Below are positions 1 to 64,000 of a stretch of 64,000 nucleotides of DNA, piece by piece. Location of the stretch: contig QWII01000014.1 in the NCBI GenBank assembly GCA_021405325.1, forward strand, positions 62,001 through 126,000. Reading direction: 5' to 3'. The notes beneath the pieces are model-generated. The model made no database searches and had not been told where the DNA came from. It saw only the letters and a program-made list of their open reading frames with translations. The position numbers were made by a program, and so were the translations under genes. This stretch comes from Caldilinea sp. CFX5 (GTDB taxonomy: Bacteria > Chloroflexota > Anaerolineae > Caldilineales > Caldilineaceae). Each line of letters opens with the position of its first letter. The first letter of the stretch is position 1.

Positions 1-2
1 CC

Positions 3-167
3 ACTTTTCACCCGCAAGTCTGTGGCGTCTGCGCCGAAATTTGTGAGCAGTGCGCGGTCGACTGTGAGCGCTTCGGTACCGACGCGATGATGCAACAATG
101 CGCCCAAAGCTGTCGCCGCTGCGCCGAGTCTTGCCGTCAGATGGCTGCCATGCCAGTGACCGCCTAG
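3..167 (+). CDS. Cys-rich four-helix-bundle copper-binding protein, C-terminal part
   Basis: The frame is open from the left window edge to TAG at 165-167, so only the last 54 or so residues are visible. Cysteines recur every three to four residues (CGVCAEIC, CEQC, CAVDC, then CAQSC, CRRC, CAESC), with Met and His between them. This is the pattern of DUF326/Csp-type four-helix bundles, which store Cu(I) along the inside of the bundle through helix-facing Cys. The rest of the island is copper-related, which fits. The N-terminal half lies outside the window, so an export signal cannot be judged. Confidence 0.75.
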   Translation, partial: TFHPQVCGVCAEICEQCAVDCERFGTDAMMQQCAQSCRRCAESCRQMAAMPVTA

Positions 168-292
168 TCGCCCATCTTGATTCATACGAAGTCACTTGCT
201 TTCTATCCTGTCGTTGCTCACAAAGAGCCATCAGAGCTTACACAAGACGCCTCACCCTCGGGAAGCCCGTCCTGCGTAAGTTCTGACTATTT

Positions 293-1099
293 TTACGCAA
301 CCGGAGAGCGGTCGCGCTCTGCTGCCAACACGCTTTCTTGCGCGGTAGCGACCTTGTCTTCCCGTTGGCGGGCATAAAAAGAAAGCACATAGAGCGCACT
401 CAACAGGACCAGCAAGGCAACGACCTGGGTGGTCCGTATGCCTGCCAACCCGGTTTGGGCATTGGCGCGAAAGGCTTCCACAAACAGTTTACTCAGGCTG
501 ACATACGCCACACCACGCCAGAAGAGTTCGCCGGGGGCAGCGTGCGTTTGTTGCTGCCAAAGCAACCCCAAGGCGACCAGGAGCAAGCCGGCTTCATACA
601 ACTGCACAGGATGGCGTGTCACGCCCCACAGTTCAACCGCCCACGGCAGCGTTGTGGGTACGCCGTACCCGTCACCCGTTAAAAAGTTGCCCAGACTGAG
701 GAGCGCCAGCGCCGCCGTAACCCCAATGGCCAGGGCATCGCTAACCGGCAATAGCGGCATCTGTTTGCGCGCCAGGTAGAGCAAGCCAACGCCGCCACCG
801 GCCAGTAGCCCCGGCAGCAGCGCCAACGCGCCCGGCCTGATGGAAAGCAGCAACGGCGGCGCCTCCAGGTAGATCGGGTAGTAGCGGACGGCATACCCAA
901 GACGCGCCCCAATCACGCCCGCAATCAGCGCGGCAAAGGACGCATTGGTAAGCACCCCTTGCCAGGTCGCACGCTGTGGCTCCGGCGTCATGCGACCAAG
1001 CGCCCGCGTAGCCAGCTCACTACCCAAGTAGAAGGCCAGCAACGCAAAGAGCGGTCCAACTGGCAACGTCAACCCAAGAAAACTGATCACCGGCCACAT
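293..1099 (-). CDS. Prolipoprotein diacylglyceryl transferase-like membrane protein (Lgt family)
   Basis: A 268-residue polytopic membrane protein of about the normal Lgt length. Lgt transfers diacylglycerol from phosphatidylglycerol to the lipobox Cys of prelipoproteins. Family landmarks are GARLGY near residue 63, GNFLTGDGYG, TLPWA and RHPVQLYEA. The region that in canonical Lgt carries the HGG catalytic segment reads LLPGLLAGG here, so the essential His is not obvious and the protein may be a divergent paralogue. It follows a TlpA-like gene on the same strand across an inverted repeat. Several lipoproteins in the window (DUF305, cupredoxin, SCO, cytochrome c) would be substrates of an Lgt. 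Confidence 0.75.
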   Translation of the reverse strand: MWPVISFLGLTLPVGPLFALLAFYLGSELATRALGRMTPEPQRATWQGVLTNASFAALIAGVIGARLGYAVRYYPIYLEAPPLLLSIRPGALALLPGLLAGGGVGLLYLARKQMPLLPVSDALAIGVTAALALLSLGNFLTGDGYGVPTTLPWAVELWGVTRHPVQLYEAGLLLVALGLLWQQQTHAAPGELFWRGVAYVSLSKLFVEAFRANAQTGLAGIRTTQVVALLVLLSALYVLSFYARQREDKVATAQESVLAAERDRSPVA

Positions 1100-1123
1100 A
1101 TTACTCTCCTCCTCGATGCGGGC

Positions 1124-1208
1124 GTAGATATCACGGCAGTCAATAAGGCGTCTGTACGCGTGTTCATGCTAGTAAACCTATGGCGCTTTATTGACTGCCG
1201 GGATCTAC
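1124..1208. terminator. Long imperfect inverted repeat between TlpA-like and Lgt-like genes
   Basis: The arm at 1124-1150 pairs with 1184-1208: GTAGAT, then CGGCAGTCAATAA and GCG, match CGC, TTATTGACTGCCG and ATCTAC in reverse. The right arm contains the stop codon of the TlpA-like gene (1188-1190). It may act as a terminator or as an mRNA-stabilising stem between two co-directional genes. No strong U-tract follows. Confidence 0.55.
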
Positions 1209-1784
1209 TAGAATTTTGTTAACACTATCCATGAGCATGGCTCGGTTCATAGGACCGCCGATCCTGACATCCTGAATGCGTCCTTCAGCGTCGATAAAAA
1301 CGGTGGTCGGCAGCGCACGCACCCCATAGGCCCGGCCGACGGCTTGATTGGTATCCAGCAAGAGGGGAAAGGTCGTAGCTACGACGCCGCGCGCAAACCG
1401 TTCCACCGTTGCGGCGTTTTCCCCCTGATCCACACCGATCAGCAGCAAGCCGTCATCCTTGTAGCGCTGCCAGAGCGCCTCCAACTCCGGCATCTCGGCA
1501 CGGCAGGGTGGACACCAGGTCGCCCAGAAATTGAGGATCACGGGCTTGCCGCGCAAGGTGGAAAGTTGCATATTGCCGCCATCCAACGCCGTGAGGGTAA
1601 AATCGGGGGCGAGAAAGCCGGTCATCGGCGCCGTCAGCGAACGGTCACGGTCGGCCACAGCGGCCGGCACGCGACTCCGATAAATCCAGCCGCCTCCCAC
1701 CACCAGCGTTACAACCATAAGCCAACGCCACCACGCAGATGATAACGCGGTTGCTGTCGGATGTAAGGTTGTTTCTGCTGTCAT
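1188..1784 (-). CDS. TlpA/ResA-like membrane-anchored thioredoxin
   Basis: A thioredoxin-fold thiol-disulfide oxidoreductase with active site WCPPC in the context FWATWCPPCRAEMPELEAL. One N-terminal membrane segment (WWRWLMVVTLVVGGGW) places the domain outside the cytoplasmic membrane. The cis-Pro loop is visible as ALPTTVFID. The start at 1784 is chosen over an upstream in-frame ATG at 1820 because GAGAGG precedes it and the extra 12 residues are not family-like. Such proteins reduce cytochrome c apoproteins or copper-site thiols. It is one of four TlpA-like genes in the window, beside a related thioredoxin-like selenoprotein candidate. Confidence 0.88.
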   Translation of the reverse strand: MTAETTLHPTATALSSAWWRWLMVVTLVVGGGWIYRSRVPAAVADRDRSLTAPMTGFLAPDFTLTALDGGNMQLSTLRGKPVILNFWATWCPPCRAEMPELEALWQRYKDDGLLLIGVDQGENAATVERFARGVVATTFPLLLDTNQAVGRAYGVRALPTTVFIDAEGRIQDVRIGGPMNRAMLMDSVNKILVDPGSQ

Positions 1785-1835
1785 AGGTCTGAATCCTCTC
1801 TTAAAAAACGCTTGTAGCAACGCAACAGGTAGAAC

Positions 1836-4247
1836 TTATCTGTCACTAAGCTTAAACAGATTTGTGTTGCGTCTTCGCCATGAGTTGAAAAATTTTCGCA
1901 GCCAGGCACGCCATAACAGCGGTTGTAACTGCTGCCACGCCTGTATCAGGTCACGATTGGCCGCCGCCGCCACAGTGACTGTGCTTGGACTATCCCTCAA
2001 GTCAATTGGTCGGCTGAACCGATAGTGGACGTAACCTTCTGTCACTTGTTGAATCCACGATCTGCTTGTCGGCAACACCCGGCCAAGAAAACGCGCCTGT
2101 TCATATGGCGTATCGCTTGTGCCCATCGATAATTCCAAGCGTTCAACCCAACGCAGCAGCCGGGTGTAGAGCAACGCCGGCAACTCCGGGGCGAAGGTGG
2201 CAGCGCGCCTGATCCGGCGGCGATACAGCCCAAGCCAGCTCAGGCTGAGAAGCAACAGCGCTAAGATCACAAACTCCCGCCACGGCCAACTCTGCCCAGA
2301 GCTATCAGCTAACAGCAGCTTCTCACTCACTGGACTGCTTGGCGGCGGTTGCGAATCGTCCGGCGGCTGAATTAGCACAGGCAACGCAGTTTCGTCTCCG
2401 ACCGGTTGGCTCTGTATCATAGTGGGAGAAAGTTCATTACCCTCAGGAAAATTCGATGGACTCCTGCTTGCCGTAGGTTCAAACTCGATCCATCCGAGGT
2501 TGGGGAAGAAGACTTCCACCCAGGTATGTGCATCACGGGCGGTCACAAAGTAAGCGCCGGCTTCCGCGTCATAGGCGCCAGTTGCGTAGCCGCTAACTGT
2601 GCGTGTTGGAATACCCAAGCTGCGCAGCATGACAGCCATAGCGGTGGCATAGTAGTCACAGTACCCTTCTTTAATATCGTACAGGAAGTACTCAACCGGA
2701 TCGACATCCGGCGGCGGGGTCTGGATGGCATCATTGTACTTTATCATTCGCAAGTAGGTTTCGAGCGCCTTAGCTTTGGCATAAGGCGTTGCGGCCCCGC
2801 TCGTGATTTCAAGCGCGCTTTGGGCTACGCGTGCTGAAAAATTAGCCGGCAACTGTAGATACTTGTCCACAATCATCTGCGGATAGTCTGTACCGGCATT
2901 TTCAAGCGCTTGTCTGGTCACCTGGCTAAACCGGCTGACGACGGTGTAGCTGTCGCCGATTCCTAATGATTGATCAGTGCGGGCATAGACCACTTCAACA
3001 CCCTGCACCACCTCTTGACGACCATTGAGCGCCCCATCAATGGCCGTCACAGGTGCGAGCTGCGCCAACACAATGACCGGCACACTGATCTGACGTATAT
3101 CGGCGGCGCCAAAGATGACGTTGCCGACCGGCGCTAACAGCGTGATCGTCTGCGTAACCAAGGTGCGCATCGGCCAATCAGGGGCAGGCAAGGGAACGCC
3201 GGCGGCGAAATTCGTCTCATTCTCAAGCGTGTTGAGCCACTGGCGCCCGGTAAAGGTATCAAAAGCGACAGCGCGCCAGTAGCGACCCACAGGCGCCGCC
3301 ACTGTAAAGACAGGACTGTCGCTTACATTGCGTTCGCCGCTCAGTGTCAGCGAGCGACCAAAGCCCCCACTTGTGCGCGTCTGCCGATTTAAGCCGCCAT
3401 AGAGTTGATTCCAACTGATGCTTGCTGCTACAAAACGCTGATTCACGGGCAGCAGTAGGTTGCGCACCTGTACACTCTGTTCCAGCCCCGGCGCCAGCCA
3501 GGCCAGAGACAACACAATGGTACTGTAGAGCAGGCCGTCACGCAGAAAGTCAAACGTAACATCCTGCCCCAAATAGAGGCCTCGCTCCCGCCAACGCAGT
3601 TGTTGTTCGGCCAGGTTTGTACGCACCAAAAAGAATAGCGTCAGCAGACAGAAGATTATTAAAAACCCTACAGTTGGTTGCGGCGCATAATAGGTGCTAA
3701 TCAGCAAAACAACACCGACCGGCACAACCGCGCGCCATGTATAGCCATAACGAAAAATGGACCACATGCCAAAATAGGTCAGCGCCCAGAGCAGAAAACT
3801 TATCTCAAAAATAAAGACATAATTATCGTTGTTGATCGATTGATTCCAAGCTGCATCCACCCAAGTGATCAGCCGCCAAAGGATGTAATAGATTTTGGCC
3901 TGAAATTCTGAAAAGCCAAAGTTTAAGAAGGATTCCAGTTCTTCTTCTTTGACTAGATTTGCCATGAGTAAGAAAATCCAGGCCAGGCCGGTAAGTATGC
4001 TATGTGAGAAAGCAAACCAACCATCGAAGCGGCTGTATGCTATAAACATACCAAGCAGAGCAGCTCCCAACGTCACTGGGATCAGCAAAACCATATTCTC
4101 TACATAGCCTGCTGCATCCAACGCGATGGCGGCAGTCAAATAGATAAGTGTCACCAAAAGACCAGTGAGCAGCACGCCATCGCGAAAGTAAAAATTACCA
4201 AAGGCGCGTGAAGGATAGGATTGGCTGGCAGTGATGCGCGTTGTCAT
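1836..4247 (-). CDS. Transglutaminase-like membrane protein (DUF3488/TgpA type)
   Basis: An 803-residue protein. About six hydrophobic segments occupy residues 25-260, then comes an extracytoplasmic region, a transglutaminase core near 490-590, one further membrane helix (WPWREFVILALLLLSLSWLG) and a C-terminal DUF4129-like tail. The core shows the Cys in EGYCDYYATAMAVML (about residue 526) and the His in ARDAHTWVEVFFP (about 572), followed by GWIEFEPT. This is the TgpA architecture, a cysteine-protease-like fold facing the periplasm or cell surface. The substrate is unknown. It sits between the TlpA-like and DUF1405 genes on the same strand. Confidence 0.88.
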   Translation of the reverse strand: MTTRITASQSYPSRAFGNFYFRDGVLLTGLLVTLIYLTAAIALDAAGYVENMVLLIPVTLGAALLGMFIAYSRFDGWFAFSHSILTGLAWIFLLMANLVKEEELESFLNFGFSEFQAKIYYILWRLITWVDAAWNQSINNDNYVFIFEISFLLWALTYFGMWSIFRYGYTWRAVVPVGVVLLISTYYAPQPTVGFLIIFCLLTLFFLVRTNLAEQQLRWRERGLYLGQDVTFDFLRDGLLYSTIVLSLAWLAPGLEQSVQVRNLLLPVNQRFVAASISWNQLYGGLNRQTRTSGGFGRSLTLSGERNVSDSPVFTVAAPVGRYWRAVAFDTFTGRQWLNTLENETNFAAGVPLPAPDWPMRTLVTQTITLLAPVGNVIFGAADIRQISVPVIVLAQLAPVTAIDGALNGRQEVVQGVEVVYARTDQSLGIGDSYTVVSRFSQVTRQALENAGTDYPQMIVDKYLQLPANFSARVAQSALEITSGAATPYAKAKALETYLRMIKYNDAIQTPPPDVDPVEYFLYDIKEGYCDYYATAMAVMLRSLGIPTRTVSGYATGAYDAEAGAYFVTARDAHTWVEVFFPNLGWIEFEPTASRSPSNFPEGNELSPTMIQSQPVGDETALPVLIQPPDDSQPPPSSPVSEKLLLADSSGQSWPWREFVILALLLLSLSWLGLYRRRIRRAATFAPELPALLYTRLLRWVERLELSMGTSDTPYEQARFLGRVLPTSRSWIQQVTEGYVHYRFSRPIDLRDSPSTVTVAAAANRDLIQAWQQLQPLLWRAWLRKFFNSWRRRNTNLFKLSDR

Positions 4248-4261
4248 GGCATTATCCGCCC

Positions 4262-4936
4262 TTACCTGGTTTTATTTGTTTCTGCCTGATCATCCGACCA
4301 CCTTTGCGCCCCCCAATGCCCACCGCGTCGGGCAAGCCAAAGATAGACCGTCGTAAGCAGCAGGGTGAGGGCCACTGTTACCCACATCATCACTGTCACC
4401 GATACGCCAAACGGCAAGCCAGGTCGTAATTGGATCGGACCAAAGTCGATCCAATCGTTGAAGAGAAACCAGGCGCCCAGCCCCAAGGCAACCCCTGGCG
4501 TCAGCCGTGTAAAGCCCAGCAACAGCACCCCCTCCAAGGCCATAATCAGGTGTGTCAGGCTCATGGTGATGCTCTCCAGGTGGGGCGAGCCGCCGTTACG
4601 CCAATAGAGCGACCAGAAGACCACCGTCCAAAGCCCATACTTGATCACGCCGAACGCGGCGAACGCATTGAGCAACGGCCAGCCCGGTCTGCGCCAGAGG
4701 ATCAGTGCCAGCGCCGGCAGCACCCAAAAGGTGCTACCGGGTGAATCAGGAATGAAGGGCCAGAGATACCAGGGGCTGGCGGCCAGTTGATCGCCATACC
4801 AATAAATCATCCCGGCCACCGCGCCAAGGCCGTTGCCAATAAAAATGGCGATCACAATCAGCGGGGATAGCATAAAGTCGACAAACCACCGATAGAGCGT
4901 ATTGCCCGAACGATTCACCGTGAGCGTAGCTGACAC
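4262..4936 (-). CDS. DUF1405 family membrane protein
   Basis: A 224-residue integral membrane protein with about six hydrophobic helices. It resembles the YpjA/DUF1405 family of uncharacterised proteins: an N-terminal segment with GNGLGAVAGMIYWYG, then FIPDSPGSTFWVLPALALILW, then AFAAFGVIKYGLWTVVFWSLYW. The stop is 14 bases from the start of the transglutaminase gene, so the two are probably co-transcribed. Function is not known for the family; the assignment rests on the recognised motif order. Confidence 0.8.
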   Translation of the reverse strand: MSATLTVNRSGNTLYRWFVDFMLSPLIVIAIFIGNGLGAVAGMIYWYGDQLAASPWYLWPFIPDSPGSTFWVLPALALILWRRPGWPLLNAFAAFGVIKYGLWTVVFWSLYWRNGGSPHLESITMSLTHLIMALEGVLLLGFTRLTPGVALGLGAWFLFNDWIDFGPIQLRPGLPFGVSVTVMMWVTVALTLLLTTVYLWLARRGGHWGAQRWSDDQAETNKTR

Positions 4937-4950
4937 AACGAATGCTCCTT

Positions 4951-6165
4951 CTACTCGTGTACGACCACCAGCGTACCCGGATTTTCATTGGCACTAAACA
5001 ACCAGCCGCGACCCGTCATCACCGGGCTGGCCCAGTCGAATAACCATTGAGCGTCCTCATTCCGCATATTGATACAGCCGCGGCTCATGGGCTGCCCAAA
5101 ATTGTTATGCCAGTAGGCGCCGTGAAAGGCGTAGTCCTGATAGAAATATTGCACCCACTGCACATCTTTCAAATAGTAGTAGTCGCCGGCGGCGCGATTA
5201 CCGCCGTACATGTCTTGCAGCGGTGTTTTGGCCCAAATACGAAAGGTGCCGGTGACAGTGGGTGTACCGGGCAAGCCGGACGAGATGATGAACGCCTTCA
5301 CCGCGGTGGTTCCTTCATACGCCACCACCCGCTGTTCGCTGAGATCAACGTCGATCCATTTCTCCGTGGTCGTTGGGAACGATTCATGGATGTGAAAGGC
5401 ATTCCCATCCGGCATCGTTCCAGCCAGTTGGTCCGCAAAGTCTGGCGCCGGAATCACAAGACGCTGGCCTGGCGTAATCAAGCTGGCATTGGCCAGATTG
5501 TTGGTGCGGGCAATCGCACGCACGGAAACGCCATATTGGTTGGCAATAACGCCTACCTGCTCGCCTCGCTGCACCACATGGACAACGGGAGCATAGACAC
5601 CGGGGGGGCCGGCAGAACTATTCATCGGTTCGTCAGCGCTGCCGGCGCGCCCAGCGCCGGCAGCGTTCGCCGGTACGTAGAGCGACTGGCCCACGTACAA
5701 GCGCTGCGCTGGCGAAATCCGATTCAACTCGACAAGCTGCGCCAACGCAATGCGGTGAGCGACAGCGATGGCCGAAAGCGTATCATTCGGCTGAACAATG
5801 TAGAGTGCAACGTCGGTCAGCTCCGCCGCGTCCGTTGTGGAATCCGTGACCACATCTGCGGGTAGCGCCAACGGCTGGCCCACCCAGACAAAATCAGCGT
5901 CGCTCAGGCCGTTCAGCAGACGGAGCGTTTCCGTTGCGACGCCGTAGCGTTTGGCGATTTCACTCAGGGTTTCGCCGGGTTGGACAACGTGAACAGTATC
6001 ATGCGCAAACGCAAGGCCGACAGGCGCCAAGAGAGTCAAGATCCCAACCAGCAGGAGGGCGGAGAGCAACCTTCTGACCTGTTGCCTTCCATCTGGCTGT
6101 GATAGATGTTTGGCGCTATCACCATTCCCCGAAAGGGTAGTCAATCCAGAGCAAACGGCGATCAT
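4951..6165 (-). CDS. LysM-containing L,D-transpeptidase (YkuD domain)
   Basis: A signal segment (LLSALLLVGILTLLAPVGLAFA) is followed by three LysM modules (VHVVQPGETL, LYIVQPNDTL, VHVVQRGEQV) that bind peptidoglycan glycan chains. A YkuD domain follows, with the catalytic His/Cys pattern [21 protein letters not shown]. The enzyme forms 3-3 peptidoglycan cross-links or attaches proteins to the wall. The start at 6165 is preferred to 6228 because the longer version would overlap the DUF305 gene and adds 21 uncharacteristic residues. It is one of three closely related YkuD proteins in the window. The linker between LysM 2 and 3 is Gly/Ala/Ser-rich. Confidence 0.9.
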   Translation of the reverse strand: MIAVCSGLTTLSGNGDSAKHLSQPDGRQQVRRLLSALLLVGILTLLAPVGLAFAHDTVHVVQPGETLSEIAKRYGVATETLRLLNGLSDADFVWVGQPLALPADVVTDSTTDAAELTDVALYIVQPNDTLSAIAVAHRIALAQLVELNRISPAQRLYVGQSLYVPANAAGAGRAGSADEPMNSSAGPPGVYAPVVHVVQRGEQVGVIANQYGVSVRAIARTNNLANASLITPGQRLVIPAPDFADQLAGTMPDGNAFHIHESFPTTTEKWIDVDLSEQRVVAYEGTTAVKAFIISSGLPGTPTVTGTFRIWAKTPLQDMYGGNRAAGDYYYLKDVQWVQYFYQDYAFHGAYWHNNFGQPMSRGCINMRNEDAQWLFDWASPVMTGRGWLFSANENPGTLVVVHE

Positions 6166-6194
6166 GACGGAACCTGACCTTTCGCACCGTATCC

Positions 6195-6824
6195 TTACTG
6201 GGTAACGCCAAACCAGGCTTGTAGCCACTCCTGCATTTGCTTGATCTCCGCCTGTTGGGCAGTGATGATGGCAGCGGCTAAGTCTTTGATCTCCTGGCGT
6301 TCAGCCATCTGCTGCGCCATCTGCGCCATCTCGATGGCGCCCTGATGGTGAGAAATCATGGCGGTCAGAAAGCGCTGGTCAAACGGAATGCTCTCATCGC
6401 TGCTGATCATCATATCGCCCATGCTCATGCCCATGCCGCCGGTGGGCGGCAGATCAGGGTGCCAGGCTGTGCGCCACCCCTGCATCTGTTGGATCTCGGC
6501 ATTCTGGGCGGCAATAATGGCCTCGGCCATCGTTTTGAGTTCGGCATGTTCGGCCTGCTGCAACACGGCCTGCGCCATCGTAACCGCGCCCTGGTGATGT
6601 TCGATCATGCTGTCGATAAACTGAGCGTCAAAAGGCTTGGAGGCATCCATCTGCATATTGCTATGATCCATTGGCATTGCCGTCGCCTGACCAATGTTCT
6701 GCATATTGTCGTTGGAGTTACTAGACATCCCCCCGTGCATACTGGGCATGTTGCCTGTGCAAGCGCTGAGGAGAAAAAGAAAAGGTAAGATCAGTAAAAC
6801 TGCTAATTTGCTATGAGTACGCAT
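6195..6824 (-). CDS. DUF305 lipoprotein with duplicated domain
   Basis: A 209-residue predicted lipoprotein (signal with LLSACTG lipobox). It carries two DUF305/ferritin-like helical repeats: FDAQFIDSMIEHHQGAVTMAQ with a following AQNAEIQQMQ, and FDQRFLTAMISHHQGAIEMAQ with AQQAEIKQMQ. Conserved HHQGA and QQAEI motifs with Met supply possible metal ligands. DUF305 proteins recur in copper-resistance clusters; their exact role is unsettled. The linker is Met-rich (GGMGMSMGDMM). AGAAAGGAA lies upstream of the ATG. A second DUF305 protein is at 55432-56076. Confidence 0.88.
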   Translation of the reverse strand: MRTHSKLAVLLILPFLFLLSACTGNMPSMHGGMSSNSNDNMQNIGQATAMPMDHSNMQMDASKPFDAQFIDSMIEHHQGAVTMAQAVLQQAEHAELKTMAEAIIAAQNAEIQQMQGWRTAWHPDLPPTGGMGMSMGDMMISSDESIPFDQRFLTAMISHHQGAIEMAQMAQQMAERQEIKDLAAAIITAQQAEIKQMQEWLQAWFGVTQ

Positions 6825-6846
6825 GACGAAGGGTTCCTTTCTGGAT

Positions 6847-7359
6847 TTATGGGATTGTAATCACAAAATTTTTGCGAATTGTTTCCGGCTGCACATTGCG
6901 CACCTCCACGGTCACGCGCCATTCGCCTTGACTATCCTGGCTGAAATCAAAGGAGGCACGGTACTGACCGCTGCCTGTACTCACGGCCTCCTGTTGCATC
7001 AACATGGTGGCCATCGCGCTGTGGCTGGCTAAAAGATTGACTTCAGCATCGTCCACTGCTTGTTGGGCGGCATCCTTGATGGTAACAACCAATTCGACTT
7101 GACCCGCCACCGGTGGATCAGGGTTTGTACCCAACTCAATGCCCAACCCGTCGGTGTCAGCATCTGCCGGCTGCTGCGCGGCGCCACAGCTAGCTGACAC
7201 TACGATGATCAAGAGCAACAAAGGGCGGATGAGCAATCGCAATGGCAACCCCACAAAACGCTGCCACTTTGGCTGTGTAACGGGCAGAGCGGCAATATGT
7301 GACACAGTAGGCGGTTCCAATCTAGTAATCCTTTCTGTGCAAGAAAGATGGTGATTCAT
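6847..7359 (-). CDS. FixH/YtkA-like lipoprotein
   Basis: A predicted lipoprotein (hydrophobic segment ending VSASCGAAQ) with one beta-sandwich domain. The domain shows NPDPPVAGQVELVVTIKD, a middle DAEVNLLASHSAMATMLM and a C-terminal GQYRASFDFSQDSQGEWRVTV. This is the YtkA/FixH-like fold, found beside cytochrome oxidase and copper genes. The start is uncertain: GTG 7371, ATG 7359, or TTG 7320. The last has the best ribosome site (AAAGGA 8 bases upstream). A direct-repeat motif shared with the multicopper oxidase promoter lies upstream at 7412-7435. Confidence 0.72.
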   Translation of the reverse strand: MNHHLSCTERITRLEPPTVSHIAALPVTQPKWQRFVGLPLRLLIRPLLLLIIVVSASCGAAQQPADADTDGLGIELGTNPDPPVAGQVELVVTIKDAAQQAVDDAEVNLLASHSAMATMLMQQEAVSTGSGQYRASFDFSQDSQGEWRVTVEVRNVQPETIRKNFVITIP

Positions 7360-7411
7360 TGCGTACTGCACGAGCTACTATAGAACAGTGCAGACTGGTA
7401 ATAACTTTACT

Positions 7412-7435
7412 ACAGATTTGTGAAGAAAATGTGAA
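7412..7435 (-). promoter_or_regulatory. Direct-repeat regulator site (copy 1)
   Basis: A 24-base element beginning ACAGATTTGTGAAG contains TTGTGAA (7418-7424) and ATGTGAA (7429-7435), an exact 11-base offset. It matches 13811-13834 at 22 of 24 positions. Both lie upstream of minus-strand copper genes. Tandem half-sites one helical turn apart are typical of OmpR-family response regulators, and one is encoded at 59563-60246; that link is inference. Confidence 0.5.
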
Positions 7436-7525
7436 CGCGCTTCGTGAAAATTCTACGGTCCTAAATTTTGTGAAGTAGCTTTACTTTTACCAAATCGTCC
7501 TGAGATTGCGGCGCCTTGGCAGTGA

Positions 7526-7864
7526 TGGCTCAGTGTGGAATCCCCAACTCTCTATTATGTGGTGGCTGTGCTGATCTCTTGGCCGCTCTACCAGACGCCC
7601 ATGATCGCTATGTTCCACGGCATCTCCTATCGCGAGGCCCTGCCCAAGGCGCTGCCGGTCGTGCTGATTTCCATGTTGGCGGCGGCCATTGCTATGGACC
7701 CAGCCATGTGGTACTACATGATGTCCAACATGCCGATGATGCCCAATGAGGAGTCGATCCTCTGGTTTGGGACGATGTTCTTTACGGTCTTTCTGGCCTT
7801 TCTCGTCGCCTGGCCCTTTAACTATCTCTTTGTGCGCCGGCAACGGAAATCAGGCATGATGTAA
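7526..7864 (+). pseudogene. DUF4396-like membrane protein, N-terminally truncated
   Basis: The frame opens after TGA 7523-7525 and ends at TAA 7862-7864; the only plausible start is GTG 7535 with no good ribosome site. The 109-residue product has about three hydrophobic segments. It resembles the C-terminal half of DUF4396 proteins, with LISWPLYQTPMIAMFHG, SYREALPKALPVVLISM and the ending AWPFNYLFVRRQRKSGMM. The usual N-terminal helices are absent, and the DNA upstream does not encode them in any frame I could follow. It is therefore either a decayed remnant or a short derivative. It lies 11 bases before the CWB2-like gene. Confidence 0.5.
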
Positions 7865-7875
7865 CAGGAGGAGTT

Positions 7876-9105
7876 ATGCGCAACCTACTACTCACATTGG
7901 GGGGAATCCTCGTCGCCACACTGGTAGTCCTCTTTGGTCTCATTCAGGGGGTGGAGAGTGCGGCGACGCCGGACCAGCAGCCGGGTGAGTTGCCCTTTTT
8001 AGAGGCCAATCAACAACTGGTTACCGTGAATACGGTGCGGATTGGCTCTGATGATCCGGTGGAGACAGCTATAGCCGTTGCGCAAATCGTTTACCCCGCT
8101 ACCGAGGAGGAGAACACGCCTGGCGCAGTGATTCTAGTGAATCGGCATGAACTGGCCGAGGTGATGGTGGCTGCCAGCCGGATTCAGCATTTCCCGGTCA
8201 ATGCGCCGCTGCTCTACGTGGACGAAGGGAGCATCCCCGACGCCACCTGGCAGGAGTTGCTGCGCCTGGTTCCGGAAGGGGTCTCCGCCGACTTTAACGT
8301 GCAGGTCTACCTGGTTGGCACGATTGGCCCGGCGGTACGCGAACAGGTGGAGAGCGCCGGCTTTCGCACGCGTGTACTGACCGCCCCGGATCCAATCTTG
8401 TTGACCGAAGTGGTGGACAATTGGACCTCGACTCAGCACGGCGACCATCGCAACGAGGTGGCGATTGTCAATCTGGATAACATCGCCCCCGGCATTCCCA
8501 GCGCCTTTTGGAATGCTCATAGGGGTGACGGACTGGCCTATGTGACAAATGAGGGCATTCCCGACGCCACCCGTCGCATCCTGTTGCGCCGCGCCAACGG
8601 CCCCTGGCTCTACCTTTTTGGCGATGAGAGCGTCATCTCCGAAGAGATTGCTCGTGAACTGGCCCAGTATGGGCAGGTGACCCGCATCAAAGCGCCTGAT
8701 TTGGCTGGCGCCAGCGCCTTCTTTGCCGGCTTTCGCGATCAAGGCAAGGATTGGGGCGCCTGGTTCTGGCAGAAGCCGCGTGACTTTGGCTGGGGCATTG
8801 CCGAGGCGGGCCATAATGCTATCTTTGTCAACGCCGACGGACCAGCCGGGTGGCAGAATGTGTTACCCGCTACCACCCTTTCGCACATGGGCAAACATGC
8901 GCCCGTCTTGGCTGTGAACCAAACGAGCATCCCTGAATCTGTGCAGCGTTATCTGGAAATCATCAAACCGTACCCGTCAGCGCCCCAACAGCACCTGCTC
9001 AACCACGGCTGGATCATTGGCGGTGAAGAGACGATCAGTTGGCAGACGCAGACGGAATTGGATATTTTGCTTGATGGCTATCTGGCCCAAGCAGAGGAGG
9101 AGTAA
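7876..9105 (+). CDS. Exported protein with CWB2-like repeats
   Basis: A 409-residue protein with one N-terminal hydrophobic signal or anchor segment. It contains repeats resembling cell-wall-binding repeat 2: NTVRIGSDDPVETAIAVAQ, then AVILVNRHELAEVMVAASRI, NAPLLYVDEGSIPDATWQEL and VYLVGTIGPAVREQVESAG. The pattern recurs in the second half (NGPWLYLFGDESVISEEI and GWIIGGEETISWQTQ). In Clostridia this domain anchors proteins to the wall; here a membrane- or wall-associated role is inferred. A strong AGGAGG precedes the ATG. It heads a plus-strand run with two small membrane proteins and Mn catalase. Confidence 0.72.
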   Translation: MRNLLLTLGGILVATLVVLFGLIQGVESAATPDQQPGELPFLEANQQLVTVNTVRIGSDDPVETAIAVAQIVYPATEEENTPGAVILVNRHELAEVMVAASRIQHFPVNAPLLYVDEGSIPDATWQELLRLVPEGVSADFNVQVYLVGTIGPAVREQVESAGFRTRVLTAPDPILLTEVVDNWTSTQHGDHRNEVAIVNLDNIAPGIPSAFWNAHRGDGLAYVTNEGIPDATRRILLRRANGPWLYLFGDESVISEEIARELAQYGQVTRIKAPDLAGASAFFAGFRDQGKDWGAWFWQKPRDFGWGIAEAGHNAIFVNADGPAGWQNVLPATTLSHMGKHAPVLAVNQTSIPESVQRYLEIIKPYPSAPQQHLLNHGWIIGGEETISWQTQTELDILLDGYLAQAEEE

Positions 9106-9107
9106 AC

Positions 9108-9509
9108 ATGACGCACGTTGCGACAAAACCTGAGATAACGGAAGCGCCCAAAGAACCTCACACCAATGGCAGGGGGGTGGTGGCGCTGGCGGAACGGGTG
9201 GAGCGTCATCATATCCAGCCGCTGCCCGATGCCCATGAACTTGTGCCCGACCCGTTTCCGCCACTGTTGTGGCATGGGCTGGGATGGGGCGCCTTAATCG
9301 GATTGCTGCTGGGGCTGCTCTTTGCCTGGTTGTTGCTGAGTAGCACCCTGGTGATTCAAAACGCAGAAGGGCTTTTCTCCTTGGTTCCGTTCACCTTCTA
9401 CACCTTGTGGGCGATGGTGGGGGCGGCGGTAGGTATTCTACTGGGTGGGGTCGGCACTATTTTGGTCGCCAAACCAGCGCCCAATCCACCGGTGCAACAG
9501 CAGCGCTAG
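9108..9509 (+). CDS. Small two-helix membrane protein, unknown
   Basis: A 133-residue protein. Its N-terminal 55 residues are hydrophilic with short His/Pro-rich parts (ERVERHHIQPLPDAHELV). They are followed by two membrane helices (GWGALIGLLLGLLFAWLLLS and FTFYTLWAMVGAAVGILLGG). It starts two bases after the CWB2-like gene with AGGAGGAG as ribosome site, so it is translationally linked to it. I do not recognise a family. Confidence 0.7.
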   Translation: MTHVATKPEITEAPKEPHTNGRGVVALAERVERHHIQPLPDAHELVPDPFPPLLWHGLGWGALIGLLLGLLFAWLLLSSTLVIQNAEGLFSLVPFTFYTLWAMVGAAVGILLGGVGTILVAKPAPNPPVQQQR

Positions 9510-9539
9510 ACAAACTGTCAAAGAAAGGAGAACGCTGAA

Positions 9540-9797
9540 GTGGGATGGCAACATGGCTGGGGCATGATGGGCGGTTGGTTTCTGTGGGTGCTGCTACTGG
9601 TGTTGATCATCATTATCGCCGTCTGGGCAGTGTCCAACCTTGGCGACCGTCAGCCCCGTGAACCAGGGTTCCGTAGACAAAATGGTGCATCAAGTAACTT
9701 ACAGCAGACGCCACTGGAGATTTTGCAAACTCGCTATGCCCAAGGTGAAATCAGCCGAGATGAGTATGAACGCATGCGCCAGGATCTTCAGGCATAA
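9540..9797 (+). CDS. SHOCT-domain membrane protein
   Basis: An 85-residue protein beginning at GTG 9540 behind AAAGGAG. One membrane helix (FLWVLLLVLIIIIAVWAV) is followed by a linker and a C-terminal SHOCT motif (LEILQTRYAQGEISRDEYERMRQDL). SHOCT motifs are short helical tails of uncertain function found on many small membrane proteins. The N-terminus is Gly/Trp/Met-rich (GWQHGWGMMGGW). A related protein is at 35376-35648. Confidence 0.82.
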   Translation: MGWQHGWGMMGGWFLWVLLLVLIIIIAVWAVSNLGDRQPREPGFRRQNGASSNLQQTPLEILQTRYAQGEISRDEYERMRQDLQA

Positions 9798-9814
9798 CAA
9801 TGGCCGGACTTACG

Positions 9815-9851
9815 CCGCCTATCGACCTTGAACCGTAAAACGACTAGGCGG
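9815..9851 (+). terminator. Possible terminator after SHOCT gene
   Basis: CCGCCTA (9815-9821) can pair with TAGGCGG (9845-9851) and is followed by TTTTA. The stem is only 7 bp and the loop long, so the call is weak. Confidence 0.3.
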
Positions 9852-9925
9852 TTTTATCCGAAAGAGTTATTGAGTCCCTGTTCCCCCTGCTACCAACCTT
9901 TCAATCAGAGAAAAGGAGACTATAC

Positions 9926-10918
9926 ATGTTTTATCACGTCAAAGAGCTTCAATTTAATGCACGCGTTTCACAACCCGATCCCGTCTTTGCCCGGCTATTG
10001 TTAGAGCAATTTGGCGGCGCCAATGGCGAACTCAAAGCAGCCATGCAGTATTTTGTGCAATCCTTTGCCGCACGCCAGCCCTACCCCGAAGCCTATGATC
10101 TGCTGATGGATATTGCCACTGAAGAGTTTAGTCATCTCGAAATTGTCGGCGCCACGATCACCATGCTGTTGGACGGCATCAACGGCGAGTTGAAAAATGC
10201 CGCCGACCAGGCCGAGATCATGCGGCTTTTGCGGGGCAATGGAGAAAAGGAGCAACTCATTCACCAGGCCATGATGGATCCCCAATTCCTGGTGCTTTCC
10301 GGCGGTGGCCCCACTCTGACCAACAGCATGGGCGTTCCCTGGAGTGGCTCGTATGTGAGTGCAAACGGCGATCTCACGGTAGACCTGCGCTCGAACATTG
10401 CCGCCGAATCGCGCGCCAAGATTGTCTATGAATATTTGATGCAATTCACCGATGATCCCCATGTCAAGGAAAGCCTTCAGTTTCTGATGACCCGTGAGGT
10501 GGCGCACTTCCAGATGTTCAACGCCGCTCTGGAAAATATTCAGCCCAACTTCCCGCCTGGCGTTCTACAAGGCGATCCCCGCTACTCGCACACCTATTTC
10601 AATATGTCCAATGGCCCCAGTGCACGCGGGCCGTGGAACGAAGGCCAGGGGCCGTGGCCGGCGGGTGAGCATTGGGAATACATCGACGATCCGATTCAGC
10701 ATGTGATCAAGACCCAGGGGTTGCATCAACATCAGGCGACGGGCAGCAATCGCACGGTGGAAGAAGCGGAACAAATGAGCCGCCAACTGGGCAAACAACG
10801 GAGTGAGCAGGTGAAGCAGGCCATGCCCAAAGGCCACGGCAATCAGTGGAACAGCTATCCGGCCGAACTGGCAAGTCCCAAGACGATGCAACAGCCGGCC
10901 AAGCGTAAGGGTAAGTAG
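9926..10918 (+). CDS. Manganese catalase
   Basis: Dismutates hydrogen peroxide at a di-manganese centre in a ferritin-like four-helix bundle in the cytoplasm. Family ligands are visible: Glu in GGANGELKAAMQYFVQ (about residue 36), Glu and His in DIATEEFSHLEIVGA (about 70 and 73), Glu in NIAAESRAKIVYEYLMQ and His in TREVAHFQMF (about 193). The 330-residue length is slightly above the typical 270-300 because of a Gln/Lys-rich tail. AAAAGGAG precedes the ATG. In a copper island it would counter peroxide from copper-driven redox cycling. Confidence 0.94.
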   Translation: MFYHVKELQFNARVSQPDPVFARLLLEQFGGANGELKAAMQYFVQSFAARQPYPEAYDLLMDIATEEFSHLEIVGATITMLLDGINGELKNAADQAEIMRLLRGNGEKEQLIHQAMMDPQFLVLSGGGPTLTNSMGVPWSGSYVSANGDLTVDLRSNIAAESRAKIVYEYLMQFTDDPHVKESLQFLMTREVAHFQMFNAALENIQPNFPPGVLQGDPRYSHTYFNMSNGPSARGPWNEGQGPWPAGEHWEYIDDPIQHVIKTQGLHQHQATGSNRTVEEAEQMSRQLGKQRSEQVKQAMPKGHGNQWNSYPAELASPKTMQQPAKRKGK

Positions 10919-10919
10919 C

Positions 10920-11891
10920 GTGGATACCCACTCCTCACCTGTGACCCAGCAGACGACTGCTTATGCCAATGAAGCAATGCCTGCATCGTCCAACGAGCAG
11001 GCATTGCTTCACATCACCTACTATACCGATCCCCTCTGTTCGTGGAGCTGGGCTTTTGAACCCCAGTGGCGGCGCCTGCGCTATGAGTTCGGCGCGCAGA
11101 TCGAGTGGCGCTACGGCATGGGGGGCATGATCGCCGACTGGCAGCAGTATGGCGATCCGCTCAATGATATATGCCGCCCTGTACAGATGGGGCCTCAGTG
11201 GTATCAAGTGCGTACGTTGTCGGGGATGCCCTTTGACGAACACATCTGGTATAAAGATCCCCCTGCCTCTTCTTATCCGGCCGGGATTGCCGTCAAGGCC
11301 GCCGAGCAACAAGGCGCAGCCGCCGTGGAGCGTTATCTGCGGCGGCTGCGTGAGGCTGTCATGGTGGAACGACGCAATATTGCGCGACAGGAGGTTTTAC
11401 TGGCGATTGCGGCAGAAGTAGCGGAACAAGGCATCTTGGATGGGGAGCAGTTCCGGCAGGCTCTCGCCAATCCGGCCACTATCGATGCATTTCGCGAGGA
11501 TCTCAAAGAAGTGCGCTGGCGCGAAATTGGCCGCTTTCCCACCCTGATCCTGCGCAATAATGAACCTAATAGTAGACATAGTGGGGCGATTATACTTGTC
11601 GGCTATCGTCCATACCCGGCGCTTCTTGATGCGGTGATGCATATCAGCCCAGCCCTAGTCCAGCAACGTTCAACAGATGATCTGCTCGCTTACATCGTCC
11701 ATTGGAACTATCTCACGACCAGAGAGGCAGCCGAACTCACTAATGGCGACTTGGCGGCGGCAGAGCAAATTTTGCAAGCAGCGGCAGCCGCCGGCAAATT
11801 GCACTGTCGCGAGCTTCTTCACGCACGTCAGGCATTCTGGCATGCAGGTAATGCAGGGATTGGTCATGCTGGAAAGCAAGATTTGGTCTAA
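10920..11891 (+). CDS. DsbA-family thioredoxin-fold protein
   Basis: A 323-residue protein starting at GTG 10920, one base after the catalase stop, so the two are probably one operon. After a hydrophilic leader, TYYTDPLCSWSWAFEPQWRRL marks the DsbA/FrnE/SpxH-like fold. The motif is CSWS, so only one active-site Cys is kept. Further family features are YGMGGMIADW, a helical insertion, RFPTLILRN with the cis-Pro, and a C-terminal HWNYLTTREAAELTNGD helix. There is no signal peptide, so it is likely cytosolic. It could be a SpxH-like adaptor or a glutathione-transferase-like enzyme. Confidence 0.8.
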   Translation: MDTHSSPVTQQTTAYANEAMPASSNEQALLHITYYTDPLCSWSWAFEPQWRRLRYEFGAQIEWRYGMGGMIADWQQYGDPLNDICRPVQMGPQWYQVRTLSGMPFDEHIWYKDPPASSYPAGIAVKAAEQQGAAAVERYLRRLREAVMVERRNIARQEVLLAIAAEVAEQGILDGEQFRQALANPATIDAFREDLKEVRWREIGRFPTLILRNNEPNSRHSGAIILVGYRPYPALLDAVMHISPALVQQRSTDDLLAYIVHWNYLTTREAAELTNGDLAAAEQILQAAAAAGKLHCRELLHARQAFWHAGNAGIGHAGKQDLV

Positions 11892-11933
11892 CAGCGGGCA
11901 GAGAGAGCGGTGAGGACAAGACGACTGGCCAAG

Positions 11934-11965
11934 CCTGCCGGAAAGTTTTTACAGCTTTCCGGCAG
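11934..11965. terminator. Bidirectional terminator between convergent genes
   Basis: CCTGCCGGAAAG (11934-11945) pairs perfectly with CTTTCCGGCAGG (11954-11965) around an 8-base loop, midway between the stops of the convergent DsbA-like and multicopper oxidase genes. Confidence 0.75.
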
Positions 11966-12016
11966 GGGTATCTATCACGTTTCGCAGCAAGCGCTGGTCG
12001 AAGGGTCTCTTGTGTT

Positions 12017-13705
12017 CTAAGCGACCAAATAATTGCGCATCATCCCCATGTCCTCATGCTCCAGGTTATGACAGTGGTAGACATACAGACCACGGTAATC
12101 GGCAAAGCGCACGGCAATCTTCACGCGTTCGCCGGGCATGACCAGCACCGTGTCTTTCCAACCTTCGTCGACATAACCGTCCTTGACCGTTTCCCAGCCG
12201 GCCCGTTGCGCTTCGGCAATCTGGCGCTCGACCACTTGGAACTGCACCCCGTGTAGATGCATGGGGTGCGCCATAAAGTCTTGCATGCCACCCATCATCG
12301 TACTTTGCATCTGCATGGTGCCTGTGGCGCCTTGTGCGCCATGGCCGGCGTGGGGGTTATTGGCGGCAGACACCATGCCGGCCGGCATCGCGTTGACAAA
12401 TTCCCACACTTCCAGTGCGCCAAAGGCGATCTGCTCATCGGCGGCCACTTCGTCCATCCCAAAGGTGCGGCCGTTGATGGTCCAGTTCATGTTACTATCC
12501 ATGCTCAAGATAAATTGGCGCGGCACATTTTGATTGGCGGCGTCGGCAGCTTGGTAGCGTTCCATCGTTGCCAGTTGGGTCGGCAGGGTTACTGTTTCCG
12601 CCTCTGCTTTGTCCACTTTGACCGTTAGCACATCAAAGAGGGCGCCATTGGGTAAGATGGCCATGTGCTCCATCATGCCTGCTTCCACACCGCTGTAAGC
12701 CAGGCTTTGTAGTTTGATTTCCGTGCCGACGGGCTGGCTGCGGAAGTCGGCCCACACGTCCAACCGTTCACCGGGTGATAACATAACGTAGGGTCGTTCC
12801 ACCGGCTTTTCTAGCAGACCGCCATCCGTCGCCAGCACTATCATCGGCATCTCATTGTTCCAGGCCAGCTTAAAGATGCGGGCGTTAGAGCCGTTGAGCA
12901 GACGCAGTCGGTAGGCGCGGGTGGCGACCTGCAAGGTGACATCCGGCTGCCCGTTGACTAAAATGCGCTCACCAAGGAAGCCCATCATGCGTTCCGTCAT
13001 GGCATCAGCCGTATCACCGGCAATGTAAACAAATTGATTCTCGGCGTCGAAACGACGGTCCTGCAACACGAGGGGAATTTCTTGCGCGCCGCTGGGGAGC
13101 GCGATCTGATCTTCCTCCGCATCATTCACGATCAAGAGGCCGGCCAGGCCAAAGTAGGCTTGTTCCGCTGTGCGTTCGTGGGCGTGCGGGTGGAACCAAT
13201 AGGTGCCGGCGCGATTGCGCACCTCGAATTCATAGATGTACTCGCCCTTAGCCGCGGCCAGATCACGCGGATGGCCGTCCATCTCTGGCGGTGTGATCAC
13301 CCCATGCCAGTGAATGTTGCTCGCCTCGCTCAGGTTATTCTTGAACCGAATGCGCACCTTTTGCCCCGTGCGGGTGCGAATAATCGGACCAAGATAGGAA
13401 CCATGAACGGCAACGACTGCGCCCGGGTCGCCTTTCAGCACTTCGCCTTGATACGACAAGACCTTGGTGGCCGGGCCAGGCAGAAGCTGCATCGTCGTCT
13501 CGGTAGCGGTGAGGGCAATTTCCAGATCGGGGGTGAAGGTGGTGGTTGATGGCGCCGGTTGACCGGGCGCCCTTGTGGTCTGTGGTGCGATACAACTGCT
13601 TAACAGACTGCTGGTCCCACCGAGGGTCAGGAAAGCGGCACTCATGCCACTGAAGCGCAGAAAGGCGCGGCGGCTGAGCGTAGCTAATGGTCTTTCATTG
13701 TTCAT
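12017..13705 (-). CDS. Multicopper oxidase, CueO/CopA type
   Basis: A 562-residue three-cupredoxin multicopper oxidase that would oxidise Cu(I) outside the membrane. The N-terminus is Tat-like (LSRRAFLRFSGMSAAFLTLGG). Copper-ligand motifs appear in order: NIHWHG, TYWFHPHAHERTAEQ, AHPMHLHGVQFQVV and the C-terminal YVYHCHNLEHEDMGMM, whose HCH plus Met give the type 1 and trinuclear sites. A Met-rich insertion (TMQMQSTMMGGMQDFM) before the third set may capture Cu(I). GGAGAATGT precedes the ATG. It is divergent from the second oxidase across a 368-base regulatory region. Confidence 0.94.
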   Translation of the reverse strand: MNNERPLATLSRRAFLRFSGMSAAFLTLGGTSSLLSSCIAPQTTRAPGQPAPSTTTFTPDLEIALTATETTMQLLPGPATKVLSYQGEVLKGDPGAVVAVHGSYLGPIIRTRTGQKVRIRFKNNLSEASNIHWHGVITPPEMDGHPRDLAAAKGEYIYEFEVRNRAGTYWFHPHAHERTAEQAYFGLAGLLIVNDAEEDQIALPSGAQEIPLVLQDRRFDAENQFVYIAGDTADAMTERMMGFLGERILVNGQPDVTLQVATRAYRLRLLNGSNARIFKLAWNNEMPMIVLATDGGLLEKPVERPYVMLSPGERLDVWADFRSQPVGTEIKLQSLAYSGVEAGMMEHMAILPNGALFDVLTVKVDKAEAETVTLPTQLATMERYQAADAANQNVPRQFILSMDSNMNWTINGRTFGMDEVAADEQIAFGALEVWEFVNAMPAGMVSAANNPHAGHGAQGATGTMQMQSTMMGGMQDFMAHPMHLHGVQFQVVERQIAEAQRAGWETVKDGYVDEGWKDTVLVMPGERVKIAVRFADYRGLYVYHCHNLEHEDMGMMRNYLVA

Positions 13706-14073
13706 ACATTCTCCAGGTTAAAAAGTAATTCATGGCGCGTCAACGGCAAGTTCATTGATAACGCCGATGGACGCTCCTGTCATGGGCGCTTTGCTATTTT
13801 GTAGTATGCCACAGAATTGTGAAGAAAATTTGAATAAAAGGGCTGTCTAACCAATCTTTTTACTCGATCAAAGTAAGAGTGCTACAAATTTCTTAAATAC
13901 GTGCTTGACAACAGGAATTTTATTTGCTATTATTTAGCTAAGACTAATATTTTATTATCATTGTATAAAATATTTTTATTCCTCTTGCTCGCTAAAAATT
14001 GACCATTGTTAAAATTCTCTCTTCGAAAACAGCAAGAATGTCTTTGTTGAACCTGAGAATCAAGGAGCATCCT
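13706..14073 (+). promoter_or_regulatory. Divergent promoter region between two multicopper oxidase genes
   Basis: A 368-base AT-rich gap. A consensus promoter reads TTGACA at 13905-13910, a 17-base spacer and TATTAT at 13928-13933, pointing into the plus-strand oxidase-ZIP-cupredoxin operon. AAGGAG at 14062-14067 is the ribosome site of the next gene. The 24-base direct-repeat element (13811-13834) lies on the side of the minus-strand oxidase. No gene was found in the gap. Confidence 0.7.
13811..13834 (-). promoter_or_regulatory. Direct-repeat regulator site (copy 2)
   Basis: The element begins ACAGAATTGTGAAG and contains TTGTGAA (13817-13823) and ATTTGAA (13828-13834) at an 11-base offset. 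It matches 7412-7435 at 22 of 24 positions and lies about 110 bases before the multicopper oxidase start. Confidence 0.5.
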
Positions 14074-15204
14074 ATGTTTCATGAGCAGTTACGGCGTTTT
14101 CTGGCACGGCGCGACTTCCTGCGCCTGGGCCTAGGCAGCACTGCCAGTCTAGCCGGGATGACATTGCTAGGTCAGGCAGCGAGCGGTCAACAGGCACCAG
14201 ACGCACCGGCGACCAATCACCACAATGCACATGGGAATAGTATGTTGGTGGGCGCCGTCGACCACGCCCGCAATGGCTTTGACCCGCTGCAAATCTTGGT
14301 GGATTGGGATTACGGCGTCACCAGCACCCTGCCTGATGGGCGGATCTTGCGCGAATATGAGATTGTGGCGGTCGATAAGGAGATCGAAATTGCGCCTGGT
14401 CTCTTTTTTCCCGCCTGGACCTACAACGGTCGTGTGCCGGGGCCAACCATTCGTTGCACCGAGGGCGACCAGATTAAGATTCGCTTCATCAACGCCGGCA
14501 GCCATCCCCATACCATGCATTTTCATGGCGTGCATCCCTACGAAATGGATGGCGTCCCTGGCGCCGGCCCAGGTGAAATCCAACCAGGGCAGACCTTCAT
14601 TTATGAATTCGACGCTGAACCGTTTGGTTGTCACCACTATCACTGTCATGCCTTGCCGCTCAAACGCCACATTCATAAGGGACTCTATGGCGCCTTTATC
14701 GTTGATCCCAAGGAGGGGCGGCCACCGGCGCGCGAGTTTGTCATGGTGATGAATGCCTTTGACACCAACTTCGACAACGATAACGAAATTTATGCCGTTA
14801 ACACCGTGGGCCATGAGTACGCACGCCGCCCCATTCCTGCCCAAGTGGGGGAACTGATTCGCATCTATCTGATCAACATTACTGAATTCGATCCGATCAA
14901 CTCCTTTCATCTGCACGCTGAGTTTTTTGATTACTATGATCATGGCACAACACTGGAACCGACTTTGCGCAAGGTTGATACCATTATGCAAGTGCAGGCG
15001 CAACGGGGCATTCTGGAATTTCGCTACCGCTGGCCGGGCCAATACATGTTTCATGCCCATATCAGTGAGTTTGCCGAACTGGGCTGGATGGGGTTGCTCA
15101 ACGTTGTCACGCCAGAGAATTTTACGGCGGCATTAGCTGCCGTAGGCGTTGACGAAGCGTGGAATCGCAAAGCAACCGCGGGCAGTACAGTCAATCCACA
15201 GTGA
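14074..15204 (+). CDS. Multicopper oxidase, two-cupredoxin type
   Basis: A 376-residue exported protein. The start at 14074 is chosen because AAGGAG lies just upstream and the product begins directly with a Tat-like leader (FLARRDFLRLGLGSTASLAG). Ligand motifs are HPHTMHFHGVHPYEMDG, the type 1 set FGCHHYHCHALPLKRHI in the first domain, NSFHLHAEFFDYY and YMFHAHISEFAELGWMG. This is the two-domain, nitrite-reductase-like arrangement of small laccases and related copper oxidases. It is followed by a ZIP transporter and an auracyanin-like cupredoxin in one operon, so its role is probably extracytoplasmic metal oxidation or electron transfer. Confidence 0.92.
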   Translation: MFHEQLRRFLARRDFLRLGLGSTASLAGMTLLGQAASGQQAPDAPATNHHNAHGNSMLVGAVDHARNGFDPLQILVDWDYGVTSTLPDGRILREYEIVAVDKEIEIAPGLFFPAWTYNGRVPGPTIRCTEGDQIKIRFINAGSHPHTMHFHGVHPYEMDGVPGAGPGEIQPGQTFIYEFDAEPFGCHHYHCHALPLKRHIHKGLYGAFIVDPKEGRPPAREFVMVMNAFDTNFDNDNEIYAVNTVGHEYARRPIPAQVGELIRIYLINITEFDPINSFHLHAEFFDYYDHGTTLEPTLRKVDTIMQVQAQRGILEFRYRWPGQYMFHAHISEFAELGWMGLLNVVTPENFTAALAAVGVDEAWNRKATAGSTVNPQ

Positions 15205-15215
15205 GGAGAACAAAG

Positions 15216-16412
15216 ATGAGTACAAAGACAGAACCGGCGATTGGTGTTCGCTTGCATGGGTACACCTGGCTTTTGATGCTCTTGCCCTTGTTGCTCTTAG
15301 GGGTCGTGCTGGCCTATCTGGTGGTGACAGGAGGCGGGTTAACCGAGTTGGCCGGGCCGCCGGTGGAACAGATTGCCATCCAGCGTATTACCCTGCCCGA
15401 ACCCGGCCTGATTCGCGTCGAGGTGGTAAATGACGGCCCGCAAGCCGTTACCATTCCGCAAGTGTTGGTCGATGACGCCTATTGGGCCTTCACCGCGGAA
15501 CCGTCCAACACCATTCCCCGCCTGGGCAAGGCCATTTTTACGATTCCCTACCCGTGGGTGGTGGAAGAAACCCATGCCGTCCGCCTTATCACCAGCCTGG
15601 GGCTGACCTTTGACGGCGAAATTGCGGCGGCGGTGGAATCACCCCAGCCATCACTCTCCTTGTTCTGGCGCTTTGGGCTGGTCGGTCTCTATGTGGGTGT
15701 TGTGCCGGTAGCGCTGGGCATGTTGTGGTATCCCTTCATGCGACGCTTGAGCCGACAGGCCATGAATTTTATTCTGGCGCTCACGATTGGCTTGCTCATC
15801 TTCCTGGCGATTGGCACCTGGCTGGATGCGTTGGAGTTTGCCGCCGAATTACCAGCCTTTTGGCAAGGCGTACCGCTGGTGACCTTCATTGCGTTGATTG
15901 CCCTGGGCGTGTTGTTGGTGGTCGGCGCCAGGGGTAACCGGCGTGATCGCTCACCGCTGGCGATTGCTTATTTAATTGCGCTGGGCATTGGGTTGCACAA
16001 TCTGGGCGAGGGCCTGGCGATTGGCGCCGCCTTCAGCTTGGGCGAAGCGGCCTTGGGAACATTTTTGGTTCTCGGTTTTACGTTGCACAACATCACCGAA
16101 GGCGTAGGGATTGCGGCGCCAATTGTGCGCCAACAGCCGCCGTTGATCCATTTTGTCTTGCTGGCACTGTTAGCCGGCGCCCCGGCCATTCTAGGGACGT
16201 GGGTGGGCGGCTTTGCCTTCAATCCCGTATTAGCCACGATCTTTCTCGCCATTGGCATCGGCGCCATCCTCCAGGTGATCTGGGAAGTGGGCAAGTTGAT
16301 TGCCCACGACAGCACCGCTACCAACCAGTCGCTCTTTAATTGGGTTAATCTGAGTGGAGTGATCGTAGGCGTTGCGCTCATGTATTTTACGGCCTTTTTG
16401 GTGAAATTTTAA
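15216..16412 (+). CDS. ZIP-family metal transporter with extracytoplasmic N-terminal domain
   Basis: A 398-residue protein. The start at 15216 has GAGGAG eight bases upstream. A first membrane helix (LLMLLPLLLLGVVLAYLVV) is followed by a domain of about 100 residues rich in beta-strand-like sequence, then about seven helices. Two ZIP metal-site motifs are clear: LHNLGEGLAIGAAF and LHNITEGVGIAAPIV. ZIP proteins move divalent metals toward the cytoplasm, although related members act in export. The linkage to a multicopper oxidase and a cupredoxin is suggestive of metal handling in the envelope. Confidence 0.9.
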   Translation: MSTKTEPAIGVRLHGYTWLLMLLPLLLLGVVLAYLVVTGGGLTELAGPPVEQIAIQRITLPEPGLIRVEVVNDGPQAVTIPQVLVDDAYWAFTAEPSNTIPRLGKAIFTIPYPWVVEETHAVRLITSLGLTFDGEIAAAVESPQPSLSLFWRFGLVGLYVGVVPVALGMLWYPFMRRLSRQAMNFILALTIGLLIFLAIGTWLDALEFAAELPAFWQGVPLVTFIALIALGVLLVVGARGNRRDRSPLAIAYLIALGIGLHNLGEGLAIGAAFSLGEAALGTFLVLGFTLHNITEGVGIAAPIVRQQPPLIHFVLLALLAGAPAILGTWVGGFAFNPVLATIFLAIGIGAILQVIWEVGKLIAHDSTATNQSLFNWVNLSGVIVGVALMYFTAFLVKF

Positions 16413-16424
16413 GTGGAGCGAACC

Positions 16425-16904
16425 ATGATGCGAAAATTGATGAGACAACCTAAACTGACCACGGGTGTCCTGTTGCTCTTGGTGCTGCTCTTGGTCAGCG
16501 CCTGTAGCAACGCCCACGCCAGTAGCGGTGTTCGGCTGGAGCTTGGCTCCCAAGGCGATCAGTTGGCCTTTACCGCAACTACACTCAGCGCAAAGGCTGG
16601 TGAACAGGTAACATTGGTCTTCAAAAACAATGCCAAAGCCTTACAGCACAATTGGGTGCTGATCCAAGGCGACGATGCGGTGGCAAAGCAAGTGAGCGAG
16701 CGGGCGCTCGCCGCCGGGCTGGAACAAGGCGCGCTTCCTGCTGATAAAACCGCTATTCTTGCCCACACCGATCTGGTGCAGAGTGGTGAAACGGCCAACC
16801 TAACCTTCACGGCGCCAACGGAACCGGGTGCGTATACTTATCTTTGTACCTTTCCCGGCCACTATCTGATGGGTATGAGGGGAAGACTGGTGGTAGAGCC
16901 GTAA
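16425..16904 (+). CDS. Auracyanin-like blue copper lipoprotein
   Basis: A 159-residue predicted lipoprotein (LLLVLLLVSACSN). The domain matches the azurin/auracyanin class of cupredoxins: GEQVTLVFKN, the ligand His in KALQHNWVLI, then TYLCTFPGHYLMGMRG supplying Cys, His and Met. Auracyanins are membrane-tethered electron carriers known from Chloroflexus, which helps place the organism. The start at 16425 is chosen because GGAG lies six bases upstream; the GTG at 16413 is less likely. It is the last gene of the oxidase-ZIP operon. Confidence 0.9.
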   Translation: MMRKLMRQPKLTTGVLLLLVLLLVSACSNAHASSGVRLELGSQGDQLAFTATTLSAKAGEQVTLVFKNNAKALQHNWVLIQGDDAVAKQVSERALAAGLEQGALPADKTAILAHTDLVQSGETANLTFTAPTEPGAYTYLCTFPGHYLMGMRGRLVVEP

Positions 16905-16926
16905 AGGATTGGGTTGTAATTTGGAA

Positions 16927-17511
16927 TCACCTATGTGCTTGTTTCTGATTCAACCATCGCCGCCAGCGAGGCGCAAGTAGATAGATAACAAGCCAGCCAT
17001 CCAACAATAACTCCAGCGGCATGAAAATGGCGCCGTAGTGGGCCGGGTCCCAGTAACTGACTGGGCTGGGAAAGCGATAAGTCCAGTCAAATGGAAAGAA
17101 GAGCAAGGGGCCGTCGTTGTGGTGGGTGGCGATGTCAATCAGAGAATGTAGACCAGCGCCAAAAACAAACCAAAGCAGATACGTACCCCACCGTTGGCTG
17201 TTCTGGATGCCAAGCCAACCAACTACCCCCAGCGCCAGTAGGATGAACGGTGCGTGAAACAAGTTGTGGCTAATAATCCATAACGGATCATTGAAGTAGA
17301 GATACAAGTGGAGGTAAACCATGGGGCTTTCACCTGTCGGCGTGCGGGCAAACCAGGTATAGTATATCTCCCCCCATGCTGTCAGCAGCCAAAAGGGAAC
17401 GTCGGGCAGGACAGCACCTAGCAAAAAGGTGTTACGATGCACGATCACCTGACGGTGTTGTAGCACTCGATTCAGCGCCGCCGTCATCAAAAAATGAGAA
17501 TGGGTTTGCAT
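16927..17511 (-). CDS. Membrane-bound metal-dependent hydrolase-like protein (YdjM/DUF457 type)
   Basis: A 194-residue protein with four to five hydrophobic segments. It shows the histidine pattern of YdjM-like inner-membrane putative hydrolases: MQTHSHFLMTAAL at the N-terminus, FLLGAVLPDVPFW, IISHNLFHAPFIL and AGLHSLIDIATHHNDGP. The role is not established for this family. It lies seven bases after the cytochrome c gene on the same strand and is convergent with the cupredoxin gene. Confidence 0.75.
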   Translation of the reverse strand: MQTHSHFLMTAALNRVLQHRQVIVHRNTFLLGAVLPDVPFWLLTAWGEIYYTWFARTPTGESPMVYLHLYLYFNDPLWIISHNLFHAPFILLALGVVGWLGIQNSQRWGTYLLWFVFGAGLHSLIDIATHHNDGPLLFFPFDWTYRFPSPVSYWDPAHYGAIFMPLELLLDGWLVIYLLAPRWRRWLNQKQAHR

Positions 17512-17517
17512 CCGACT

Positions 17518-18027
17518 CTACCTTTGACCAGCAGACGCTGGTTTGATACCGTCACGGGTGGCGGTCATCCACCACTGAAACTCGCGCTCTTTGCGTCCCC
17601 AAGTGCTTTTGATAAATTCGAGAATGGCGATCATCTGTGTTTCGGTTATTTTCTCCTTAAATGCTGGCATTTTGGAATTGTACTTGGGGTCGCCACCATC
17701 GGCAATGATGGCGAGTAAGAGGCTATCTTCATGGTGCCAGGTGTGACCGGAACTGTCATGAGGTGGTGGCGGCAAGGACCCATCTGCCAACCGCTCTTTC
17801 CAGTTGGCTACACCTTGCAACGCAGCACCGTGACAACTGGCGCACTGTTCGGCATAGAGCAACTTGCCCGTCGCCACGGCATCAACATCTAGCGTCGGGA
17901 CAGGTGGCACAGCTGTCCCGCCCATGACCACTGGCGCGTTCCCAGACAAGGTTGTATGCCAAAAAAGGAGAGCTGCTCCAAAGAACACAATCGCTATCAT
18001 TATAACCGAGATTGGCATTCTTTTCAT
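17518..18027 (-). CDS. Membrane-anchored cytochrome c, single haem
   Basis: A 169-residue protein beginning at ATG 18027 behind GGAGG; the longer frame to 18096 has no such site. One N-terminal helix (VIMIAIVFFGAALLFW) serves as anchor. The haem motif CASCH lies in YAEQCASCHGAALQG, and SKMPAFKEKITETQM supplies the axial Met. The central PPPPHDSSGHTWHH segment is shared with the second cytochrome at 36111-36605, so these are paralogues. The likely role is electron transfer to or from the copper oxidases. Confidence 0.9.
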   Translation of the reverse strand: MKRMPISVIMIAIVFFGAALLFWHTTLSGNAPVVMGGTAVPPVPTLDVDAVATGKLLYAEQCASCHGAALQGVANWKERLADGSLPPPPHDSSGHTWHHEDSLLLAIIADGGDPKYNSKMPAFKEKITETQMIAILEFIKSTWGRKEREFQWWMTATRDGIKPASAGQR

Positions 18028-18219
18028 CGTTTGCCCTCCTACAGTGATAGCTGTTGGTGAAGTTCGTCTTCCTCTAACAGCCCTGTAAATTGCCAAAGCG
18101 TCTTTTCATCAGGCGCTGCCATCACAAAGCTAGAGTGGTGGCATAGGCCATACGCTTGTATGATTGTTTGCTCGCCCTCAGGCTACCACATCATAGATTA
18201 ATTTTTCCTTTTGCTTGTT

Positions 18220-18432
18220 TTATGCCGGCGCAGCTTGATAGCCATGTCGCTCGACAGCGGCCATAATTTCCTGCTCCGTCACCTGTGTTTCATCGTATTC
18301 AACCTCCATCTGCTGTTTGCGATAACTGGCGGTAACACGCTTGACGCCTTGCAGTTCGTCCTCGATTCCTTCCAGACGCATCACACAGGCGCTACAGTGC
18401 ATATCCGGTATGCGAAATACTTTTTTAGTCAT
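18220..18432 (-). CDS. copZ: CopZ-like heavy-metal-associated domain protein
   Basis: A 70-residue soluble metallochaperone. The start at 18432 has GGAAAGGAG upstream; the longer frame to 18492 is not family-like. FRIPDMHCSACVMRLEGIE holds the Cu(I)-binding MHCxxC motif, followed by the usual beta-alpha-beta features VKRVTASYRKQQMEVEYDE and EIMAAVERHGYQ. It would pass Cu(I) to the ATPase at 30414-32915 or to the repressor. A decayed relative lies at 32940-33138. Confidence 0.9.
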   Translation of the reverse strand: MTKKVFRIPDMHCSACVMRLEGIEDELQGVKRVTASYRKQQMEVEYDETQVTEQEIMAAVERHGYQAAPA

Positions 18433-18496
18433 TGTCTTCTCCTTTCCGTAAGCGAAGGTGACCGGGCGACAGGCTGACTCGCCACCCGCCACTCAC

Positions 18497-19741
18497 CTAG
18501 AATTGAATCATCCCGTAATACATGCCCATCGAACAACTATAAATCAACTCGCTGCCGGCGGCCTGGGGCGGTAGCTCAATCACCGTTTCACCCGTCTCCG
18601 GCAGAATTTCTTGAATACCCAAACTGGGTATGACAAAGGCGCGTACTCAGCCATAGACATCATTGGTCACCAGTTTCAGCTTGATCAGTTGATTGGCCGG
18701 CGCCTGTACAACCTGAGGTTCATAGCTATAATCAGTTACATGAATGGTGACAACATTCCCCTGGACAGCCGGTTGTGCGGCTTGCTCTGCACTGTTGGCC
18801 GCGCCCAGATCGGCCGACGATAGCACTTTCCACGCGGAGGGCAACGCTCCCTGGGCTAGATTGGCTGCGGCAGCCGGTGCATTCGTTGGTTGTGCCGACT
18901 CTGCCACTGGCGCAGCATTGGCAGATGCCAATGACTTCGTTCCGCTGGCCTCGAAGCGCGAAAAAGGCAGTGGCGCTCCCAACAGGGTCAGCCCACCGTC
19001 AATCGACACCAACCCCAAGACCAACACCACAGAGGCAACCACCTGTACAAAGCGCGCCTCCAGCGTTTTGCCGATTTGGGTCGCCAGGTACGCCAGCGCA
19101 AAGAAGAGCGGACTGGCGCCGAGGGTAAAGGCAAACATAATGGCGGCTCCTTCCAATGGGTCGCCCGTACCAATGGCTGTCGCCATCATGATTTGAGTCA
19201 CGCCACAGGGAATCAGGACCGTGAGCGCCCCTAAAAAGAGAGGCGTAATGAGATCATTGGTGTTCTTTTTCGCTCGCTTGCGAATGTAGCGCGTGACAAA
19301 GGATGGCGGTTCCAGGGCAAAGAGGCGAAAGAAAGGGTGTACATTGAACATGCGCAACGCCGACCCCACCATAAAGACACCAATGGCGATTTGCAGCACG
19401 GCGGTCATAAATGGGGTAAGTTGCAACATCGACCCCAGCCAGCCCAACAGAAAGCCGAGGATGGTGTAGGTGACGAGCTTGGCGATCAGAAAGAGTGCGA
19501 TGGAGGCTGCATAATTGGCGCGTCGCTCGGCTGCCGGCGCCGCTTGTCTGTAAACTGATGAGTGCGCCTTCTTCCCTTTTTTAGCGGCAGGCCGGGCCAC
19601 ACTGCCGGCCGCCAGTTTTTTCTGGATGGTTTGCTCCGCCTGGCGCGCTACCGAACTGGCCAACAGGCCGCCCTGCACCGCCAGGCAACTCAGGCCCCCG
19701 GTGGTCAAACCAGTGAGAAAGACAATGCCTAGATTAGCCAT
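18497..19741 (-). CDS. TauE/SafE-type membrane protein with C-terminal cupredoxin domain; candidate selenoprotein (in-frame TGA 18647-18649)
   Basis: Reading through the TGA gives 414 residues. Residues 1-240 are a six-helix membrane domain of the sulfite-exporter/UreH/CcdA-like kind (TGGLSCLAVQGGLLASS, then PLFLGALTVLIPCGVTQIMM). Residues 320-414 form a cupredoxin-like domain (VVTIHVTDYSYEPQVVQAPANQ). The TGA is codon 365, inside VTNDVYG-U-VRAFVIPSLGIQ. Forty-nine sense codons follow, with family-like ending YSCSMGMYYGMIQF (Cys403). I recall homologues carrying Cys at this place. A SECIS-like hairpin follows the TGA. A promoter overlapped by a BlaI/CopY-type operator lies upstream at 19803-19854. 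If TGA were a stop, the copper site would be lost. Confidence 0.82.
18615..18631 (-). other. bSECIS-like hairpin after the TGA
   Basis: On the mRNA, AUACCC and GGGUAU form a perfect 6-bp stem around loop AGUUU. The loop begins 22 nt after the UGA (21 intervening bases) and has G as its second base. This satisfies the usual bacterial SECIS description: apical loop 16-37 nt after UGA and G in the first two loop positions. Confidence 0.75.
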
Positions 19742-19802
19742 GCAACCTCCTGATGTTCATGGGTACTCTTCACGAGAATAGAATGATGCTACACAAAACA
19801 GC

Positions 19803-19854
19803 AATCTACTACAAAAATGTAGTAGATTATAGCAAAGCACAGCCGGCTCGTCAA
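19803..19854 (-). promoter_or_regulatory. BlaI/CopY-type operator overlapping a promoter
   Basis: AATCTACTACA-N4-TGTAGTAGATT (19803-19828) is a perfect palindrome. On the minus strand TTGACG (19849-19854), a 17-base spacer and TATAAT (19826-19831) form a near-consensus promoter whose -10 box overlaps the operator edge. It drives the TauE/SafE-cupredoxin gene. The same layout is found at 33148, 39141 and 40623. Confidence 0.85.
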
Positions 19855-19885
19855 CCTGATAAGCCCTTGTGTTTGTTTTTCCATC

Positions 19886-19989
19886 AGGACTTACGCACAC
19901 AAAGCGCACGAAGAACACAAAGCTCTCTGGTATTTCTTTGTGTTCTTTACGAGCTTTGTGAGAGATTTTCACTGATCTGCGTAAGTCCT
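19886..19989. mobile_element. MITE-like element with AGGACTTACGCA ends
   Basis: A 104-base element bounded by AGGACTTACGCA (19886-19897) and its exact reverse complement (19978-19989). Inside is a second inverted pair built from GAAGAACACAAAG and CTTTGTGTTCTTTAC. It has no coding capacity. The same end motif occurs singly at 28287-28299 and, with one change, near 273-285. It interrupts sequence that is collinear with 33180-33340. Confidence 0.7.
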
Positions 19990-20116
19990 ATCTATTATAT
20001 TATTGGGTTACTGTGTTCCAATCTATCCATCTTTCTGAGGATTTTTGGCAAATCGTTGGGAATTTTCGTGTTCTGTGATAGATAGTGGAGATAGGGCGCC
20101 TGGCTCGTTCGGCTCC

Positions 20117-20155
20117 TTACGTGCATGCATGAGCCACAATGATTTTGAAGATAGC
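20117..20155 (-). pseudogene. Remnant of methyltransferase C-terminus
   Basis: Read on the minus strand, the last codons give IFKIIVAHACT and a stop. They closely match the end of the methyltransferase at 33304-33954 (IFKIIVAHRPT). Flanking DNA (GGCTCGTTCGGCTCCTTACG) also matches 33278-33310. Only the extreme 3-prime end is kept. Confidence 0.6.
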
Positions 20156-20195
20156 CGGTCATTGCATCTTCTGCAAAAGCTGGAACGCTTAGAAG

Positions 20196-20278
20196 CTGTT
20201 TGAAAAGTCATCACCTACACCTGACAGGTTTCCAAAAACCTGTCAGGTGTGGAGTGGCGACGCACCCTTTTCAAACAG
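20196..20278. repeat. Nested palindromic repeat element
   Basis: The outer arms CTGTTTGAAAAG (20196-20207) and CTTTTCAAACAG (20267-20278) enclose an inner perfect palindrome, ACACCTGACAGGTTT (20217-20231) with its complement (20236-20250). It is non-coding, resembles a short interspersed palindromic element, and may also terminate transcription of the SPW gene. The wider gap 19742-20282 otherwise holds only the operator, the MITE and the methyltransferase remnant. Confidence 0.65.
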
Positions 20279-20282
20279 TCTC

Positions 20283-20624
20283 TTAGACAATGTAGCGGTC
20301 CCAACTGCCGTACCGCTCGCGTACCTGGCCGCGCGGGAAGCTCAGGAGAATCAAAATCGCGCCAACCAGAATGTCGTTCCAGGTCGACCCTGTCGTCGCC
20401 CCACCTAACAGCCAGGGGGCGACGATAAACCAGGCGCCGAGCGGAATGTTGACAAAGCGCAGGGTGCGCGCCACTTCCGCCATCGCCGTGACAGCAACGG
20501 TGGCTACCAGGGCGCCCACCAGATGATCGCTGTCGGCGGCGGCGCCCTGGCTACCAAAGACCGCCGGCGCCGCCATCAGCCAGACGCCCAGCACGGCGCT
20601 CAGGAGCAGCGGCCAAACGCGCAT
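20283..20624 (-). CDS. SPW-repeat membrane protein (likely the shifted C-terminus of the preceding fusion)
   Basis: A 113-residue frame with four hydrophobic segments and SPW-family signatures (LSAVLGVWLMAAPAVFG and LGAWFIVAPWLLG). It overlaps the end of the 768-residue epimerase fusion by 74 bases in another frame. The fusion's own tail in that overlap (EDARLAAAPERRAGRLADG) is low-complexity and unlike the family, while this frame resumes SPW sequence directly. A one-base frameshift is therefore likely. GGAGGG before its ATG leaves open independent translation. Confidence 0.7.
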   Translation of the reverse strand: MRVWPLLLSAVLGVWLMAAPAVFGSQGAAADSDHLVGALVATVAVTAMAEVARTLRFVNIPLGAWFIVAPWLLGGATTGSTWNDILVGAILILLSFPRGQVRERYGSWDRYIV

Positions 20625-22857
20625 CCTCGCCGCCGCCCTCCACCGTGCCGCCCATCCAGAAGGTGCGCCAAAAGGGGTGGCCGGCGCGCGTGCGCTGCAC
20701 CACGAATTGACCCATAGCGATGACTTCGTCCAGCGTCAGGGGAATCATGATCAACATCGCCAGGGCTGTGATCAAGCAAAGCGTACACCACGTGCCGACG
20801 GCCACCGGCTGCAGGATGACCAGCGTGATGCTGACCACGCCCAATGGCACAACCAGAATGCCGAAAAAAGTCACCATCCAGGGCATCGTGCGCCAGCGAC
20901 TGGCGCCACCCATGTAGCCCATCAACGCCTCGATCGTGTAGGCCACCGTGCCCAGGCCAGCATCCGAAATGGGCCAGGCGCGCGATACGTCTGAATCCAG
21001 GATTTGCATCGTGCCAGGGCCGAAAAAGGGGTCCCAGGCGCTGGCGATGTACCCCAACTGGTAGGCCGCCAGCCAGCGCGAGAGAAAGAAGCCAACCCAG
21101 CCCAGGGCAATGATCGGCGTGCGCTGGAGCCAGGAGGAGGGGTTGTATGTCCAGCCGGGCGGCGTCTCTGGGCCGGACTGCATCATCAAGATCATGCCGG
21201 GCATACCAGGGATGAGGACAGTGAGCGCGATGATCAAGGCGCCGATGAGCGAATCGTTGAGGTAGGCGGCTGCCGTGGGCGCCCAGAAGATCAGCGGCGC
21301 AAACAGCAGCCAGACGCCCACCAGGCAGGCCGCCCACGGCGCCCACAGACGGCGCGGGTGGAGTGAAAGCCAGCCGAGGACAACCAGCAGCACACCACTG
21401 ATGATGTCGCTCCAGGTCATCGCCAGACCACGCCCGGCCAGAGAGGGCAGGCCGCGTTCGGCGGTAACGCGCGCCACTTCACTCTCAGCCGTGGCAACGT
21501 TGTTGTAGCCGAAGGTAAAAGGGCTGCTGATCAGCCACACCCCCAGCAAAACGATCAGGAGATAAATCCAGAGCGTCTTGTGATGGTGTTCACGCTGCAT
21601 AGCCTGCCGTTCTTCGTCCGTCATTTCACTATGCCCGTTCGTCATCGGCATGGCCATCTGGGGGCGCGTTACGCCCCGTTCAGCCATGGCCCCGTGCTGC
21701 ATGGCGGGCATTGCAGTTTGGTCTTGCGCAGCTTCAGGTCGCTGCGGCTGCTGTTCTTTTTGCGTAGATTGATGTTCTGGCGAGTGCATAGCGGCTGTTT
21801 TCAGCCACACGGGCGGTTTCAATTTGTTGCCACGATACCAGCCACTGGGGTCCGTTTTGAGCGCATCGATCATCAGCGGGAGCGTGTCACGCAAAGAGTG
21901 CTGTGGCGCCCAGTCCAGCACCCTACGCGCACGAGAGATGTCCAGCTCGTAATGGTCGTCCGCCAGGTCGATCATGCGGGGCTTGATAAACGGTTCTTCG
22001 CCCAGCGGCAGCCGGTTTTGCAGCCAAGACCCTGCCTTGGCCAATGCCTTCGGGATCGGGTATGTTTTCCATTCCTCACCGTGGATGAGCCGGCCAAACG
22101 TGCGTTGGAGTTCGTCATAGCTGAGGACTTCCGGTTCACCGAGCAGTAACACTAATTCAGGCGGCAGTTGTGTACGCCGGTGGACGACCCGCACGCAGGC
22201 GTCCACCAGGTCGTCAAGATGCAGAAATGACTGGCCGTGCGCGAGCTCGCCGGGAAATACATGGCTGGTGAGCTGGCGCTCGTAAATGCGCTGAATCTGG
22301 TGCGCCAGCGGGATGGAATCGCAGCGGTCATCATACACCCCGGCAATGCGCAGGAGTACAGTGGGAGTGTCGCCGCGTTCGGCGTGAATCAGTTGCTCTG
22401 TCTTGACCTTGGATTCCGGGTAGGCCCACTTGGGCGCCAGCGGCCACTCCTCGTTGATCGGCTGGCCCGGCGCCGATGGCGCATGGACAAGCATGGTGCT
22501 GGAGAAGATAAATTGCCCAATGTCAAACTCCTGCAACCCACGCAGCAGCCGCTGGGTGCCGTCTACGGTAATCTCATCGTATTTTGGGCTTGGTTCACCC
22601 GAAAAATCATAGTAAGCGGCGAGGTGGATCACGGAAGCAATGCGCTCGCCATAGGCGTAGCGGACACGGCGCAGGCCGGCCTGAACGCTTTCCGCCTCGG
22701 CCAGATCGACGCACACGCACTCCGCCTCGATCGGCGGGTGCGGATCCCCAGCGCGGTCGAAGCCTATGATTTGGAACTCTTTTGTCAGGCGCCTGATCAC
22801 CGCTGAACCAATCAGCCCACTGCTGCCGGTGACAAGGATTATCTCTTTATCTTCCAT
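20551..22857 (-). CDS. NAD-dependent epimerase fused to SPW repeats and a VKOR-like domain
   Basis: Residues 1-340 are an extended short-chain dehydrogenase/epimerase with VTGSSGLIGSAVIRRL for NAD(P) and YPESKVKTEQ for the catalytic Tyr and Lys. A Met/His-rich linker follows (MPAMQHGAMAERG), then SPW-type membrane repeats (LLGVWLISSPFTFGYN and CLVGVWLLFAPLIFWAP). The final part is vitamin-K-epoxide-reductase-like, with the CxxC of GTWCTLCLITALAML. VKOR-like proteins reoxidise thiol oxidases in the envelope, consistent with the many thioredoxin-like genes here. The C-terminus appears frameshifted into the ORF at 20283-20624. Confidence 0.85.
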   Translation of the reverse strand: MEDKEIILVTGSSGLIGSAVIRRLTKEFQIIGFDRAGDPHPPIEAECVCVDLAEAESVQAGLRRVRYAYGERIASVIHLAAYYDFSGEPSPKYDEITVDGTQRLLRGLQEFDIGQFIFSSTMLVHAPSAPGQPINEEWPLAPKWAYPESKVKTEQLIHAERGDTPTVLLRIAGVYDDRCDSIPLAHQIQRIYERQLTSHVFPGELAHGQSFLHLDDLVDACVRVVHRRTQLPPELVLLLGEPEVLSYDELQRTFGRLIHGEEWKTYPIPKALAKAGSWLQNRLPLGEEPFIKPRMIDLADDHYELDISRARRVLDWAPQHSLRDTLPLMIDALKTDPSGWYRGNKLKPPVWLKTAAMHSPEHQSTQKEQQPQRPEAAQDQTAMPAMQHGAMAERGVTRPQMAMPMTNGHSEMTDEERQAMQREHHHKTLWIYLLIVLLGVWLISSPFTFGYNNVATAESEVARVTAERGLPSLAGRGLAMTWSDIISGVLLVVLGWLSLHPRRLWAPWAACLVGVWLLFAPLIFWAPTAAAYLNDSLIGALIIALTVLIPGMPGMILMMQSGPETPPGWTYNPSSWLQRTPIIALGWVGFFLSRWLAAYQLGYIASAWDPFFGPGTMQILDSDVSRAWPISDAGLGTVAYTIEALMGYMGGASRWRTMPWMVTFFGILVVPLGVVSITLVILQPVAVGTWCTLCLITALAMLIMIPLTLDEVIAMGQFVVQRTRAGHPFWRTFWMGGTVEGGGEDARLAAAPERRAGRLADGGAGGLW

Positions 22858-22869
22858 TCTACCCTGCCC

Positions 22870-23103
22870 TTATTCACCCGATTCACGCCGCCGGGCCTGG
22901 GCTTCCCGCCACACGCCCAGAATCAACAGACCAGCACTGAGTACGACCAGGATCACCTCCACAGGCGTTGCATTGGGGCCAGGCGCCGCCCGGTGGAGAC
23001 CGAGGAGCCAATGAGCCACTACGTTGTCCACGATACCGAGCACGCCCAAGGCGATCAGCGCACCATTCACAAGAGCGTCGGTGCGATTCTCATCCCTGTT
23101 CAT
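22870..23103 (-). CDS. Small DUF2243-like membrane protein
   Basis: A 77-residue protein with two hydrophobic helices. LGVLGIVDNVVAHWLLGLHRA resembles the start of DUF2243 membrane proteins, which are usually twice as long, so this may be a shortened member. It sits 12 bases upstream of the epimerase fusion on the same strand. Function unknown. Confidence 0.6.
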   Translation of the reverse strand: MNRDENRTDALVNGALIALGVLGIVDNVVAHWLLGLHRAAPGPNATPVEVILVVLSAGLLILGVWREAQARRRESGE

Positions 23104-23179
23104 CTTTTTTGTGTTCGGATTTCCTTTACTGGAGACAAAGATCGCTTTCTTTATCTCCCATCATCTGCTCGTTGGCTAG

Positions 23180-23638
23180 CTAAGCCTGTGGTGCAGCCAC
23201 ATGGGAAGCTTCCGGCGTTGGCTGTGAAACTTCTTGCACCATTTCGGCTGTCTTCTCCTGCGGCGCGTGCATAGCAATGTCCGCCTGGGCCACCATGCCA
23301 CAACAGCCCCCCCTTTCGTTCACGACAGGGACGCGCCGCACCTGGTTTTCCTCCATCGTCCGGCAGCAATCATCGACACTGGTCTCCGGCGTGACAGTGG
23401 CCACCGGGCTAGACATATAGTGGCCGGCGGTCATTTGCAGTGGGTTCTGGCCCACCGCTACCGTCCGGCTGACAATGTCGCGGTCGGTGATCACGCCTAC
23501 CGGTCTCATGGTCTGCTCGTTTTCGACGACAGGGATGCAGCCACAGTCGTGCTCTACCATCATCCGCGCCACTTCCTGCAGGTTAGTGTCCGGTGTACAA
23601 CAGGCTGGGTTGCTGGTCATCACATCTCTCACTTGCAT
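23180..23638 (-). CDS. CBS-domain pair protein
   Basis: A 152-residue cytosolic protein made of two CBS motifs: VRDVMTSNPACCTPDTNL with GVITDRDIV, then HYMSSPVATVTPETSV with CGMVAQADIAMHAP. CBS pairs bind adenine nucleotides and usually regulate partner proteins. Unusual for the family are extra Cys pairs (ACC, DCGC, DDCC and GGCC) that could bind metal or form disulfides. GAGAGGAG precedes the ATG, and a BlaI/CopY-type palindrome lies 50 bases upstream, linking it to the copper regulon. Confidence 0.88.
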   Translation of the reverse strand: MQVRDVMTSNPACCTPDTNLQEVARMMVEHDCGCIPVVENEQTMRPVGVITDRDIVSRTVAVGQNPLQMTAGHYMSSPVATVTPETSVDDCCRTMEENQVRRVPVVNERGGCCGMVAQADIAMHAPQEKTAEMVQEVSQPTPEASHVAAPQA

Positions 23639-23687
23639 AGTTTTCTCCTCTCGATTGCTTACGTACCGTCTGGTTTACGTCTTCTTT

Positions 23688-23707
23688 CTACTACAATCGT
23701 GTAGTAC
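23688..23707 (-). promoter_or_regulatory. BlaI/CopY-type operator upstream of CBS gene
   Basis: CTACTACA (23688-23695), spacer ATCG and TGTAGTAC (23700-23707) form the same palindrome core, with the same 4-base spacer, as four other sites in the window. The outer AATC/GATT bases are not kept and no clear promoter could be aligned, so it is the weakest of the five. Confidence 0.6.
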
Positions 23708-23785
23708 ATGAGCTTACCCCAGAACGGCTAGATGATCCTCTATCGAGATATAGTGACCAGCTATAGGTTAGGTAGATTAGCCGGA

Positions 23786-25279
23786 TCAGGCAATCTTCAC
23801 CAGCGTCGCCATGCCGCCATCCATGTGTATGGGCTTGTGACAATGAAACATCCAGTCGCCGGGGTTGAAGGCGACGAACTCGATCTCCACCGTTCCCATC
23901 ATGGCCGGCACGTCCACGCTGTCTTTGATCAAGGGCCGGGGCAGGGTTACGCCATTGACGCTGAGGACGCGAAACGACTGGCCGTGCAGGTGGAATGGGT
24001 GGGCATGCATGCTCATGTTGAATAAACGCACCAGGACCGGTTGGTTAAGGCGAGCGGTTAGCACGTCGGTGTCGGGAAAGGTCTGGCCGTTGATCGTCCA
24101 CACATTCGAGCCGCCGGCCATCATCATGCCGCCGGAGAGGGTTAGTTCGTAGGAACGGCGCCGCCCTTCGGCCGGCGGCAACACGTCCATCCCTTGCCCT
24201 GCTTTGTAGGACCACAGGCGCAGCGGACTCCCGGCGCCGGGAAGCGCGGCGACCGGGGCAGCCTCATGCCCCTCATAGACGACGAGCGTTTGCAGGCCGC
24301 CGGCGCTGTGGGCCTCGTCGAGGGCATAGAGCGGCCAGCGACCGGGCTGATCGGCCATAAAGGTCACGTCGTAGCGTTCAGAAGGGGCAATCGGCACGGC
24401 GTCCACCGCGACGGGTGTTTGCAGCGGGTTGCCGTCGGTGTGCGTGACCTGCAAGGCGTGCCCCAGCAGACGCAGCACAAAGGTCTGCATGTTGCTGGCG
24501 TTGATCAGGCGCAGGCGCACGCGCTCGCCCTGTTTGACCTTGAGCGGTTCTGTAGCCGGATGGGCCTTGCCGTTGATGGTGAAGGTGTCATAGGGCGGCC
24601 CCTCGTCACCCATCATGTCATCCATCATCCCTTGGCCCATCATGCTCCCCATCATCCCGCCCATCATGCCGCCGCCCCTGTTGCCACGATTTGCCGGCGC
24701 GCCATTCGGGTCGATCACCCAATCATCGAGCACGAGGGTGAAGTCGCGGTCAATCCCGGTCTCAGCCGTTGCCGGCTCAATGATCAGAGGCGCCGATAGG
24801 CCAAGGTCCATCTGTTGCGCAGAGTTGAAGTGGGTGTGATACCAGCGCGTGCCGGCGGGGCGCGCCACGAATTCATAGACAAAGGTTTGGTCGGGTTGCA
24901 CAGTCGGCTGGCTGAGATCGGGCACGCCGTCCATGGCAAAGGGCACATCCACCCCATGCCAGTGGACGGTTGTCGGTTCGGGCAGCTCATTTTGGAAGAT
25001 CACGCGCACGCGCTCGCCCTCGCGCACACGGATGGTTTCTCCCGGCAGCTTGCCATTGTATGTCCAGGCTTGAATCACCTTGTTGGGCGCCAGTTCCCAA
25101 TCGGTGACTTGTGCCGTCAGTCTAAGCTCGACATCGGGTTTGCCAAACGGTGCGGGCGCAAACGGTGCGGCTGCAGACGGTGCGGGCGCAGCGCGCGAGC
25201 GGCTCGCACAGCCTGCGGCCGTGGCCAGTGTAGCGGCGCCGGCCACTTGCAGAAAGGTGCGTCGCGAAAGATAGGCCAT
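23786..25279 (-). CDS. Multicopper oxidase with Met-rich insertion
   Basis: A 497-residue three-domain oxidase. The N-terminus is Tat-like with a possible lipobox (LSRRTFLQVAGAATLATAAGCAS). Ligand motifs are TVHWHGVDVPFAMDGVP, TRWYHTHFNSAQQ, AHPFHLHGQSFRVL and the C-terminal WMFHCHKPIHMDGGM. A striking Met/Gly/Asp insertion (about residues 205-230, with GMMGGMM, GSMMGQGMM and DDMMGDE) separates domains one and two and resembles Cu(I)-binding Met motifs. AAGGAG precedes the ATG. It probably detoxifies Cu(I) in the envelope. Confidence 0.93.
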   Translation of the reverse strand: MAYLSRRTFLQVAGAATLATAAGCASRSRAAPAPSAAAPFAPAPFGKPDVELRLTAQVTDWELAPNKVIQAWTYNGKLPGETIRVREGERVRVIFQNELPEPTTVHWHGVDVPFAMDGVPDLSQPTVQPDQTFVYEFVARPAGTRWYHTHFNSAQQMDLGLSAPLIIEPATAETGIDRDFTLVLDDWVIDPNGAPANRGNRGGGMMGGMMGSMMGQGMMDDMMGDEGPPYDTFTINGKAHPATEPLKVKQGERVRLRLINASNMQTFVLRLLGHALQVTHTDGNPLQTPVAVDAVPIAPSERYDVTFMADQPGRWPLYALDEAHSAGGLQTLVVYEGHEAAPVAALPGAGSPLRLWSYKAGQGMDVLPPAEGRRRSYELTLSGGMMMAGGSNVWTINGQTFPDTDVLTARLNQPVLVRLFNMSMHAHPFHLHGQSFRVLSVNGVTLPRPLIKDSVDVPAMMGTVEIEFVAFNPGDWMFHCHKPIHMDGGMATLVKIA

Positions 25280-25339
25280 CTCACACTCTCCTTGCTAAAC
25301 TTGCTCATCTCTTCCAGATCGTCAGTTCTCTCAATCTTA

Positions 25340-25930
25340 TCACTGCGCCGGGCGGATGGCGTCGAGTTGTCGGTCAAGATCGCTCGGACTGGTGATTGGC
25401 CCGATCACAATGCTGACGATGTTGCCATCGGGACCAATAAAAAAGGTTTCCGGCACGCCCGTAATCCTGTAGCGGCGGGCGGCGGCGCTTTGCAAATCAG
25501 GGCCGGTCGGGTAGGTGATGTCAAATTCATCGAGAAAGGCTTTGGCGGCAGGTTCCTGGTCCAGGTAGTCGAGGCCGATGAAGATGATGCCTCGTTCGCG
25601 TTCGCGGCGCCAGGCCTGCTCCAGCAAGGGGGCTTCTGTCCGGCACGGCACGCACCAACTGGCCCAGAAGTTAAGCACAACCCCTTTCCCACGCAGGTCG
25701 GCCAGACGAATGGTTTCGCCGGCGAAGGTGGTGAACTCGAAATCGGGGGCCATACCCGTTGCCCGTTGGTCCGAAACCCACTCCCGGCGCAGGCCAATCG
25801 CCAGAAACGCAATAAAAAGCGCCAATACGCTAACCAGGATCAGGCGCCAGAAGCCAGCAGAGCGCTGATTCGCTCTGCTGGGCTGTTCGTATGTAGGGCT
25901 GTCGGCCGTAACATCAGGAATAGTACTCAT
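25340..25930 (-). CDS. TlpA/ResA-like membrane-anchored thioredoxin
   Basis: One N-terminal helix ([18 protein letters not shown]) is followed by a thioredoxin domain with active site WCVPC ([18 protein letters not shown]) and cis-Pro loop [12 protein letters not shown]. The start at 25930 is preferred because GGAAGGGG lies upstream; the frame continues to a GTG at 25948. It is downstream of CcdA and a transpeptidase on the same strand. CcdA supplies electrons to such proteins, so a functional pair is likely. Confidence 0.9.
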
Positions 25931-25981
25931 AAATTTGACCCCTTCCACGAAACTGCCTGAATCAACGACAGGATCTGCTGG

Positions 25982-26599
25982 TTATTCATGAACGACCACC
26001 AACGTCCCAAGATCGGCCGGCGACACTTTTTGCCACACATCACCCTGGGGATCCCAAGCCGGTCCCGCCCAGGCAAACAGCCATTGGGCGTCATCATTGG
26101 TCATGTTGATACAGCCGTGGCTCATGGGGTGACCAAAGTTGTTGTGCCAGTATGTGCCGTGGAAGCCGTAATCCTCATAGAAATACTGCACCCACTCCAC
26201 GTTGGGTAAATAGTAACCGGGGCCAAACATGGTCTGGGCGCGCACTTTCATACGGATACGGAATGCACCCTGCACCGTGGGTGTATCCGGCAGGCCGGTC
26301 GAGACGATGAAGGCGCGCACCGGCTTTCTTCCTTCGTAGGCGACCACGCGCTGTTCACTCAAATCCACGTCGATCCATTTGCCGGTGGTTGGCGGGAGTT
26401 CATTGTGCCGGTGAAAACCATAGGTAAGCGGCGGGCCGAGTTGCGGGGCAAATGCAGGCAATGGCGGCGACTTGACCGCCGCCGGCGGTGAAATCGACTC
26501 CGATGTCTGCCTGGCCCACGCGGTCTTTGAACCCAAGCTGAACCAAACCACCAGGCCAATGAACACTGATATAACAATAAGGTGAAAGCGATGACCCAT
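25982..26599 (-). CDS. L,D-transpeptidase (YkuD domain)
   Basis: A 205-residue exported protein. The start at 26599 is chosen because a signal peptide follows at once ([23 protein letters not shown]) and the 69 upstream residues overlap the CcdA gene. The YkuD domain carries [15 protein letters not shown] repeats (here [18 protein letters not shown]) and the catalytic [21 protein letters not shown]. It lacks LysM domains. It is very similar to 53961-54593, so these are likely paralogues. It would make 3-3 cross-links or sort proteins to the wall. Confidence 0.9.
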
Positions 26600-26657
26600 G
26601 TGATTTCTCTTTGTGTGTTGGGCAACCCCGATGAATTCGTCTATCATTGCAACCTGC

Positions 26658-27452
26658 TTATGACCGCCTGACAGCGTATCCACTGAGGTGGCCAATATAG
26701 GCCGGCACAAGCGGCAACACGCATGGGGAGAGAAACGACAACAGGCCCGCCAGCATGGCGAGGAAATAAGTCGGCGCCCCGGTTTGGCCCAGTTGCAAGT
26801 CCACAAATAGCCCGTTACGCTGCGCCCAGATCGCCAGGTAGAACAACTGGTTGGTCAACAGCAGCCCGCCCATCACCACGAGCAACAAGCCGCTAACCAT
26901 CTGAACCAGGCGTGAATAGCGCCGCAGCCAGCGCGTGGCAACGAGCGCACGCTCCAATAGCAAGCTGATGGCCAGAAAGGGCAAGCCTAACCCCAGCGCA
27001 TAGCCGCTGGCCAGCACCATCGCCTGCCCGGCCGTCTCCTGGCTAATGCCCAGGGTCAAAATAGCGCCCAAAATCGTGCCCACACAGGGTGTCCAACCGG
27101 CAGCGAAAAAGACCCCCAGCAAGACCGATGCCAGATAATCGCGCTGTCCCGCCCCCTGCCAGACCGGACGGGTGTCGTAGGCCAGCCAGCGCAGGTGGAA
27201 GAGGCCCAATGTATGCAGGCCAAAGACAATCACAACAATGCCGCCGACCTGGCCCAACAGGGTTTTGTAGGCCCCAAAGAGTTGTCCCAACAGGGTGGCT
27301 GCCCCGCCCCAGCCAATCACAAAGACCAGGGAAAAGCCCAATACGAACAGGCCAGCATGGGTAAAGGTTGCAAAGCGACCGGCTGTTCCAGTGACGCTTG
27401 TGGCAGTAGATGGATGGTGCATAGGCAAGAACCAGGATGATCGATACGCCAA
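26658..27452 (-). CDS. CcdA-like thiol-electron transporter, circularly permuted
   Basis: A 264-residue membrane protein with all CcdA helices but in an unusual order. It begins with what is normally helix 2 ([19 protein letters not shown]), continues through the second conserved Cys ([17 protein letters not shown]) and helices 5-6, and ends with what is normally helix 1 (FLAGLL-type [20 protein letters not shown] then [12 protein letters not shown]). Both redox Cys are kept. CcdA carries electrons from cytosolic thioredoxin to external TlpA-like proteins. The start is unclear: TTG 27452 or ATG 27422, neither with a good ribosome site. Confidence 0.82.
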
Positions 27453-27458
27453 GGCCGA

Positions 27459-28229
27459 TTACGGTTGAGCCGCCGGCACTGCGCGTAGCTTCTCGCGCTT
27501 TTTAACAAAACGCGAAACAATGAGACTGACGACAAAGAGAGCAACACTAAAGCCAAAAACGCGCGGATCGAACGTTGGTGCAGCCCCCACCGCCAACTGC
27601 TTCAAGTCAATCGATGCGCCAAAGGAGACGAAGGCCACCGTGCCGGGCAACGCGCCCAGCAAGGTGGCCAAGGCAAAGGCCTTCCAGTTGATACGCAGGA
27701 TGCCGGCAGCATAATCGACCAGGTCAAAGGGCAAAAAAAGCAGCCGCATGACGAAGATCGTCTCAAAGCTGTGGCGGCGCAGACGCCCGGCATACCTGTG
27801 GATAACGCTCGCCTGCTTGCCTTCCGGCAGCAGCCCATCGCCCAAAAAACGACCAATCCCATAGGCGACATGCGCCGCCGACTGGCTGCCAATCACCGCA
27901 TAGACGACCGCCCAGACCAGATTCGTGGTTGAGCCGGCGCCAAAGAGAGCGCCGCCGGCGATGCCTAAGATGGCAGCAGAAGAAAAGACCAGCGGGTGCA
28001 AGGCAAAGATCACCATGTAGATCAACGGTCCATAGGGTGAATCAACCAGGTTGACCAGCGCTGTCAACAACGTTTCATGGGTCCAGCCGTTCGCCCAGGA
28101 AAAATAGAAACAAGCGCCGATCAGCAACAACCACAGCGTGAGAGACGCCAGCTTCAGGGTACTTTTACGGAAAAACAAGATTAGCTCCTTGTAAGGCTCT
28201 TTTTTAGGGCGCACTGGGAGCGCCGCCAT
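27459..28229 (-). CDS. TVP38/TMEM64 family membrane protein
   Basis: A 256-residue protein with about six hydrophobic segments. It has the DedA-like signature of TVP38/TMEM64 proteins: SSAAILGIAGGALFG, GSQSAAHVAYGIGRFLG, FVMRLLFLPFDLVDYAAGILR and ALPGTVAFVSFGAS. Members are thought to move lipids or to affect selenite and metal sensitivity; the substrate here is unknown. The frame extends to 28334, but that part is made of repeat-derived sequence containing the TGCGTAAGTCCTG motif, so ATG 28229 is preferred. It overlaps no gene and precedes CcdA by six bases. Confidence 0.85.
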   Translation of the reverse strand: MAALPVRPKKEPYKELILFFRKSTLKLASLTLWLLLIGACFYFSWANGWTHETLLTALVNLVDSPYGPLIYMVIFALHPLVFSSAAILGIAGGALFGAGSTTNLVWAVVYAVIGSQSAAHVAYGIGRFLGDGLLPEGKQASVIHRYAGRLRRHSFETIFVMRLLFLPFDLVDYAAGILRINWKAFALATLLGALPGTVAFVSFGASIDLKQLAVGAAPTFDPRVFGFSVALFVVSLIVSRFVKKREKLRAVPAAQP

Positions 28230-28307
28230 CGTTCGACTGAGCTCACGCCGAAGTCCCTGGCGGCAGCCGCCGTTCCCAGGAGCAATTGCGTAAGTCCTGT
28301 TAGGCTT

Positions 28308-28430
28308 AGAGCGCCACAATTTGATTGATGCCAATCAGCACGAAGACACCGCCGACCGCACTGGAGCCAGATATCGACCGCCTTGAACCGCCGGACGGCC
28401 TTCTCCGTAGCGGCTCATCAGATCTGCCAT
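28308..28430 (-). pseudogene. Frameshifted remnant of a TauE/CcdA-like membrane protein
   Basis: On the minus strand two frames can be joined near 28370: one reads AVRRFKAVDIW, the other GGVFVLIGINQIVAL and a stop at 28308. Together they look like the last helix of a TauE/SafE or CcdA-like protein. A single copy of the MITE end motif (TGCGTAAGTCCTG, 28287-28299) lies just beyond the stop, so an insertion event may have truncated the gene. Confidence 0.4.
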
Positions 28431-28724
28431 TTAACGGCTTGCACTCTCTACTGACTGAAGGTGGGCAGTGTCCGCTGACGCGCTGCGGGTGCGGGTTAGC
28501 GCTTCCTTCTCTGCCTCCAGGGCTACGATCTGTTCCACCGCGGCAATTTCCTGTTCCAACTGGCGCCGTTGCTGGTGCAACGCTTGCAGACGATCCGAAC
28601 CGGAAATATGGCTCGACGTGGCGTGGTTGCTACCCATGTTTCGATTCATCATCCACATCATCAAGCCCATGCCGACAGGACAGGCCAAAACGGCGAAGAA
28701 GAGTAAAAGTGTACTAAGCTCCAT
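28431..28724 (-). CDS. Small membrane protein with coiled coil, tandem family member 1
   Basis: A 97-residue protein starting at ATG 28724. A hydrophobic helix ends in LACPVGMGLMMWMMNRNMG, which joins a Cys-Pro to a Met-rich end. It is followed by a coiled-coil stretch (RLQALHQQRRQLEQEIAAVE). It is clearly homologous to 28886-29173 and, in its second half, to 29771-30139. I do not recognise the family. Position directly downstream of copA suggests a role in copper handling. Confidence 0.7.
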   Translation of the reverse strand: MELSTLLLFFAVLACPVGMGLMMWMMNRNMGSNHATSSHISGSDRLQALHQQRRQLEQEIAAVEQIVALEAEKEALTRTRSASADTAHLQSVESASR

Positions 28725-28885
28725 GGTAATTTTTCCTTTCTTTCGTCCCTTGCTTGGATTAGAGGCAAGCAAGAGCAAAAACCGCGCCACTTCAGGCCAC
28801 CACGCTGGGATAAGCAGCGCCGGAAGGCCAAGCAGCGCTACACGGTGTTCAACCAGGCGTAAGATTGGCGGACGAGCTCTGTCGT

Positions 28886-29173
28886 CTAATGCTGCACCCC
28901 TACCACCAACTGCGGCTGGCCCTCCGGCGCCGCTATGCGCTCATGGGTCAGGGCCTCTTTCTGCGCCTCCAACGCCAGAATCTGCTCGGTTTCGGCGATC
29001 TCTTGCTCCAGTTGCCGCCGTTGGGCGTGCAGCGCGTGCAGGCGCTCCGCTTCTGATTGACCCGTGGACATGGTCTGACTGCCCATGTTCCTCCCCATCA
29101 TCCACATCATCAGCCCCATGGCAATTGGGCAGGCCAACGCGGCCAGGAAGGGCAAAATTGTCGTAAGTTCCAT
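28886..29173 (-). CDS. Small membrane protein with coiled coil, tandem family member 2
   Basis: A 95-residue protein with AAAAGGAGA before the ATG. The helix ends LACPIAMGLMMWMMGRNMG, and the coiled coil reads RLHALHAQRRQLEQEIAETE then ILALEAQKEALTHE. Identity with member 1 runs through the whole length, so a local tandem duplication is likely. No enzymatic motif is seen. The Cys-Pro and three-to-five Met at the membrane face could bind Cu(I); this is inference. Confidence 0.75.
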   Translation of the reverse strand: MELTTILPFLAALACPIAMGLMMWMMGRNMGSQTMSTGQSEAERLHALHAQRRQLEQEIAETEQILALEAQKEALTHERIAAPEGQPQLVVGVQH

Positions 29174-29221
29174 CGGTATGTCTCCTTTTTCTCATTTCTT
29201 GTTTTGGTTAGGGCAGTCCCT

Positions 29222-29413
29222 TCAGAGTTTCTTGCCATATAGCCACCACACTACTCCGGCAACGAGTGGGCAGCCAAGCGTGAGCGCAAACAGTAAAAAG
29301 TTAATGAACGACGCATCGGTAAAAACCAACCATCCATATAACCCGGCGCTCGTAAGCAGGACACAGGCGAGCACCGGCCACCACGTGCGCCAATATTGTT
29401 GTTGAACTTTCAT
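29222..29413 (-). CDS. Small two-helix membrane protein, unknown
   Basis: A 63-residue protein with two hydrophobic helices (WWPVLACVLLTSAGLYGWLVF and NFLLFALTLGCPLVAGVVWW). The second contains a Cys-Pro (LGCPLVAGVVWWLYG) reminiscent of the neighbouring ACPxxMGLMxW proteins. The start is either ATG 29413 or GTG 29440. No family recognised. Confidence 0.6.
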   Translation of the reverse strand: MKVQQQYWRTWWPVLACVLLTSAGLYGWLVFTDASFINFLLFALTLGCPLVAGVVWWLYGKKL

Positions 29414-29478
29414 TGTCTTATCTTCGTTTTCCTCTTTCACGGAAGAACTCCCAAGATACTCAAGACCTTACCGTGTTC

Positions 29479-29733
29479 TCACCGCGGCCGGGACTTGGCC
29501 GCAAGTTTGGGCGCCGCCGGCCTAGTCTTATTTTTGTGAGTGACGGGCGGCGGGAACGTCTTGAGCACCGGGTTGATGAGCAGAATGCTCCCCATCATCC
29601 AGAACAGGTGATGGGCAAAGAGCAAAAACCACGCCACTTCAGACCACCACGCCAGGGCGAGCATCGCCGGAATGCCGATCAGCGGCGGCAGCCAAAGTCT
29701 GAGCCTTTCCGGTACATGTTTTAACAAATTCAT
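29479..29733 (-). CDS. Small two-helix membrane protein, unknown
   Basis: An 84-residue protein with TGAGGAGA before the ATG. Two hydrophobic stretches (LWLPPLIGIPAMLALAWW and VAWFLLFAHHLFWMMGSILL, the latter with HHLFWMM) are followed by a basic tail rich in Lys, Arg and Pro. The HH and MM pair inside the membrane is unusual and could coordinate metal. No family recognised. It belongs to the row of small genes downstream of copA. Confidence 0.62.
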   Translation of the reverse strand: MNLLKHVPERLRLWLPPLIGIPAMLALAWWSEVAWFLLFAHHLFWMMGSILLINPVLKTFPPPVTHKNKTRPAAPKLAAKSRPR

Positions 29734-29770
29734 GATCTTCTCCTCAGAAAGTAGCCATCAGCGGCGCCGC

Positions 29771-30358
29771 TTATGTGCGTTGCAGTTCAGCCAGTTCACG
29801 CTCCAGCGCTACGTGACGCTCACGCAGCGCCGCCAGCCGGTCTTCCCCTGCACTCGTTGCGGCGGCAGCGGTAGATTCACCCGGCATGCAGCAGGCGCTC
29901 ATCGTCGCTGTGTGGCTGGATGCGCCATTCTGCTGCGTTGTGCGCCACACCATTAACCCCATGCTCAACGGACAGGCCAACAGCGCCAGCGCGATCAGGC
30001 CGAGGCCCAACGGCCCGCCGAGTGCTGTGCCAAAAGCGACGCCGCCCGCCGCAATGCTGATCCCCACCACTGTGGCAATCACTATGCCGGGCAGGCAACA
30101 GAGTGCAATCGGTAGCCATCTTCTTACCTTCATGGTCATAAACAAACCCTCCTTTAAAATTTGACGTTCATAGTTTTGCCTCTCATGCGCGATGGTCGTC
30201 ACCAGGAAGAACAAGCCATAGCCGATCCACTCCTCAAAATGCGCGGGCGTAACTCCCAGGTGAATCAGTCCGGCTATGATCGACAACCCTGTCGCACCGT
30301 ACAACCATGGTTTGGATGGATGATTCTGCTCATAGGCAGACATGGTTTGATCTGGCAT
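29771..30358 (-). CDS. Fused small membrane protein; C-terminal half is tandem family member 3
   Basis: The open frame from ATG 30358 (AAAGGAGA upstream) encodes 195 residues. Residues 1-70 contain two helices (GATGLSIIAGLIHLGV and WIGYGLFFLVTTIAH) that look like the start of a longer membrane protein. An internal ATG at 30139 has a near-perfect AAAGGAGG and begins an independent-looking 122-residue protein with LLACPLSMGLMVWRTTQQN and coiled coil RLAALRERHVALEREL, homologous to members 1 and 2. Either two genes were fused by loss of a stop codon, or both starts are used. Confidence 0.68.
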   Translation of the reverse strand: MPDQTMSAYEQNHPSKPWLYGATGLSIIAGLIHLGVTPAHFEEWIGYGLFFLVTTIAHERQNYERQILKEGLFMTMKVRRWLPIALCCLPGIVIATVVGISIAAGGVAFGTALGGPLGLGLIALALLACPLSMGLMVWRTTQQNGASSHTATMSACCMPGESTAAAATSAGEDRLAALRERHVALERELAELQRT

Positions 30359-30413
30359 AGGGTCTCCTTTGGGTGACTGATGATCAGCAAGCAACTGTGG
30401 CACTGCTGACCCT

Positions 30414-32915
30414 TCAACTCACAGGCGATTCCCGGCTAATACGCGCATACTGCCGTTCTTTTGCGGCGACGGCGACCACCTGTGGCGGTCGAAAACCGCG
30501 CAGCCGCAGCGCGTTAGAAACCACCGACACCGAACTAAGGGCCATGGCTAGCGCCGCAAACACCGGGTTCAGCAAGACGCCCATAAAGGGATAGAGCACC
30601 CCCGCGGCAAGGGGAATGCCCAGCGTGTTGTAGATGTAGGCCCAGAACAGGTTCTGCTTGATGTTGCGCATGGTCGCCTTGGAGAGCGCAATCGCCGTCA
30701 CCACGCCGCGCAGGTCGCCGCTCATCAACGTGATGTCGGCCGCTTCCATAGCCACATCGGTGCCGGTGCCAATAGCAATGCCCACGTCGGCCTGGGCCAG
30801 TGCGGGCGCATCGTTGATGCCATCGCCCACCATCGCCACGCGCAGCCCTTCGGCCTGGAGTTGCTTGACTTCCGCCGCCTTGTCTTGCGGCAGCACTTCA
30901 GCCAGGACGCGGTCGATGCCCACCTGGTTCGCGATGGCTTCCGCCGTGCGACGATTGTCACCGGTGATCATTGCCACCTGCAGGCCAAGCCGGTGCAATT
31001 CCGCCACCGCTTCCTGCGAGCCGGGTTTGAGCGTGTCGGCCACGGCGATGATTCCAGCGGACTGACCATCCACCGCGATGAACATCGGTGTATGGCCCTT
31101 ATCCGCCAGGCGCTGCGCTTGGTCTTCGAGGGCGCCCAGGTCAATCCCACGGTCACGCATCAGTTTACGATTGCCGGCCAACACCTGTTGCCCATCGACC
31201 AGGGCCTCCACGCCGTGACCAGGAATCGCAACAAAGTTAACCGGCTGGCTGAGCGTCACCCCGGTCTGTTGGGTGTGGATGACAATGGCCTCCCCTAACG
31301 GATGTTCTGAGCCACGTTCAGCCGAAGCGGCCAGGCGCAACAAATCGGCTGCTGCCAGGTTGCCCACCGCCACCACTTCCGTCACGGCCGGTTTGCCGCG
31401 CGTGAGCGTGCCGGTTTTATCCAGGACAATCGCCTTGACGCGATGGGCCATTTCCAGGGCTTCGGCGCTGCGGAAAAGTACGCCGTTTTCCGCCCCCTTC
31501 CCCGTGCCCACCATAATGGCCGTAGGTGTGGCCAGGCCCAGCGCACACGGACAGGCGATGATCAGCACGGCGACAAAGTTGGCCAGGGCGAAGTTGATCG
31601 CCGGCGCCGGTCCGAAGACAAGCCAGACGACCAGTGTGATCAGCGCAATGCCGATGACGACCGGCACAAACACGGCCGTGACTTTGTCCGCCAGGCGCTG
31701 AATGGGCGCTTTGCTGCCCTGCGCTTCTTCAATGAGGCGGATAATCTGCGCCAGCACCGTATCTTTGCCGACTTTGGTCGCGCGAAATTTGAAAGCGCCC
31801 GTGCGGTTGATCGTCGCGCCGACCACCTCATCCCCCACTTTTTTGTCCACCGGGATCGACTCGCCGGTAACCATCGACTCATCCAGCGTCGAATAGCCTT
31901 CCACAAGCACCCCATCCACCGGCACTTTCTCACCAGGGCGGACGATCACAATATGGTTCACCTGCACTTCTTCCACCGGAATGTCTGTTTCTACGCCGTT
32001 CCGCACCACGCGCGCCGTCTTGGCGCGCAACCCCATCAGCTTGCGAATCGCCTCGCCGGTCTGGCCTTTGGCGCGCGCTTCCAGCCAGCGCCCCAACAGA
32101 ATCAGCGTAATAATGATCGCCCCGGTGTCCAGATAGAGCGCACGCGTGCCTTCCGGGAAAAACTGCGGAACCAAGATGACGGCCAGCGAGTAAAGATAGG
32201 CCGCACTCGTGCCGACGGCGATCAACGTGTTCATGTCAGCCGTGCCGTGGCGGAGGGAGGCGAACATGCCGCGATAGAATTGCGCCCCGGCCCAAAACTG
32301 CACAGGCGTGGTCAAAATCAGCAAGGTCCACGGGTTCTGCAAGAGCGCTGGCACCCACGGAAACCATTCCGGGAAGCTGCCCAGGAAGACGGGGACGGAC
32401 AGGATGGCCGAGAGAATGAACTTGAGCCGGAGGGTGTTCGCCTCGCGGCGGCGCGTGGCTCGCTCGCGGTCTTCACCGCCTATGCTTTCTTCGACCACCT
32501 CAGGCACGGTATAGCCCGCGTTGTTGATCGCACGCTTGAGATCGGCCGGGCTGGCCAGCGTCGGGATGAATTCAACGGTAGCTTTTTCGGCCGCAAGATT
32601 GACGTTGGCGTTCAGGACACCCTCTACCTTTTGCAGCGCACGCTCCACGGTGTTGACACACGAGGCGCAACTCATGCCGGCCACCGGCAAGGTCAGTTTC
32701 TCGACCGGCACTTGATAGCCGCCTTTTTCAACCGCCGTAACCAGCGCCTCGGGCCTAACCATAGCCGGGTCGTAGGTCACCGTGGCCCGTTCCGCCGCCA
32801 GGTTCACGACTGCCGACTGAACGCCTGCCACTTTTTTCAAGTTGCGTTCCACCGTGTTGACGCACGATGCACAGTGCATGCCCTGCACGGGCAACGTCAC
32901 GTTTTTTCCACTCAT
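30414..32915 (-). CDS. copA: Cu(I)-exporting P1B-1 ATPase
   Basis: An 833-residue ATPase with two N-terminal metal-binding domains ([13 protein letters not shown] and [13 protein letters not shown]). Eight membrane helices follow, with the copper-site motif [13 protein letters not shown], phosphorylation loop DKTGTLTRG, and [18 protein letters not shown]. The C-terminal [16 protein letters not shown] completes the P1B-1 signature. It pumps Cu(I) out of the cytoplasm. A decayed copZ and a 34-bp palindrome with promoter lie upstream (33148-33203), so it is probably regulated by the BlaI/CopY-like repressor. It leads the minus-strand run down to the MCO. Confidence 0.96.
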
Positions 32916-32939
32916 TGATCGATTCCTTCCCTCTGTGCC

Positions 32940-33138
32940 TTAGCCAGAAAGCGTCTGATCGCCACATTTCCGGGCAGCGTCCATAATTTGTTGCTCGGTC
33001 ACGCTCATTTTAGCGTACTCTACTCCTATTTGCTGTTACAGCAACTGACCGTGACTCGTTTTGCCTCCGCCAGTTCATCTTCGATCCCTTCCAACCGCAC
33101 GGCTCAGGCTCAGGATTGATGCTACGGTAAATAAAACG
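32940..33138 (-). pseudogene. Decayed copZ
   Basis: On the minus strand the sequence aligns along its length with the intact CopZ at 18220-18432: RLEGIEDELAEAKRVTVS, then after a one-base deletion QQIGVEY and MSVTEQQIMDAARKCG. The metal-binding loop is destroyed: its codons include TAG and two TGA, and there is no start codon. The stop is at 32940-32942. The promoter and operator in front are intact and could now serve copA directly. The gap 32916-33303 holds only this remnant and the operator-promoter. Confidence 0.75.
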
Positions 33139-33147
33139 CCACACAAG

Positions 33148-33203
33148 TTACAATCTACTACAATATTGTAGTAGATTGTAACAAAAGGCGGCCCGTTCGT
33201 CAA
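33148..33203 (-). promoter_or_regulatory. 34-bp perfect BlaI/CopY-type palindrome overlapping a promoter
   Basis: The arms 33148-33164 and 33165-33181 are exact complements (outer TTACAATCTACTACAAT). On the minus strand TTGACG (33198-33203), a 17-base spacer and TACAAT (33175-33180) form the promoter, with the -10 box inside the palindrome. It faces the decayed copZ and copA. Confidence 0.85.
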
Positions 33204-33303
33204 CCTGGCAAGCCACTGGGTTTGTTTACCGAGGATTGTACAGCGTTGCTGTGTTCCTCAGACGGCTTCTAACGGTCATCGGGCATTTGGTTCGTTCGAC
33301 TCC

Positions 33304-33954
33304 TCACGTTGGTCTATGAGCCACGATGATTTTGAAGATGCCCCCCAGCCCCACATCCCGCGTCGCTTCGATTTCCCAACCGGCGCGTTCGAGATTTTCG
33401 AGCGTGCGGCGATTGATATTAAAACCCAACGTCCTGACCACGAGCGGGTTAATCAAGTCCATCAGGCGACCAATCCTTTCGTTCGTGGCGCGCATGTGTT
33501 CCAGCAAGTACACCCGCCCGCCAGGACGCAGAACGCGTCGCAATTCGCGCAATCCCAACACCGCATCAGGCACAGAGCAGAAGACGAACGTAGCCACTGC
33601 GGCATCGATCGAATCATCCGGTAGATCAAGCGCCTGGGCATCACCCACGACAAGCTCCGTATTTGCACCCAATTTTCGCTTGCGCTGCTCGGCGCGCGCC
33701 AACATTTTCGGGCTGAGATCAACGCCAATCACCTCGGCGTCCCGCGGATGGAAAGGGATATTCTTCCCCGTGCCAATGCCAATTTCTAAAATGCGCCCAC
33801 GGCGTGGCGCCTGTTGCCAGAGCCACTGACGCCAGCGGTGGAATATAAATTCGCTGCACAGGTTCATCAGATCATAGACCGGTGCCACGCGGTCATAGCG
33901 AGACCGCGTCAACGCCGTTTGTTGTAGATCGGGACGCTGATGATTTGTGTCCAT
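33304..33954 (-). CDS. Class I SAM-dependent methyltransferase (UbiE-like)
   Basis: A 216-residue cytosolic methyltransferase. SAM-binding motif I is ILEIGIGTGKN, motif II surrounds VIGVDLSPKML, then LVVGDAQALDLPDDSIDAAV and LRELRRVLRPGGRVYLLEHM. These are typical of the UbiE/COQ5 and phosphatidylethanolamine methyltransferase group; the substrate is unknown. It is the last gene of the run beginning with SCO. Its 3-prime end is duplicated as a remnant at 20117-20155. Confidence 0.88.
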   Translation of the reverse strand: MDTNHQRPDLQQTALTRSRYDRVAPVYDLMNLCSEFIFHRWRQWLWQQAPRRGRILEIGIGTGKNIPFHPRDAEVIGVDLSPKMLARAEQRKRKLGANTELVVGDAQALDLPDDSIDAAVATFVFCSVPDAVLGLRELRRVLRPGGRVYLLEHMRATNERIGRLMDLINPLVVRTLGFNINRRTLENLERAGWEIEATRDVGLGGIFKIIVAHRPT

Positions 33955-34018
33955 ATCACTTTGCCCTTACATTCCAATGCCGCCACCTATCTCTACGGTT
34001 ACCGGCCATATGGATCTT

Positions 34019-34687
34019 TCATCGCACAATTTCGGCCACGAATGCGTCAACTTGCTCATCGGTCATCACCCCGATTTGCATGCGCACCACACGCCCGTCT
34101 CGATCAATAAAGATACTGGTCGGCAAGCCGCGCAACTGGTACAGGTCGGTGGTCACTGCGCCGGTCTCGTCGAGCAGCACGGGAAAGGTCATGTCAAACT
34201 CCTGCACAAATGCCTGCACCGCCGGCAGCGCGTCTTGAAAAGTCAAGTTGATGGCCAGAATCACGAATCCCTCATCCTGGTGTACCTCGTAGGCGCGCAC
34301 CAAAGCGGGCATTTCCAGGCGGCAGGGTGAACACCAACTGGCCCAGAAGTTGATCAGCACTGGCCGGCCACGCAACTGGGACAGGCTGACTTCGTCGCCA
34401 TCGAGCGTTGCCAGCGCAAAATCGGGGGCAAGTGCGCCAACGACCGGGGCGGCTGCGGCAGGGTCGGCGTTCGTTGTTCTCTGCGCCGCCGGATTGAGGG
34501 ACAGGGTGATATCGCTCGCCCCTGCTCCTGTTTGAGCTGGGCGCCGTTCCACTCCTAACGTGCGCCAGCCGGCGACCCACCCCAGGATGAGGCCACCCAG
34601 CAACACCGCGATTAACCACCAGCGCCGGTGTTTGCCAGATGTGGATTCAGTGTTGCCGGCCCACGGTTCCATACGAATTTCATCCAT
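34019..34687 (-). CDS. TlpA/ResA-like membrane-anchored thioredoxin
   Basis: A 222-residue protein with one N-terminal helix (WWLIAVLLGGLILGWVAGW) and a thioredoxin domain with active site WCSPC (FWASWCSPCRLEMPALV) and cis-Pro loop GLPTSIFIDRDG. Its ATG overlaps the stop of the selenoprotein candidate upstream (GATGGATGA), so the two are translationally coupled. The pairing of a UxxC protein with a CxxC protein suggests that they exchange electrons directly. Confidence 0.92.
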   Translation of the reverse strand: MDEIRMEPWAGNTESTSGKHRRWWLIAVLLGGLILGWVAGWRTLGVERRPAQTGAGASDITLSLNPAAQRTTNADPAAAAPVVGALAPDFALATLDGDEVSLSQLRGRPVLINFWASWCSPCRLEMPALVRAYEVHQDEGFVILAINLTFQDALPAVQAFVQEFDMTFPVLLDETGAVTTDLYQLRGLPTSIFIDRDGRVVRMQIGVMTDEQVDAFVAEIVR

Positions 34688-35363
34688 CTATCCATGCAAT
34701 ACGAGTCGGCAAAGCGCCTTCCTGCTCTGTCTGGCTCGCCTTCATCATCGCCAAAATCTCATCGGCGTTGTCGCCAAAATAGAGATCAACGCGCTGCAGG
34801 CGAATCAACCCATCCGGGCCGATGATGACATAGCCCATCTCCGGAATCTCGCCCATGCCGCCCATCGGCCATTCCGGGCGCAGTTGCATATCATACAGGC
34901 GGGTCACGGTGAGGTCGCGATCCGCCAGCAAGGGAAAACTGGCGCCAGAGCCGGCCTGGGTATAGCGGAGTGATTCCGGTGTATCGTAGCCGACGGCAAT
35001 CAGGTCGCCCACCGCTTGAAACTCATCGATCCATCTCTCCAACTCGCCGAGTTGGTTGACGCAGAGTTGTCACTGATAGCCCATGTAGAAGACGAGGGCC
35101 TTAGGCCGCCCATCACCGGGCGTCACGGTATAGGGCTTGCCATCGACGCCCGTCGCCGTGAAGGCAGGCGCCGGCTGGCCGACGTGGGTGGGTACGCTAA
35201 AAGCGCTGTCCGAGTTCTGGAGTTTCACGTCGGCGCCGGACCTAAACGGTTGAGAGCCGAGCAAGACGCCCAAACCGCCGAGAATCAGCGCCGCAATCAC
35301 GAGGGGCACCGTTATGCGTCGTCCAGTTTTACGTGTTCGTGTTGCGCGCTTCTTTTTGCTCAT
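34680..35363 (-). CDS. Thioredoxin-like UxxC protein; candidate selenoprotein (in-frame TGA 35070-35072)
   Basis: Reading through TGA gives 227 residues. An N-terminal anchor helix (VPLVIAALILGGLGVLLGS) precedes an AhpC/TSA-like thioredoxin domain: HVGQPAPAFTATGVDGKPYT, then KALVFYMGYQ-U-QLCVNQLGELERW. The TGA is codon 98 and replaces the first Cys of a CxxC, giving U98-Q-L-C101. Homology continues beyond it with VGYDTPESLRYTQ, FPLLADRDLTVTRLYD and YVIIGPDG. A 7-bp hairpin with loop GGC follows the TGA. The protein would be an extracytoplasmic thiol or peroxide reductase. The next gene is a coupled TlpA-like protein. Confidence 0.88.
35039..35055 (-). other. bSECIS-like hairpin after the TGA
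   Basis: On the mRNA CCAACUC and GAGUUGG form a perfect 7-bp stem with loop GGC; 21 bases separate UGA from the loop, and the first loop base is G. CUCU and AGAG can extend it as a lower stem across an internal loop. It meets the usual bacterial SECIS description. Confidence 0.78.
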
Positions 35364-35375
35364 TGTTACTCACTT

Positions 35376-35648
35376 CTATCGCTCTTCGATCTGCCGCTTC
35401 ATCCGTTCATACTGCTCGGCGTCGATTTCGCCTTGCGCGTAACGACGCTTAAGAATATCCAGGGCAGTGTTTGCCGGCCGCTCTGACGCAGCGCCTGGCG
35501 ACCGGAAATTTCCACCAGCGCGCCCGATGGCCCAAACAATGGCGACAACCAGCGCCACCAGAACGACCAGGGTGAGCAACCAGCCCAACACCATCCAGCC
35601 CATCATACCGCCTCCCATCATGCCATCCATCATGCCGTTACCCATCAT
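35376..35648 (-). CDS. Met-rich SHOCT-domain membrane protein
   Basis: A 90-residue protein. The N-terminus is a Met/Gly repeat (MMGNGMMDGMMGGGMMGWM) running into a helix (LLTLVVLVALVVAIVWAIG), a linker and a SHOCT tail (LDILKRRYAQGEIDAEQYERMKRQI). Met clusters of this kind bind Cu(I) in CopA/PcoA-type proteins. The same GMMDGMMGG string occurs in the small protein at 35887-36033 and a related one in the oxidase at 23786. It ends 12 bases before the UxxC selenoprotein gene. Confidence 0.85.
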   Translation of the reverse strand: MMGNGMMDGMMGGGMMGWMVLGWLLTLVVLVALVVAIVWAIGRAGGNFRSPGAASERPANTALDILKRRYAQGEIDAEQYERMKRQIEER

Positions 35649-35746
35649 TGAGTTTACATCCTTGCACTTTGTACGTTGCGTAAACGTAGCCTATAACTCT
35701 TATCTACAAATACCAGACCTTATGCCGATTTGTTGACTCACCCGAA

Positions 35747-35804
35747 TATCACCGCGAATCATTCGGATTTGCGAATTCGCTCATTCCTGGCATTCGCGGT
35801 GATA
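35747..35804. repeat. Inverted repeat between Met-rich genes
   Basis: TATCACCGCGAAT (35747-35759) and its exact complement (35792-35804) flank a 32-base loop that contains further CGAAT/ATTCG copies. It could be a terminator or a small palindromic element in the 238-base gap 35649-35886. A direct repeat (AATGTCACTGT twice, 35844-35869) is also present. No gene is seen in the gap. Confidence 0.5.
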
Positions 35805-35886
35805 CCTGGCCTGACAGCGTAAAGCGGAATAAACTCTACCATCCCAATGTCACTGTTCTAATGTCACTGTGGCGATCGTTGCTGAA

Positions 35887-36033
35887 TCAACGCATCTGCC
35901 GAATCAACCAGATGATGGCAACCACAACGAAGATAATAAGTAGAAAACCTAAAATCCACCACAGCGCCATTCCTCCCATCATGCCATCCATCATGCCGCC
36001 TTGCAGCAGACCCACTACCATCTTCGTTTGCAT
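35887..36033 (-). CDS. Tiny Met-rich single-helix membrane protein
   Basis: A 48-residue protein starting at ATG 36033 behind AGAGGAAAG. The N-terminal QGGMMDGMMGGMALWW Met motif is followed by one membrane helix (ILGFLLIIFVVVAIIWLI). It looks like the SHOCT protein at 35376 without the SHOCT tail. A role in periplasmic copper binding is inferred from the Met motif and neighbours. Confidence 0.68.
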   Translation of the reverse strand: MQTKMVVGLLQGGMMDGMMGGMALWWILGFLLIIFVVVAIIWLIRQMR

Positions 36034-36110
36034 TCTTTCCTCTTTTCTGGATATCGTTTGACCCTTGAAAAGACAGATATTGTGATATTCGCCAGCTTCG
36101 ACCTTGTGGT

Positions 36111-36605
36111 TCAAGGTGCAGAAAACGGCGTCGGCGTCGGCGCAAAATCCTTGCGCGTCTCCTCCGCCTGCCACTGGCGGTGTTCTGCTGTCCAGAGGCT
36201 TTTGAAATAGGTAATCAAAGCGCGAATCTCTGCATCGCTCAACTTATCGCCAAAGGCCGGCATCCGTAAGGGCGACCCGGGCTTGAGGGGGTCGCTCATC
36301 CCATCGCGGATCACTTCATATAGTACGCGGTCGGAGTGATGCCAGGTGTGGCCGGTGTCGTCGTGGGGCGGCGGCAGGAAAAAGCCATCGGGACCGGGGG
36401 TGGCCCAGTTGGGTGCGCCCTCGGCGTTACTGCCATGACAACTGGCGCATTGTTGTTGATAAAGCGCACGCCCGCGATCCACTTGCGCAGCATCCAGCGT
36501 TGGATAAGACGGCGCGCCTGGCCCAGAAGAGGCCGCCGTTTGTCTGCCACAAGCTGCCAGCGTCATCCCCACGATCAACAGCCACAGCCACCGTCCTCTG
36601 TTCAC
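36111..36605 (-). CDS. Lipoprotein cytochrome c, single haem
   Basis: A 164-residue predicted lipoprotein (WLLIVGMTLAACGRQ). The haem motif CASCH lies in YQQQCASCHGSNAEG, and LRMPAFGDKLSDAEI supplies the axial Met. FLPPPHDDTGHTWHH is shared with the cytochrome at 17518-18027. The GTG start at 36605 overlaps the stop of the YCF48-like selenoprotein gene by four bases, so they are translationally coupled. Together with Rieske and SCO it suggests an electron-transfer module. Confidence 0.9.
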   Translation of the reverse strand: MNRGRWLWLLIVGMTLAACGRQTAASSGPGAPSYPTLDAAQVDRGRALYQQQCASCHGSNAEGAPNWATPGPDGFFLPPPHDDTGHTWHHSDRVLYEVIRDGMSDPLKPGSPLRMPAFGDKLSDAEIRALITYFKSLWTAEHRQWQAEETRKDFAPTPTPFSAP

Positions 36606-37540
36606 AATTCGGCTCCCATCGGTTGCCAGGTGGCGCCGCCATCAAGGGATTGCCAGACGGAGTCATCCGTCAATACGACAAAGACGGTTTGCGGCGTCGC
36701 CGGATCGAGCGTGACGGCCAGCGGTTCCCCGCTCAGGCCGGCGCCGGCTGTTTCCCAGGTTAACCCGCCATCGTTGGAACGGAAGAGGCCGGCCGGTCCG
36801 GCAGCGTAAACACGTTGTGGCGTCACCGGATCAACCGCAACTGAGCGCACCATGGGGTTTGTGGACAAACTGCCCACCTGACGCCACCCTCAGAAACAGT
36901 CCATGCTCAGGTAGGCCCCGCTCGGTGTCGAGGCATAGAGCCAGCCGGTATTCATGCTGCCCGGCAAGGTTGAGTGAACCAGACCGCGCACATCTTTGTC
37001 CTGCGGACCTTGATCCGGCAACTGCACCCAAGTGGCGCCGCCGTCTTCCGTGCGGTACACCCCATCCTCCTTGAGCCAAGCATAGAGAATTTCCCGCTTG
37101 AATGAGTGCAGGGCGAGGGCCGTCACCTTCAGGCTGGGCAAGCCCGTGTTAACGGCCTGCCAGGTCGCCCCCTCATCGTTGGAGCGGAGCACGCCCACCC
37201 CCAGGCCGCTGACATAGATGGTCTCTGGTTGCTCCGGGTTGACAACCACCCCCGACACAGGAGCCGTTTCCGGCAGCGCAACGCTTTCCCATTGGCCGCC
37301 ACGCCAGCGCGCCAACCCATAGCTATCTGCCCGCAGCAAACTGCCGTCGGCCGGCTGATAGGCCAGGGCGACCGGACCATTACCGTCACGTTCGCCTGTT
37401 GTTGGAGGCGCTTCCGCCTGAGCAGCCGGGGGTGGCGCTGTGTTGTCTACGGCGGTTGACGGCGCACCGGTCGCACAGGCCGCCAGCAACCATGCGCCCA
37501 ACAACAGAACAAACAACCCTTTTGCTTTTTGTCGTAGCAT
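36602..37540 (-). CDS. YCF48/BNR-repeat lipoprotein; candidate selenoprotein (in-frame TGA 36890-36892)
   Basis: Reading through TGA gives 312 residues. The lipoprotein signal is LFVLLLGAWLLAACAT. Sialidase/YCF48-type beta-propeller blades follow: GVLRSNDEGATWQAVNTGL, GVYRTEDGGATWVQLPD, then AYLSMDCF-U-GWRQVGSL, then GLFRSNDGGLTWETAG and SVWQSLDGGATWQPMG. The TGA (codon 217) falls inside a blade and the repeat register continues straight through it, so truncation is unlikely. It gives C215-F216-U217, a CxU motif. GGAG precedes ATG 37540. Related proteins help assemble membrane complexes; this one may handle metal or redox. Confidence 0.82.
36861..36877 (-). other. bSECIS-like hairpin after the TGA
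   Basis: On the mRNA GUGGGC and GUCCAC form a 6-bp stem (one G-U pair) around loop AGUUU; 18 bases separate UGA from the loop, and G is the second loop base. The loop is identical to that of the TauE/SafE-cupredoxin gene. Confidence 0.72.
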
Positions 37541-37586
37541 ACCTTTCTCCATTCGTGTTATTTTGCCGGATGTTCCTGAACACTGG

Positions 37587-38414
37587 TTAACCTCTGACCG
37601 CTCGAAACGGCGATTCGGTGCTTGGACTGCCCAGGATCTTCTTGCCGGTGTCAACGATCAGTTGACTGTTTTCTTCAGCGATTGGGAAGCTATCGAGCGA
37701 CCGCGGCGCCGGGCCTTCGATGTACAAACCATCGTGGGTGAACTTGGAGCCGTGGCACGGGCACTCAAACCGGTTGTTCGTGGGCGCCCACTTGTACAAA
37801 CAACCCAGGTGGGTGCAAACCATGTACAGCGCTTTGGGGCTGCCTTCGGCAGTAGTAACGAGCCAGAATTTGCCCTCGCTGTATGGTTTAGGTGCAGCGT
37901 CCGCCGGTGGCACTTCCGCCGGCGGCAGGTAAAATTTCCCGCCGAATTCACCGGCGCGAAAGCGCGGGTATAAGAAGAAGAAGCTGACTACGCCTGCTTC
38001 GAGGGTCAACAAACCAAGCGCTGCACCCCACGCATAGGTCAAAAACTCGCGGCGATTCATGGCGGCGCCAAACGTGGATGTCACAGCTTCGGCTTCAGGC
38101 TCGGCCACAGCCGGTTTGACCGCCGTGGGTTTGGGCGCCGGCGCCACGGCAACGCCACTGCTGGCTGACACCAGAGGCTCCTCCGCAACCTTGATGGGAG
38201 GCGCACTTGCCACGCTGGCTTCTGCTACAGCCTCTGCGGCTTTGGGCGCGCTGGCAGCAGCGACTGGCGCCGGCGCGACTGTCCTGGCTGGCGCAGCGGT
38301 CGCACGCTCGCCGGCGGCTTTTGCCTTCTTCGCCGCCTCCTGCATCTTGCGTTTCAGTTCAGCAATATGCTTTTCACGCTCTTCACCAGTTAATTCAGCC
38401 AGTTTCTCCATCAT
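37587..38414 (-). CDS. Rieske 2Fe-2S protein with long N-terminal extension
   Basis: A 275-residue protein. Residues 1-125 are a charged then Ala/Pro/Val-rich extension ([20 protein letters not shown]). One membrane helix follows ([21 protein letters not shown]), then a Rieske domain with cluster motifs CTHLGC and CPCHGS. The domain faces the periplasm and transfers electrons from quinol to cytochrome. No cytochrome b is present in the window, so it probably serves a noncanonical chain with the cytochrome c and SCO genes beside it. It is 18 bases downstream of SCO. Confidence 0.93.
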
Positions 38415-38431
38415 ATGGACCTTCCTTCCGG

Positions 38432-39118
38432 TCAGTCAGATTCCTCACGCAAAAGCTCCTCAATGCGTTGCCCTAATAAATCGCTGAGAGGAGGGAAACC
38501 CGCTGCTCCGCCGCTTTGACCAAAAGGGACAGAAATGTACCAGCGCTTTTGTCCGTGTTGGTCAATCAGATAAACCCCCGGTGTATGTAGAATATCTCCC
38601 TCTTCCGTAGGGGTAACGCCAACCTGATACGCCTGCCAGACAGGCTCCAGCTCGGCGGCGCTGCCGGTTAAAAAGTGCCAGGTGGGGATTTCATCCAGTA
38701 GCCACTGTTGGGTGGTCGCCATCACATCCGCCACAGTGTTGGCCTGCACATTGACATTGACGCCGAGAAAGATGACGGCAGCCGAATCGTCCAGCGCGCG
38801 ATAAACCGTGCGCAAATGGGAAGCGGTTAGCGGGCACACATCGCGGCACTGGCTATCAAAGAAGGTCAGCACGACCACGCGGCCGCGAAAGTCAGACAAG
38901 GCCACCTGGTCGCCATGCTGATCGACCAGACGGAAGTCCGCTGCGGGACCCTGGAGGGCTGTGCCCCCGTAGTCGGCGGTTTCAGCCGGTGCGAAAACGC
39001 GACCCAGCGCGAGACCTGTCGCCAGCGCCAGCACAAAGGCCAACGTCCCCCAAAACCATAGTCGGGGCGTTGGTTTGACGGCGGATCGAGGATCGAGGGG
39101 CTCTTGCTTTGTTTGCAT
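38432..39118 (-). CDS. SCO1/SenC-like copper chaperone
   Basis: A 228-residue membrane-anchored thioredoxin-fold protein (helix [20 protein letters not shown]). Copper and redox ligands are the CxxxC of [17 protein letters not shown] and the His of [14 protein letters not shown]. Such proteins deliver copper to oxidase CuA sites or act as thiol reductants. ATG 39118 is preferred to the in-frame GTG at 39127. A promoter overlapped by the BlaI/CopY palindrome is immediately upstream, so it is the first gene of the regulated operon. Confidence 0.9.
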
Positions 39119-39140
39119 GATCGCCACTTGCTTTACTCAA

Positions 39141-39192
39141 AATCTACTACACTTATGTAGTAGATTGTAACAAGGCGACCAGCCAATGTCAA
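39141..39192 (-). promoter_or_regulatory. BlaI/CopY-type operator overlapping the SCO operon promoter
   Basis: AATCTACTACA-N4-TGTAGTAGATT (39141-39166) is a perfect palindrome. On the minus strand TTGACA (39187-39192), a 17-base spacer and TACAAT (39164-39169) form the promoter. It lies between the divergently ordered SCO operon and the 3-prime end of the M56 protease gene. Confidence 0.87.
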
Positions 39193-39208
39193 GTTAGAAA
39201 ATTCTCAT

Positions 39209-40069
39209 TTATAGCGCGATTTGCAACACGACGCAGCCCAGGATGAGGATCAGGCTGCTGCGCATGAGGCTATGTGGGGAAAAGTGCCAGGCAAACGGTG
39301 TCCCATCTAACAGGTGGGCCAGCCGGGCATCGGTGGCGCTGATGCTGCGGACGGCGCCCATGTCTGTTGTAGGCAACTGAATGGCCAAAGGATGAGTGAG
39401 TAGTTTGTGCAGCGCGCCGGCCAACGAAAAGCGGCCGGCCAGACGCACGGCGTGGCGGTCAGCCGCCAGTTCAGTCGCAATGTGGAATAGATTCCGCCCT
39501 TCGGCCGCGGCAGGTAGAAAAAAAAGCAGGCCGGCCATAACATCGACCAAGAGGGTGCGCAACGGGTCGTAGTGGCGGCGGTGGTGTTCTTCGTGCAACA
39601 GGACCGCCTTCAACTCGCGATCGGTCAGCGTCTCGATCAACCCCGTACTCAGGCAGATCACGGGGCGCAGCAAGCCAAAACAGAACGCCAGCGGCGCCGG
39701 CGTGGCCAGCACCGCCACCGGGCGAGCAAGTCCTAACTCGGCGCAGAGCGCTGTCAGCTTCGCCGGCGGTGCAATAGGGGCCTGAACGTTCGCTGCCGCA
39801 CGGAGCCTGGCGACAAAACGATAGGTGTGCCATAAGCGCTTGCCCAGCCGGCCCAGCCCCACCAGCAAAGCAACTACCAACACTGTACGCGCGGCCGCAA
39901 TCAGCACAGCGACCACTACGCCAGGCAACAGGGTGACGAGCGCGTGGCAGCACACGAGCCACAAGGCCATCATATCATTCATCAGCCGGTGGGAAGTCGC
40001 AAGGAGAAGGCAGACAAGCGTGAGCGCACAGAGTAGAAAAAAAAGGCGTTGACTTTGCTTATGATTCAT
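39209..40069 (-). CDS. BlaR1/MecR1-like M56 membrane metalloprotease
   Basis: A 286-residue protein with about four helices. The zinc motif HEEHH lies in VLLHEEHHRRHYDPLRTLL, and a downstream ATELAADRHAVRL supplies the third ligand. The penicillin-sensing domain of BlaR1 is absent, so the signal is something else. It overlaps the BlaI-like repressor gene by 11 bases. In the BlaR1/BlaI paradigm the protease triggers repressor cleavage; given the operators found, copper or envelope redox stress is the likely signal (inference). Confidence 0.9.
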   Translation of the reverse strand: MNHKQSQRLFFLLCALTLVCLLLATSHRLMNDMMALWLVCCHALVTLLPGVVVAVLIAAARTVLVVALLVGLGRLGKRLWHTYRFVARLRAAANVQAPIAPPAKLTALCAELGLARPVAVLATPAPLAFCFGLLRPVICLSTGLIETLTDRELKAVLLHEEHHRRHYDPLRTLLVDVMAGLLFFLPAAAEGRNLFHIATELAADRHAVRLAGRFSLAGALHKLLTHPLAIQLPTTDMGAVRSISATDARLAHLLDGTPFAWHFSPHSLMRSSLILILGCVVLQIAL

Positions 40070-40496
40070 GCCGTCCCTCCTGGGCCAAGCGCGCCAGTTC
40101 GGCTAAGCGCGCCAGTTTGTCTGGATCGACCGCCGATAGTTTTTCCACAAACTGGCTGATCGCCAGTTCTTCGCCAAAGTCATCGATCAGCGACTGCACC
40201 ACCTGCCCCACTGTTTGCGCCTCAAATTCCTCACGGGTCTGTGCAGCGTGATAGCGATGCGTCTTTCCCGCTTTCTCGACGCTTAACAATCCTTTTTCGA
40301 CCAAGCGGTTCATAATGGTCATCACGGTGGTATAGGCTAATGGGCGTGTCATCGTTACAACCGCCAATACATCGCGTACGGTGACTGTCCTACGCGCCCA
40401 AATGATGCTCATCACCTCAAGTTCCAACTCGCCGAGCAATTTTTCTGCCCCTTTGCCGGGATATTCTGTTAGCTGGATGTAGCGCCTGTCAGCCAT
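40059..40496 (-). CDS. BlaI/MecI/CopY-family repressor
   Basis: A 145-residue winged-helix repressor. The DNA-binding part reads LGELELEVMSIIWARRTVTVRDV then AYTTVMTIMNRLVEKGLLSVE, and the C-terminal half is a dimerisation helix bundle. It has no CopY-style CxC...CxC copper hook, so inactivation is probably by the adjacent M56 protease. The operator palindrome lies in its own promoter (40623-40664), implying autoregulation, and similar sites precede four other loci. The ATG follows a weak ribosome site. Confidence 0.93.
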   Translation of the reverse strand: MADRRYIQLTEYPGKGAEKLLGELELEVMSIIWARRTVTVRDVLAVVTMTRPLAYTTVMTIMNRLVEKGLLSVEKAGKTHRYHAAQTREEFEAQTVGQVVQSLIDDFGEELAISQFVEKLSAVDPDKLARLAELARLAQEGRHES

Positions 40497-40622
40497 TTGC
40501 TCGTTCCTGCAATACTTGTTAATTTCTGGCGCCAGCTACTGACCAATGGGTAGGCGTCTTCTCGATTGGCGATGGTCAAGGACTGGCATGAGGACGCAGT
40601 CTGAATGGATACGTCCATGAAT

Positions 40623-40664
40623 AATCTACTACTCCATTGTAGTATGACGTTGATGACCTGTCAA
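40623..40664 (-). promoter_or_regulatory. BlaI/CopY-type operator and promoter of the repressor gene
   Basis: AATCTACTAC (40623-40632) faces TGTAGTA (40638-40644) in an imperfect palindrome. On the minus strand TTGACA (40659-40664), a 17-base spacer and TACAAT (40636-40641) form the promoter, in the same layout as the other sites. The gap 40497-40863 otherwise shows two small hairpins (40730-40767 and 40774-40796), the latter built from TTCTGG and CCAGAA. Confidence 0.78.
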
Positions 40665-40863
40665 TTAAGGCTGGGTATGATCAAACGCGCTTATAACTTT
40701 GCCTAGTCAAATGTCCCTCACAATTCCACGTGATTTTCCCTAAACCATTGCTAAAAGGGAATCACTCAGTTCTGGGGAGCAGCATTCCAGAAATAGGCAT
40801 AAGTACATACCATTATGTAAGCTTACGTAGCCTACTTCCAGCGTGCTAGACGCAGATTGATAC

Positions 40864-41490
40864 CTACTTCTTGACGGTGCAAGGGTTGTCAATCTGGCAG
40901 GTGTTCACCCAAGTGTTGACCTTTTTGTTCAAATCGCCTTCTGCACCGGCGCCAATCATTGTGCTTTTGATCGTGCCATCGGGTTGGATAAAATAGGTGA
41001 AGGGTACGCCCGTGACCTTATAGAGCTTGGGAAGGGCGCCGGCTTCATCGACAATAACGGGGAAGGTCAACTTCTCTTCTTGCATGAACGTCTTCACAGC
41101 ATCGGCAGTCACGTGGCTCACGACCGTCAGGAGGACGACCTCGCGCTTTGATTGGTTGGCAATTGCCTGCAAGGTGGGCAGTTCCTGACGACAGGCAAAG
41201 CACTCAGGCGACCAGAAGGTCAACATAACGGGGCGACCCTGGAAGGCGCTCAGGCGCACCGGGTTGCCTTGCAGGTCGGTGGCGGTGAAGTCCGGCACCA
41301 GTTTTCCCTCGCCCAACCCAGTCCAGAAGAGATTGGTGAAGAGGATGTACCCGCCAAGCAGCGTGATCAGGAGAAGTACGGCCCACCCTGTATTCTTCAA
41401 GGCGCGGCGTAGTCTGCTGGGTGGTAATGTAGCGTTGACAGCGACAAGCGTTGTGGCGCCGCTGGTGGTGAGATTGACATTCGTGGTCAT
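40864..41490 (-). CDS. TlpA-like membrane-anchored thioredoxin (CFAC active site)
   Basis: A 208-residue protein starting at ATG 41490 behind GAAAGGAAA; the 57 upstream codons are not family-like. One helix (WAVLLLITLLGGYILFTNLF) anchors a thioredoxin domain with the unusual active site CFAC (FWSPECFACRQELPTL) and cis-Pro loop GVPFTYFIQPDG. Two further Cys near the C-terminus (NTCQIDNPCTVKK) may form a second disulfide. The gene is upstream of, and co-directional with, the repressor pair but is separated from them by 367 bases. Confidence 0.88.
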   Translation of the reverse strand: MTTNVNLTTSGATTLVAVNATLPPSRLRRALKNTGWAVLLLITLLGGYILFTNLFWTGLGEGKLVPDFTATDLQGNPVRLSAFQGRPVMLTFWSPECFACRQELPTLQAIANQSKREVVLLTVVSHVTADAVKTFMQEEKLTFPVIVDEAGALPKLYKVTGVPFTYFIQPDGTIKSTMIGAGAEGDLNKKVNTWVNTCQIDNPCTVKK

Positions 41491-41670
41491 GATTGAGTTT
41501 CCTTTCTGTCTATGCAATGTTACTGGCTTGATTATCTCCTCATACCCTTCAGGAATCGATAGATCATTTCTAACAAAACAGCACCGTTTTCTATCAAGCT
41601 CAATCCAACGTTGGCAGCTTTGCTGATCCCTTATCGATTGATTACTTTTTGATACCCGCAAAGAGTGAGT

Positions 41671-41728
41671 TTGACAAAGGCAAGGATTCCATTTATATTA
41701 ACATATCATTAATTGATGATATGTTAAT
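41671..41728 (+). promoter_or_regulatory. Promoter and ArsR-type operator
   Basis: TTGACA (41671-41676), a 17-base spacer and TATATT (41694-41699) form a promoter. An inverted repeat ATTAACATATCAT-N6-ATGATATGTTAAT (41697-41728) overlaps the -10 box and the start of transcription, the usual position for autorepression by the ArsR protein that follows. Confidence 0.85.
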
Positions 41729-41742
41729 GCGAGGAATATCAG

Positions 41743-42102
41743 ATGCTAATTGCTGCACATCGTAAAACTGTGGATCTACAAGCTAAACTTTTCCGTGGGT
41801 TTGCCGATCCTTCGCGCCTGGCGATCCTCGCCACTTTGCGGACGGGGCCGTTGATCGTGAGCGAGATTGTGCAGGCAACGGGCCTTACGCAATCCAATGT
41901 TTCCAACCATCTAAGCTGTCTGCGTGACTGTGGTCTGGTTGTTGCCGAACAAGAAGGACGGTATGTCACCTATCGCTTGAGTGATGATCGCGTAGGCGAA
42001 TTACTGGCGTTGGCCGAAACGTTGCTGGCGGATGTCGCACGTGGCGTGTATGAATGTACACGCTACAATGCACCACTGACCAAGCCTTCTCAGGAGAATT
42101 AG
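41743..42102 (+). CDS. ArsR/SmtB-family metalloregulator
   Basis: A 119-residue winged-helix repressor. The N-terminus FRGFADPSRLAILATL is followed by recognition helix TGLTQSNVSNHLSCLRDCGLV and wing EGRYVTYRLSD. Cys in the recognition helix region (SCLRDC) together with a late Cys (VYECTRY) suggest a CadC/CmtR-like thiolate site for soft metals. GAGGAA precedes the ATG. The genes that follow are a methyltransferase-like membrane protein and two P1B ATPases, likely its targets. Confidence 0.92.
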   Translation: MLIAAHRKTVDLQAKLFRGFADPSRLAILATLRTGPLIVSEIVQATGLTQSNVSNHLSCLRDCGLVVAEQEGRYVTYRLSDDRVGELLALAETLLADVARGVYECTRYNAPLTKPSQEN

Positions 42103-42198
42103 GGGAAATTCCAGCGATAATTGCCTTTGGTCCTATTTCTGGTACTGACAATAGAGACCATGAATGGTCTGCCATTAACGATAGTCAAAGGGGATAAG

Positions 42199-42792
42199 AT
42201 GCCGAATGAAGTTGCGTTCCAAATTATCGTCACGCTTTCTATGATTGCTTTCCTTGCAATAAGACTCTATTACCGACTAAAGACGAGAACACTTCGTCTA
42301 GAACTAGCGTCGTCGCGTGATAACAAGATGATGAGACGCTTCCTACCTATTCTGTTCATTCTTTTCTTGGGGATACTCATTTGGCTGCTTAACCCTGCGT
42401 TGATGGTTTGGTCAGCACTTGCTTGGCCAGCATGGGTGCGTTGGGTCGGCACCGTTCTCGTCTTCGTCGGTCTAGCTCTCTTGGTCTGGGTACATGAAGC
42501 TTTAGGCGCAAATTTTAGCGGCAATTTGGAGATTCGGGAACACCATAAACTTGTGACAATGGGACCCTACCGCTGGGTGCGGCATCCAATGTACACAGCA
42601 ATATTGCTATTTGTGGCAGGGATCGCTTTGATGACGGCCAACTGGTTTATTGTTCTCTTACCACTTGCATTTGCTCTATTTTTTGTCCTGCGTGCGCCGA
42701 ACGAAGAAAAACTGATGGTTGAAGCATTTGGGAATGAGTACCAAGATTATAAAAAGCGTACAGGGCGTTTCTTGCCCCGTTTGATAGGCTAA
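42199..42792 (+). CDS. Isoprenylcysteine carboxyl methyltransferase-family membrane protein
   Basis: A 197-residue membrane protein starting at ATG 42199 behind AAAGGGG. About five helices carry the ICMT/PEMT-like C-terminal signature: LVTMGPYRWVRHPMYTAILL, then LRAPNEEKLMVEAFGNEYQDYKKRTGRFLP. Bacterial members are often found beside metal-efflux genes; the substrate is unknown. Local base composition is less GC-rich than its neighbours. A second family member is at 52753-53352. Confidence 0.88.
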   Translation: MPNEVAFQIIVTLSMIAFLAIRLYYRLKTRTLRLELASSRDNKMMRRFLPILFILFLGILIWLLNPALMVWSALAWPAWVRWVGTVLVFVGLALLVWVHEALGANFSGNLEIREHHKLVTMGPYRWVRHPMYTAILLFVAGIALMTANWFIVLLPLAFALFFVLRAPNEEKLMVEAFGNEYQDYKKRTGRFLPRLIG

Positions 42793-42808
42793 TCCCTAAA
42801 GGTGACTT

Positions 42809-44941
42809 ATGGCTGAAAATACGCAAACTCTTACTCTCCGTGTCCGCAATGTTGACTGTGAACACGATGCAAACGTGATTGAGCGTGGACTGATCGGTTT
42901 TCCTGGTCTGACTGCGCTGAAGGTTTATCCAAAAGCGGCGAAAGTTGCACTGACCTATGATCCGGCTGCCACATCGCCAACCGCACTCGCGGCAAAACTG
43001 ACCGCACTAGGCTTCCCCCCACAGCAAGGATTGGCGATGACGGGACCGCCCAAGCCCTGGCGCAACCCAAAGGTGTTGACAGCGGCTGCGTCAGGTGTTC
43101 TACTGTTGATTGCCTGGCTCATCGGATTGGGGGGCGCGCCGGCGATCCTCTCGACAGTGATCTATATTGCTGCCATCCTGATTGGCGGTTATTACTTTGG
43201 GCGAGAAGCCATTGAAGAACTGATCTTTGAACGTGAAATCGGCATTGAACTGCTGATGAGCGTTGCCGCGGTGGTGGCTGCCGCGATGGGCGAGCCAGCC
43301 GAGGGCGCCATGCTGGTATTTCTGTATTCGATTAGCGAAGCTGCCGAAGGTTATACAGAGGAGAAAACGCGCGCTGCGATCAAGGCATTGATGGACCTGA
43401 CGCCCAAGGTAGCTCTCGTGCGCCGGGACGGAGTTGAAGGCGAGATCCCGGTCGAAGCGCTAGTGGTTGGCGATGTGTTCATCGTCAACCCTGGTCAATC
43501 GATGGCTACCGATGGTGAAGTGTTGGTCGGCTCGTCCAGCGTCAACCAAGCTCCTGTGACCGGGGAAAGCGTCCCCGTCGAGAAACAGCCAGGCGATCCG
43601 GTATTCGCCGGTAGCATCAATGGCGAAGGGGCGCTTGAAGTGCGCGCCACCAAGACCTTTGCGGACAACACGATTGCCCGTATCATCCATATGGTTGAAG
43701 AAGCTCAGGAGAAGAAAGGCAAGAGCCAGCGCTTTATCGAACGCTTCGGCGCGCGCTACAGCCCCATTGTATTGCTCATTGGCGTTTTGATCGCTGTCAT
43801 ACCGCCGTTGCTCTTTAGCGCAAGTTGGGTGACCTGGATCACCCGGGCAACGGTGTTTATTGTTGCTGCCGCACCATGCGCCTTGGTCATCTCTATTCCG
43901 ATTACATTGGTGGCTTCACTTGGTACAGGCGCACGCAATGGCGTACTCATCAAGGGTGGCATGTATGTTGAAGAACTGGCTAAGGTGAAAGTCGTGGCGC
44001 TGGATAAGACGGGTACATTGACGCGTGGTGAACCGGAAGTAACCGACGTTATCCTACTCCGTCAAGACCAGGACCGGATGATTAACGCACAGCCCGCTTT
44101 ACTCTCGGCAGCGGCGGGTATTGAACGGCGCAGCGGGCATCCCCTGGCGCAGGCAATCGTCCGATATGCAGAAGCGCAGGGCGTGCGACCGGCTGAACTG
44201 TCCGATTTCCGCTCACTGACCGGGGCCGGCGCTTCAGCCCGGATGGATGGGCGGACAATTTACGTTGGCAGTCCAGAATTATTCCACACGAAATTGGGTG
44301 TCTCTCTGGAAAATGCTTGGGAGGCTATCAACCACTTACAGGGTGCAGGGAAGACGGTGGTTATTTTGGGTGACGAGCAAGACGCCTGGGGCTTGCTTGC
44401 CATCCGTGACACCATTCGCCCGAATGCGCAACGAGCAATTGCGGCCATGCACACAGCCGGAGTGGATAAAGTGGTTATGCTGACCGGCGACAACGAGCGC
44501 ACGGCCCAGGCCATTGCCCGTGAACTGGGGATTGATGAGGTGTATGCCGACTTGAAACCGGAAGATAAAGCGATGAAAGTGCGCGAGCTAACGTCTCGCT
44601 ACGGTCATGTAGCCATGGTTGGCGATGGAGTCAATGATGCCCCTGCCCTCGCCGAGGCGAGCGTAGGCGTGGCCATGGGGGCGGCAGGCACGGATGTGGC
44701 GCTGGAGACCGCGGACGTCGCTTTGATGGCTGATGATCTGGAAAAATTGGCCTACGCGCTTCACCTGGCGAAACGTAATCAGTCAGTGGTGAACCAGAAT
44801 CTAGCCCTTTCTGCTTTCGTGATTAGCATTCTGGTCGTGGGTGCGATAGGCGGCTGGTTCACCCTGCCCATTGCCGTGCTGGGGCATGAGATTAGCGAAT
44901 TCGTGGTTATCGGCAGTGGCCTACGGATGCTGCGGGCATAA
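42809..44941 (+). CDS. P1B-type metal ATPase with APC motif
   Basis: A 710-residue P-type ATPase. The N-terminal HMA-like domain has VRNVDCEHDANVIERGL in place of GMxCxxC, with a single Cys. The transmembrane metal motif is AAPCALVISIPIT instead of CPC. Catalytic motifs are intact: [28 protein letters not shown] and GDGVNDAPALAEASVGVAMG. The last helix reads LGHEISEFVVIGSGLRML. The lack of the first Cys of CPC argues against Cu(I), and a Zn/Cd/Co-like substrate is possible. It starts 16 bases after the methyltransferase gene, under the ArsR promoter. Confidence 0.92.
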   Translation: MAENTQTLTLRVRNVDCEHDANVIERGLIGFPGLTALKVYPKAAKVALTYDPAATSPTALAAKLTALGFPPQQGLAMTGPPKPWRNPKVLTAAASGVLLLIAWLIGLGGAPAILSTVIYIAAILIGGYYFGREAIEELIFEREIGIELLMSVAAVVAAAMGEPAEGAMLVFLYSISEAAEGYTEEKTRAAIKALMDLTPKVALVRRDGVEGEIPVEALVVGDVFIVNPGQSMATDGEVLVGSSSVNQAPVTGESVPVEKQPGDPVFAGSINGEGALEVRATKTFADNTIARIIHMVEEAQEKKGKSQRFIERFGARYSPIVLLIGVLIAVIPPLLFSASWVTWITRATVFIVAAAPCALVISIPITLVASLGTGARNGVLIKGGMYVEELAKVKVVALDKTGTLTRGEPEVTDVILLRQDQDRMINAQPALLSAAAGIERRSGHPLAQAIVRYAEAQGVRPAELSDFRSLTGAGASARMDGRTIYVGSPELFHTKLGVSLENAWEAINHLQGAGKTVVILGDEQDAWGLLAIRDTIRPNAQRAIAAMHTAGVDKVVMLTGDNERTAQAIARELGIDEVYADLKPEDKAMKVRELTSRYGHVAMVGDGVNDAPALAEASVGVAMGAAGTDVALETADVALMADDLEKLAYALHLAKRNQSVVNQNLALSAFVISILVVGAIGGWFTLPIAVLGHEISEFVVIGSGLRMLRA

Positions 44942-44998
44942 GATTTATAAAAACCATAATACTTTGTATAAACATTAATTTACCAATGGAGAGCAGCG

Positions 44999-47086
44999 AT
45001 GAGTAAGATCCAAACGATTGAAGTTCCTGTTGCCGGTATGGACTGCACCGAATGTACGCAGCATGTCCAACACGCCATTGCCCGATTGCCCGGCGTTGAA
45101 TCGGTCAATGTCTTACTCACATCGGAGAAAGCCGTTATCCGCCTTGACCCAGATCTGGTGGGTTTGCCCGCCATTCGCCAGGCGGTGGCCAGTGCCGGGA
45201 ACTATACTGTGCCGGATACGGCCCAGCTACCTATGCCACAACCCGGTAGCCACTTCACCCGGCGTATCCTCACGCTGTTTGGCATTGTCTTTGGCGCTGT
45301 GCTGTTTATGGTGATTGTTGGTGAGTGGCTTGGCTTGTTTGAAACTATCACAGAACTGGTGCCCTTTCCGCTGGGCGTGGTGTTGGTGGTGGTGAGTGGC
45401 TGGCCCATCTTTCGCAATGTTGTCAATGCGGCCCGCAAGCGGCAAGTGACCTCTCACACGCTGATGACCCTGGGCGTGTTGGCTGCGCTGGCCGTAGGCG
45501 AGTGGGCAACTGCCGCCGTCGTGGTCTTCTTTATGCGCGTGGGGGAGTATGCAGAGAATTTCACCACCGAGGGGGCGCGCCGGGCAGTGAAAAACTTGAC
45601 CGCACTGGCGCCACAAACGGGGCGCGTGGAACGCAACGGCGCCGAACAGGAAGTGCCAATTGCTGATGTACAGGTTGGTGAAATTGTTATCGTCCGGCCA
45701 GGCGAGAAGATTCCGGTGGATGGCGACGTGGTGGCCGGCCAGGCGACGGTGGATCAGGCCACGATTACCGGCGAGTCGATGCCCGTGGAGGTAGCGGCCG
45801 GCAGCCATGTCTTTGCCGCTACGATTGCCAAACTAGGCAGTTTGCGTGTGAAGACAACCCGCACCGGACCGGATACAACCTTTGGGCGGGTGGTGAAAAT
45901 GGTCGAAGAGGCCGAGGCGCACCGGGCCGATGTGCAACGCTTTGCCGACAAATTTACGGCCTATTATTTACCGATTGTGGCCGGGTTGGCCCTCCTGACC
46001 TTCCTCATCAGGCGTGATCCATTAGCGACGGCGGCTGTACTTTTGGTGGCCTGCTCCTGTTCGATTGCCCTGGCGACCCCCATCGCTATGCTGGCTTCGA
46101 TTGGTAACGCAGCCAGGCGCGGTCTACTGATCAAAGGCGGCAAATATCTGGAAACGTTGGCACGCGCCGATGTGGTGCTGTTAGATAAGACTGGTACGCT
46201 CACATTGGGGCAACCACAACTCACTGATGTAATTCCGCTCAATGGCTTGGCCGCTTCTGAGGTTTTGGCATTAGCGGCTTCAGTTGAGCGCTATTCGGAA
46301 CATCCGCTGGCGGAAGCGGTGCGTCAGGCGGCCCATGCCCAAAAATTAGCGCTCACCGAAACCGCTGAGTTTGTGGCTGTGCCTGGAATGGGCGTGCGCG
46401 CCGTGGTGGGTGGTGAGCCGCTTGCCGTGGGTAACCAACGCTTGCTCCCTGCAGCAGCGGCTTTGCCGCTGACGGCTAGCCTGGAAGCGCAAGGGAAAAC
46501 CCTGTTATTTTTGGCACGCCAGGATGAACTGCTTGGGGTGCTGGCCGCGGCGGATACTTTGCGCCCTGAAGTACCCAAGGCGCTGGCCGATCTGCGCGCC
46601 CTCGGTATTCGCCACATCGAACTGCTAACTGGCGACCATGAACGTGCGGCAGCAACCCTGGCCGAACAGCTTGGCGTCACCTATCGCGCCAATCTCCTGC
46701 CTGAACACAAAATCCAGGTGGTCAAGGAATATCAAAGCCAAGGGCGGCGCGTGGTCATGATCGGAGACGGCGTTAATGATGCCCCGGCATTGGCGCAAGC
46801 GGATGTGGGCATTGCGATGGGCGCAGCGGGTACAGACATTGCCATCGAAGCCGCCCACATTGCCCTCTTGCGCGAGGATTGGCAACTGGTGCCGGATCTG
46901 TTTCGTGTGGCGCGGCAGACGATGCGGGTGGTGAAAATGAATCTTGGCTTTACTGCCGTCTATAACGTGGTCGGGCTAACGCTTGCCGCACTGGGATTCT
47001 TGCCACCCATCTTTGCTGCTGCCGCCCAATCTCTGCCTGATTTGGGGATTCTTGCCAATTCGGTGCGGTTACTTCGTCAACGGTGA
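44999..47086 (+). CDS. P1B-type metal ATPase with CSC motif
   Basis: A 695-residue ATPase. The N-terminal HMA domain is PVAGMDCTECTQHVQHAI. The transmembrane motif reads VACSCSIALATPIAML, with Ser where nearly all P1B pumps have Pro. Other motifs are intact: TGESMPV, DKTGTLTLGQP, TGDHERAAATLA and [20 protein letters not shown]. The C-terminal helix AAAQSLPDLGILANSVRLL lacks the HEGST or YN signatures of known subclasses. The metal is unknown. GGAG precedes the ATG, and it forms an operon with the APC ATPase. Confidence 0.92.
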   Translation: MSKIQTIEVPVAGMDCTECTQHVQHAIARLPGVESVNVLLTSEKAVIRLDPDLVGLPAIRQAVASAGNYTVPDTAQLPMPQPGSHFTRRILTLFGIVFGAVLFMVIVGEWLGLFETITELVPFPLGVVLVVVSGWPIFRNVVNAARKRQVTSHTLMTLGVLAALAVGEWATAAVVVFFMRVGEYAENFTTEGARRAVKNLTALAPQTGRVERNGAEQEVPIADVQVGEIVIVRPGEKIPVDGDVVAGQATVDQATITGESMPVEVAAGSHVFAATIAKLGSLRVKTTRTGPDTTFGRVVKMVEEAEAHRADVQRFADKFTAYYLPIVAGLALLTFLIRRDPLATAAVLLVACSCSIALATPIAMLASIGNAARRGLLIKGGKYLETLARADVVLLDKTGTLTLGQPQLTDVIPLNGLAASEVLALAASVERYSEHPLAEAVRQAAHAQKLALTETAEFVAVPGMGVRAVVGGEPLAVGNQRLLPAAAALPLTASLEAQGKTLLFLARQDELLGVLAAADTLRPEVPKALADLRALGIRHIELLTGDHERAAATLAEQLGVTYRANLLPEHKIQVVKEYQSQGRRVVMIGDGVNDAPALAQADVGIAMGAAGTDIAIEAAHIALLREDWQLVPDLFRVARQTMRVVKMNLGFTAVYNVVGLTLAALGFLPPIFAAAAQSLPDLGILANSVRLLRQR

Positions 47087-47129
47087 GGGCAAGAGATTAC
47101 GTGCTGGTTTATCTTAGGTAAAACGAAAG

Positions 47130-47169
47130 CGCCTCCATGCGCTGCCTAGTGTGGCATCACATGGAGGCG
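47130..47169. terminator. Hairpin terminator after the ATPase pair
   Basis: CGCCTCCATG (47130-47139) pairs perfectly with CATGGAGGCG (47160-47169). It lies between the convergent ATPase and zinc-ribbon genes, so it can serve both. Confidence 0.6.
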
Positions 47170-47173
47170 AAGA

Positions 47174-47389
47174 TTAGATAAACATACGAATGCAAAACGA
47201 GCTTAGTTTATCTTGTTCTACCGCCCTATTCCATCGAGCCACCGCATCAATCAACGAATCATCATGCTGTCGCGTTTCGAGCCTGCACCGCGGACACCGG
47301 TAAAGGTAATCAAGCGGTGGCTTTTCCCGGTTGCTAACCGCTTCCGGCTTCATTCCACATAAAGGACAGAGCAACAGTGCGTCAGTCAT
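47174..47389 (-). CDS. Small zinc-ribbon protein (Lar-like)
   Basis: A 71-residue protein starting at ATG 47389 with GGAGAA upstream. Two CxxC pairs (LLLCPLCGMKP and YRCPRCRLET) and a following AVARWNRAVEQ match the pattern of Lar-type restriction-alleviation zinc ribbons. Cellular role here is unknown. It lies just upstream of, and is ordered after, the ZIP gene on the minus strand. Confidence 0.65.
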   Translation of the reverse strand: MTDALLLCPLCGMKPEAVSNREKPPLDYLYRCPRCRLETRQHDDSLIDAVARWNRAVEQDKLSSFCIRMFI

Positions 47390-47443
47390 CCCAGCATTCT
47401 CCTTTCCCTTTGTGATAGGCAACTCATGGCAAGCAAGGGGCGC

Positions 47444-48178
47444 CTAATCGAGATAAAGTGAGAGCGCCATAAAGAGCGCAAAGCCGGCAATAAAGAGTAA
47501 CTCCTCCCAACGCGCATCCGCTGCTGTTTCGTGGGCTTCACCAATGATCTCCTCGACGGCGGTCGCAGTGAGAATGGCGGCGGTAAACGAGAGTAAGCCC
47601 AGTTTGAGCAATTCAGGGCGTCCGCGCACCAGCCAATACCCAATGGTGGCGCCTAAGAGAATCGGCAGGATAAAGGCGGCGGCCAGCAGTAACCGTTTGC
47701 GACGTGAGGGAACCGTCTCCTTGAAGCTGGCAATAGTGGCAAACCCTTCAGGCAGATCGGCGGCGACCTGCCCCAATGCCAGCAGGAGACCCAACCCCAA
47801 CGAAATGGTCGAACCCGTGCCAATTAACAGCCCGTCACTAAAGAGATCAACGGCGACGCCAGAGAAGATCAGCCACGGGCCGGTGTTTCCTCCTGCACCA
47901 CCCACGCGCATTTGTAGCTTTCCAATGAGGACATCAAGTCCCACCGCAAAACCACCACCGGCCAGAAAAGCCAGAATGATCACCCAGGAATGACTGGCTT
48001 CCAGTACTTGCGGCATCAATTCGACACCGACCACGGCTAGCACAATCCCTGCCGCCAAATGCAGCGCCAAACTGAGCAGGCGGGGGGATACGGTGATTAC
48101 TTCAGCCAATGCGCCGCCGATAGAGTTGCCGAGGGCCGGCATTGCCGCTAACGCCAGAACGAGTAAAAATTCATCCAT
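47444..48178 (-). CDS. ZIP-family metal transporter
   Basis: A 244-residue protein with about eight hydrophobic segments. The ZIP pattern is seen in LHLAAGIVLAVVGVELMPQVL, then FSGVAVDLFSDGLLIG and ALGQVAADLPEGFATIA, then AVEEIIGEAHE. The HNxxEG metal sites of typical ZIPs are modified to D-rich forms (VDLFSDG, AADLPEG), so metal choice may differ. It is divergent from the second ArsR gene across a 289-base gap. Confidence 0.85.
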   Translation of the reverse strand: MDEFLLVLALAAMPALGNSIGGALAEVITVSPRLLSLALHLAAGIVLAVVGVELMPQVLEASHSWVIILAFLAGGGFAVGLDVLIGKLQMRVGGAGGNTGPWLIFSGVAVDLFSDGLLIGTGSTISLGLGLLLALGQVAADLPEGFATIASFKETVPSRRKRLLLAAAFILPILLGATIGYWLVRGRPELLKLGLLSFTAAILTATAVEEIIGEAHETAADARWEELLFIAGFALFMALSLYLD

Positions 48179-48397
48179 GTGATTATCAATAAGTTTACTT
48201 TAGACTACTGTCTGCATGCGCTGTCGCGAAAAGATAGCGTTCAGCCGTCAATTTCGCTATAGGTCAGGGTAGGGAACAAGGTGCGAGGCAGGGTAGACCA
48301 TTTTAACACCTGTTCATTAGTGTAACCGACGCCAGCTTCCTGGCAGCGATGAAGGTAGGTGATTGAAGAAGCTTGTGAAAGTGAACAGGATCGATAT

Positions 48398-48426
48398 TTG
48401 ACAAAGCAAAAGGAGCGAGGTATAGT
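48398..48426 (+). promoter_or_regulatory. Consensus promoter of the second ArsR gene
   Basis: TTGACA (48398-48403), a 17-base spacer and TATAGT (48421-48426), 41 bases before the ATG. The sequence TGTTCATATATGG (48446-48458) between promoter and start resembles half of an SmtB-type operator. Confidence 0.75.
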
Positions 48427-48467
48427 TTCTGTTATCTGCATAGTTGTTCATATATGGAATAGTGAGA

Positions 48468-48782
48468 ATGAATCTCAACCAGGCTACCGATACAACCATT
48501 AGCGAAACGACGGCAGAAAGAGTGGCAGAACTCTTTGCCACCCTGGCCGATCCCAGCCGTGTGCGCATGATTGCCGCTTTAACCGCCGGTGAAATGCACG
48601 TTGGCGCTTTGGCTGCGGCGGTCGGCATTAGTGAATCGGCCGTCTCGCACCATCTGCGCCTTCTGCGGCAGATGCGCCTGGTGCGGACGCATAAAGATGG
48701 CCGGTACGTGTTTTATATGTTGGATGACGACCATGTGGCCGATCTCTTTCGCTGTGGGGTGGAGCATGTCCAACATGGCTAA
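48468..48782 (+). CDS. ArsR/SmtB-family Zn/Co-type metalloregulator
   Basis: A 104-residue winged-helix repressor. FATLADPSRVRMIAALTAGEM is followed by recognition helix VGISESAVSHHLRLLRQMRLV and wing KDGRYVFYMLDD. The C-terminal helix DDDHVADLFRCGVEHVQHG has the D-x-H...H-x2-H arrangement of the alpha-5 site of SmtB, CzrA and NmtR, which sense Zn, Co or Ni. ATG 48468 is chosen over TTG 48444. The P1B-4 ATPase downstream is the natural target, and the divergent ZIP gene a possible one. Confidence 0.92.
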   Translation: MNLNQATDTTISETTAERVAELFATLADPSRVRMIAALTAGEMHVGALAAAVGISESAVSHHLRLLRQMRLVRTHKDGRYVFYMLDDDHVADLFRCGVEHVQHG

Positions 48783-49050
48783 CTGGCTTTACACCCACCG
48801 CAGACAGATCATCATGGTCTGTTTGTTGCTCATTTTGATGGCATTGGTCGGCCATTTGCTGACTGATGCCACGCATTTTTCGCCGCATTCGGCTGCGACA
48901 TTGGATTTGCATGGCAATTTCCTACTCACTGTTGTGGCGGCGGTCATTGCCCCACACCTTATCGCCTTGATTTGTTTCCTCGCTGCGGCTTTATGTTGGT
49001 ATCAGCTTGCACCGCCCACGCCACCACCACCCATTTCTGCGCTTGAGTGA
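48775..49050 (+). CDS. Small two-helix membrane protein, unknown
   Basis: A 91-residue protein whose ATG overlaps the end of the ArsR gene by eight bases, with GGAG ten bases upstream. Two helices (IIMVCLLLILMALVGHLL and FLLTVVAAVIAPHLIALICF) enclose a His-containing loop (THFSPHSAATLDLHGN), and a proline-rich tail follows. Coupling to the regulator suggests a metal-linked role. No family recognised. Confidence 0.65.
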   Translation: MANWLYTHRRQIIMVCLLLILMALVGHLLTDATHFSPHSAATLDLHGNFLLTVVAAVIAPHLIALICFLAAALCWYQLAPPTPPPPISALE

Positions 49051-49097
49051 GTTTGCGCGCTTGAATTTACTCTGTCCCTGTTTATCCTGAAATTGTG

Positions 49098-49220
49098 TAT
49101 AGTCCACCCTAGCTGGCAGCGGCGGCAATGGTTTGGTAGGACCCAATGACCATTGCCACACCCCGCAAGGGTGGCCTCGACTGAAATCGACGCTTGGGAT
49201 GTTGGTGTGAGGAGTCTGCG
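49098..49220 (+). promoter_or_regulatory. Structured leader before the P1B-4 ATPase
   Basis: TATAGT (49098-49103) is a possible -10 box without a clear -35. The next 110 bases hold three hairpins: GGCAATGGT with ACCATTGCC (49124-49157), CACCC with GGGTG around CGCAA (49158-49173), and a smaller TCGA pair. They end at TGAGGAG before ATG 49221. It may be a metal-responsive or attenuating leader; it does not match a riboswitch consensus I know. Confidence 0.45.
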
Positions 49221-51638
49221 ATGAATGAATTACAACTGGATTTACCCCTGATCCTGCCCGATATGGATGAACGCGATCGCTGTATTCATCTGTTGACTGA
49301 CCGGCTGGCAGCAACCAGAGGGATTCAGCAGGCGCATATTATCCGTGACAACGGCACAGCGCAGTTATGTCTGCATTATGATCCCAATTTGCTTTCCCTA
49401 AGTACGGTGCATCGGTTGGCGCAGGAAACGGGTGCGCAGGTCACCGGTCGCTACCGGCATGAGCAAATTCCCTTTGCCCGGATGGATAGCGCGGATGCCG
49501 CCGTCACTTTGACGCAAACGCTGGAAGCGCTGCCCGGCATGTTGCACGCCCAGGTCAATTATGCGGCAGGGTTGGCTTTTGTCGCCTATGACAGCGAAGG
49601 ATTGACGCGTCCGGCGATTGAGCAGGCGATTCGTGGGATGGGCTTCAAGGTGCTGACACCCCCGGCGGTGGAACCAGGGCCGGTCACGTCGGCGGAGGAA
49701 GGCGAACACGACGCTCATGCCGGTCATGATCATGGCAGTGCGCCGACCTTTTTGCCCCATTGGATGCAGGAGCGTTGGCCGCTGCTGCTGGTGGCGTTGG
49801 CCGGTCTTTTTCTGGTGATTGGGTGGGCGGGCGAGCGTTGGTTTGGCTTCTCCGCCAATGGCGCCCTGGTCTTCTTCCTGCTCTCCTATTGGGCCGGCGG
49901 CTATGATATTGCCAGCCATGCGCTGCCCGGTCTGCTCAAGGGCAAGTTTGACACCGATGTGCTGATGTTGGCGGCTGCCATTGGCGCCGCCGTGTTAGGG
50001 GAATGGGCGGAGGGGGCCTTTTTACTCTTTCTCTTTAGCCTGGGCCATGCCGGCGAGCATTATGCCCTGGATCGGGCGCGCAATGCCGTCAATGCCCTGG
50101 GCGCCTTGATGCCTAAGACCGCGCGTGTCAAGCGTGGGGAGCAGATTGTGGAAGCGCCGGTAGCCACCTTGCGCGTGGATGATGTGGTTGTGGTGCGTCC
50201 TGGCGACCGCTTGCCGGTCGATGGACAGATTGTCAGCGGCGCCAGCGCCATTGACCAAAGCCCGATTACCGGCGAAAGTGTGCCGGTGGACAAGGAGCCG
50301 GGCGACGAGGTCTTTGCCGGGACGATCAATCAGAGTGCGGCGCTGGAAGTCAAGGTGACACGCCTGGCCAAAGACAATACCCTCAGCCGGGTTATGCAGA
50401 TGGTGGCCGAAGCACAGAGCCAACAGAGTCCAACGCAACAGTTCACGCAGCGCTTCACTCGGTGGTTTGTCCCAGCCGTGTTGGTGGTGGTGCTCTTGGT
50501 CATCGTAGTGCCACCGCTGGTGGGCTGGATGCCCTGGCGTGACAGCTTTTATCGAGCGATGTTGCTCTTGGTCGCCTCTTCCCCGTGCGCTTTGGCGATT
50601 GGCACGCCAGCCGCCGTGCTGGCCGGTATTGCCCAGGCTGCACGCAACGGCGTGTTGATCAAAGGCGGGGTTCATTTAGAAAACTTGGGGCGGTTGCAGG
50701 TCATGGCCTTTGACAAAACCGGCACGTTGACGGAAGGTCGCTTTGCCCTAAGTGAAGTCATACCGTTAAACAGCGAACCGGCGGAAGAATTACTGCGCGT
50801 GGCGGCGGCGGTTGAGCAACAATCGAATCACCCTCTGGCTCAAGCGGTGGTGCAGGCGGCGCAGGAGCGACAACTGACCTTGCCGCCGGCAACCGGGTTG
50901 GAAAATATTGTCGGGCGGGGTGTCCGCAGCAGCGTCAATGGTCAACCGGTGCTGATTGGCTCCCTCAAGCTCTTTACCGAAACGCTGGGGGCAACCGTGA
51001 CCCCAGCCGTAGTGCAAACCGTCGAAAAGCTAACGGCGGATGGACAGACAACGATGGTGGTCAGTCAAAATGGTGACGTGCTGGGCGTGTTAGGGCTTGC
51101 TGATGCACCGCGGTTAGGGGTTAACCAAACGATGCAGCAGTTGCTCAAGCTAGGCATCAAACACCTGGTGATGCTCACTGGTGATAACCAGAAGGTGGCC
51201 CAACGCATTGCCCAGATGATTGGGATGACGGATGTACGCGCTGAACTGCTGCCCGAACACAAATTGGCAGCGATCAAAGAATTACAAACACAATATGGCG
51301 CGATTGCCATGACTGGCGATGGCGTTAACGATGCCCCGGCCCTGGCGACGGCGACGGTCGGTATTGCGATGGGTGGCGCCGGGACGGCCGTTGCACTGGA
51401 AACGGCGGATGTCGCCCTGATGGGCGATGATCTGCGCAAATTGCCCTTTGCGGTGGGGCTGAGTCAGGCCAGCCGTGCAATCATCCAGCAAAACCTGGTG
51501 ATTTCACTCGGGGTGATTGGTCTGTTGATTCTCACCGCGGTCGTGGGGTGGGTGCAGCTCAGCGCCGCCGTGATATTGCATGAAGGCAGCACAATTGTCG
51601 TGGTGTTGAATGCCTTGCGCCTGCTACGCTACCGGTAA
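49221..51638 (+). CDS. P1B-4-type metal ATPase (Co/Zn class)
   Basis: An 805-residue ATPase. Two degenerate N-terminal ferredoxin-like domains lack CxxC, and a His-rich linker follows (EHDAHAGHDHGS). The transmembrane motif ASSPCALAIGTPA and the final helix AVILHEGSTIVVVLNALRLL are the SPC and HEGST signatures of P1B-4 pumps (CoaT/CtpD class; Co, Zn, Fe or Ni). Catalytic motifs TGESVPV, DKTGTLTEG, TGDNQKVAQRIA and GDGVNDAPALATATVGIAMG are intact. The start has TGAGGAG upstream. The alpha-5-site ArsR gene precedes it. Confidence 0.94.
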   Translation: MNELQLDLPLILPDMDERDRCIHLLTDRLAATRGIQQAHIIRDNGTAQLCLHYDPNLLSLSTVHRLAQETGAQVTGRYRHEQIPFARMDSADAAVTLTQTLEALPGMLHAQVNYAAGLAFVAYDSEGLTRPAIEQAIRGMGFKVLTPPAVEPGPVTSAEEGEHDAHAGHDHGSAPTFLPHWMQERWPLLLVALAGLFLVIGWAGERWFGFSANGALVFFLLSYWAGGYDIASHALPGLLKGKFDTDVLMLAAAIGAAVLGEWAEGAFLLFLFSLGHAGEHYALDRARNAVNALGALMPKTARVKRGEQIVEAPVATLRVDDVVVVRPGDRLPVDGQIVSGASAIDQSPITGESVPVDKEPGDEVFAGTINQSAALEVKVTRLAKDNTLSRVMQMVAEAQSQQSPTQQFTQRFTRWFVPAVLVVVLLVIVVPPLVGWMPWRDSFYRAMLLLVASSPCALAIGTPAAVLAGIAQAARNGVLIKGGVHLENLGRLQVMAFDKTGTLTEGRFALSEVIPLNSEPAEELLRVAAAVEQQSNHPLAQAVVQAAQERQLTLPPATGLENIVGRGVRSSVNGQPVLIGSLKLFTETLGATVTPAVVQTVEKLTADGQTTMVVSQNGDVLGVLGLADAPRLGVNQTMQQLLKLGIKHLVMLTGDNQKVAQRIAQMIGMTDVRAELLPEHKLAAIKELQTQYGAIAMTGDGVNDAPALATATVGIAMGGAGTAVALETADVALMGDDLRKLPFAVGLSQASRAIIQQNLVISLGVIGLLILTAVVGWVQLSAAVILHEGSTIVVVLNALRLLRYR

Positions 51639-51706
51639 CAAGAAAACCGATACCGGTCAGCCATCAGCTTAGGTGGTTCGCTTCCGGTAGAAGAGGAGAA
51701 AAATCG

Positions 51707-51910
51707 ATGTGTCAGGCTTGCGTACCAGAACTTTCTGCTAAACCTGAGGTAGACGCCGCACAATCGGACAATGTAGCCGCGGCGTCACACGAGCTTTCGC
51801 TGCCGGCGTTGGTGGCCATTATCGTCTGTTCCGTTATGGGCTTCCTCGCTGTGATGGGTGGCTTGGTCTGGCTGGTGCTGTGGCTACAACCGCAGTTGGC
51901 AGCCCTCTAA
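51707..51910 (+). CDS. Small single-helix membrane protein, unknown
   Basis: A 67-residue protein with AGAGGAG before the ATG. The N-terminal MCQACVPEL has a CxxC, followed by an acidic stretch and one membrane helix (PALVAIIVCSVMGFLAVMGG then LVWLVLWL). The N-terminal CxxC could bind the metal exported by the ATPase upstream, but this is inference. No family recognised. Confidence 0.65.
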   Translation: MCQACVPELSAKPEVDAAQSDNVAAASHELSLPALVAIIVCSVMGFLAVMGGLVWLVLWLQPQLAAL

Positions 51911-51951
51911 ACCAGCATGTAGTGTATCAGTCGTGAGGCGCAACCCATGCG

Positions 51952-51988
51952 TACCCAAGCTGATTTCTGGCCGAAATCAGCTTGGGTA
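51952..51988 (+). terminator. Strong hairpin, probable terminator
   Basis: TACCCAAGCTGATTTC (51952-51967) and its exact complement (51973-51988) form a 16-bp stem around TGGCC. No U-tract follows; it ends the ATPase transcription unit. Confidence 0.65.
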
Positions 51989-52019
51989 GGGTGTTCCATC
52001 GTTTACGAGAGGATGATCT

Positions 52020-52727
52020 ATGAGCAATTTAGTGCAGATCAGCGGTATCCTCGCCATCATCGGCGCCGCCATCTATGCAATCGGGGATGTCCTTTTGCTT
52101 GCTGATAAAGTGGGGCCGGTCAAGTCACTCACCGGGTTGCTAGTAGATCTGACCGGTTATCCACCGTTACAGCGGCGCGCTCACCGGCTGGTCGCCATGG
52201 CACGCTTACCGCGGTGGCGGTTGGTCTGGGGCGGGCTTCTGGGTGTTTTTGCGGCGCCGCTGACGTTGGCCGGTGTATGGCAGGTCTACCAGGGCTTACA
52301 ACCGGCCGGCATCTGGTGGGCATTACCGCCGACTTTGCTGTTTGCGTATGCAACCGTGATTGGTCCGTTTATTCACGGTTCGTTCATCCATCTGGGTGCA
52401 ACCGTGCAGACGCTCAATGCCCTGCAGGAGGCTGATCGTCCGCTCCTCGTTGAGGAGTTGATTCAACAACAGACGATTTTGTTGATCGCCTATAGTGTCC
52501 TTTTTGTGTGCCTGATCCTGGCTTCGCTTTGGTTTTCGGTCGCTGTCGGCTGGGGGCAGACGCGCTTTCCCTGGTGGATGGTGGCTGTGAACCCCTTGAC
52601 AATAACGTTGGCCTGGTTGGCAAGTAAAAAATTCTTGCCGCAGCGACTCGCCGACTATACCGAGGGCGCTGGTTTCAACATTGCTTATATCATCTTCTTC
52701 GGTTTGACAACGGCAATGCTCTGGTAA
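52020..52727 (+). CDS. Seven-helix membrane protein (DUF6796-like)
   Basis: A 235-residue integral membrane protein with about seven helices, GAGAGGATG upstream. IIGAAIYAIGDVLLLADKVG at the N-terminus and IGPFIHGSFIHLGATVQTLN with LVWGGLLGVFAAPLTLAGVW in the middle resemble the DUF6796 family. Function unknown. Adjacent to, and 25 bases upstream of, an ICMT-like gene. Confidence 0.7.
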   Translation: MSNLVQISGILAIIGAAIYAIGDVLLLADKVGPVKSLTGLLVDLTGYPPLQRRAHRLVAMARLPRWRLVWGGLLGVFAAPLTLAGVWQVYQGLQPAGIWWALPPTLLFAYATVIGPFIHGSFIHLGATVQTLNALQEADRPLLVEELIQQQTILLIAYSVLFVCLILASLWFSVAVGWGQTRFPWWMVAVNPLTITLAWLASKKFLPQRLADYTEGAGFNIAYIIFFGLTTAMLW

Positions 52728-52752
52728 GCGAAAGGCAAACGATAAATTGCCC

Positions 52753-53352
52753 ATGACGATGCTCAAACTTTTTCTACTGGTTTATATGGTGCTGTTCTTT
52801 GGTGCGGCCTTCTTCTGGCGCTCGTATCGGGTTTGGCGGCGCACCGGCGTCAACCCGTACAAGCTTGGTGGCAGTGATAGTGCGCATGATTTCATCGGGC
52901 GACTCTTCCGTGTGACAAATCTGGCGGTATTGGCGACCATTGTGATCTATGCAAGTTCAGACACCCTCTACCAATCGCTTGTACCCATTCCCTGGTTGAC
53001 GCACTGGGTGCTGGTGCTGATTGGTGTCGTTCTGCTGCTGATCGCGCTGCTTTGGGTGTTGATCGCCCAAGCGCAGATGGGTGACAGTTGGCGCATTGGC
53101 ATTGACAGTGAAGTGAAAACGGCGCTGGTGCAACAGGGGATCTTTAGGCTTTCGCGCAATCCCATCTTTCTGGGCATGCAAGTCATGTTGCTGGGGTTGT
53201 TGTTGGTTTTACCCAACGCCGTAACGCTTGCCATCGCTGTGCTGGGCGTGGCGCTGATCCAGATCCAGGTGCGCCTGGAAGAAGACCATTTACTGCGGTT
53301 GCATGGGGAGGACTATCGCGCCTATCAGCGGCGGGTACGGCGTTGGCTTTAA
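52753..53352 (+). CDS. Isoprenylcysteine methyltransferase-family membrane protein
   Basis: A 199-residue protein with about five helices. The C-terminal signature is GIFRLSRNPIFLGMQVMLLG with LEEDHLLRLHGEDYRAYQRRVRRW, as in ICMT/PEMT-like methyltransferases. The start at ATG 52753 is followed by a hydrophobic segment (LFLLVYMVLFFGAAFFW). Its partner may be the DUF6796-like protein just upstream. Substrate unknown. Confidence 0.86.
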   Translation: MTMLKLFLLVYMVLFFGAAFFWRSYRVWRRTGVNPYKLGGSDSAHDFIGRLFRVTNLAVLATIVIYASSDTLYQSLVPIPWLTHWVLVLIGVVLLLIALLWVLIAQAQMGDSWRIGIDSEVKTALVQQGIFRLSRNPIFLGMQVMLLGLLLVLPNAVTLAIAVLGVALIQIQVRLEEDHLLRLHGEDYRAYQRRVRRWL

Positions 53353-53419
53353 TCGCCCACCGGTGCGCCGGCGACAAACAGGCGGATTCCCGGAGAAGGT
53401 TCAGGAAAGATGATTTATG

Positions 53420-53448
53420 TTGCGAAGATTTGCTACTTTACCTATACA
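53420..53448 (+). promoter_or_regulatory. Possible promoter
   Basis: TTGCGA (53420-53425), a 17-base spacer and TATACA (53443-53448), 19 bases before the next ATG. Confidence 0.5.
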
Positions 53449-53466
53449 CTGTGGTAGAATCTGCCC

Positions 53467-53793
53467 ATGCTAGGCTCAAGGTTATTACGTCCAGCTTTTG
53501 CGAAAGCTCATCTGCTCCGCTATTTACTGTTGGTGGCACAACTGGTGATTGTGATCACCTCGTTTGCTGTTGTCGCCGAATGCAAGGCTACGGCATTGGC
53601 CAGTCCTGATCGTTGTTTGTCACACATCAACAGCAATGGTGGGCATGAGCATACACATCCACAACCGGCTGCCGTCCTGCCGCTTACCGAAGGACAGATA
53701 GCCTTCCCCTTCATGCGCCTTTATGAGTTGACCTATCTGCCGCCCGTCTCTATCCTGCTCGAAATCATCAAACCGCCACCACAGTTGGTATAA
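53467..53793 (+). CDS. Small exported His-rich protein, unknown
   Basis: A 108-residue protein with an N-terminal hydrophobic signal or anchor (LLVAQLVIVITSFAVVAECKA). A His cluster follows (GGHEHTHPQPAAV), and the C-terminus is Pro-rich. The His cluster could bind metal. No ribosome site is obvious and no family is recognised, so the call rests on the open frame, the promoter and the signal. Confidence 0.55.
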   Translation: MLGSRLLRPAFAKAHLLRYLLLVAQLVIVITSFAVVAECKATALASPDRCLSHINSNGGHEHTHPQPAAVLPLTEGQIAFPFMRLYELTYLPPVSILLEIIKPPPQLV

Positions 53794-53960
53794 CGTCGCC
53801 TGTTAGCCGGCGTCAGCCATAGTCGTTTTTCTCTTCAGTTTTTATAAAAATGTAGTTTTGGACGATGGGGAATCACGCTTGTTTTCCCTGGCGTCTCCTT
53901 TTCTTATATCAATCCAGCAGTGGAATTTGATCCGCTGCTTGTCTCGCCAAGGAGTGTGGC

Positions 53961-54593
53961 ATGCGTGTGCGTGTTGCTCATTATTTGGTATGGGGTTGCC
54001 TTGTTTGGTTTGTAACCCTGGCGATGCCCGCCAACCTTCATGCAGAAGATGAAAAGCCAGCCGCCGTTGATACAACAGTGGCAACGAAGCGGCCCTTGCC
54101 GCCGCGCTATGGGCCACAGGTAGCGCCCCCGCTCACCTATGGCTATCATCAGGAGCCAACGGTCCCGACCCTCACGGAAAAGTGGATTGATGTCGATTTG
54201 AGTGAACAGCGGGTGGTGGCCTACGAAGGAGGGCAAGCGGTGCGCGCCTTCATCGTCTCCACCGGGCTGCCGGCCACACCAACGGTGCAAGGCCAGTTTC
54301 GGATTCGCATGAAAGTGCGCGCCCAGACGATGGTCGGCGGCTCGACTGAATACGGCTACTACAACTTGCCCAATGTGGAATGGGTGCAATATTTTTATGC
54401 CGACTATGCCTTTCATGGCACCTATTGGCACAACAACTTTGGTCAACCCATGAGCCACGGCTGTGTGAATATGACCAATGACGACGCCCGCTGGCTCTTC
54501 GAGTGGGCAGGCCCAACCTGGCAGGCAGCGGGGCCAGTGTGGCAAAAACCTACCGATCCGAGCCTGGGCACCCTGGTGGTTGTCCATGAATAG
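53961..54593 (+). CDS. L,D-transpeptidase (YkuD domain)
   Basis: A 210-residue exported enzyme with CCAAGGAG before the ATG and a signal peptide ([20 protein letters not shown]). The YkuD domain shows [18 protein letters not shown] and the catalytic [21 protein letters not shown]. It is very similar to the protein at 25982-26599 and to the catalytic half of 4951-6165. Three copies in a metal island suggest wall remodelling or protein anchoring as part of the response. Confidence 0.92.
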
Positions 54594-54729
54594 GATAGCC
54601 GTCAAGGGCGACGCCGGAAGCTTGCTGGAAGCGTTGCCCTGGTTGGTGGTTTTGATCTTGTTGGCTGTGGCGAGCGGCAGTACGTTTCTGTTGCCAATGG
54701 AGATGCGCGGGAGTGCGCTGGGTGGGTAA
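54586..54729 (+). CDS. Tiny single-helix membrane protein, unknown
   Basis: A 47-residue frame whose ATG overlaps the transpeptidase stop (ATGAATAG). One hydrophobic helix ([20 protein letters not shown]) is flanked by charged residues. Overlap suggests translational coupling, but without homologues the call is tentative. Confidence 0.4.
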
Positions 54730-54792
54730 ACCGTGGCGGTTTCGTTGCAAGCTTACCCAAAGGCAAAAATAAAGAAAGATTGACAAATCATT

Positions 54793-55374
54793 ATGTCCAA
54801 AGTATCGAAGCGTTCCTTAAAAACAACAAAATCCAAATTTGATTTATGGCTGCCGTGGATCGGCGGGGCCGTAGTGACGGTGATCGGCATTCTGGTGATC
54901 ATTGCCGTCGCCAATCAGACCCGGCGTGATGCTGCCATTGAAGGGCTACTCACCTATGGCAGCCCGGTGCAAGAGCATACCAGTGACCCTGTGACCTATG
55001 AACAGACGCCGCCGGTCGGCGGCCCCCATGATCCGGTCTGGCAGAATTGTGGCGTTTACGACCAGCCCATTCGCAGTGAAAACGCTGTTCACGCCCTGGA
55101 GCATGGCGCGGTTTGGATCACCTATCGCCCAGACCTGGCCGCCGAGGAAATCGCAACTCTACGGGAACTGGCGCGTGGCCGCCGTTATCTGGTGCTTTCC
55201 CCCTATCCTGAGCTGCCAACGGCGGTGGCAGCCAGCGCCTGGGGTGTCCAAGTGCAGGTTGATAGTGCGGCTGATGAGCGGCTGTCCACCTTTATCAGCC
55301 GCTACATGCAGGGACCGCAGACGCCGGAACCGGGGGCGACCTGTAGCGGCGGCATCGGTACGCCCATTGGGTAG
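54793..55374 (+). CDS. DUF3105 membrane-anchored protein
   Basis: A 193-residue protein with one N-terminal helix (WLPWIGGAVVTVIGILVIIA). The DUF3105 domain is recognisable by YEQTPPVGGPHDPVWQNCGVYDQPI, then NAVHALEHGAVWITYRPD. Conserved His and Cys (GGPHD, NCG, HALEHG) look like a metal site. The family often sits beside DUF305 genes, as here, and its function is unknown. Confidence 0.88.
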   Translation: MSKVSKRSLKTTKSKFDLWLPWIGGAVVTVIGILVIIAVANQTRRDAAIEGLLTYGSPVQEHTSDPVTYEQTPPVGGPHDPVWQNCGVYDQPIRSENAVHALEHGAVWITYRPDLAAEEIATLRELARGRRYLVLSPYPELPTAVAASAWGVQVQVDSAADERLSTFISRYMQGPQTPEPGATCSGGIGTPIG

Positions 55375-55431
55375 GTGTACCGACGAACCCCCTTCTTGAT
55401 AAGGGGAGGAACCGTTAAGGAGAGATTTCTA

Positions 55432-56076
55432 ATGGCGACTACCGATCTCGCCCCCCCTGCTGACCAGATCATGCCAACCGGGCGCAACGCCCTGCTCTTA
55501 TGGCCGTTGCTGAGTATGCTCTTGGTCTTGGTCACTGTTCCAGCCCTGCTCTACTGGCGTCACCGGCCCCCGGAGGAAGGCAATCCGGCCGTCACCTTTG
55601 CGCGTGACATGATGGCGCATCATGGGCAGGCGGTGGAGATGGCGCTGCTGCTGCGTGAACGGAGTGCAGACGCCGAACTACGACAACTGACGCTCGATAT
55701 TATGTTGGGCCAACAGGCGCAGATTGGGCAAATGCAAGGCTGGCTGGCGGTGTGGGGCTTGCCGTTGGCCGGGGCGCAGCCGCCCATGGCTGGTCAGGCC
55801 GCCATGATGGGGATGGCGACGCAGCAGCAAGTCAATGCGCTGCAAACCTTGCCGCTAACGGAGGCCGAAGTCGTCTTTTTACAGTTGATGATCCGTCACC
55901 ACCAGGGCGGCGTAGCGATGGCCGAAGCCGCGCTGGCGCAAACCCAACGCCCCGAAGTCGTGCGGCTGGCAACAGCGATTGTCCAGGCCCAACAAGGGGA
56001 AATCACGTATATGACGCAGTTATTGGCGAAGCGGGGTGCTAAGCCATTGCCGCCGTTGGCGCCGATGGAGCATTAA
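55432..56076 (+). CDS. DUF305 membrane-anchored protein
   Basis: A 214-residue protein starting at ATG 55432 behind AAGGAGAG. One helix (LLLWPLLSMLLVLVTVPALL) is followed by two DUF305 repeats: FARDMMAHHGQAVEMALLL with GQQAQIGQMQG, and FLQLMIRHHQGGVAMAEAAL with AQQGEITYMTQ. It is a paralogue of 6195-6824 but with a membrane helix instead of a lipobox. It lies in a run with DUF3105, YtkA-like and CopC proteins. Confidence 0.9.
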   Translation: MATTDLAPPADQIMPTGRNALLLWPLLSMLLVLVTVPALLYWRHRPPEEGNPAVTFARDMMAHHGQAVEMALLLRERSADAELRQLTLDIMLGQQAQIGQMQGWLAVWGLPLAGAQPPMAGQAAMMGMATQQQVNALQTLPLTEAEVVFLQLMIRHHQGGVAMAEAALAQTQRPEVVRLATAIVQAQQGEITYMTQLLAKRGAKPLPPLAPMEH

Positions 56077-56078
56077 CG

Positions 56079-56636
56079 ATGAAAGCGATTTTTCGACAAT
56101 TGATTTGCGGTCTTGTTCTACTCCTGTCGCTCTGGCCGGGGCATCTATTGGCGCATGGCGGTGGAACGCCGCGCCTGACTGATGCAGCGGTCGGGCCCTA
56201 CCGGCTGTTTGTCTGGTCACAGCCCGATACCCCGCGCGTGGGCGAGATGCACTTTACCGTGGCCGTCGTAGCTGCGGATGGTGACGCTAACGCCGCGGAC
56301 AGTGGGGATACCCTCGATACGCCGGTGCTGGATGCCACCGTACAACTCCAATTGCGGGCGGCGGACGATCCGGAGCAGATGCTGGTCAGCGCCGCTACAC
56401 GAGACCAGGCGCTTTTTCCACAATACTACGAGACTGATTTTGACCTCCCGAAGGCTGGCGCCTGGCGGGCCAGCGTCACAGTCAACGGCCCGGCTGGCGC
56501 GGGCGACGCCACCTTTGACTTTGAAGTCTTACCGCCGCGCCAACTCAATTGGACGATGGTGGCGGGCGGCTTCCTGTTGCTTCTCTTGTTGAGTCTGGCC
56601 GGCCGGCCTGGCGGCGGCCTCAGACCGCTTGGATAG
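56079..56636 (+). CDS. Exported YtkA/FixH-like beta-sandwich protein
   Basis: A 185-residue protein with a signal peptide (LICGLVLLLSLWPGHLLAHG), an Ig-like domain (YRLFVWSQPDTPRVGEMHFTV, then YYETDFDLPKAGAWRASVTV) and one C-terminal helix (WTMVAGGFLLLLLLSLAG). The mature protein would begin with His (AHGGG), a possible Cu(II) amino-terminal ligand as in CopC. It starts two bases after DUF305, so they share an operon. Confidence 0.75.
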   Translation: MKAIFRQLICGLVLLLSLWPGHLLAHGGGTPRLTDAAVGPYRLFVWSQPDTPRVGEMHFTVAVVAADGDANAADSGDTLDTPVLDATVQLQLRAADDPEQMLVSAATRDQALFPQYYETDFDLPKAGAWRASVTVNGPAGAGDATFDFEVLPPRQLNWTMVAGGFLLLLLLSLAGRPGGGLRPLG

Positions 56637-56714
56637 TGGTTGTTGCTACTTGGAAAAAATTGTGCAATTACAGCCCGTCGGCTGGTGGGATTTATCAATA
56701 AGGAAAGCACGTAG

Positions 56715-57635
56715 ATGGTGCAAGCAAGCAATATACTTAGCGTGAAAAAACATCTCCTCTGTTGCCTTGTCCTCCTATTGGCTCTGGCGGCTTGTGGCGG
56801 TGAGGAAGCAACGAATAGCCCGTCGCCAACGGTGATCGCCCTGCCGCCGGCGGCGCGTGACGTAATTCCGACGTTGCAGGTTGCCGTGGTCAGTGATGAC
56901 TTTGCGGTGGGGACGCCGCGCGTGCCGTTTGTCCTGTTTGACGGCCCGAATCGCGTGAAGGATGCGCAAAAAGTAAAAGTGACACTCTTTGATCTGACGC
57001 AGAATCCACCGCAACCGGGGGCGTTTTTCTGGGCCACGGGCTACAATGACTATGCCATCCCCTACTGGGTTGTCTACCCGGCCATTGCGACGGCGGGCAA
57101 TTGGGGCTTACTGGCGCAAGTGGTCGAGCCGGATGGCCAGGTGGTGGAAGCGCAATTTGTCATCGAAGTGCTGGATAAACCCAAAGCGCCGGCGATTGGC
57201 GATGCCGCCCTGCCCAGCGCCAACCGCACCGTTGCCACCGAACCGGCGCTTGAAAAGTTAACCTCGGATGTGGAAGCCAACCCGGCGCTCTACCAGATGA
57301 CGGTTGCCGAAGCCATCACCAACGGGCGACCTTCGGTGGTGGTCTTTTCTACCCCCGGCTTTTGCCAAACGGCCGTCTGTACACCCGTGCTGGAGAGTGT
57401 GAAAACGGTCTATACACAGCAAAGCGACCGCGCCAACTTTATTCACATTGAAGTCTACAAACAGTTCAACCCCGAACTGATCCTCGCTGACGAGATGGTG
57501 GCCTGGGGCTTCACCAGCGAGCCGTGGACCTATGTGCTGGATACGACAGGACGGGTGGCCGCGCGCCTGGGTGGCCCTGTGTCGCCACGCGAATTGACCG
57601 CGGCGCTGGAACCATTGCTGGCAGGAGGAAAGTGA
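56715..57635 (+). CDS. Lipoprotein with C-terminal thioredoxin-like domain
   Basis: A 306-residue predicted lipoprotein (CCLVLLLALAACGGEE). The first half is an Ig/FixH-like domain (RVPFVLFDGPNRVKDAQKVK), the second thioredoxin-like with VVVFSTPGFCQTAVCTPVLE (CxxxxC), NFIHIEVYKQFN and WTYVLDTTGRVAARLGG. CxxxxC departs from CxxC and could bind copper. It starts 79 bases after the YtkA-like gene, and its stop overlaps the CopC start by one base. Confidence 0.8.
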   Translation: MVQASNILSVKKHLLCCLVLLLALAACGGEEATNSPSPTVIALPPAARDVIPTLQVAVVSDDFAVGTPRVPFVLFDGPNRVKDAQKVKVTLFDLTQNPPQPGAFFWATGYNDYAIPYWVVYPAIATAGNWGLLAQVVEPDGQVVEAQFVIEVLDKPKAPAIGDAALPSANRTVATEPALEKLTSDVEANPALYQMTVAEAITNGRPSVVVFSTPGFCQTAVCTPVLESVKTVYTQQSDRANFIHIEVYKQFNPELILADEMVAWGFTSEPWTYVLDTTGRVAARLGGPVSPRELTAALEPLLAGGK

Positions 57636-58147
57636 TGAGTCACCACCATGATCGCCGGCGGCGCTGGTTGCGCAGAGTCGGGATAGGGATGCTGGCGCTC
57701 CTGGTGTGGAGTGCGCCAACAGCGCTGGCCGCGCATTCGGATTTAGTGGCGGCGGATCCAGCTCCCGGTGCGCAACTGAGCAGCGCGCCAACCGAGATTC
57801 GGTTAACCTTTGGCGAAGCGAACGATCCCTGGAGTCGCGTTTTGCTCTTTGCCCCCGGCTTTGAGGCCATTCCCGGTGTCGTCACTCGCGTCAATCCGGC
57901 AGCGCCGGAGCAACTCATTGCCCAATTGCCCCCCTTGGCGCCGGATACCTATACGGTGCAGTGGGTCGTCGTCGCAACGGATCAGCATGTGGCGCGTGGC
58001 AGCTATACCTTTGGTGTGCAACCCCAGGCGAAGGGCTATCTTTGGCTATCGGTGGCGGCCACGCTGCTGATTTGGCTGCTACTGCTGATTAGCGGCCCCT
58101 GGCGCAAACAGTTGTGGCAACGTATGGCGCAGCCGGTAAACTTTTGA
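57635..58147 (+). CDS. CopC-domain copper-binding protein
   Basis: A 170-residue protein with GGAGGAAAG before ATG 57635. A signal peptide ends ALA, leaving mature AHSDLVAADPAPGAQLSSAP. The domain has the Cu(II) ligands of CopC: the first His and the DxH of ATDQHVARGSYTFGV. One C-terminal helix (LWLSVAATLLIWLLLLISG) anchors it. CopD is absent. It carries Cu(II) in the envelope. The preceding gene overlaps by one base. Confidence 0.9.
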   Translation: MSHHHDRRRRWLRRVGIGMLALLVWSAPTALAAHSDLVAADPAPGAQLSSAPTEIRLTFGEANDPWSRVLLFAPGFEAIPGVVTRVNPAAPEQLIAQLPPLAPDTYTVQWVVVATDQHVARGSYTFGVQPQAKGYLWLSVAATLLIWLLLLISGPWRKQLWQRMAQPVNF

Positions 58148-58189
58148 GCAAAGTCCACCGGCTAGAAAGAAAAAAGGAGAGAGTAACGA

Positions 58190-58786
58190 ATGCAGTTTCG
58201 TAACCTTTGGCTTGTATTAGCGGTACTGACCCTATTCCTCACGTCGGCCTGTGCGCGCCGCCCCCAACTGAATGGGACGGTCTTTGATACGCCAGTCGAG
58301 GCGTATGATATTGCCGGCACGAACTATGATGGCACGCCGTTTCGTCTGAGCGACACGCGTGGTAAAATTACGATGGTCTTTTTTGGCTACACGTTTTGTC
58401 CCGATGTCTGTCCTCTCACGCTGGCCGATCTCAAGCAGGTCAGCGAAAAATTGGGCGATAAAGCGGCGGAGTTTGCCGTGGTGTTTATCACGGTTGATCC
58501 GGAGCGGGATACGCTGGAAAAGATGACGCAATACGTTCAAGCCTTCAACCCCACCTTTTACGGGGTGCGCATGGAAGGCGAAGCCTTGGAAGCGGCTAAG
58601 ACTACTTTTGGCATCTACGCCGCCAAGAGCGATGTCGCGACCGGCAACCCGGACAGTTATTTTGTCGATCATACGGCAGCCCTCTATGTGATCGACCGGG
58701 CAGGTAATCTGCGTGAGACCTTGCCCTATGACGCCGGTCCCGAACAAATTTTGCCGGATGTCGAATATTGGTTGCAAGCAGAATGA
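58190..58786 (+). CDS. SCO1/SenC-like copper chaperone lipoprotein
   Basis: A 198-residue predicted lipoprotein (VLTLFLTSACARR) with AAAAGGAGAG before the ATG. The thioredoxin-fold domain has YTFCPDVCPLTLADLKQV (CxxxCP), FITVDPERDTLEKM and the ligand His of FVDHTAALYVID. It would deliver copper to an oxidase or act as a thiol reductase. It is the second SCO in the window and lies next to CopC. Confidence 0.94.
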   Translation: MQFRNLWLVLAVLTLFLTSACARRPQLNGTVFDTPVEAYDIAGTNYDGTPFRLSDTRGKITMVFFGYTFCPDVCPLTLADLKQVSEKLGDKAAEFAVVFITVDPERDTLEKMTQYVQAFNPTFYGVRMEGEALEAAKTTFGIYAAKSDVATGNPDSYFVDHTAALYVIDRAGNLRETLPYDAGPEQILPDVEYWLQAE

Positions 58787-59538
58787 GTTACACACCTAAG
58801 CGCTTATGGGAGGTGGACGCTCTGCGTGGCGTGGCCATTGTGATGATGGTAATCTACCACCTGCTCTATGATCTCTACTACTTCCGTGTGACGGATACGA
58901 TCTTTACCAACCCCTTTTGGTTCTACTTTCAACGCGCCACGGCGGGGACATTTCTGGTGCTGGTCGGCGTTTCGCTCACCTTGAGCGTCAGCGCAATGCG
59001 GCGGCGCGGGCAGAGCGAACGCACGATTTACGCCCAGTTGCTCCGACGCGGGTTGCGCGTCTTCGGCTGGGGCATGGTGATCACCCTGGTCACCTGGCTC
59101 TTCTTCGGGTCGGCGCTGGCGGTCAAGTTTGGCATTCTGCATTTTATCGGCGTGGCAACACTGCTCGCCTACCCATTTCTGACCCTGTGCTGGACAAATC
59201 TGGCGCTTTGGGTCAGTTTATCCCTGTTGGGGCGTGTGCTGGACGGGATCACCATCAACGGGCCGTGGTTGCTCGTATTAGGGATCGAACCGCGCAATCA
59301 TGTTTATGTCGATTACTTTCCGCTGGTTCCCTGGTTTGGCGTGGTGCTGCTGGGCGTCTTTCTGGGCAACCTGCTTTATCCTAACGGTGAACGGCGCTAT
59401 ACGCTACCATTATCCGCCCTACCCTTTCGCCCCTTGCGCTGGTTGGGCGAACGATCCCTGCTGATCTATTTGATTCATCAACCCCTTTTGTTTGCGGTGT
59501 TGACGCCGATCCTTTGGTTTTGGCGCAAAAATGGGTAA
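58783..59538 (+). CDS. DUF1624/heparan-acetyltransferase-like membrane protein
   Basis: A 251-residue protein whose ATG overlaps the SCO stop (ATGA). About seven helices. The family start WEVDALRGVAIVMMVIYHLLYDLYYF and the end RSLLIYLIHQPLLF match DUF1624, a relative of membrane acetyltransferases. The role is unknown; overlap with SCO implies co-expression. Confidence 0.88.
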   Translation: MSYTPKRLWEVDALRGVAIVMMVIYHLLYDLYYFRVTDTIFTNPFWFYFQRATAGTFLVLVGVSLTLSVSAMRRRGQSERTIYAQLLRRGLRVFGWGMVITLVTWLFFGSALAVKFGILHFIGVATLLAYPFLTLCWTNLALWVSLSLLGRVLDGITINGPWLLVLGIEPRNHVYVDYFPLVPWFGVVLLGVFLGNLLYPNGERRYTLPLSALPFRPLRWLGERSLLIYLIHQPLLFAVLTPILWFWRKNG

Positions 59539-59562
59539 TTCAACTTGAGAAAACAGCCTTAT

Positions 59563-60246
59563 ATGACTACACGCTCTCGCATTTTACTGATCGATGATGA
59601 ACCGGACTTTGCTGATTTTGTGCAGCGCGGTCTCACCTATGAAGGCTACTCTGTTGGGATTGTCCATACCGCCCAAACAGGCCGCCAGTCCATTCTGGCG
59701 AATCGACCGGATCTGGTGCTACTGGATGTCATGCTGCCGGATCTAGATGGCATGGCCTTCTGTCGCCAATTGCGCCAGACCGGAGAGCAAACGCCGATCT
59801 TGATGCTGACGGCGCGCGATGCCATTTCGGATCGCGTCGCCGGTCTGGACGCCGGCGCCGATGATTATTTGCCCAAACCCTTTGCCTTTGACGAGTTGCT
59901 GGCGCGTATTCGCGCCTTACTGCGCCGTTTTGGGGAGGAAGAGCCGGCCAATGTCCTCAACTTTGCGGATGTAACCTTATTCCTGGATCGGCGTAGCGTG
60001 AAGCGGGGCGGCCGCACCAGCCACCTGACGGCGAAAGAGTTTGAATTGTTGGAATTTCTGCTCCGTCACCCGCGCCAGGTCTTGACGCGCGCGCTGTTGA
60101 TGGATCGCGTTTGGGGGTATGACGCTGAAGTCGAGTCGAATGTGTTGGAGGTCTATATCCGTCAACTACGCAAGAAATTAGGGGAACCGGATCTGATCGA
60201 AACCACACGGAATGTCGGTTATGCCCTGCGCAAGCCGGAGTGTTAA
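59563..60246 (+). CDS. OmpR-family response regulator
   Basis: A 227-residue regulator. The receiver domain has ILLIDDEPDFADF, the phosphorylated Asp in LVLLDVMLPDLDG, and the Lys of DYLPKPFAFDELLARI. A winged-helix DNA-binding domain follows with LTAKEFELLEFLLRHPRQVLT and SNVLEVYIRQLRKKLG. ATG 59563 is preferred to TTG 59545. The kinase gene follows two bases later. Direct repeats of the sort bound by this family occur at 7412 and 13811. Confidence 0.93.
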   Translation: MTTRSRILLIDDEPDFADFVQRGLTYEGYSVGIVHTAQTGRQSILANRPDLVLLDVMLPDLDGMAFCRQLRQTGEQTPILMLTARDAISDRVAGLDAGADDYLPKPFAFDELLARIRALLRRFGEEEPANVLNFADVTLFLDRRSVKRGGRTSHLTAKEFELLEFLLRHPRQVLTRALLMDRVWGYDAEVESNVLEVYIRQLRKKLGEPDLIETTRNVGYALRKPEC

Positions 60247-60248
60247 CG

Positions 60249-61631
60249 ATGTCTTTGCGTTGGCGCTTGACCCTTTGGCAGGTCGGCTTAGTCGCAGCTA
60301 TGCTTATAACCTTTGCCATTCTCTCCTATCGTTTTCTGGCGGCGGGGCTGGCGCAGGAGGTGGACAAGAGTCTTGCGGAGCGCGCCCAACATGTGTTACA
60401 TGCGCTCCAGGTTGTCCCTAACCGGCAACTTGCCGCTGTTTCGGCGCCGACGGATGAATTTGCCACCCCCGGCATCTATGTCCAGGTGTTGACCCCACAG
60501 CGCGTGGTAGTGGCGCATTCCGATAATCTAGGACAGCAAAAGCTGCCTATTGCGGCTCGGCCTTTTCAGGCGGCAATGGCTGGGCGTCCGGCGTACCTGA
60601 CCGAAGTGGTCGGTCAGCAAGCCGTTCGCCTCTATTATGCCGCTGTCTGGCGGGAGGGACGTGCGGTCGGTGTGATCCAGGTGGGACAATCGCTGCATCC
60701 GTTGGAGCTTACGCTGCGCCAACTACAAACGATTTATCTGACAGGGATTGCCTTTGCCCTTCTCCTGGCGGGTGGTGTAAGTTGGCTTCTGGTGCGGGTG
60801 GGGTTGCAACCTGTGACCCAAATCGCGCAGACCGCCTACCGCATCACTCAGTCGGGTGATCTGCAAGAACGGCTTGCTTATCACGGCCCGCAGGATGAGA
60901 TCGGGCGACTGGTCACAACCTTCAATCAAATGATGGCGCGTCTGGAGGCGGCTTTTGACGCCCAGCGGCGCTTTGTTGCCGATACAGCCCACGAGTTGCG
61001 CACGCCGTTGGCGACAATGTTGGGCAACCTGGACTTACTTCAACGCTATGGCGACAATGCCGAACGCCGTCAGCAAGCCTTGCGCGCCACCCAACGCGAG
61101 GGTGAACGCACGGCGCGTCTGGCGGCCAATCTGTTACTCCTGGCCCAGGCCGATGCCGGTCAACGGCTCGATTTGCAGCCTGTGGCATTGGATGAAGTGC
61201 TGCTCGAAGTGTACGAACAGATGACAGGGTTGCCCCACAACGTGCCAATCACTCTTGCCCAATGTGAAGAAGCCCTGGTGTTGGGCGACCGTGACCGGCT
61301 GATCCAACTGTTGACGAATCTTATTGAGAACGCTTGCACCTATAGTCAGCCGGACGGACGAGTAACACTCGCGCTCACTTGTCAAGATGAGCAGGCGTCT
61401 CTCACCGTCGCTGATACCGGGTGTGGCATTCCAACGGAAGATTTGCCCCACATCTTTGACCGCTTCTACCGCCGGCGCGGGCTGGGCGCCGCCAGTAAGC
61501 CCGGCGCCGGTTTGGGGCTGGCGATTGTCAAGTGGATTGTGGAAGCGCATGGCGGGACGATTGCCGTTGCCAGCCAGGTGCAGCAAGGCACGACCTTTAC
61601 CATTCGACTGCCTTGCTATCTTGATACCTAA
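60249..61631 (+). CDS. Membrane sensor histidine kinase
   Basis: A 460-residue kinase. Two helices (LWQVGLVAAMLITFAILSY and TIYLTGIAFALLLAGGVSWL) enclose a 135-residue extracytoplasmic sensor with no CxxC or Met cluster. HAMP follows, then the H-box TAHELRTPLATMLGNLDLL, N-box NLIENACTYS, and ATP-binding DTGCGIP and GAGLGLAIVKWIVEAHGG. It pairs with the preceding regulator. A copper or envelope-stress signal is inferred from location. Confidence 0.93.
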   Translation: MSLRWRLTLWQVGLVAAMLITFAILSYRFLAAGLAQEVDKSLAERAQHVLHALQVVPNRQLAAVSAPTDEFATPGIYVQVLTPQRVVVAHSDNLGQQKLPIAARPFQAAMAGRPAYLTEVVGQQAVRLYYAAVWREGRAVGVIQVGQSLHPLELTLRQLQTIYLTGIAFALLLAGGVSWLLVRVGLQPVTQIAQTAYRITQSGDLQERLAYHGPQDEIGRLVTTFNQMMARLEAAFDAQRRFVADTAHELRTPLATMLGNLDLLQRYGDNAERRQQALRATQREGERTARLAANLLLLAQADAGQRLDLQPVALDEVLLEVYEQMTGLPHNVPITLAQCEEALVLGDRDRLIQLLTNLIENACTYSQPDGRVTLALTCQDEQASLTVADTGCGIPTEDLPHIFDRFYRRRGLGAASKPGAGLGLAIVKWIVEAHGGTIAVASQVQQGTTFTIRLPCYLDT

Positions 61632-61765
61632 CCACACACGAATGCCGCTGTTTACCCACTGGCTGAACCTGCTACCTGTTACCCCGATCTTGCGTAGAGA
61701 TATGGAGTTGGGCTTGGCCGTCAGCTTGGCCCTGTTGCAAACAGTGGGTGTGAGGATGGTGGGTA

Positions 61766-62812
61766 ATGACGAAGCAGACGAGAAAAAATGCCATGTGGCT
61801 GCATGGGCGTGCGGTGTTGCCTGTGGTAGCCGCCCTGAAAGTGTTAGGATATGACGCCGATGCGCTGTTGAAACGCTGCAACATTACCCAGGTATCGTTG
61901 GCAGATGCCGATACGAAGATTGCGCATCAGGCCATGATGCACTTATGGCAAGAAGCTCAAGCCGTAACCGGGGACGACTATCTGGGTATTCATCTGGCCG
62001 AGGCTGCACCCATTGATTCATTTGGTCTCCACACCTATGCCGTGCTTTCCAGCCCCACCTTACGTGAAGCCTATTGCCGAGCTTGTCGCTACCAACGTCT
62101 CATTCATACGGTAACGAACCTGCGCTATTATGAGCAATCAACTGAGGGTGTCCTAGAGCATGGGTTGCCGGGAGGATCGTCCATACCGCGCCATCCGGCA
62201 GAATTTCTAGTGACGTTGTGGGTGCGCTTTGGGCGGCTGATCTTAGGTGATGACTTTTCTCCTACACTCGTTTGTTTTGCCCATGACTCATCACAAGATA
62301 CAAGCGAGTATGATCGTGTCTTTCAAACAACTGTACAATTTCACAGTGGACGCACTGCCATCCATCTTCCCAATCATCTCTTGGATATGCCCAGTACAAA
62401 GGCGGACGTTGGTCTCACACGCGTGTTGGATGATTATGCGATGCGGTTGCTGGCAGGAACGCCAACCAATGCCACCTTCAGTGAACATGTTCGTTTGCAT
62501 CTGCTAGATGAGCTAAACGGTGGTGTGCCTACTGCCGATCGTATGGCCCAGGCGCTGCACTTGAGCGTGCGAACGCTACATCGCAATCTTAGCCAAGAAG
62601 GAACAACGTTTCGCGCATTGTTACGCCAAGTACGCCACGAACAGGCGACTCGCCATTTGGCCAATCCCCAAATAAGCATTGCTGAAGTCGCCTTCCTTCT
62701 AGGCTTTACTGAACTCAGTTCATTTTACCGGGCTTTTAAGGGGTGGACGGGGGTAACGCCCGCCGAATACCGCGCTACTACGCTTGGTAACCGCACTATT
62801 GAACCGGGATAA
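61766..62812 (+). CDS. AraC-family transcriptional regulator
   Basis: A 348-residue protein. The N-terminal part (LPVVAALKVLGYDADALLKRC and GDDYLGIHLAEAAPIDSFGL) matches the arabinose-binding-like domain of the OruR/AraC subgroup. The C-terminal double helix-turn-helix is RMAQALHLSVRTLHRNLSQE and ISIAEVAFLLGFTELSSFYR with AFKGWTGVTPAEYR. The ligand is unknown. The gap before it (61632-61765) contains no supported gene. Confidence 0.92.
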   Translation: MTKQTRKNAMWLHGRAVLPVVAALKVLGYDADALLKRCNITQVSLADADTKIAHQAMMHLWQEAQAVTGDDYLGIHLAEAAPIDSFGLHTYAVLSSPTLREAYCRACRYQRLIHTVTNLRYYEQSTEGVLEHGLPGGSSIPRHPAEFLVTLWVRFGRLILGDDFSPTLVCFAHDSSQDTSEYDRVFQTTVQFHSGRTAIHLPNHLLDMPSTKADVGLTRVLDDYAMRLLAGTPTNATFSEHVRLHLLDELNGGVPTADRMAQALHLSVRTLHRNLSQEGTTFRALLRQVRHEQATRHLANPQISIAEVAFLLGFTELSSFYRAFKGWTGVTPAEYRATTLGNRTIEPG

Positions 62813-62981
62813 ACCAATGCGCAAAGGTGGCGGTGAAAAAAGCCGCGCAAGCATTTGGCTTTGTGGCCGATTTGAACAAATAAGATGGCGTCTGAGGTCA
62901 ATGTTTTTTGTTGGCAAACCGTGTATAGTTGTGTCACGTCAATGTTAAGCTTACTAAGCCGTTGTTACCAGGGAGGTAATC

Positions 62982-63647
62982 ATGCGCAGCATCGCTTGGC
63001 ACAACAGCCGACAGCCCTCACCCTTTGTTCGATGGGCGCAACAAGGGATCTGGTGGTTCTTTTTTCTGATTTGTCTACTCTATAGTGGTTATGCGTTTTA
63101 CATGGGTGCAGTTGAAATTTTACTGCGTCTGGGCATTGTGGCGGCAGCGCCTCATCGCTCCATTGGGCTAATCTTTGTGATTCATGCCTTGCTGGGTGGG
63201 ATGGCTTTGCTCATTGCGCCCTTGCAATTGAATCGCACTCTTCTGCAGAAACAGCGTAGAGTGCACCGCATTCTAGGACGCATCTATGTGGTGACGATCT
63301 GGCTGTCCAGTGCCAGTGGTCTTGGGTTATCTATCTTTTTTAATGTGAGTATTACCGCCAGGGTCGTCTTGGGGTTGCTCGCCATCCTCTGGTTTGGCAT
63401 AACGACAATCGGGTTTGTGCGGGCGCGCCAGCGCCGGATCACCGAACACCGTGAATGGATGATCCGCAGTTTTGCCCTATCGTTCTTTTTTGTAACCTTT
63501 AGTTTTTGGGTGCCAGGAGTGGCGAGCAGCAACGTATTGGACCCGATTCGTTATCCACTAGCGGTCTTTTTAAGTTGGAGCCTGAACCTGCTCGTCGCCG
63601 AGTGGTGGATCCGGATGACTCGAACATCGGTAAGTAATTTGCCATAA
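62982..63647 (+). CDS. DUF2306 membrane protein
   Basis: A 221-residue protein with six to seven helices and GGGAGG before the ATG. QKQRRVHRILGRIYVVTIW, RRITEHREWMIRSFALSFFF and an early His-containing helix (IFVIHALLGGMALLIAPLQL) match the DUF2306 family, which has heme-like conserved His. Function unknown. Confidence 0.88.
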   Translation: MRSIAWHNSRQPSPFVRWAQQGIWWFFFLICLLYSGYAFYMGAVEILLRLGIVAAAPHRSIGLIFVIHALLGGMALLIAPLQLNRTLLQKQRRVHRILGRIYVVTIWLSSASGLGLSIFFNVSITARVVLGLLAILWFGITTIGFVRARQRRITEHREWMIRSFALSFFFVTFSFWVPGVASSNVLDPIRYPLAVFLSWSLNLLVAEWWIRMTRTSVSNLP

Positions 63648-63663
63648 AATGAAAGAGGGCAAA

Positions 63664-64000
63664 ATGCAAGTTACGATTGGCCCGTGGCGGATAGCCCTGG
63701 AACGAACACAGCCAACATTGCCTGAGTTGATCCGCATGTATGATGTCGGCGCGACGCACTGGCATCGTGCCATTGAACGCTTGGGGTATCTTCAGGCGTA
63801 TACGGCGCTCTTCCAACAGATCCAAGCAGAGCGTGTTTTCGGGCCAGTGCCGACCAACGCACGGGTATTGGATGCAGGCATAGGCACCGGCGCATTGAGT
63901 TTGGCGCTAATGCAACTTGCTTGGTTCAATTTTCATCTGGATGGCGTTGATCTTTCCCTGGCGATGTTACGCCAAGCGCACCGGCTGTTGAACCAGATGG
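63664..64000 (+). CDS. SAM-dependent methyltransferase, N-terminal part
   Basis: An open frame running off the right edge, starting at ATG 63664 behind GAGGG (an in-frame ATG lies at 63649). Motif I is RVLDAGIGTGALSLALM and motif II surrounds LDGVDLSLAMLRQAH. It is a class I methyltransferase with unknown substrate; about 112 residues are visible. Confidence 0.85.
   Translation, partial: MQVTIGPWRIALERTQPTLPELIRMYDVGATHWHRAIERLGYLQAYTALFQQIQAERVFGPVPTNARVLDAGIGTGALSLALMQLAWFNFHLDGVDLSLAMLRQAHRLLNQM

Follow-up and report, generated by a model that had tools for sequence, protein, structure and literature searches.

The window analysed here, a 64,000-nucleotide stretch of DNA that probably derives from a member of the Chloroflexota, contains three minus-strand genes that are each split by an in-frame TGA codon. 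Based on sequence, we propose that the products of these genes (S1, S2 and S3) are likely to be selenoproteins with extracytoplasmic redox functions, and that they probably belong to a single copper-handling regulon. We assign this combined reading a probability of roughly 70%. The initial annotation placed three TGA-split genes with SECIS-like hairpins within 19 kb, and this was confirmed, with the three TGAs spanning 18.2 kb. It is very probable that all three UGA codons are read as selenocysteine (Sec), with strong support for S3 and S2 and weaker support for S1.

Among the 2117 TGAs on both strands of the window, only 10 are followed by a strict SECIS-type stem of at least 7 base pairs, and only S1, S2 and S3 among these 10 exhibit a positive coding score on both sides of the TGA. 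Two of the other seven (at positions 18662 and 36909) are adjacent, out-of-frame TGAs that face the same hairpins as S1 and S3. The hairpins of the three genes share an unbroken 7-bp stem and a G[U/G]N triloop, and they lie 22, 21 and 19 nucleotides past the UGA in S1, S2 and S3, respectively. The loop A-GUU-U is common to S1 and S3, as had been noticed earlier, and the S2 loop is C-GGC-G. When the peptide was held fixed, the observed stem was matched by 412 (S1), 971 (S2) and 452 (S3) of 20000 synonymous recodings. Folding z-scores for pieces of 76 to 79 nucleotides were flat (0.15 to 0.60) and were dropped as evidence, and there are no Rfam matches in the window at the gathering threshold. 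Thus, the case for the hairpins stands on their position, loop pattern and conservation, and not on folding energy. The stems of S3 and S2 covary, yet 47 and 48 of 500 shuffles gave at least as many pairs changed on both sides.

The S3 gene (36602–37540, minus strand) codes for a predicted beta-propeller lipoprotein (PF15902, 55.4 bits; model pLDDT 87.4; lipobox read by eye). The predicted Sec codon (36890–36892, residue 217) lies within the motif SMD-C-F-U-GW and is followed by the predicted bSECIS hairpin at 36861–36877. Across 56 genome loci, this site reads CFC in 47, CFU in six and UFU in two, and is masked in one. Therefore, S3 carries either Cys or the same UGA at this position across lineages, which is the pattern expected of a bacterial selenoprotein, and none of the 42 Cys forms that were scored has a 7-bp stem. 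Among the best 120 database relatives, 103 stop exactly at the Sec position, and so S3 relatives are likely to be annotated as short proteins. At a cut-off of 1e-60, S3 was found in one genome (G002) of 158 in its class and in one genome (G001) of 154 in its order. The protein scores 93.3 bits against the F510_1955 family glycosylhydrolase model, which is below the NCBIfam cut-off of 175. The searched viral contigs include 33 pattern-matching stretches, none of which encodes an S3 relative. One locus (L056) carries an apparent frameshift in S3.

The S2 gene (34680–35363, minus strand) codes for an AhpC/TSA redoxin (PF00578, 61.4 bits) with the sequence MGYQUQLC, wherein the predicted Sec is residue 98 (codon 35070–35072; predicted bSECIS hairpin 35039–35055). 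The same UGA is present in all nine S2 loci that were read. A protein search returned four matches, with the pieces on either side of the UGA falling mostly outside the length range of the search. With its AhpC/TSA domain and UxxC motif, S2 fits the Prx-like UxxC thiol:disulfide oxidoreductase and redoxin families of selenoproteins (Table 1 of PMC13188914), a likeness drawn from their description, and it differs from them in its gene context beside S3. S2 is a known kind of selenoprotein.

The S1 gene (18497–19741, minus strand) is predicted to encode a DsbD_2 membrane domain (PF13386, 100.8 bits) joined to a CupA-like cupredoxin domain (PF13473, 41.1 bits). Its predicted Sec codon (18647–18649, residue 365) is followed by the predicted bSECIS hairpin at 18615–18631. 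Of the 120 relatives listed, 115 carry Cys at residue 365, and four or five of the protein sequences stop exactly there. Sec365 aligns with Cys74 of CupA, which serves as a ligand for both Cu(I) ions according to the description of CupA. The CupA-type fold and its ligand set (C74, C111, M113 and M115) are matched by S1, with Sec replacing C74. The proposal that Sec takes the place of Cys is supported for S1 and S3, whose relatives carry Cys at the corresponding site. The membrane part resembles the DsbD/CcdA transmembrane electron conduits in its family domain and in its cysteine pair (Cys19 and Cys179), which is present in all 120 listed relatives. However, S1 differs from these conduits by its Sec-containing cupredoxin domain, and it scores 20 bits against the PRK00293 DsbD model, which has a cut-off of 330. 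Relatives of S1 (matches at 1e-60) occur in 33 of 298 genomes of the class that includes G001, and none of the 33 has the TGA form. A search of the corresponding order was empty at a cut-off that excluded even the match of G001 itself, and is therefore uninformative. The UGA of S1 was read in the window only, and its Sec form was absent from every genome searched. On plasmids, S1 is represented by one partial record covering 59% of the query.

In all eight genomes with an S3 or S2 gene of the Sec type, SelD is itself encoded in a Sec form, and it has no in-frame TGA in 13 genomes that have Cys forms only. At the thresholds set, none of the eight lacks all three of selA, selB and tRNA-Sec. Two of these assemblies are incomplete in this respect: G005 is without SelA and tRNA-Sec, and G008 is without SelB and SelA.

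The split genes are surrounded by minus-strand genes relevant to copper and thiol chemistry, as the initial annotation had stated. Directly downstream of S1 is a gene for a CopZ-like HMA-domain protein (18220–18492; PF00403, 50.2 bits), separated by a gap of 4 bp when its listed start is used. A CopA-like P-type ATPase with two HMA domains (30414–32915; PF00122, 197.9 bits; PF00403 in two stretches) is encoded farther along the window. The run that includes S3 and S2 begins with a gene for a SCO1/SenC protein (38432–39127; PF02630, 62.6 bits) and also includes genes for a Rieske-domain protein (37587–38414; PF00355, 44.9 bits), a c-type cytochrome (36111–36605; PF13442, 56.2 bits; 4-bp overlap of its start with the S3 stop), a small Met-rich membrane protein recognized from its sequence (35376–35648), and a ResA/TlpA-like redoxin (34019–34687; PF00578, 94.7 bits; 8-bp overlap with the S2 stop). 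The three split genes are not conserved together as a set. What recurs elsewhere is the pairing of S3 with cytochrome c, to which S2 is added in loci that use Sec, and the Sec form of S1 is not part of this pattern.

A palindrome, TACTACANNNNTGTAGTA, is present in the window as four exact copies and one copy with a single mismatch, and it was found in none of 100 shuffled versions. The exact copies are located upstream of S1 (19807–19824), of a CBS-domain gene (23689–23706; gene at 23180–23638, minus strand), of copA (33156–33173), and of the SCO gene at the start of the S3–S2 run (39145–39162). The mismatched copy is upstream of blaI (40627–40644). An operator at the S3–S2 run and another at S1 had been predicted, and the palindrome proves to be more common than claimed, with five sites. 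This repeated element is likely to be the control site of the split genes. The candidate regulators are a BlaI-family repressor (40059–40496, minus strand; PF03965, Penicillinase_R, 101.8 bits) and an adjoining BlaR1-like M56 peptidase that carries HEEHH (39209–40069, minus strand; PF05569, 51.3 bits). Together with the repeated palindromes, this predicted pair has the characteristics of a BlaI/BlaR1-type system. CopY/TcrY copper repressors carry a C-terminal cysteine metal motif, whereas the repressor in the window has no Cys among its 145 residues and scores 56.5 bits against the CopY/TcrY NCBIfam model (cut-off 121.95). The BlaI part of the earlier BlaI/CopY-type assignment is thus supported and the CopY part is not, which leaves control by copper a tentative proposal. 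When up to one mismatch was allowed, the operator was absent from eight of nine related loci, and the single match (in L001) resembles a chance occurrence. The operator is therefore either local to the lineage of the window or different elsewhere.

These components can be arranged into a speculative relay. Reducing equivalents would travel through the DsbD-type membrane domain of S1 (Cys19 and Cys179) to its CupA-like site. There, Sec365, in the place of CupA Cys74, might act with Cys403, Met405 and Met407 in reducing Cu(II), and also in binding Cu(I) before passing it on. The Cys-Phe-Sec pair of S3 (elsewhere Sec-Phe-Sec) might exchange electrons or copper between a thiol relay formed by S2 and ResA and the cytochrome, beside SCO. 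The BlaI/M56 pair, acting at the five palindromes, would switch these genes on together. We give this electron or copper relay about an even chance of being correct. A fuller version is more tentative, and falls somewhat short of even odds. It would be a selenium-based copper relay located outside the membrane, in which the dinuclear Cu(I) site of a cupredoxin naturally uses Sec as its bridging ligand and receives electrons through the fused DsbD conduit. A propeller/cytochrome c pair bearing a Cys-x-Sec or U-F-U tooth, from an uncatalogued family, would take part, and all components would be under one BlaI/M56 switch.

Several other explanations for these observations were considered. The three proteins could be true selenoproteins of a module that serves general thiol and peroxide redox chemistry or cytochrome oxidase assembly, with copper as one client. 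S2 is indeed a redoxin, S3 is paired with a cytochrome, and the neighbours of Cys-form S3 genes include CcdA, DsbE, TlpA, DsbA, CtaG and SCO, which constitute an oxidase-assembly toolkit. However, the S1 site matches the copper ligands of CupA, genes for CopA, for HMA proteins and for a multicopper oxidase lie in the same island, a palindrome precedes copA, and other loci repeatedly encode PCu(A)C and DUF411 proteins. This makes a role dominated by general redox chemistry or oxidase assembly rather unlikely.

The remaining explanations dispense with Sec. If the UGAs were real stops, the genes would yield two-part or short regulated proteins. Although UGA ends other genes in the window and short forms are present in databases, S3 is conserved past the UGA (matches of 46–67% identity run through it) and this region scores as coding, Cys replaces the UGA in 47 of 56 S3 loci, and the hairpins are conserved. 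We therefore regard real stops as very improbable. Gene decay or sequencing error might be suspected from three split genes in one window and from the apparent frameshift in L056, but many independent sequences are broken at this very codon, and the hairpins that follow it are of one class. This explanation was rejected as having almost no chance of being correct. Three interrupted genes in one window might also be expected if the organism had reassigned UGA to another amino acid throughout. This was likewise rejected, with only a minimal probability, because the genes for CopA, SCO, cytochrome c, ResA and the multicopper oxidase all terminate in TGA, and only three TGAs combine coding context with a hairpin, each at a family Cys position or beside the second Cys of UxxC.

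With Sec decoding as the preferred reading, S1 and S3 are likely to represent selenoprotein families not yet described. A catalogue of 119 selenoprotein families (2026) includes neither protein, and has no family named for a beta-propeller, BNR or cupredoxin. Literature searches of open papers found no title or abstract opening that describes S1 or S3 as selenoproteins; the supplement of deep-Sep (PMC12013277) may hold new candidates. S3 shares its fold and repeats with the Ycf48/BNR propellers and the F510_1955 family, and its relatives are annotated as 'YCF48-related', but it is set apart by its CF[U/C] motif and by its conserved pairing with a cytochrome. The SAO and Tso operons likewise cluster several selenoprotein genes, although of other families, and TsoB of the Tso operon is by name a rhodanese/DsbD-like fusion without the cupredoxin fusion of S1. 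Selenium in copper transport is represented by the SO_0444 family Cu/Zn efflux transporter selenoprotein, which as given in its table entry is a transporter with a UxC motif. CupA of Streptococcus pneumoniae (4f2e), as described, is a cupredoxin-fold copper chaperone that, unlike S1, has neither Sec nor a fused DsbD-type domain.

If these assignments are correct, S3 would be a new and common selenoprotein family, and S1 would place selenium directly at a copper site. The natural use of a selenolate as a copper ligand would therefore become testable. The electron source of CupA is described as unknown, and the fused DsbD domain of S1 suggests a possible answer. Finally, the S3–cytochrome c–S2 run might serve as a gene-level marker of selenium use in copper handling.

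Three genes on the minus strand each carry one internal TGA and are predicted selenoprotein genes: S1 (18497..19741), coding for a DsbD_2 membrane domain and a cupredoxin domain; S2 (34680..35363), coding for an AhpC/TSA redoxin that likely has an N-terminal membrane anchor; and S3 (36602..37540), coding for a BNR/sortilin-like protein. We applied the bacterial SECIS rule published in section 5 of PMC13188914 in a strict form, which demands an unbroken stem with a triloop G[G/U]N located 16-37 nt 3' of the TGA. A stem of at least 7 bp follows 10 of the 2117 TGAs on both strands of the window (0.47%), and a coding score whose training set was the long ORFs of the window itself, including the first part of S1, is positive on both sides of the TGA in only three of these 10 cases, namely S1, S2 and S3. 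The initial annotation likewise held that a chance occurrence of three such genes, taken together with their copper-related neighbours, operators and shared loop, is implausible. Among 20000 synonymous recodings of the same peptide, the observed stem is reached by 412 (S1), 971 (S2) and 452 (S3). Two results count against the hairpins: energy z-scores of longer pieces around them are flat, and Rfam at its gathering threshold lists nothing for the window. The alternative that UGA is reassigned to another amino acid, also raised initially, finds no support in the window, where copA, SCO, cytochrome c, ResA, multicopper oxidase, and S2 and S3 themselves terminate in TGA.

A scan of a genome collection for contigs with either of two short peptide patterns yielded 56 S3 loci. 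The S3 motif reads Cys-Phe-Sec in six (L002, L003, L004, L005, L007, L056), Sec-Phe-Sec in two (L006, L009) and Cys-Phe-Cys in 47, and is masked in one (L053). Among the best 120 of 2652 protein relatives passing E 1e-3, 103 (window's own copy counted) end exactly at the Sec position, nine end two residues before it, as expected of the Sec-Phe-Sec form, six are full length with Cys, and two are neither. All nine aligned Sec forms (window included) have the hairpin GGGC-[A/C]G[U/G]N[U/G]-G[C/U]CC at a constant distance, with 97.2% of cells paired and two pairs changed on both sides; the covariation score is reached by none of 500 shuffles, and the number of such changed pairs by 47. None of 42 scored Cys forms, a set that omits five with CFC-LW missed by the pattern, reaches 7 bp, and eight have 6 bp. 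At L006 (10600) and L009 (4918), two UGA codons separated by one codon lie 25 and 19 nt before the common hairpin loop. Judging from this arrangement, a single hairpin would serve two Sec codons. The match at L056 (4622-5019) is split over two frames, an apparent frameshift of that assembly. The L003 contig, labelled Proteobacteria, has the same S3-cytochrome-S2-BlaI order as Chloroflexi-labelled contigs, reflecting either transfer or a binning error.

S2 lies near S3 in eight of the 56 loci, always with UGA within MGxxUxxC. Locus L001 combines an S2 carrying UGA with a Cys form of S3 that has no hairpin, and thus provides a control within one genome. A ninth UGA-bearing S2 (motif MVYTUGSC) occurs in genome G068, where S3 has no match at 1e-20. 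This copy (L110) has Val as its first motif residue after Met and, by eye, a 7-bp hairpin. Across nine sequences (window plus eight loci), 100% of S2 stem cells are paired and two pairs are changed on both sides; the covariation score is reached by five of 500 shuffles and the number of changed pairs by 48. At 1e-20, every S2 match contains TGA (five matches in four of 298 genomes searched; one match among 158 searched). A single distant redoxin carrying Cys (P0004, 1.7e-7) came out of the S2 protein search. In P0002 and P0003, an SCO domain is joined to the part of S2 after the UxxC site, without the Sec half, as a fusion or an assembly artefact.

For S1, 115 of the best 120 of 4613 protein relatives passing E 1e-3 have Cys at position 365, and TGA is present in none of the 33 genomes (of 298 in the class of G001) with a match at 1e-60. 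The other five relatives stop exactly at 365: P0125, which is the window's own, and P0142, P0154, P0157 and P0167, these four read at the protein level. The Sec form of S1 is therefore rare, and the case for S1 is the weakest of the three. Relatives in the S3 and S1 protein searches are named Aggregatilineales, Anaerolineales, Promineifilaceae and Anaerolineae, which points to Chloroflexota as the probable host.

Selenium genes were sought in whole genomes for 21 of the 56 loci; 35 were left out, among them a single Sec locus, L005 (L004's assembly). Eight genomes have a Sec form (G001, S2 only; G002-G006, G008 and G021, S3) and 13 are Cys-only. SelB exceeds its cut-off in six of eight versus five of 13, with G008 lacking a match and G021 scoring 232.5 against 242.25 bits where the contig start cuts the gene. 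SelA is found in six of eight (absent from G005 and G008) versus five of 13, and tRNA-Sec above 60 bits in seven of eight (absent from G005) versus five of 13; in that search, weaker matches of up to 53 bits turn up in every genome, and five of 14 control genomes exceed the cut-off of 47. SelD matches occur in 8/8 and 11/13 genomes, and contain TGA in 8/8 versus 0/13 (Fisher p 4.9e-6, uncorrected for kinship). In all eight this TGA is the catalytic codon (AG-U-xxK), which is Cys in the three Cys-only genomes read (G009, G010, G013). Use of Sec in SelD thus goes together with UGA in S3 or S2 in these genomes. The Cys-form genome G007 (L008) has SelA, SelB and tRNA-Sec, and no SelD match.

As a predicted selenoprotein S2 is of a known kind, because Table 1 of the 2026 review PMC13188914 includes UxxC redoxins; it also lists the rhodanese/DsbD-like fusion TsoB and a transporter for Cu/Zn efflux. 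None of the 119 families of that table is named as a propeller, BNR or cupredoxin selenoprotein, and within the literature searched S3 and S1 are undescribed as selenoproteins. Within the same literature, the window's run joins the multi-selenoprotein operons as a previously undescribed variant.

The palindrome TACTACANNNNTGTAGTA has four exact copies in the window plus one with one mismatch, and none in 100 shuffles. These five sites are found 5' of S1, a CBS gene, copA, SCO (with which the S3-S2 run opens) and blaI. The proposed operator does precede S1 and the S3-S2 run, and its set is wider than claimed. We infer that the BlaI-family protein (PF03965, 101.8 bits) binds these palindromes. 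Regulation by copper, as initially proposed, finds no support in this repressor, which scores 56.5 against a CopY cut-off of 121.95 and contains no cysteine.

In 53 of the 56 loci (all but L006, L016 and L051), S3 is followed within 600 bp by a cytochrome c gene. Anywhere within these loci, which span 3-21 kb and so give lower bounds, we counted ResA-like genes in at least 45, CcdA in at least 38, SCO and CopA in at least 30 each, S2 in at least eight, BlaI in at least six and M56 in at least four. What recurs is the pairing of S3 with cytochrome c, joined by S2 in loci that use Sec, and not the three predicted selenoprotein genes as a set. Litchfieldella (L019) has, in sequence, SCO, DUF411, redoxin, unknown, CcdA, S3, cytochrome and CtaG, and in Nitrobacter (L021) the S3-cytochrome pair stands after DUF411 and before PCu(A)C. 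A Rhodopseudomonas plasmid carries multicopper oxidase, cytochrome, hypothetical, DUF411, DsbE, TlpA, hypothetical, S3 ('YCF48-related'), cytochrome, SCO, PCu(A)C, oxidase assembly protein, DsbA and CcdA; a Halomonas plasmid has a similar run.

The window's run comprises SCO, Rieske, S3, cytochrome, small Met-rich membrane proteins, S2, ResA and methyltransferase, with measured gaps of -8 to 64 bp and one wider gap of about 460 bp, containing a small ORF, from cytochrome to ORF 35376. The island also includes copA, multicopper oxidase and CcdA. Lipoprotein-type signals, read by eye, begin S3 (LLAAC) and the following cytochrome (TLAAC). An Epimerase-SPW-VKOR fusion protein is encoded at 20283-22857; its 3' end has a second SPW-like stretch in another frame, possibly through a frameshift or sequence error. 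Membrane proteins of the small Met-rich type (MWMMxRNM, GMMDGMMGG) are encoded at several places in the island: 28431-29173, 35376-35648 and, on the minus strand, about 35900-36050.
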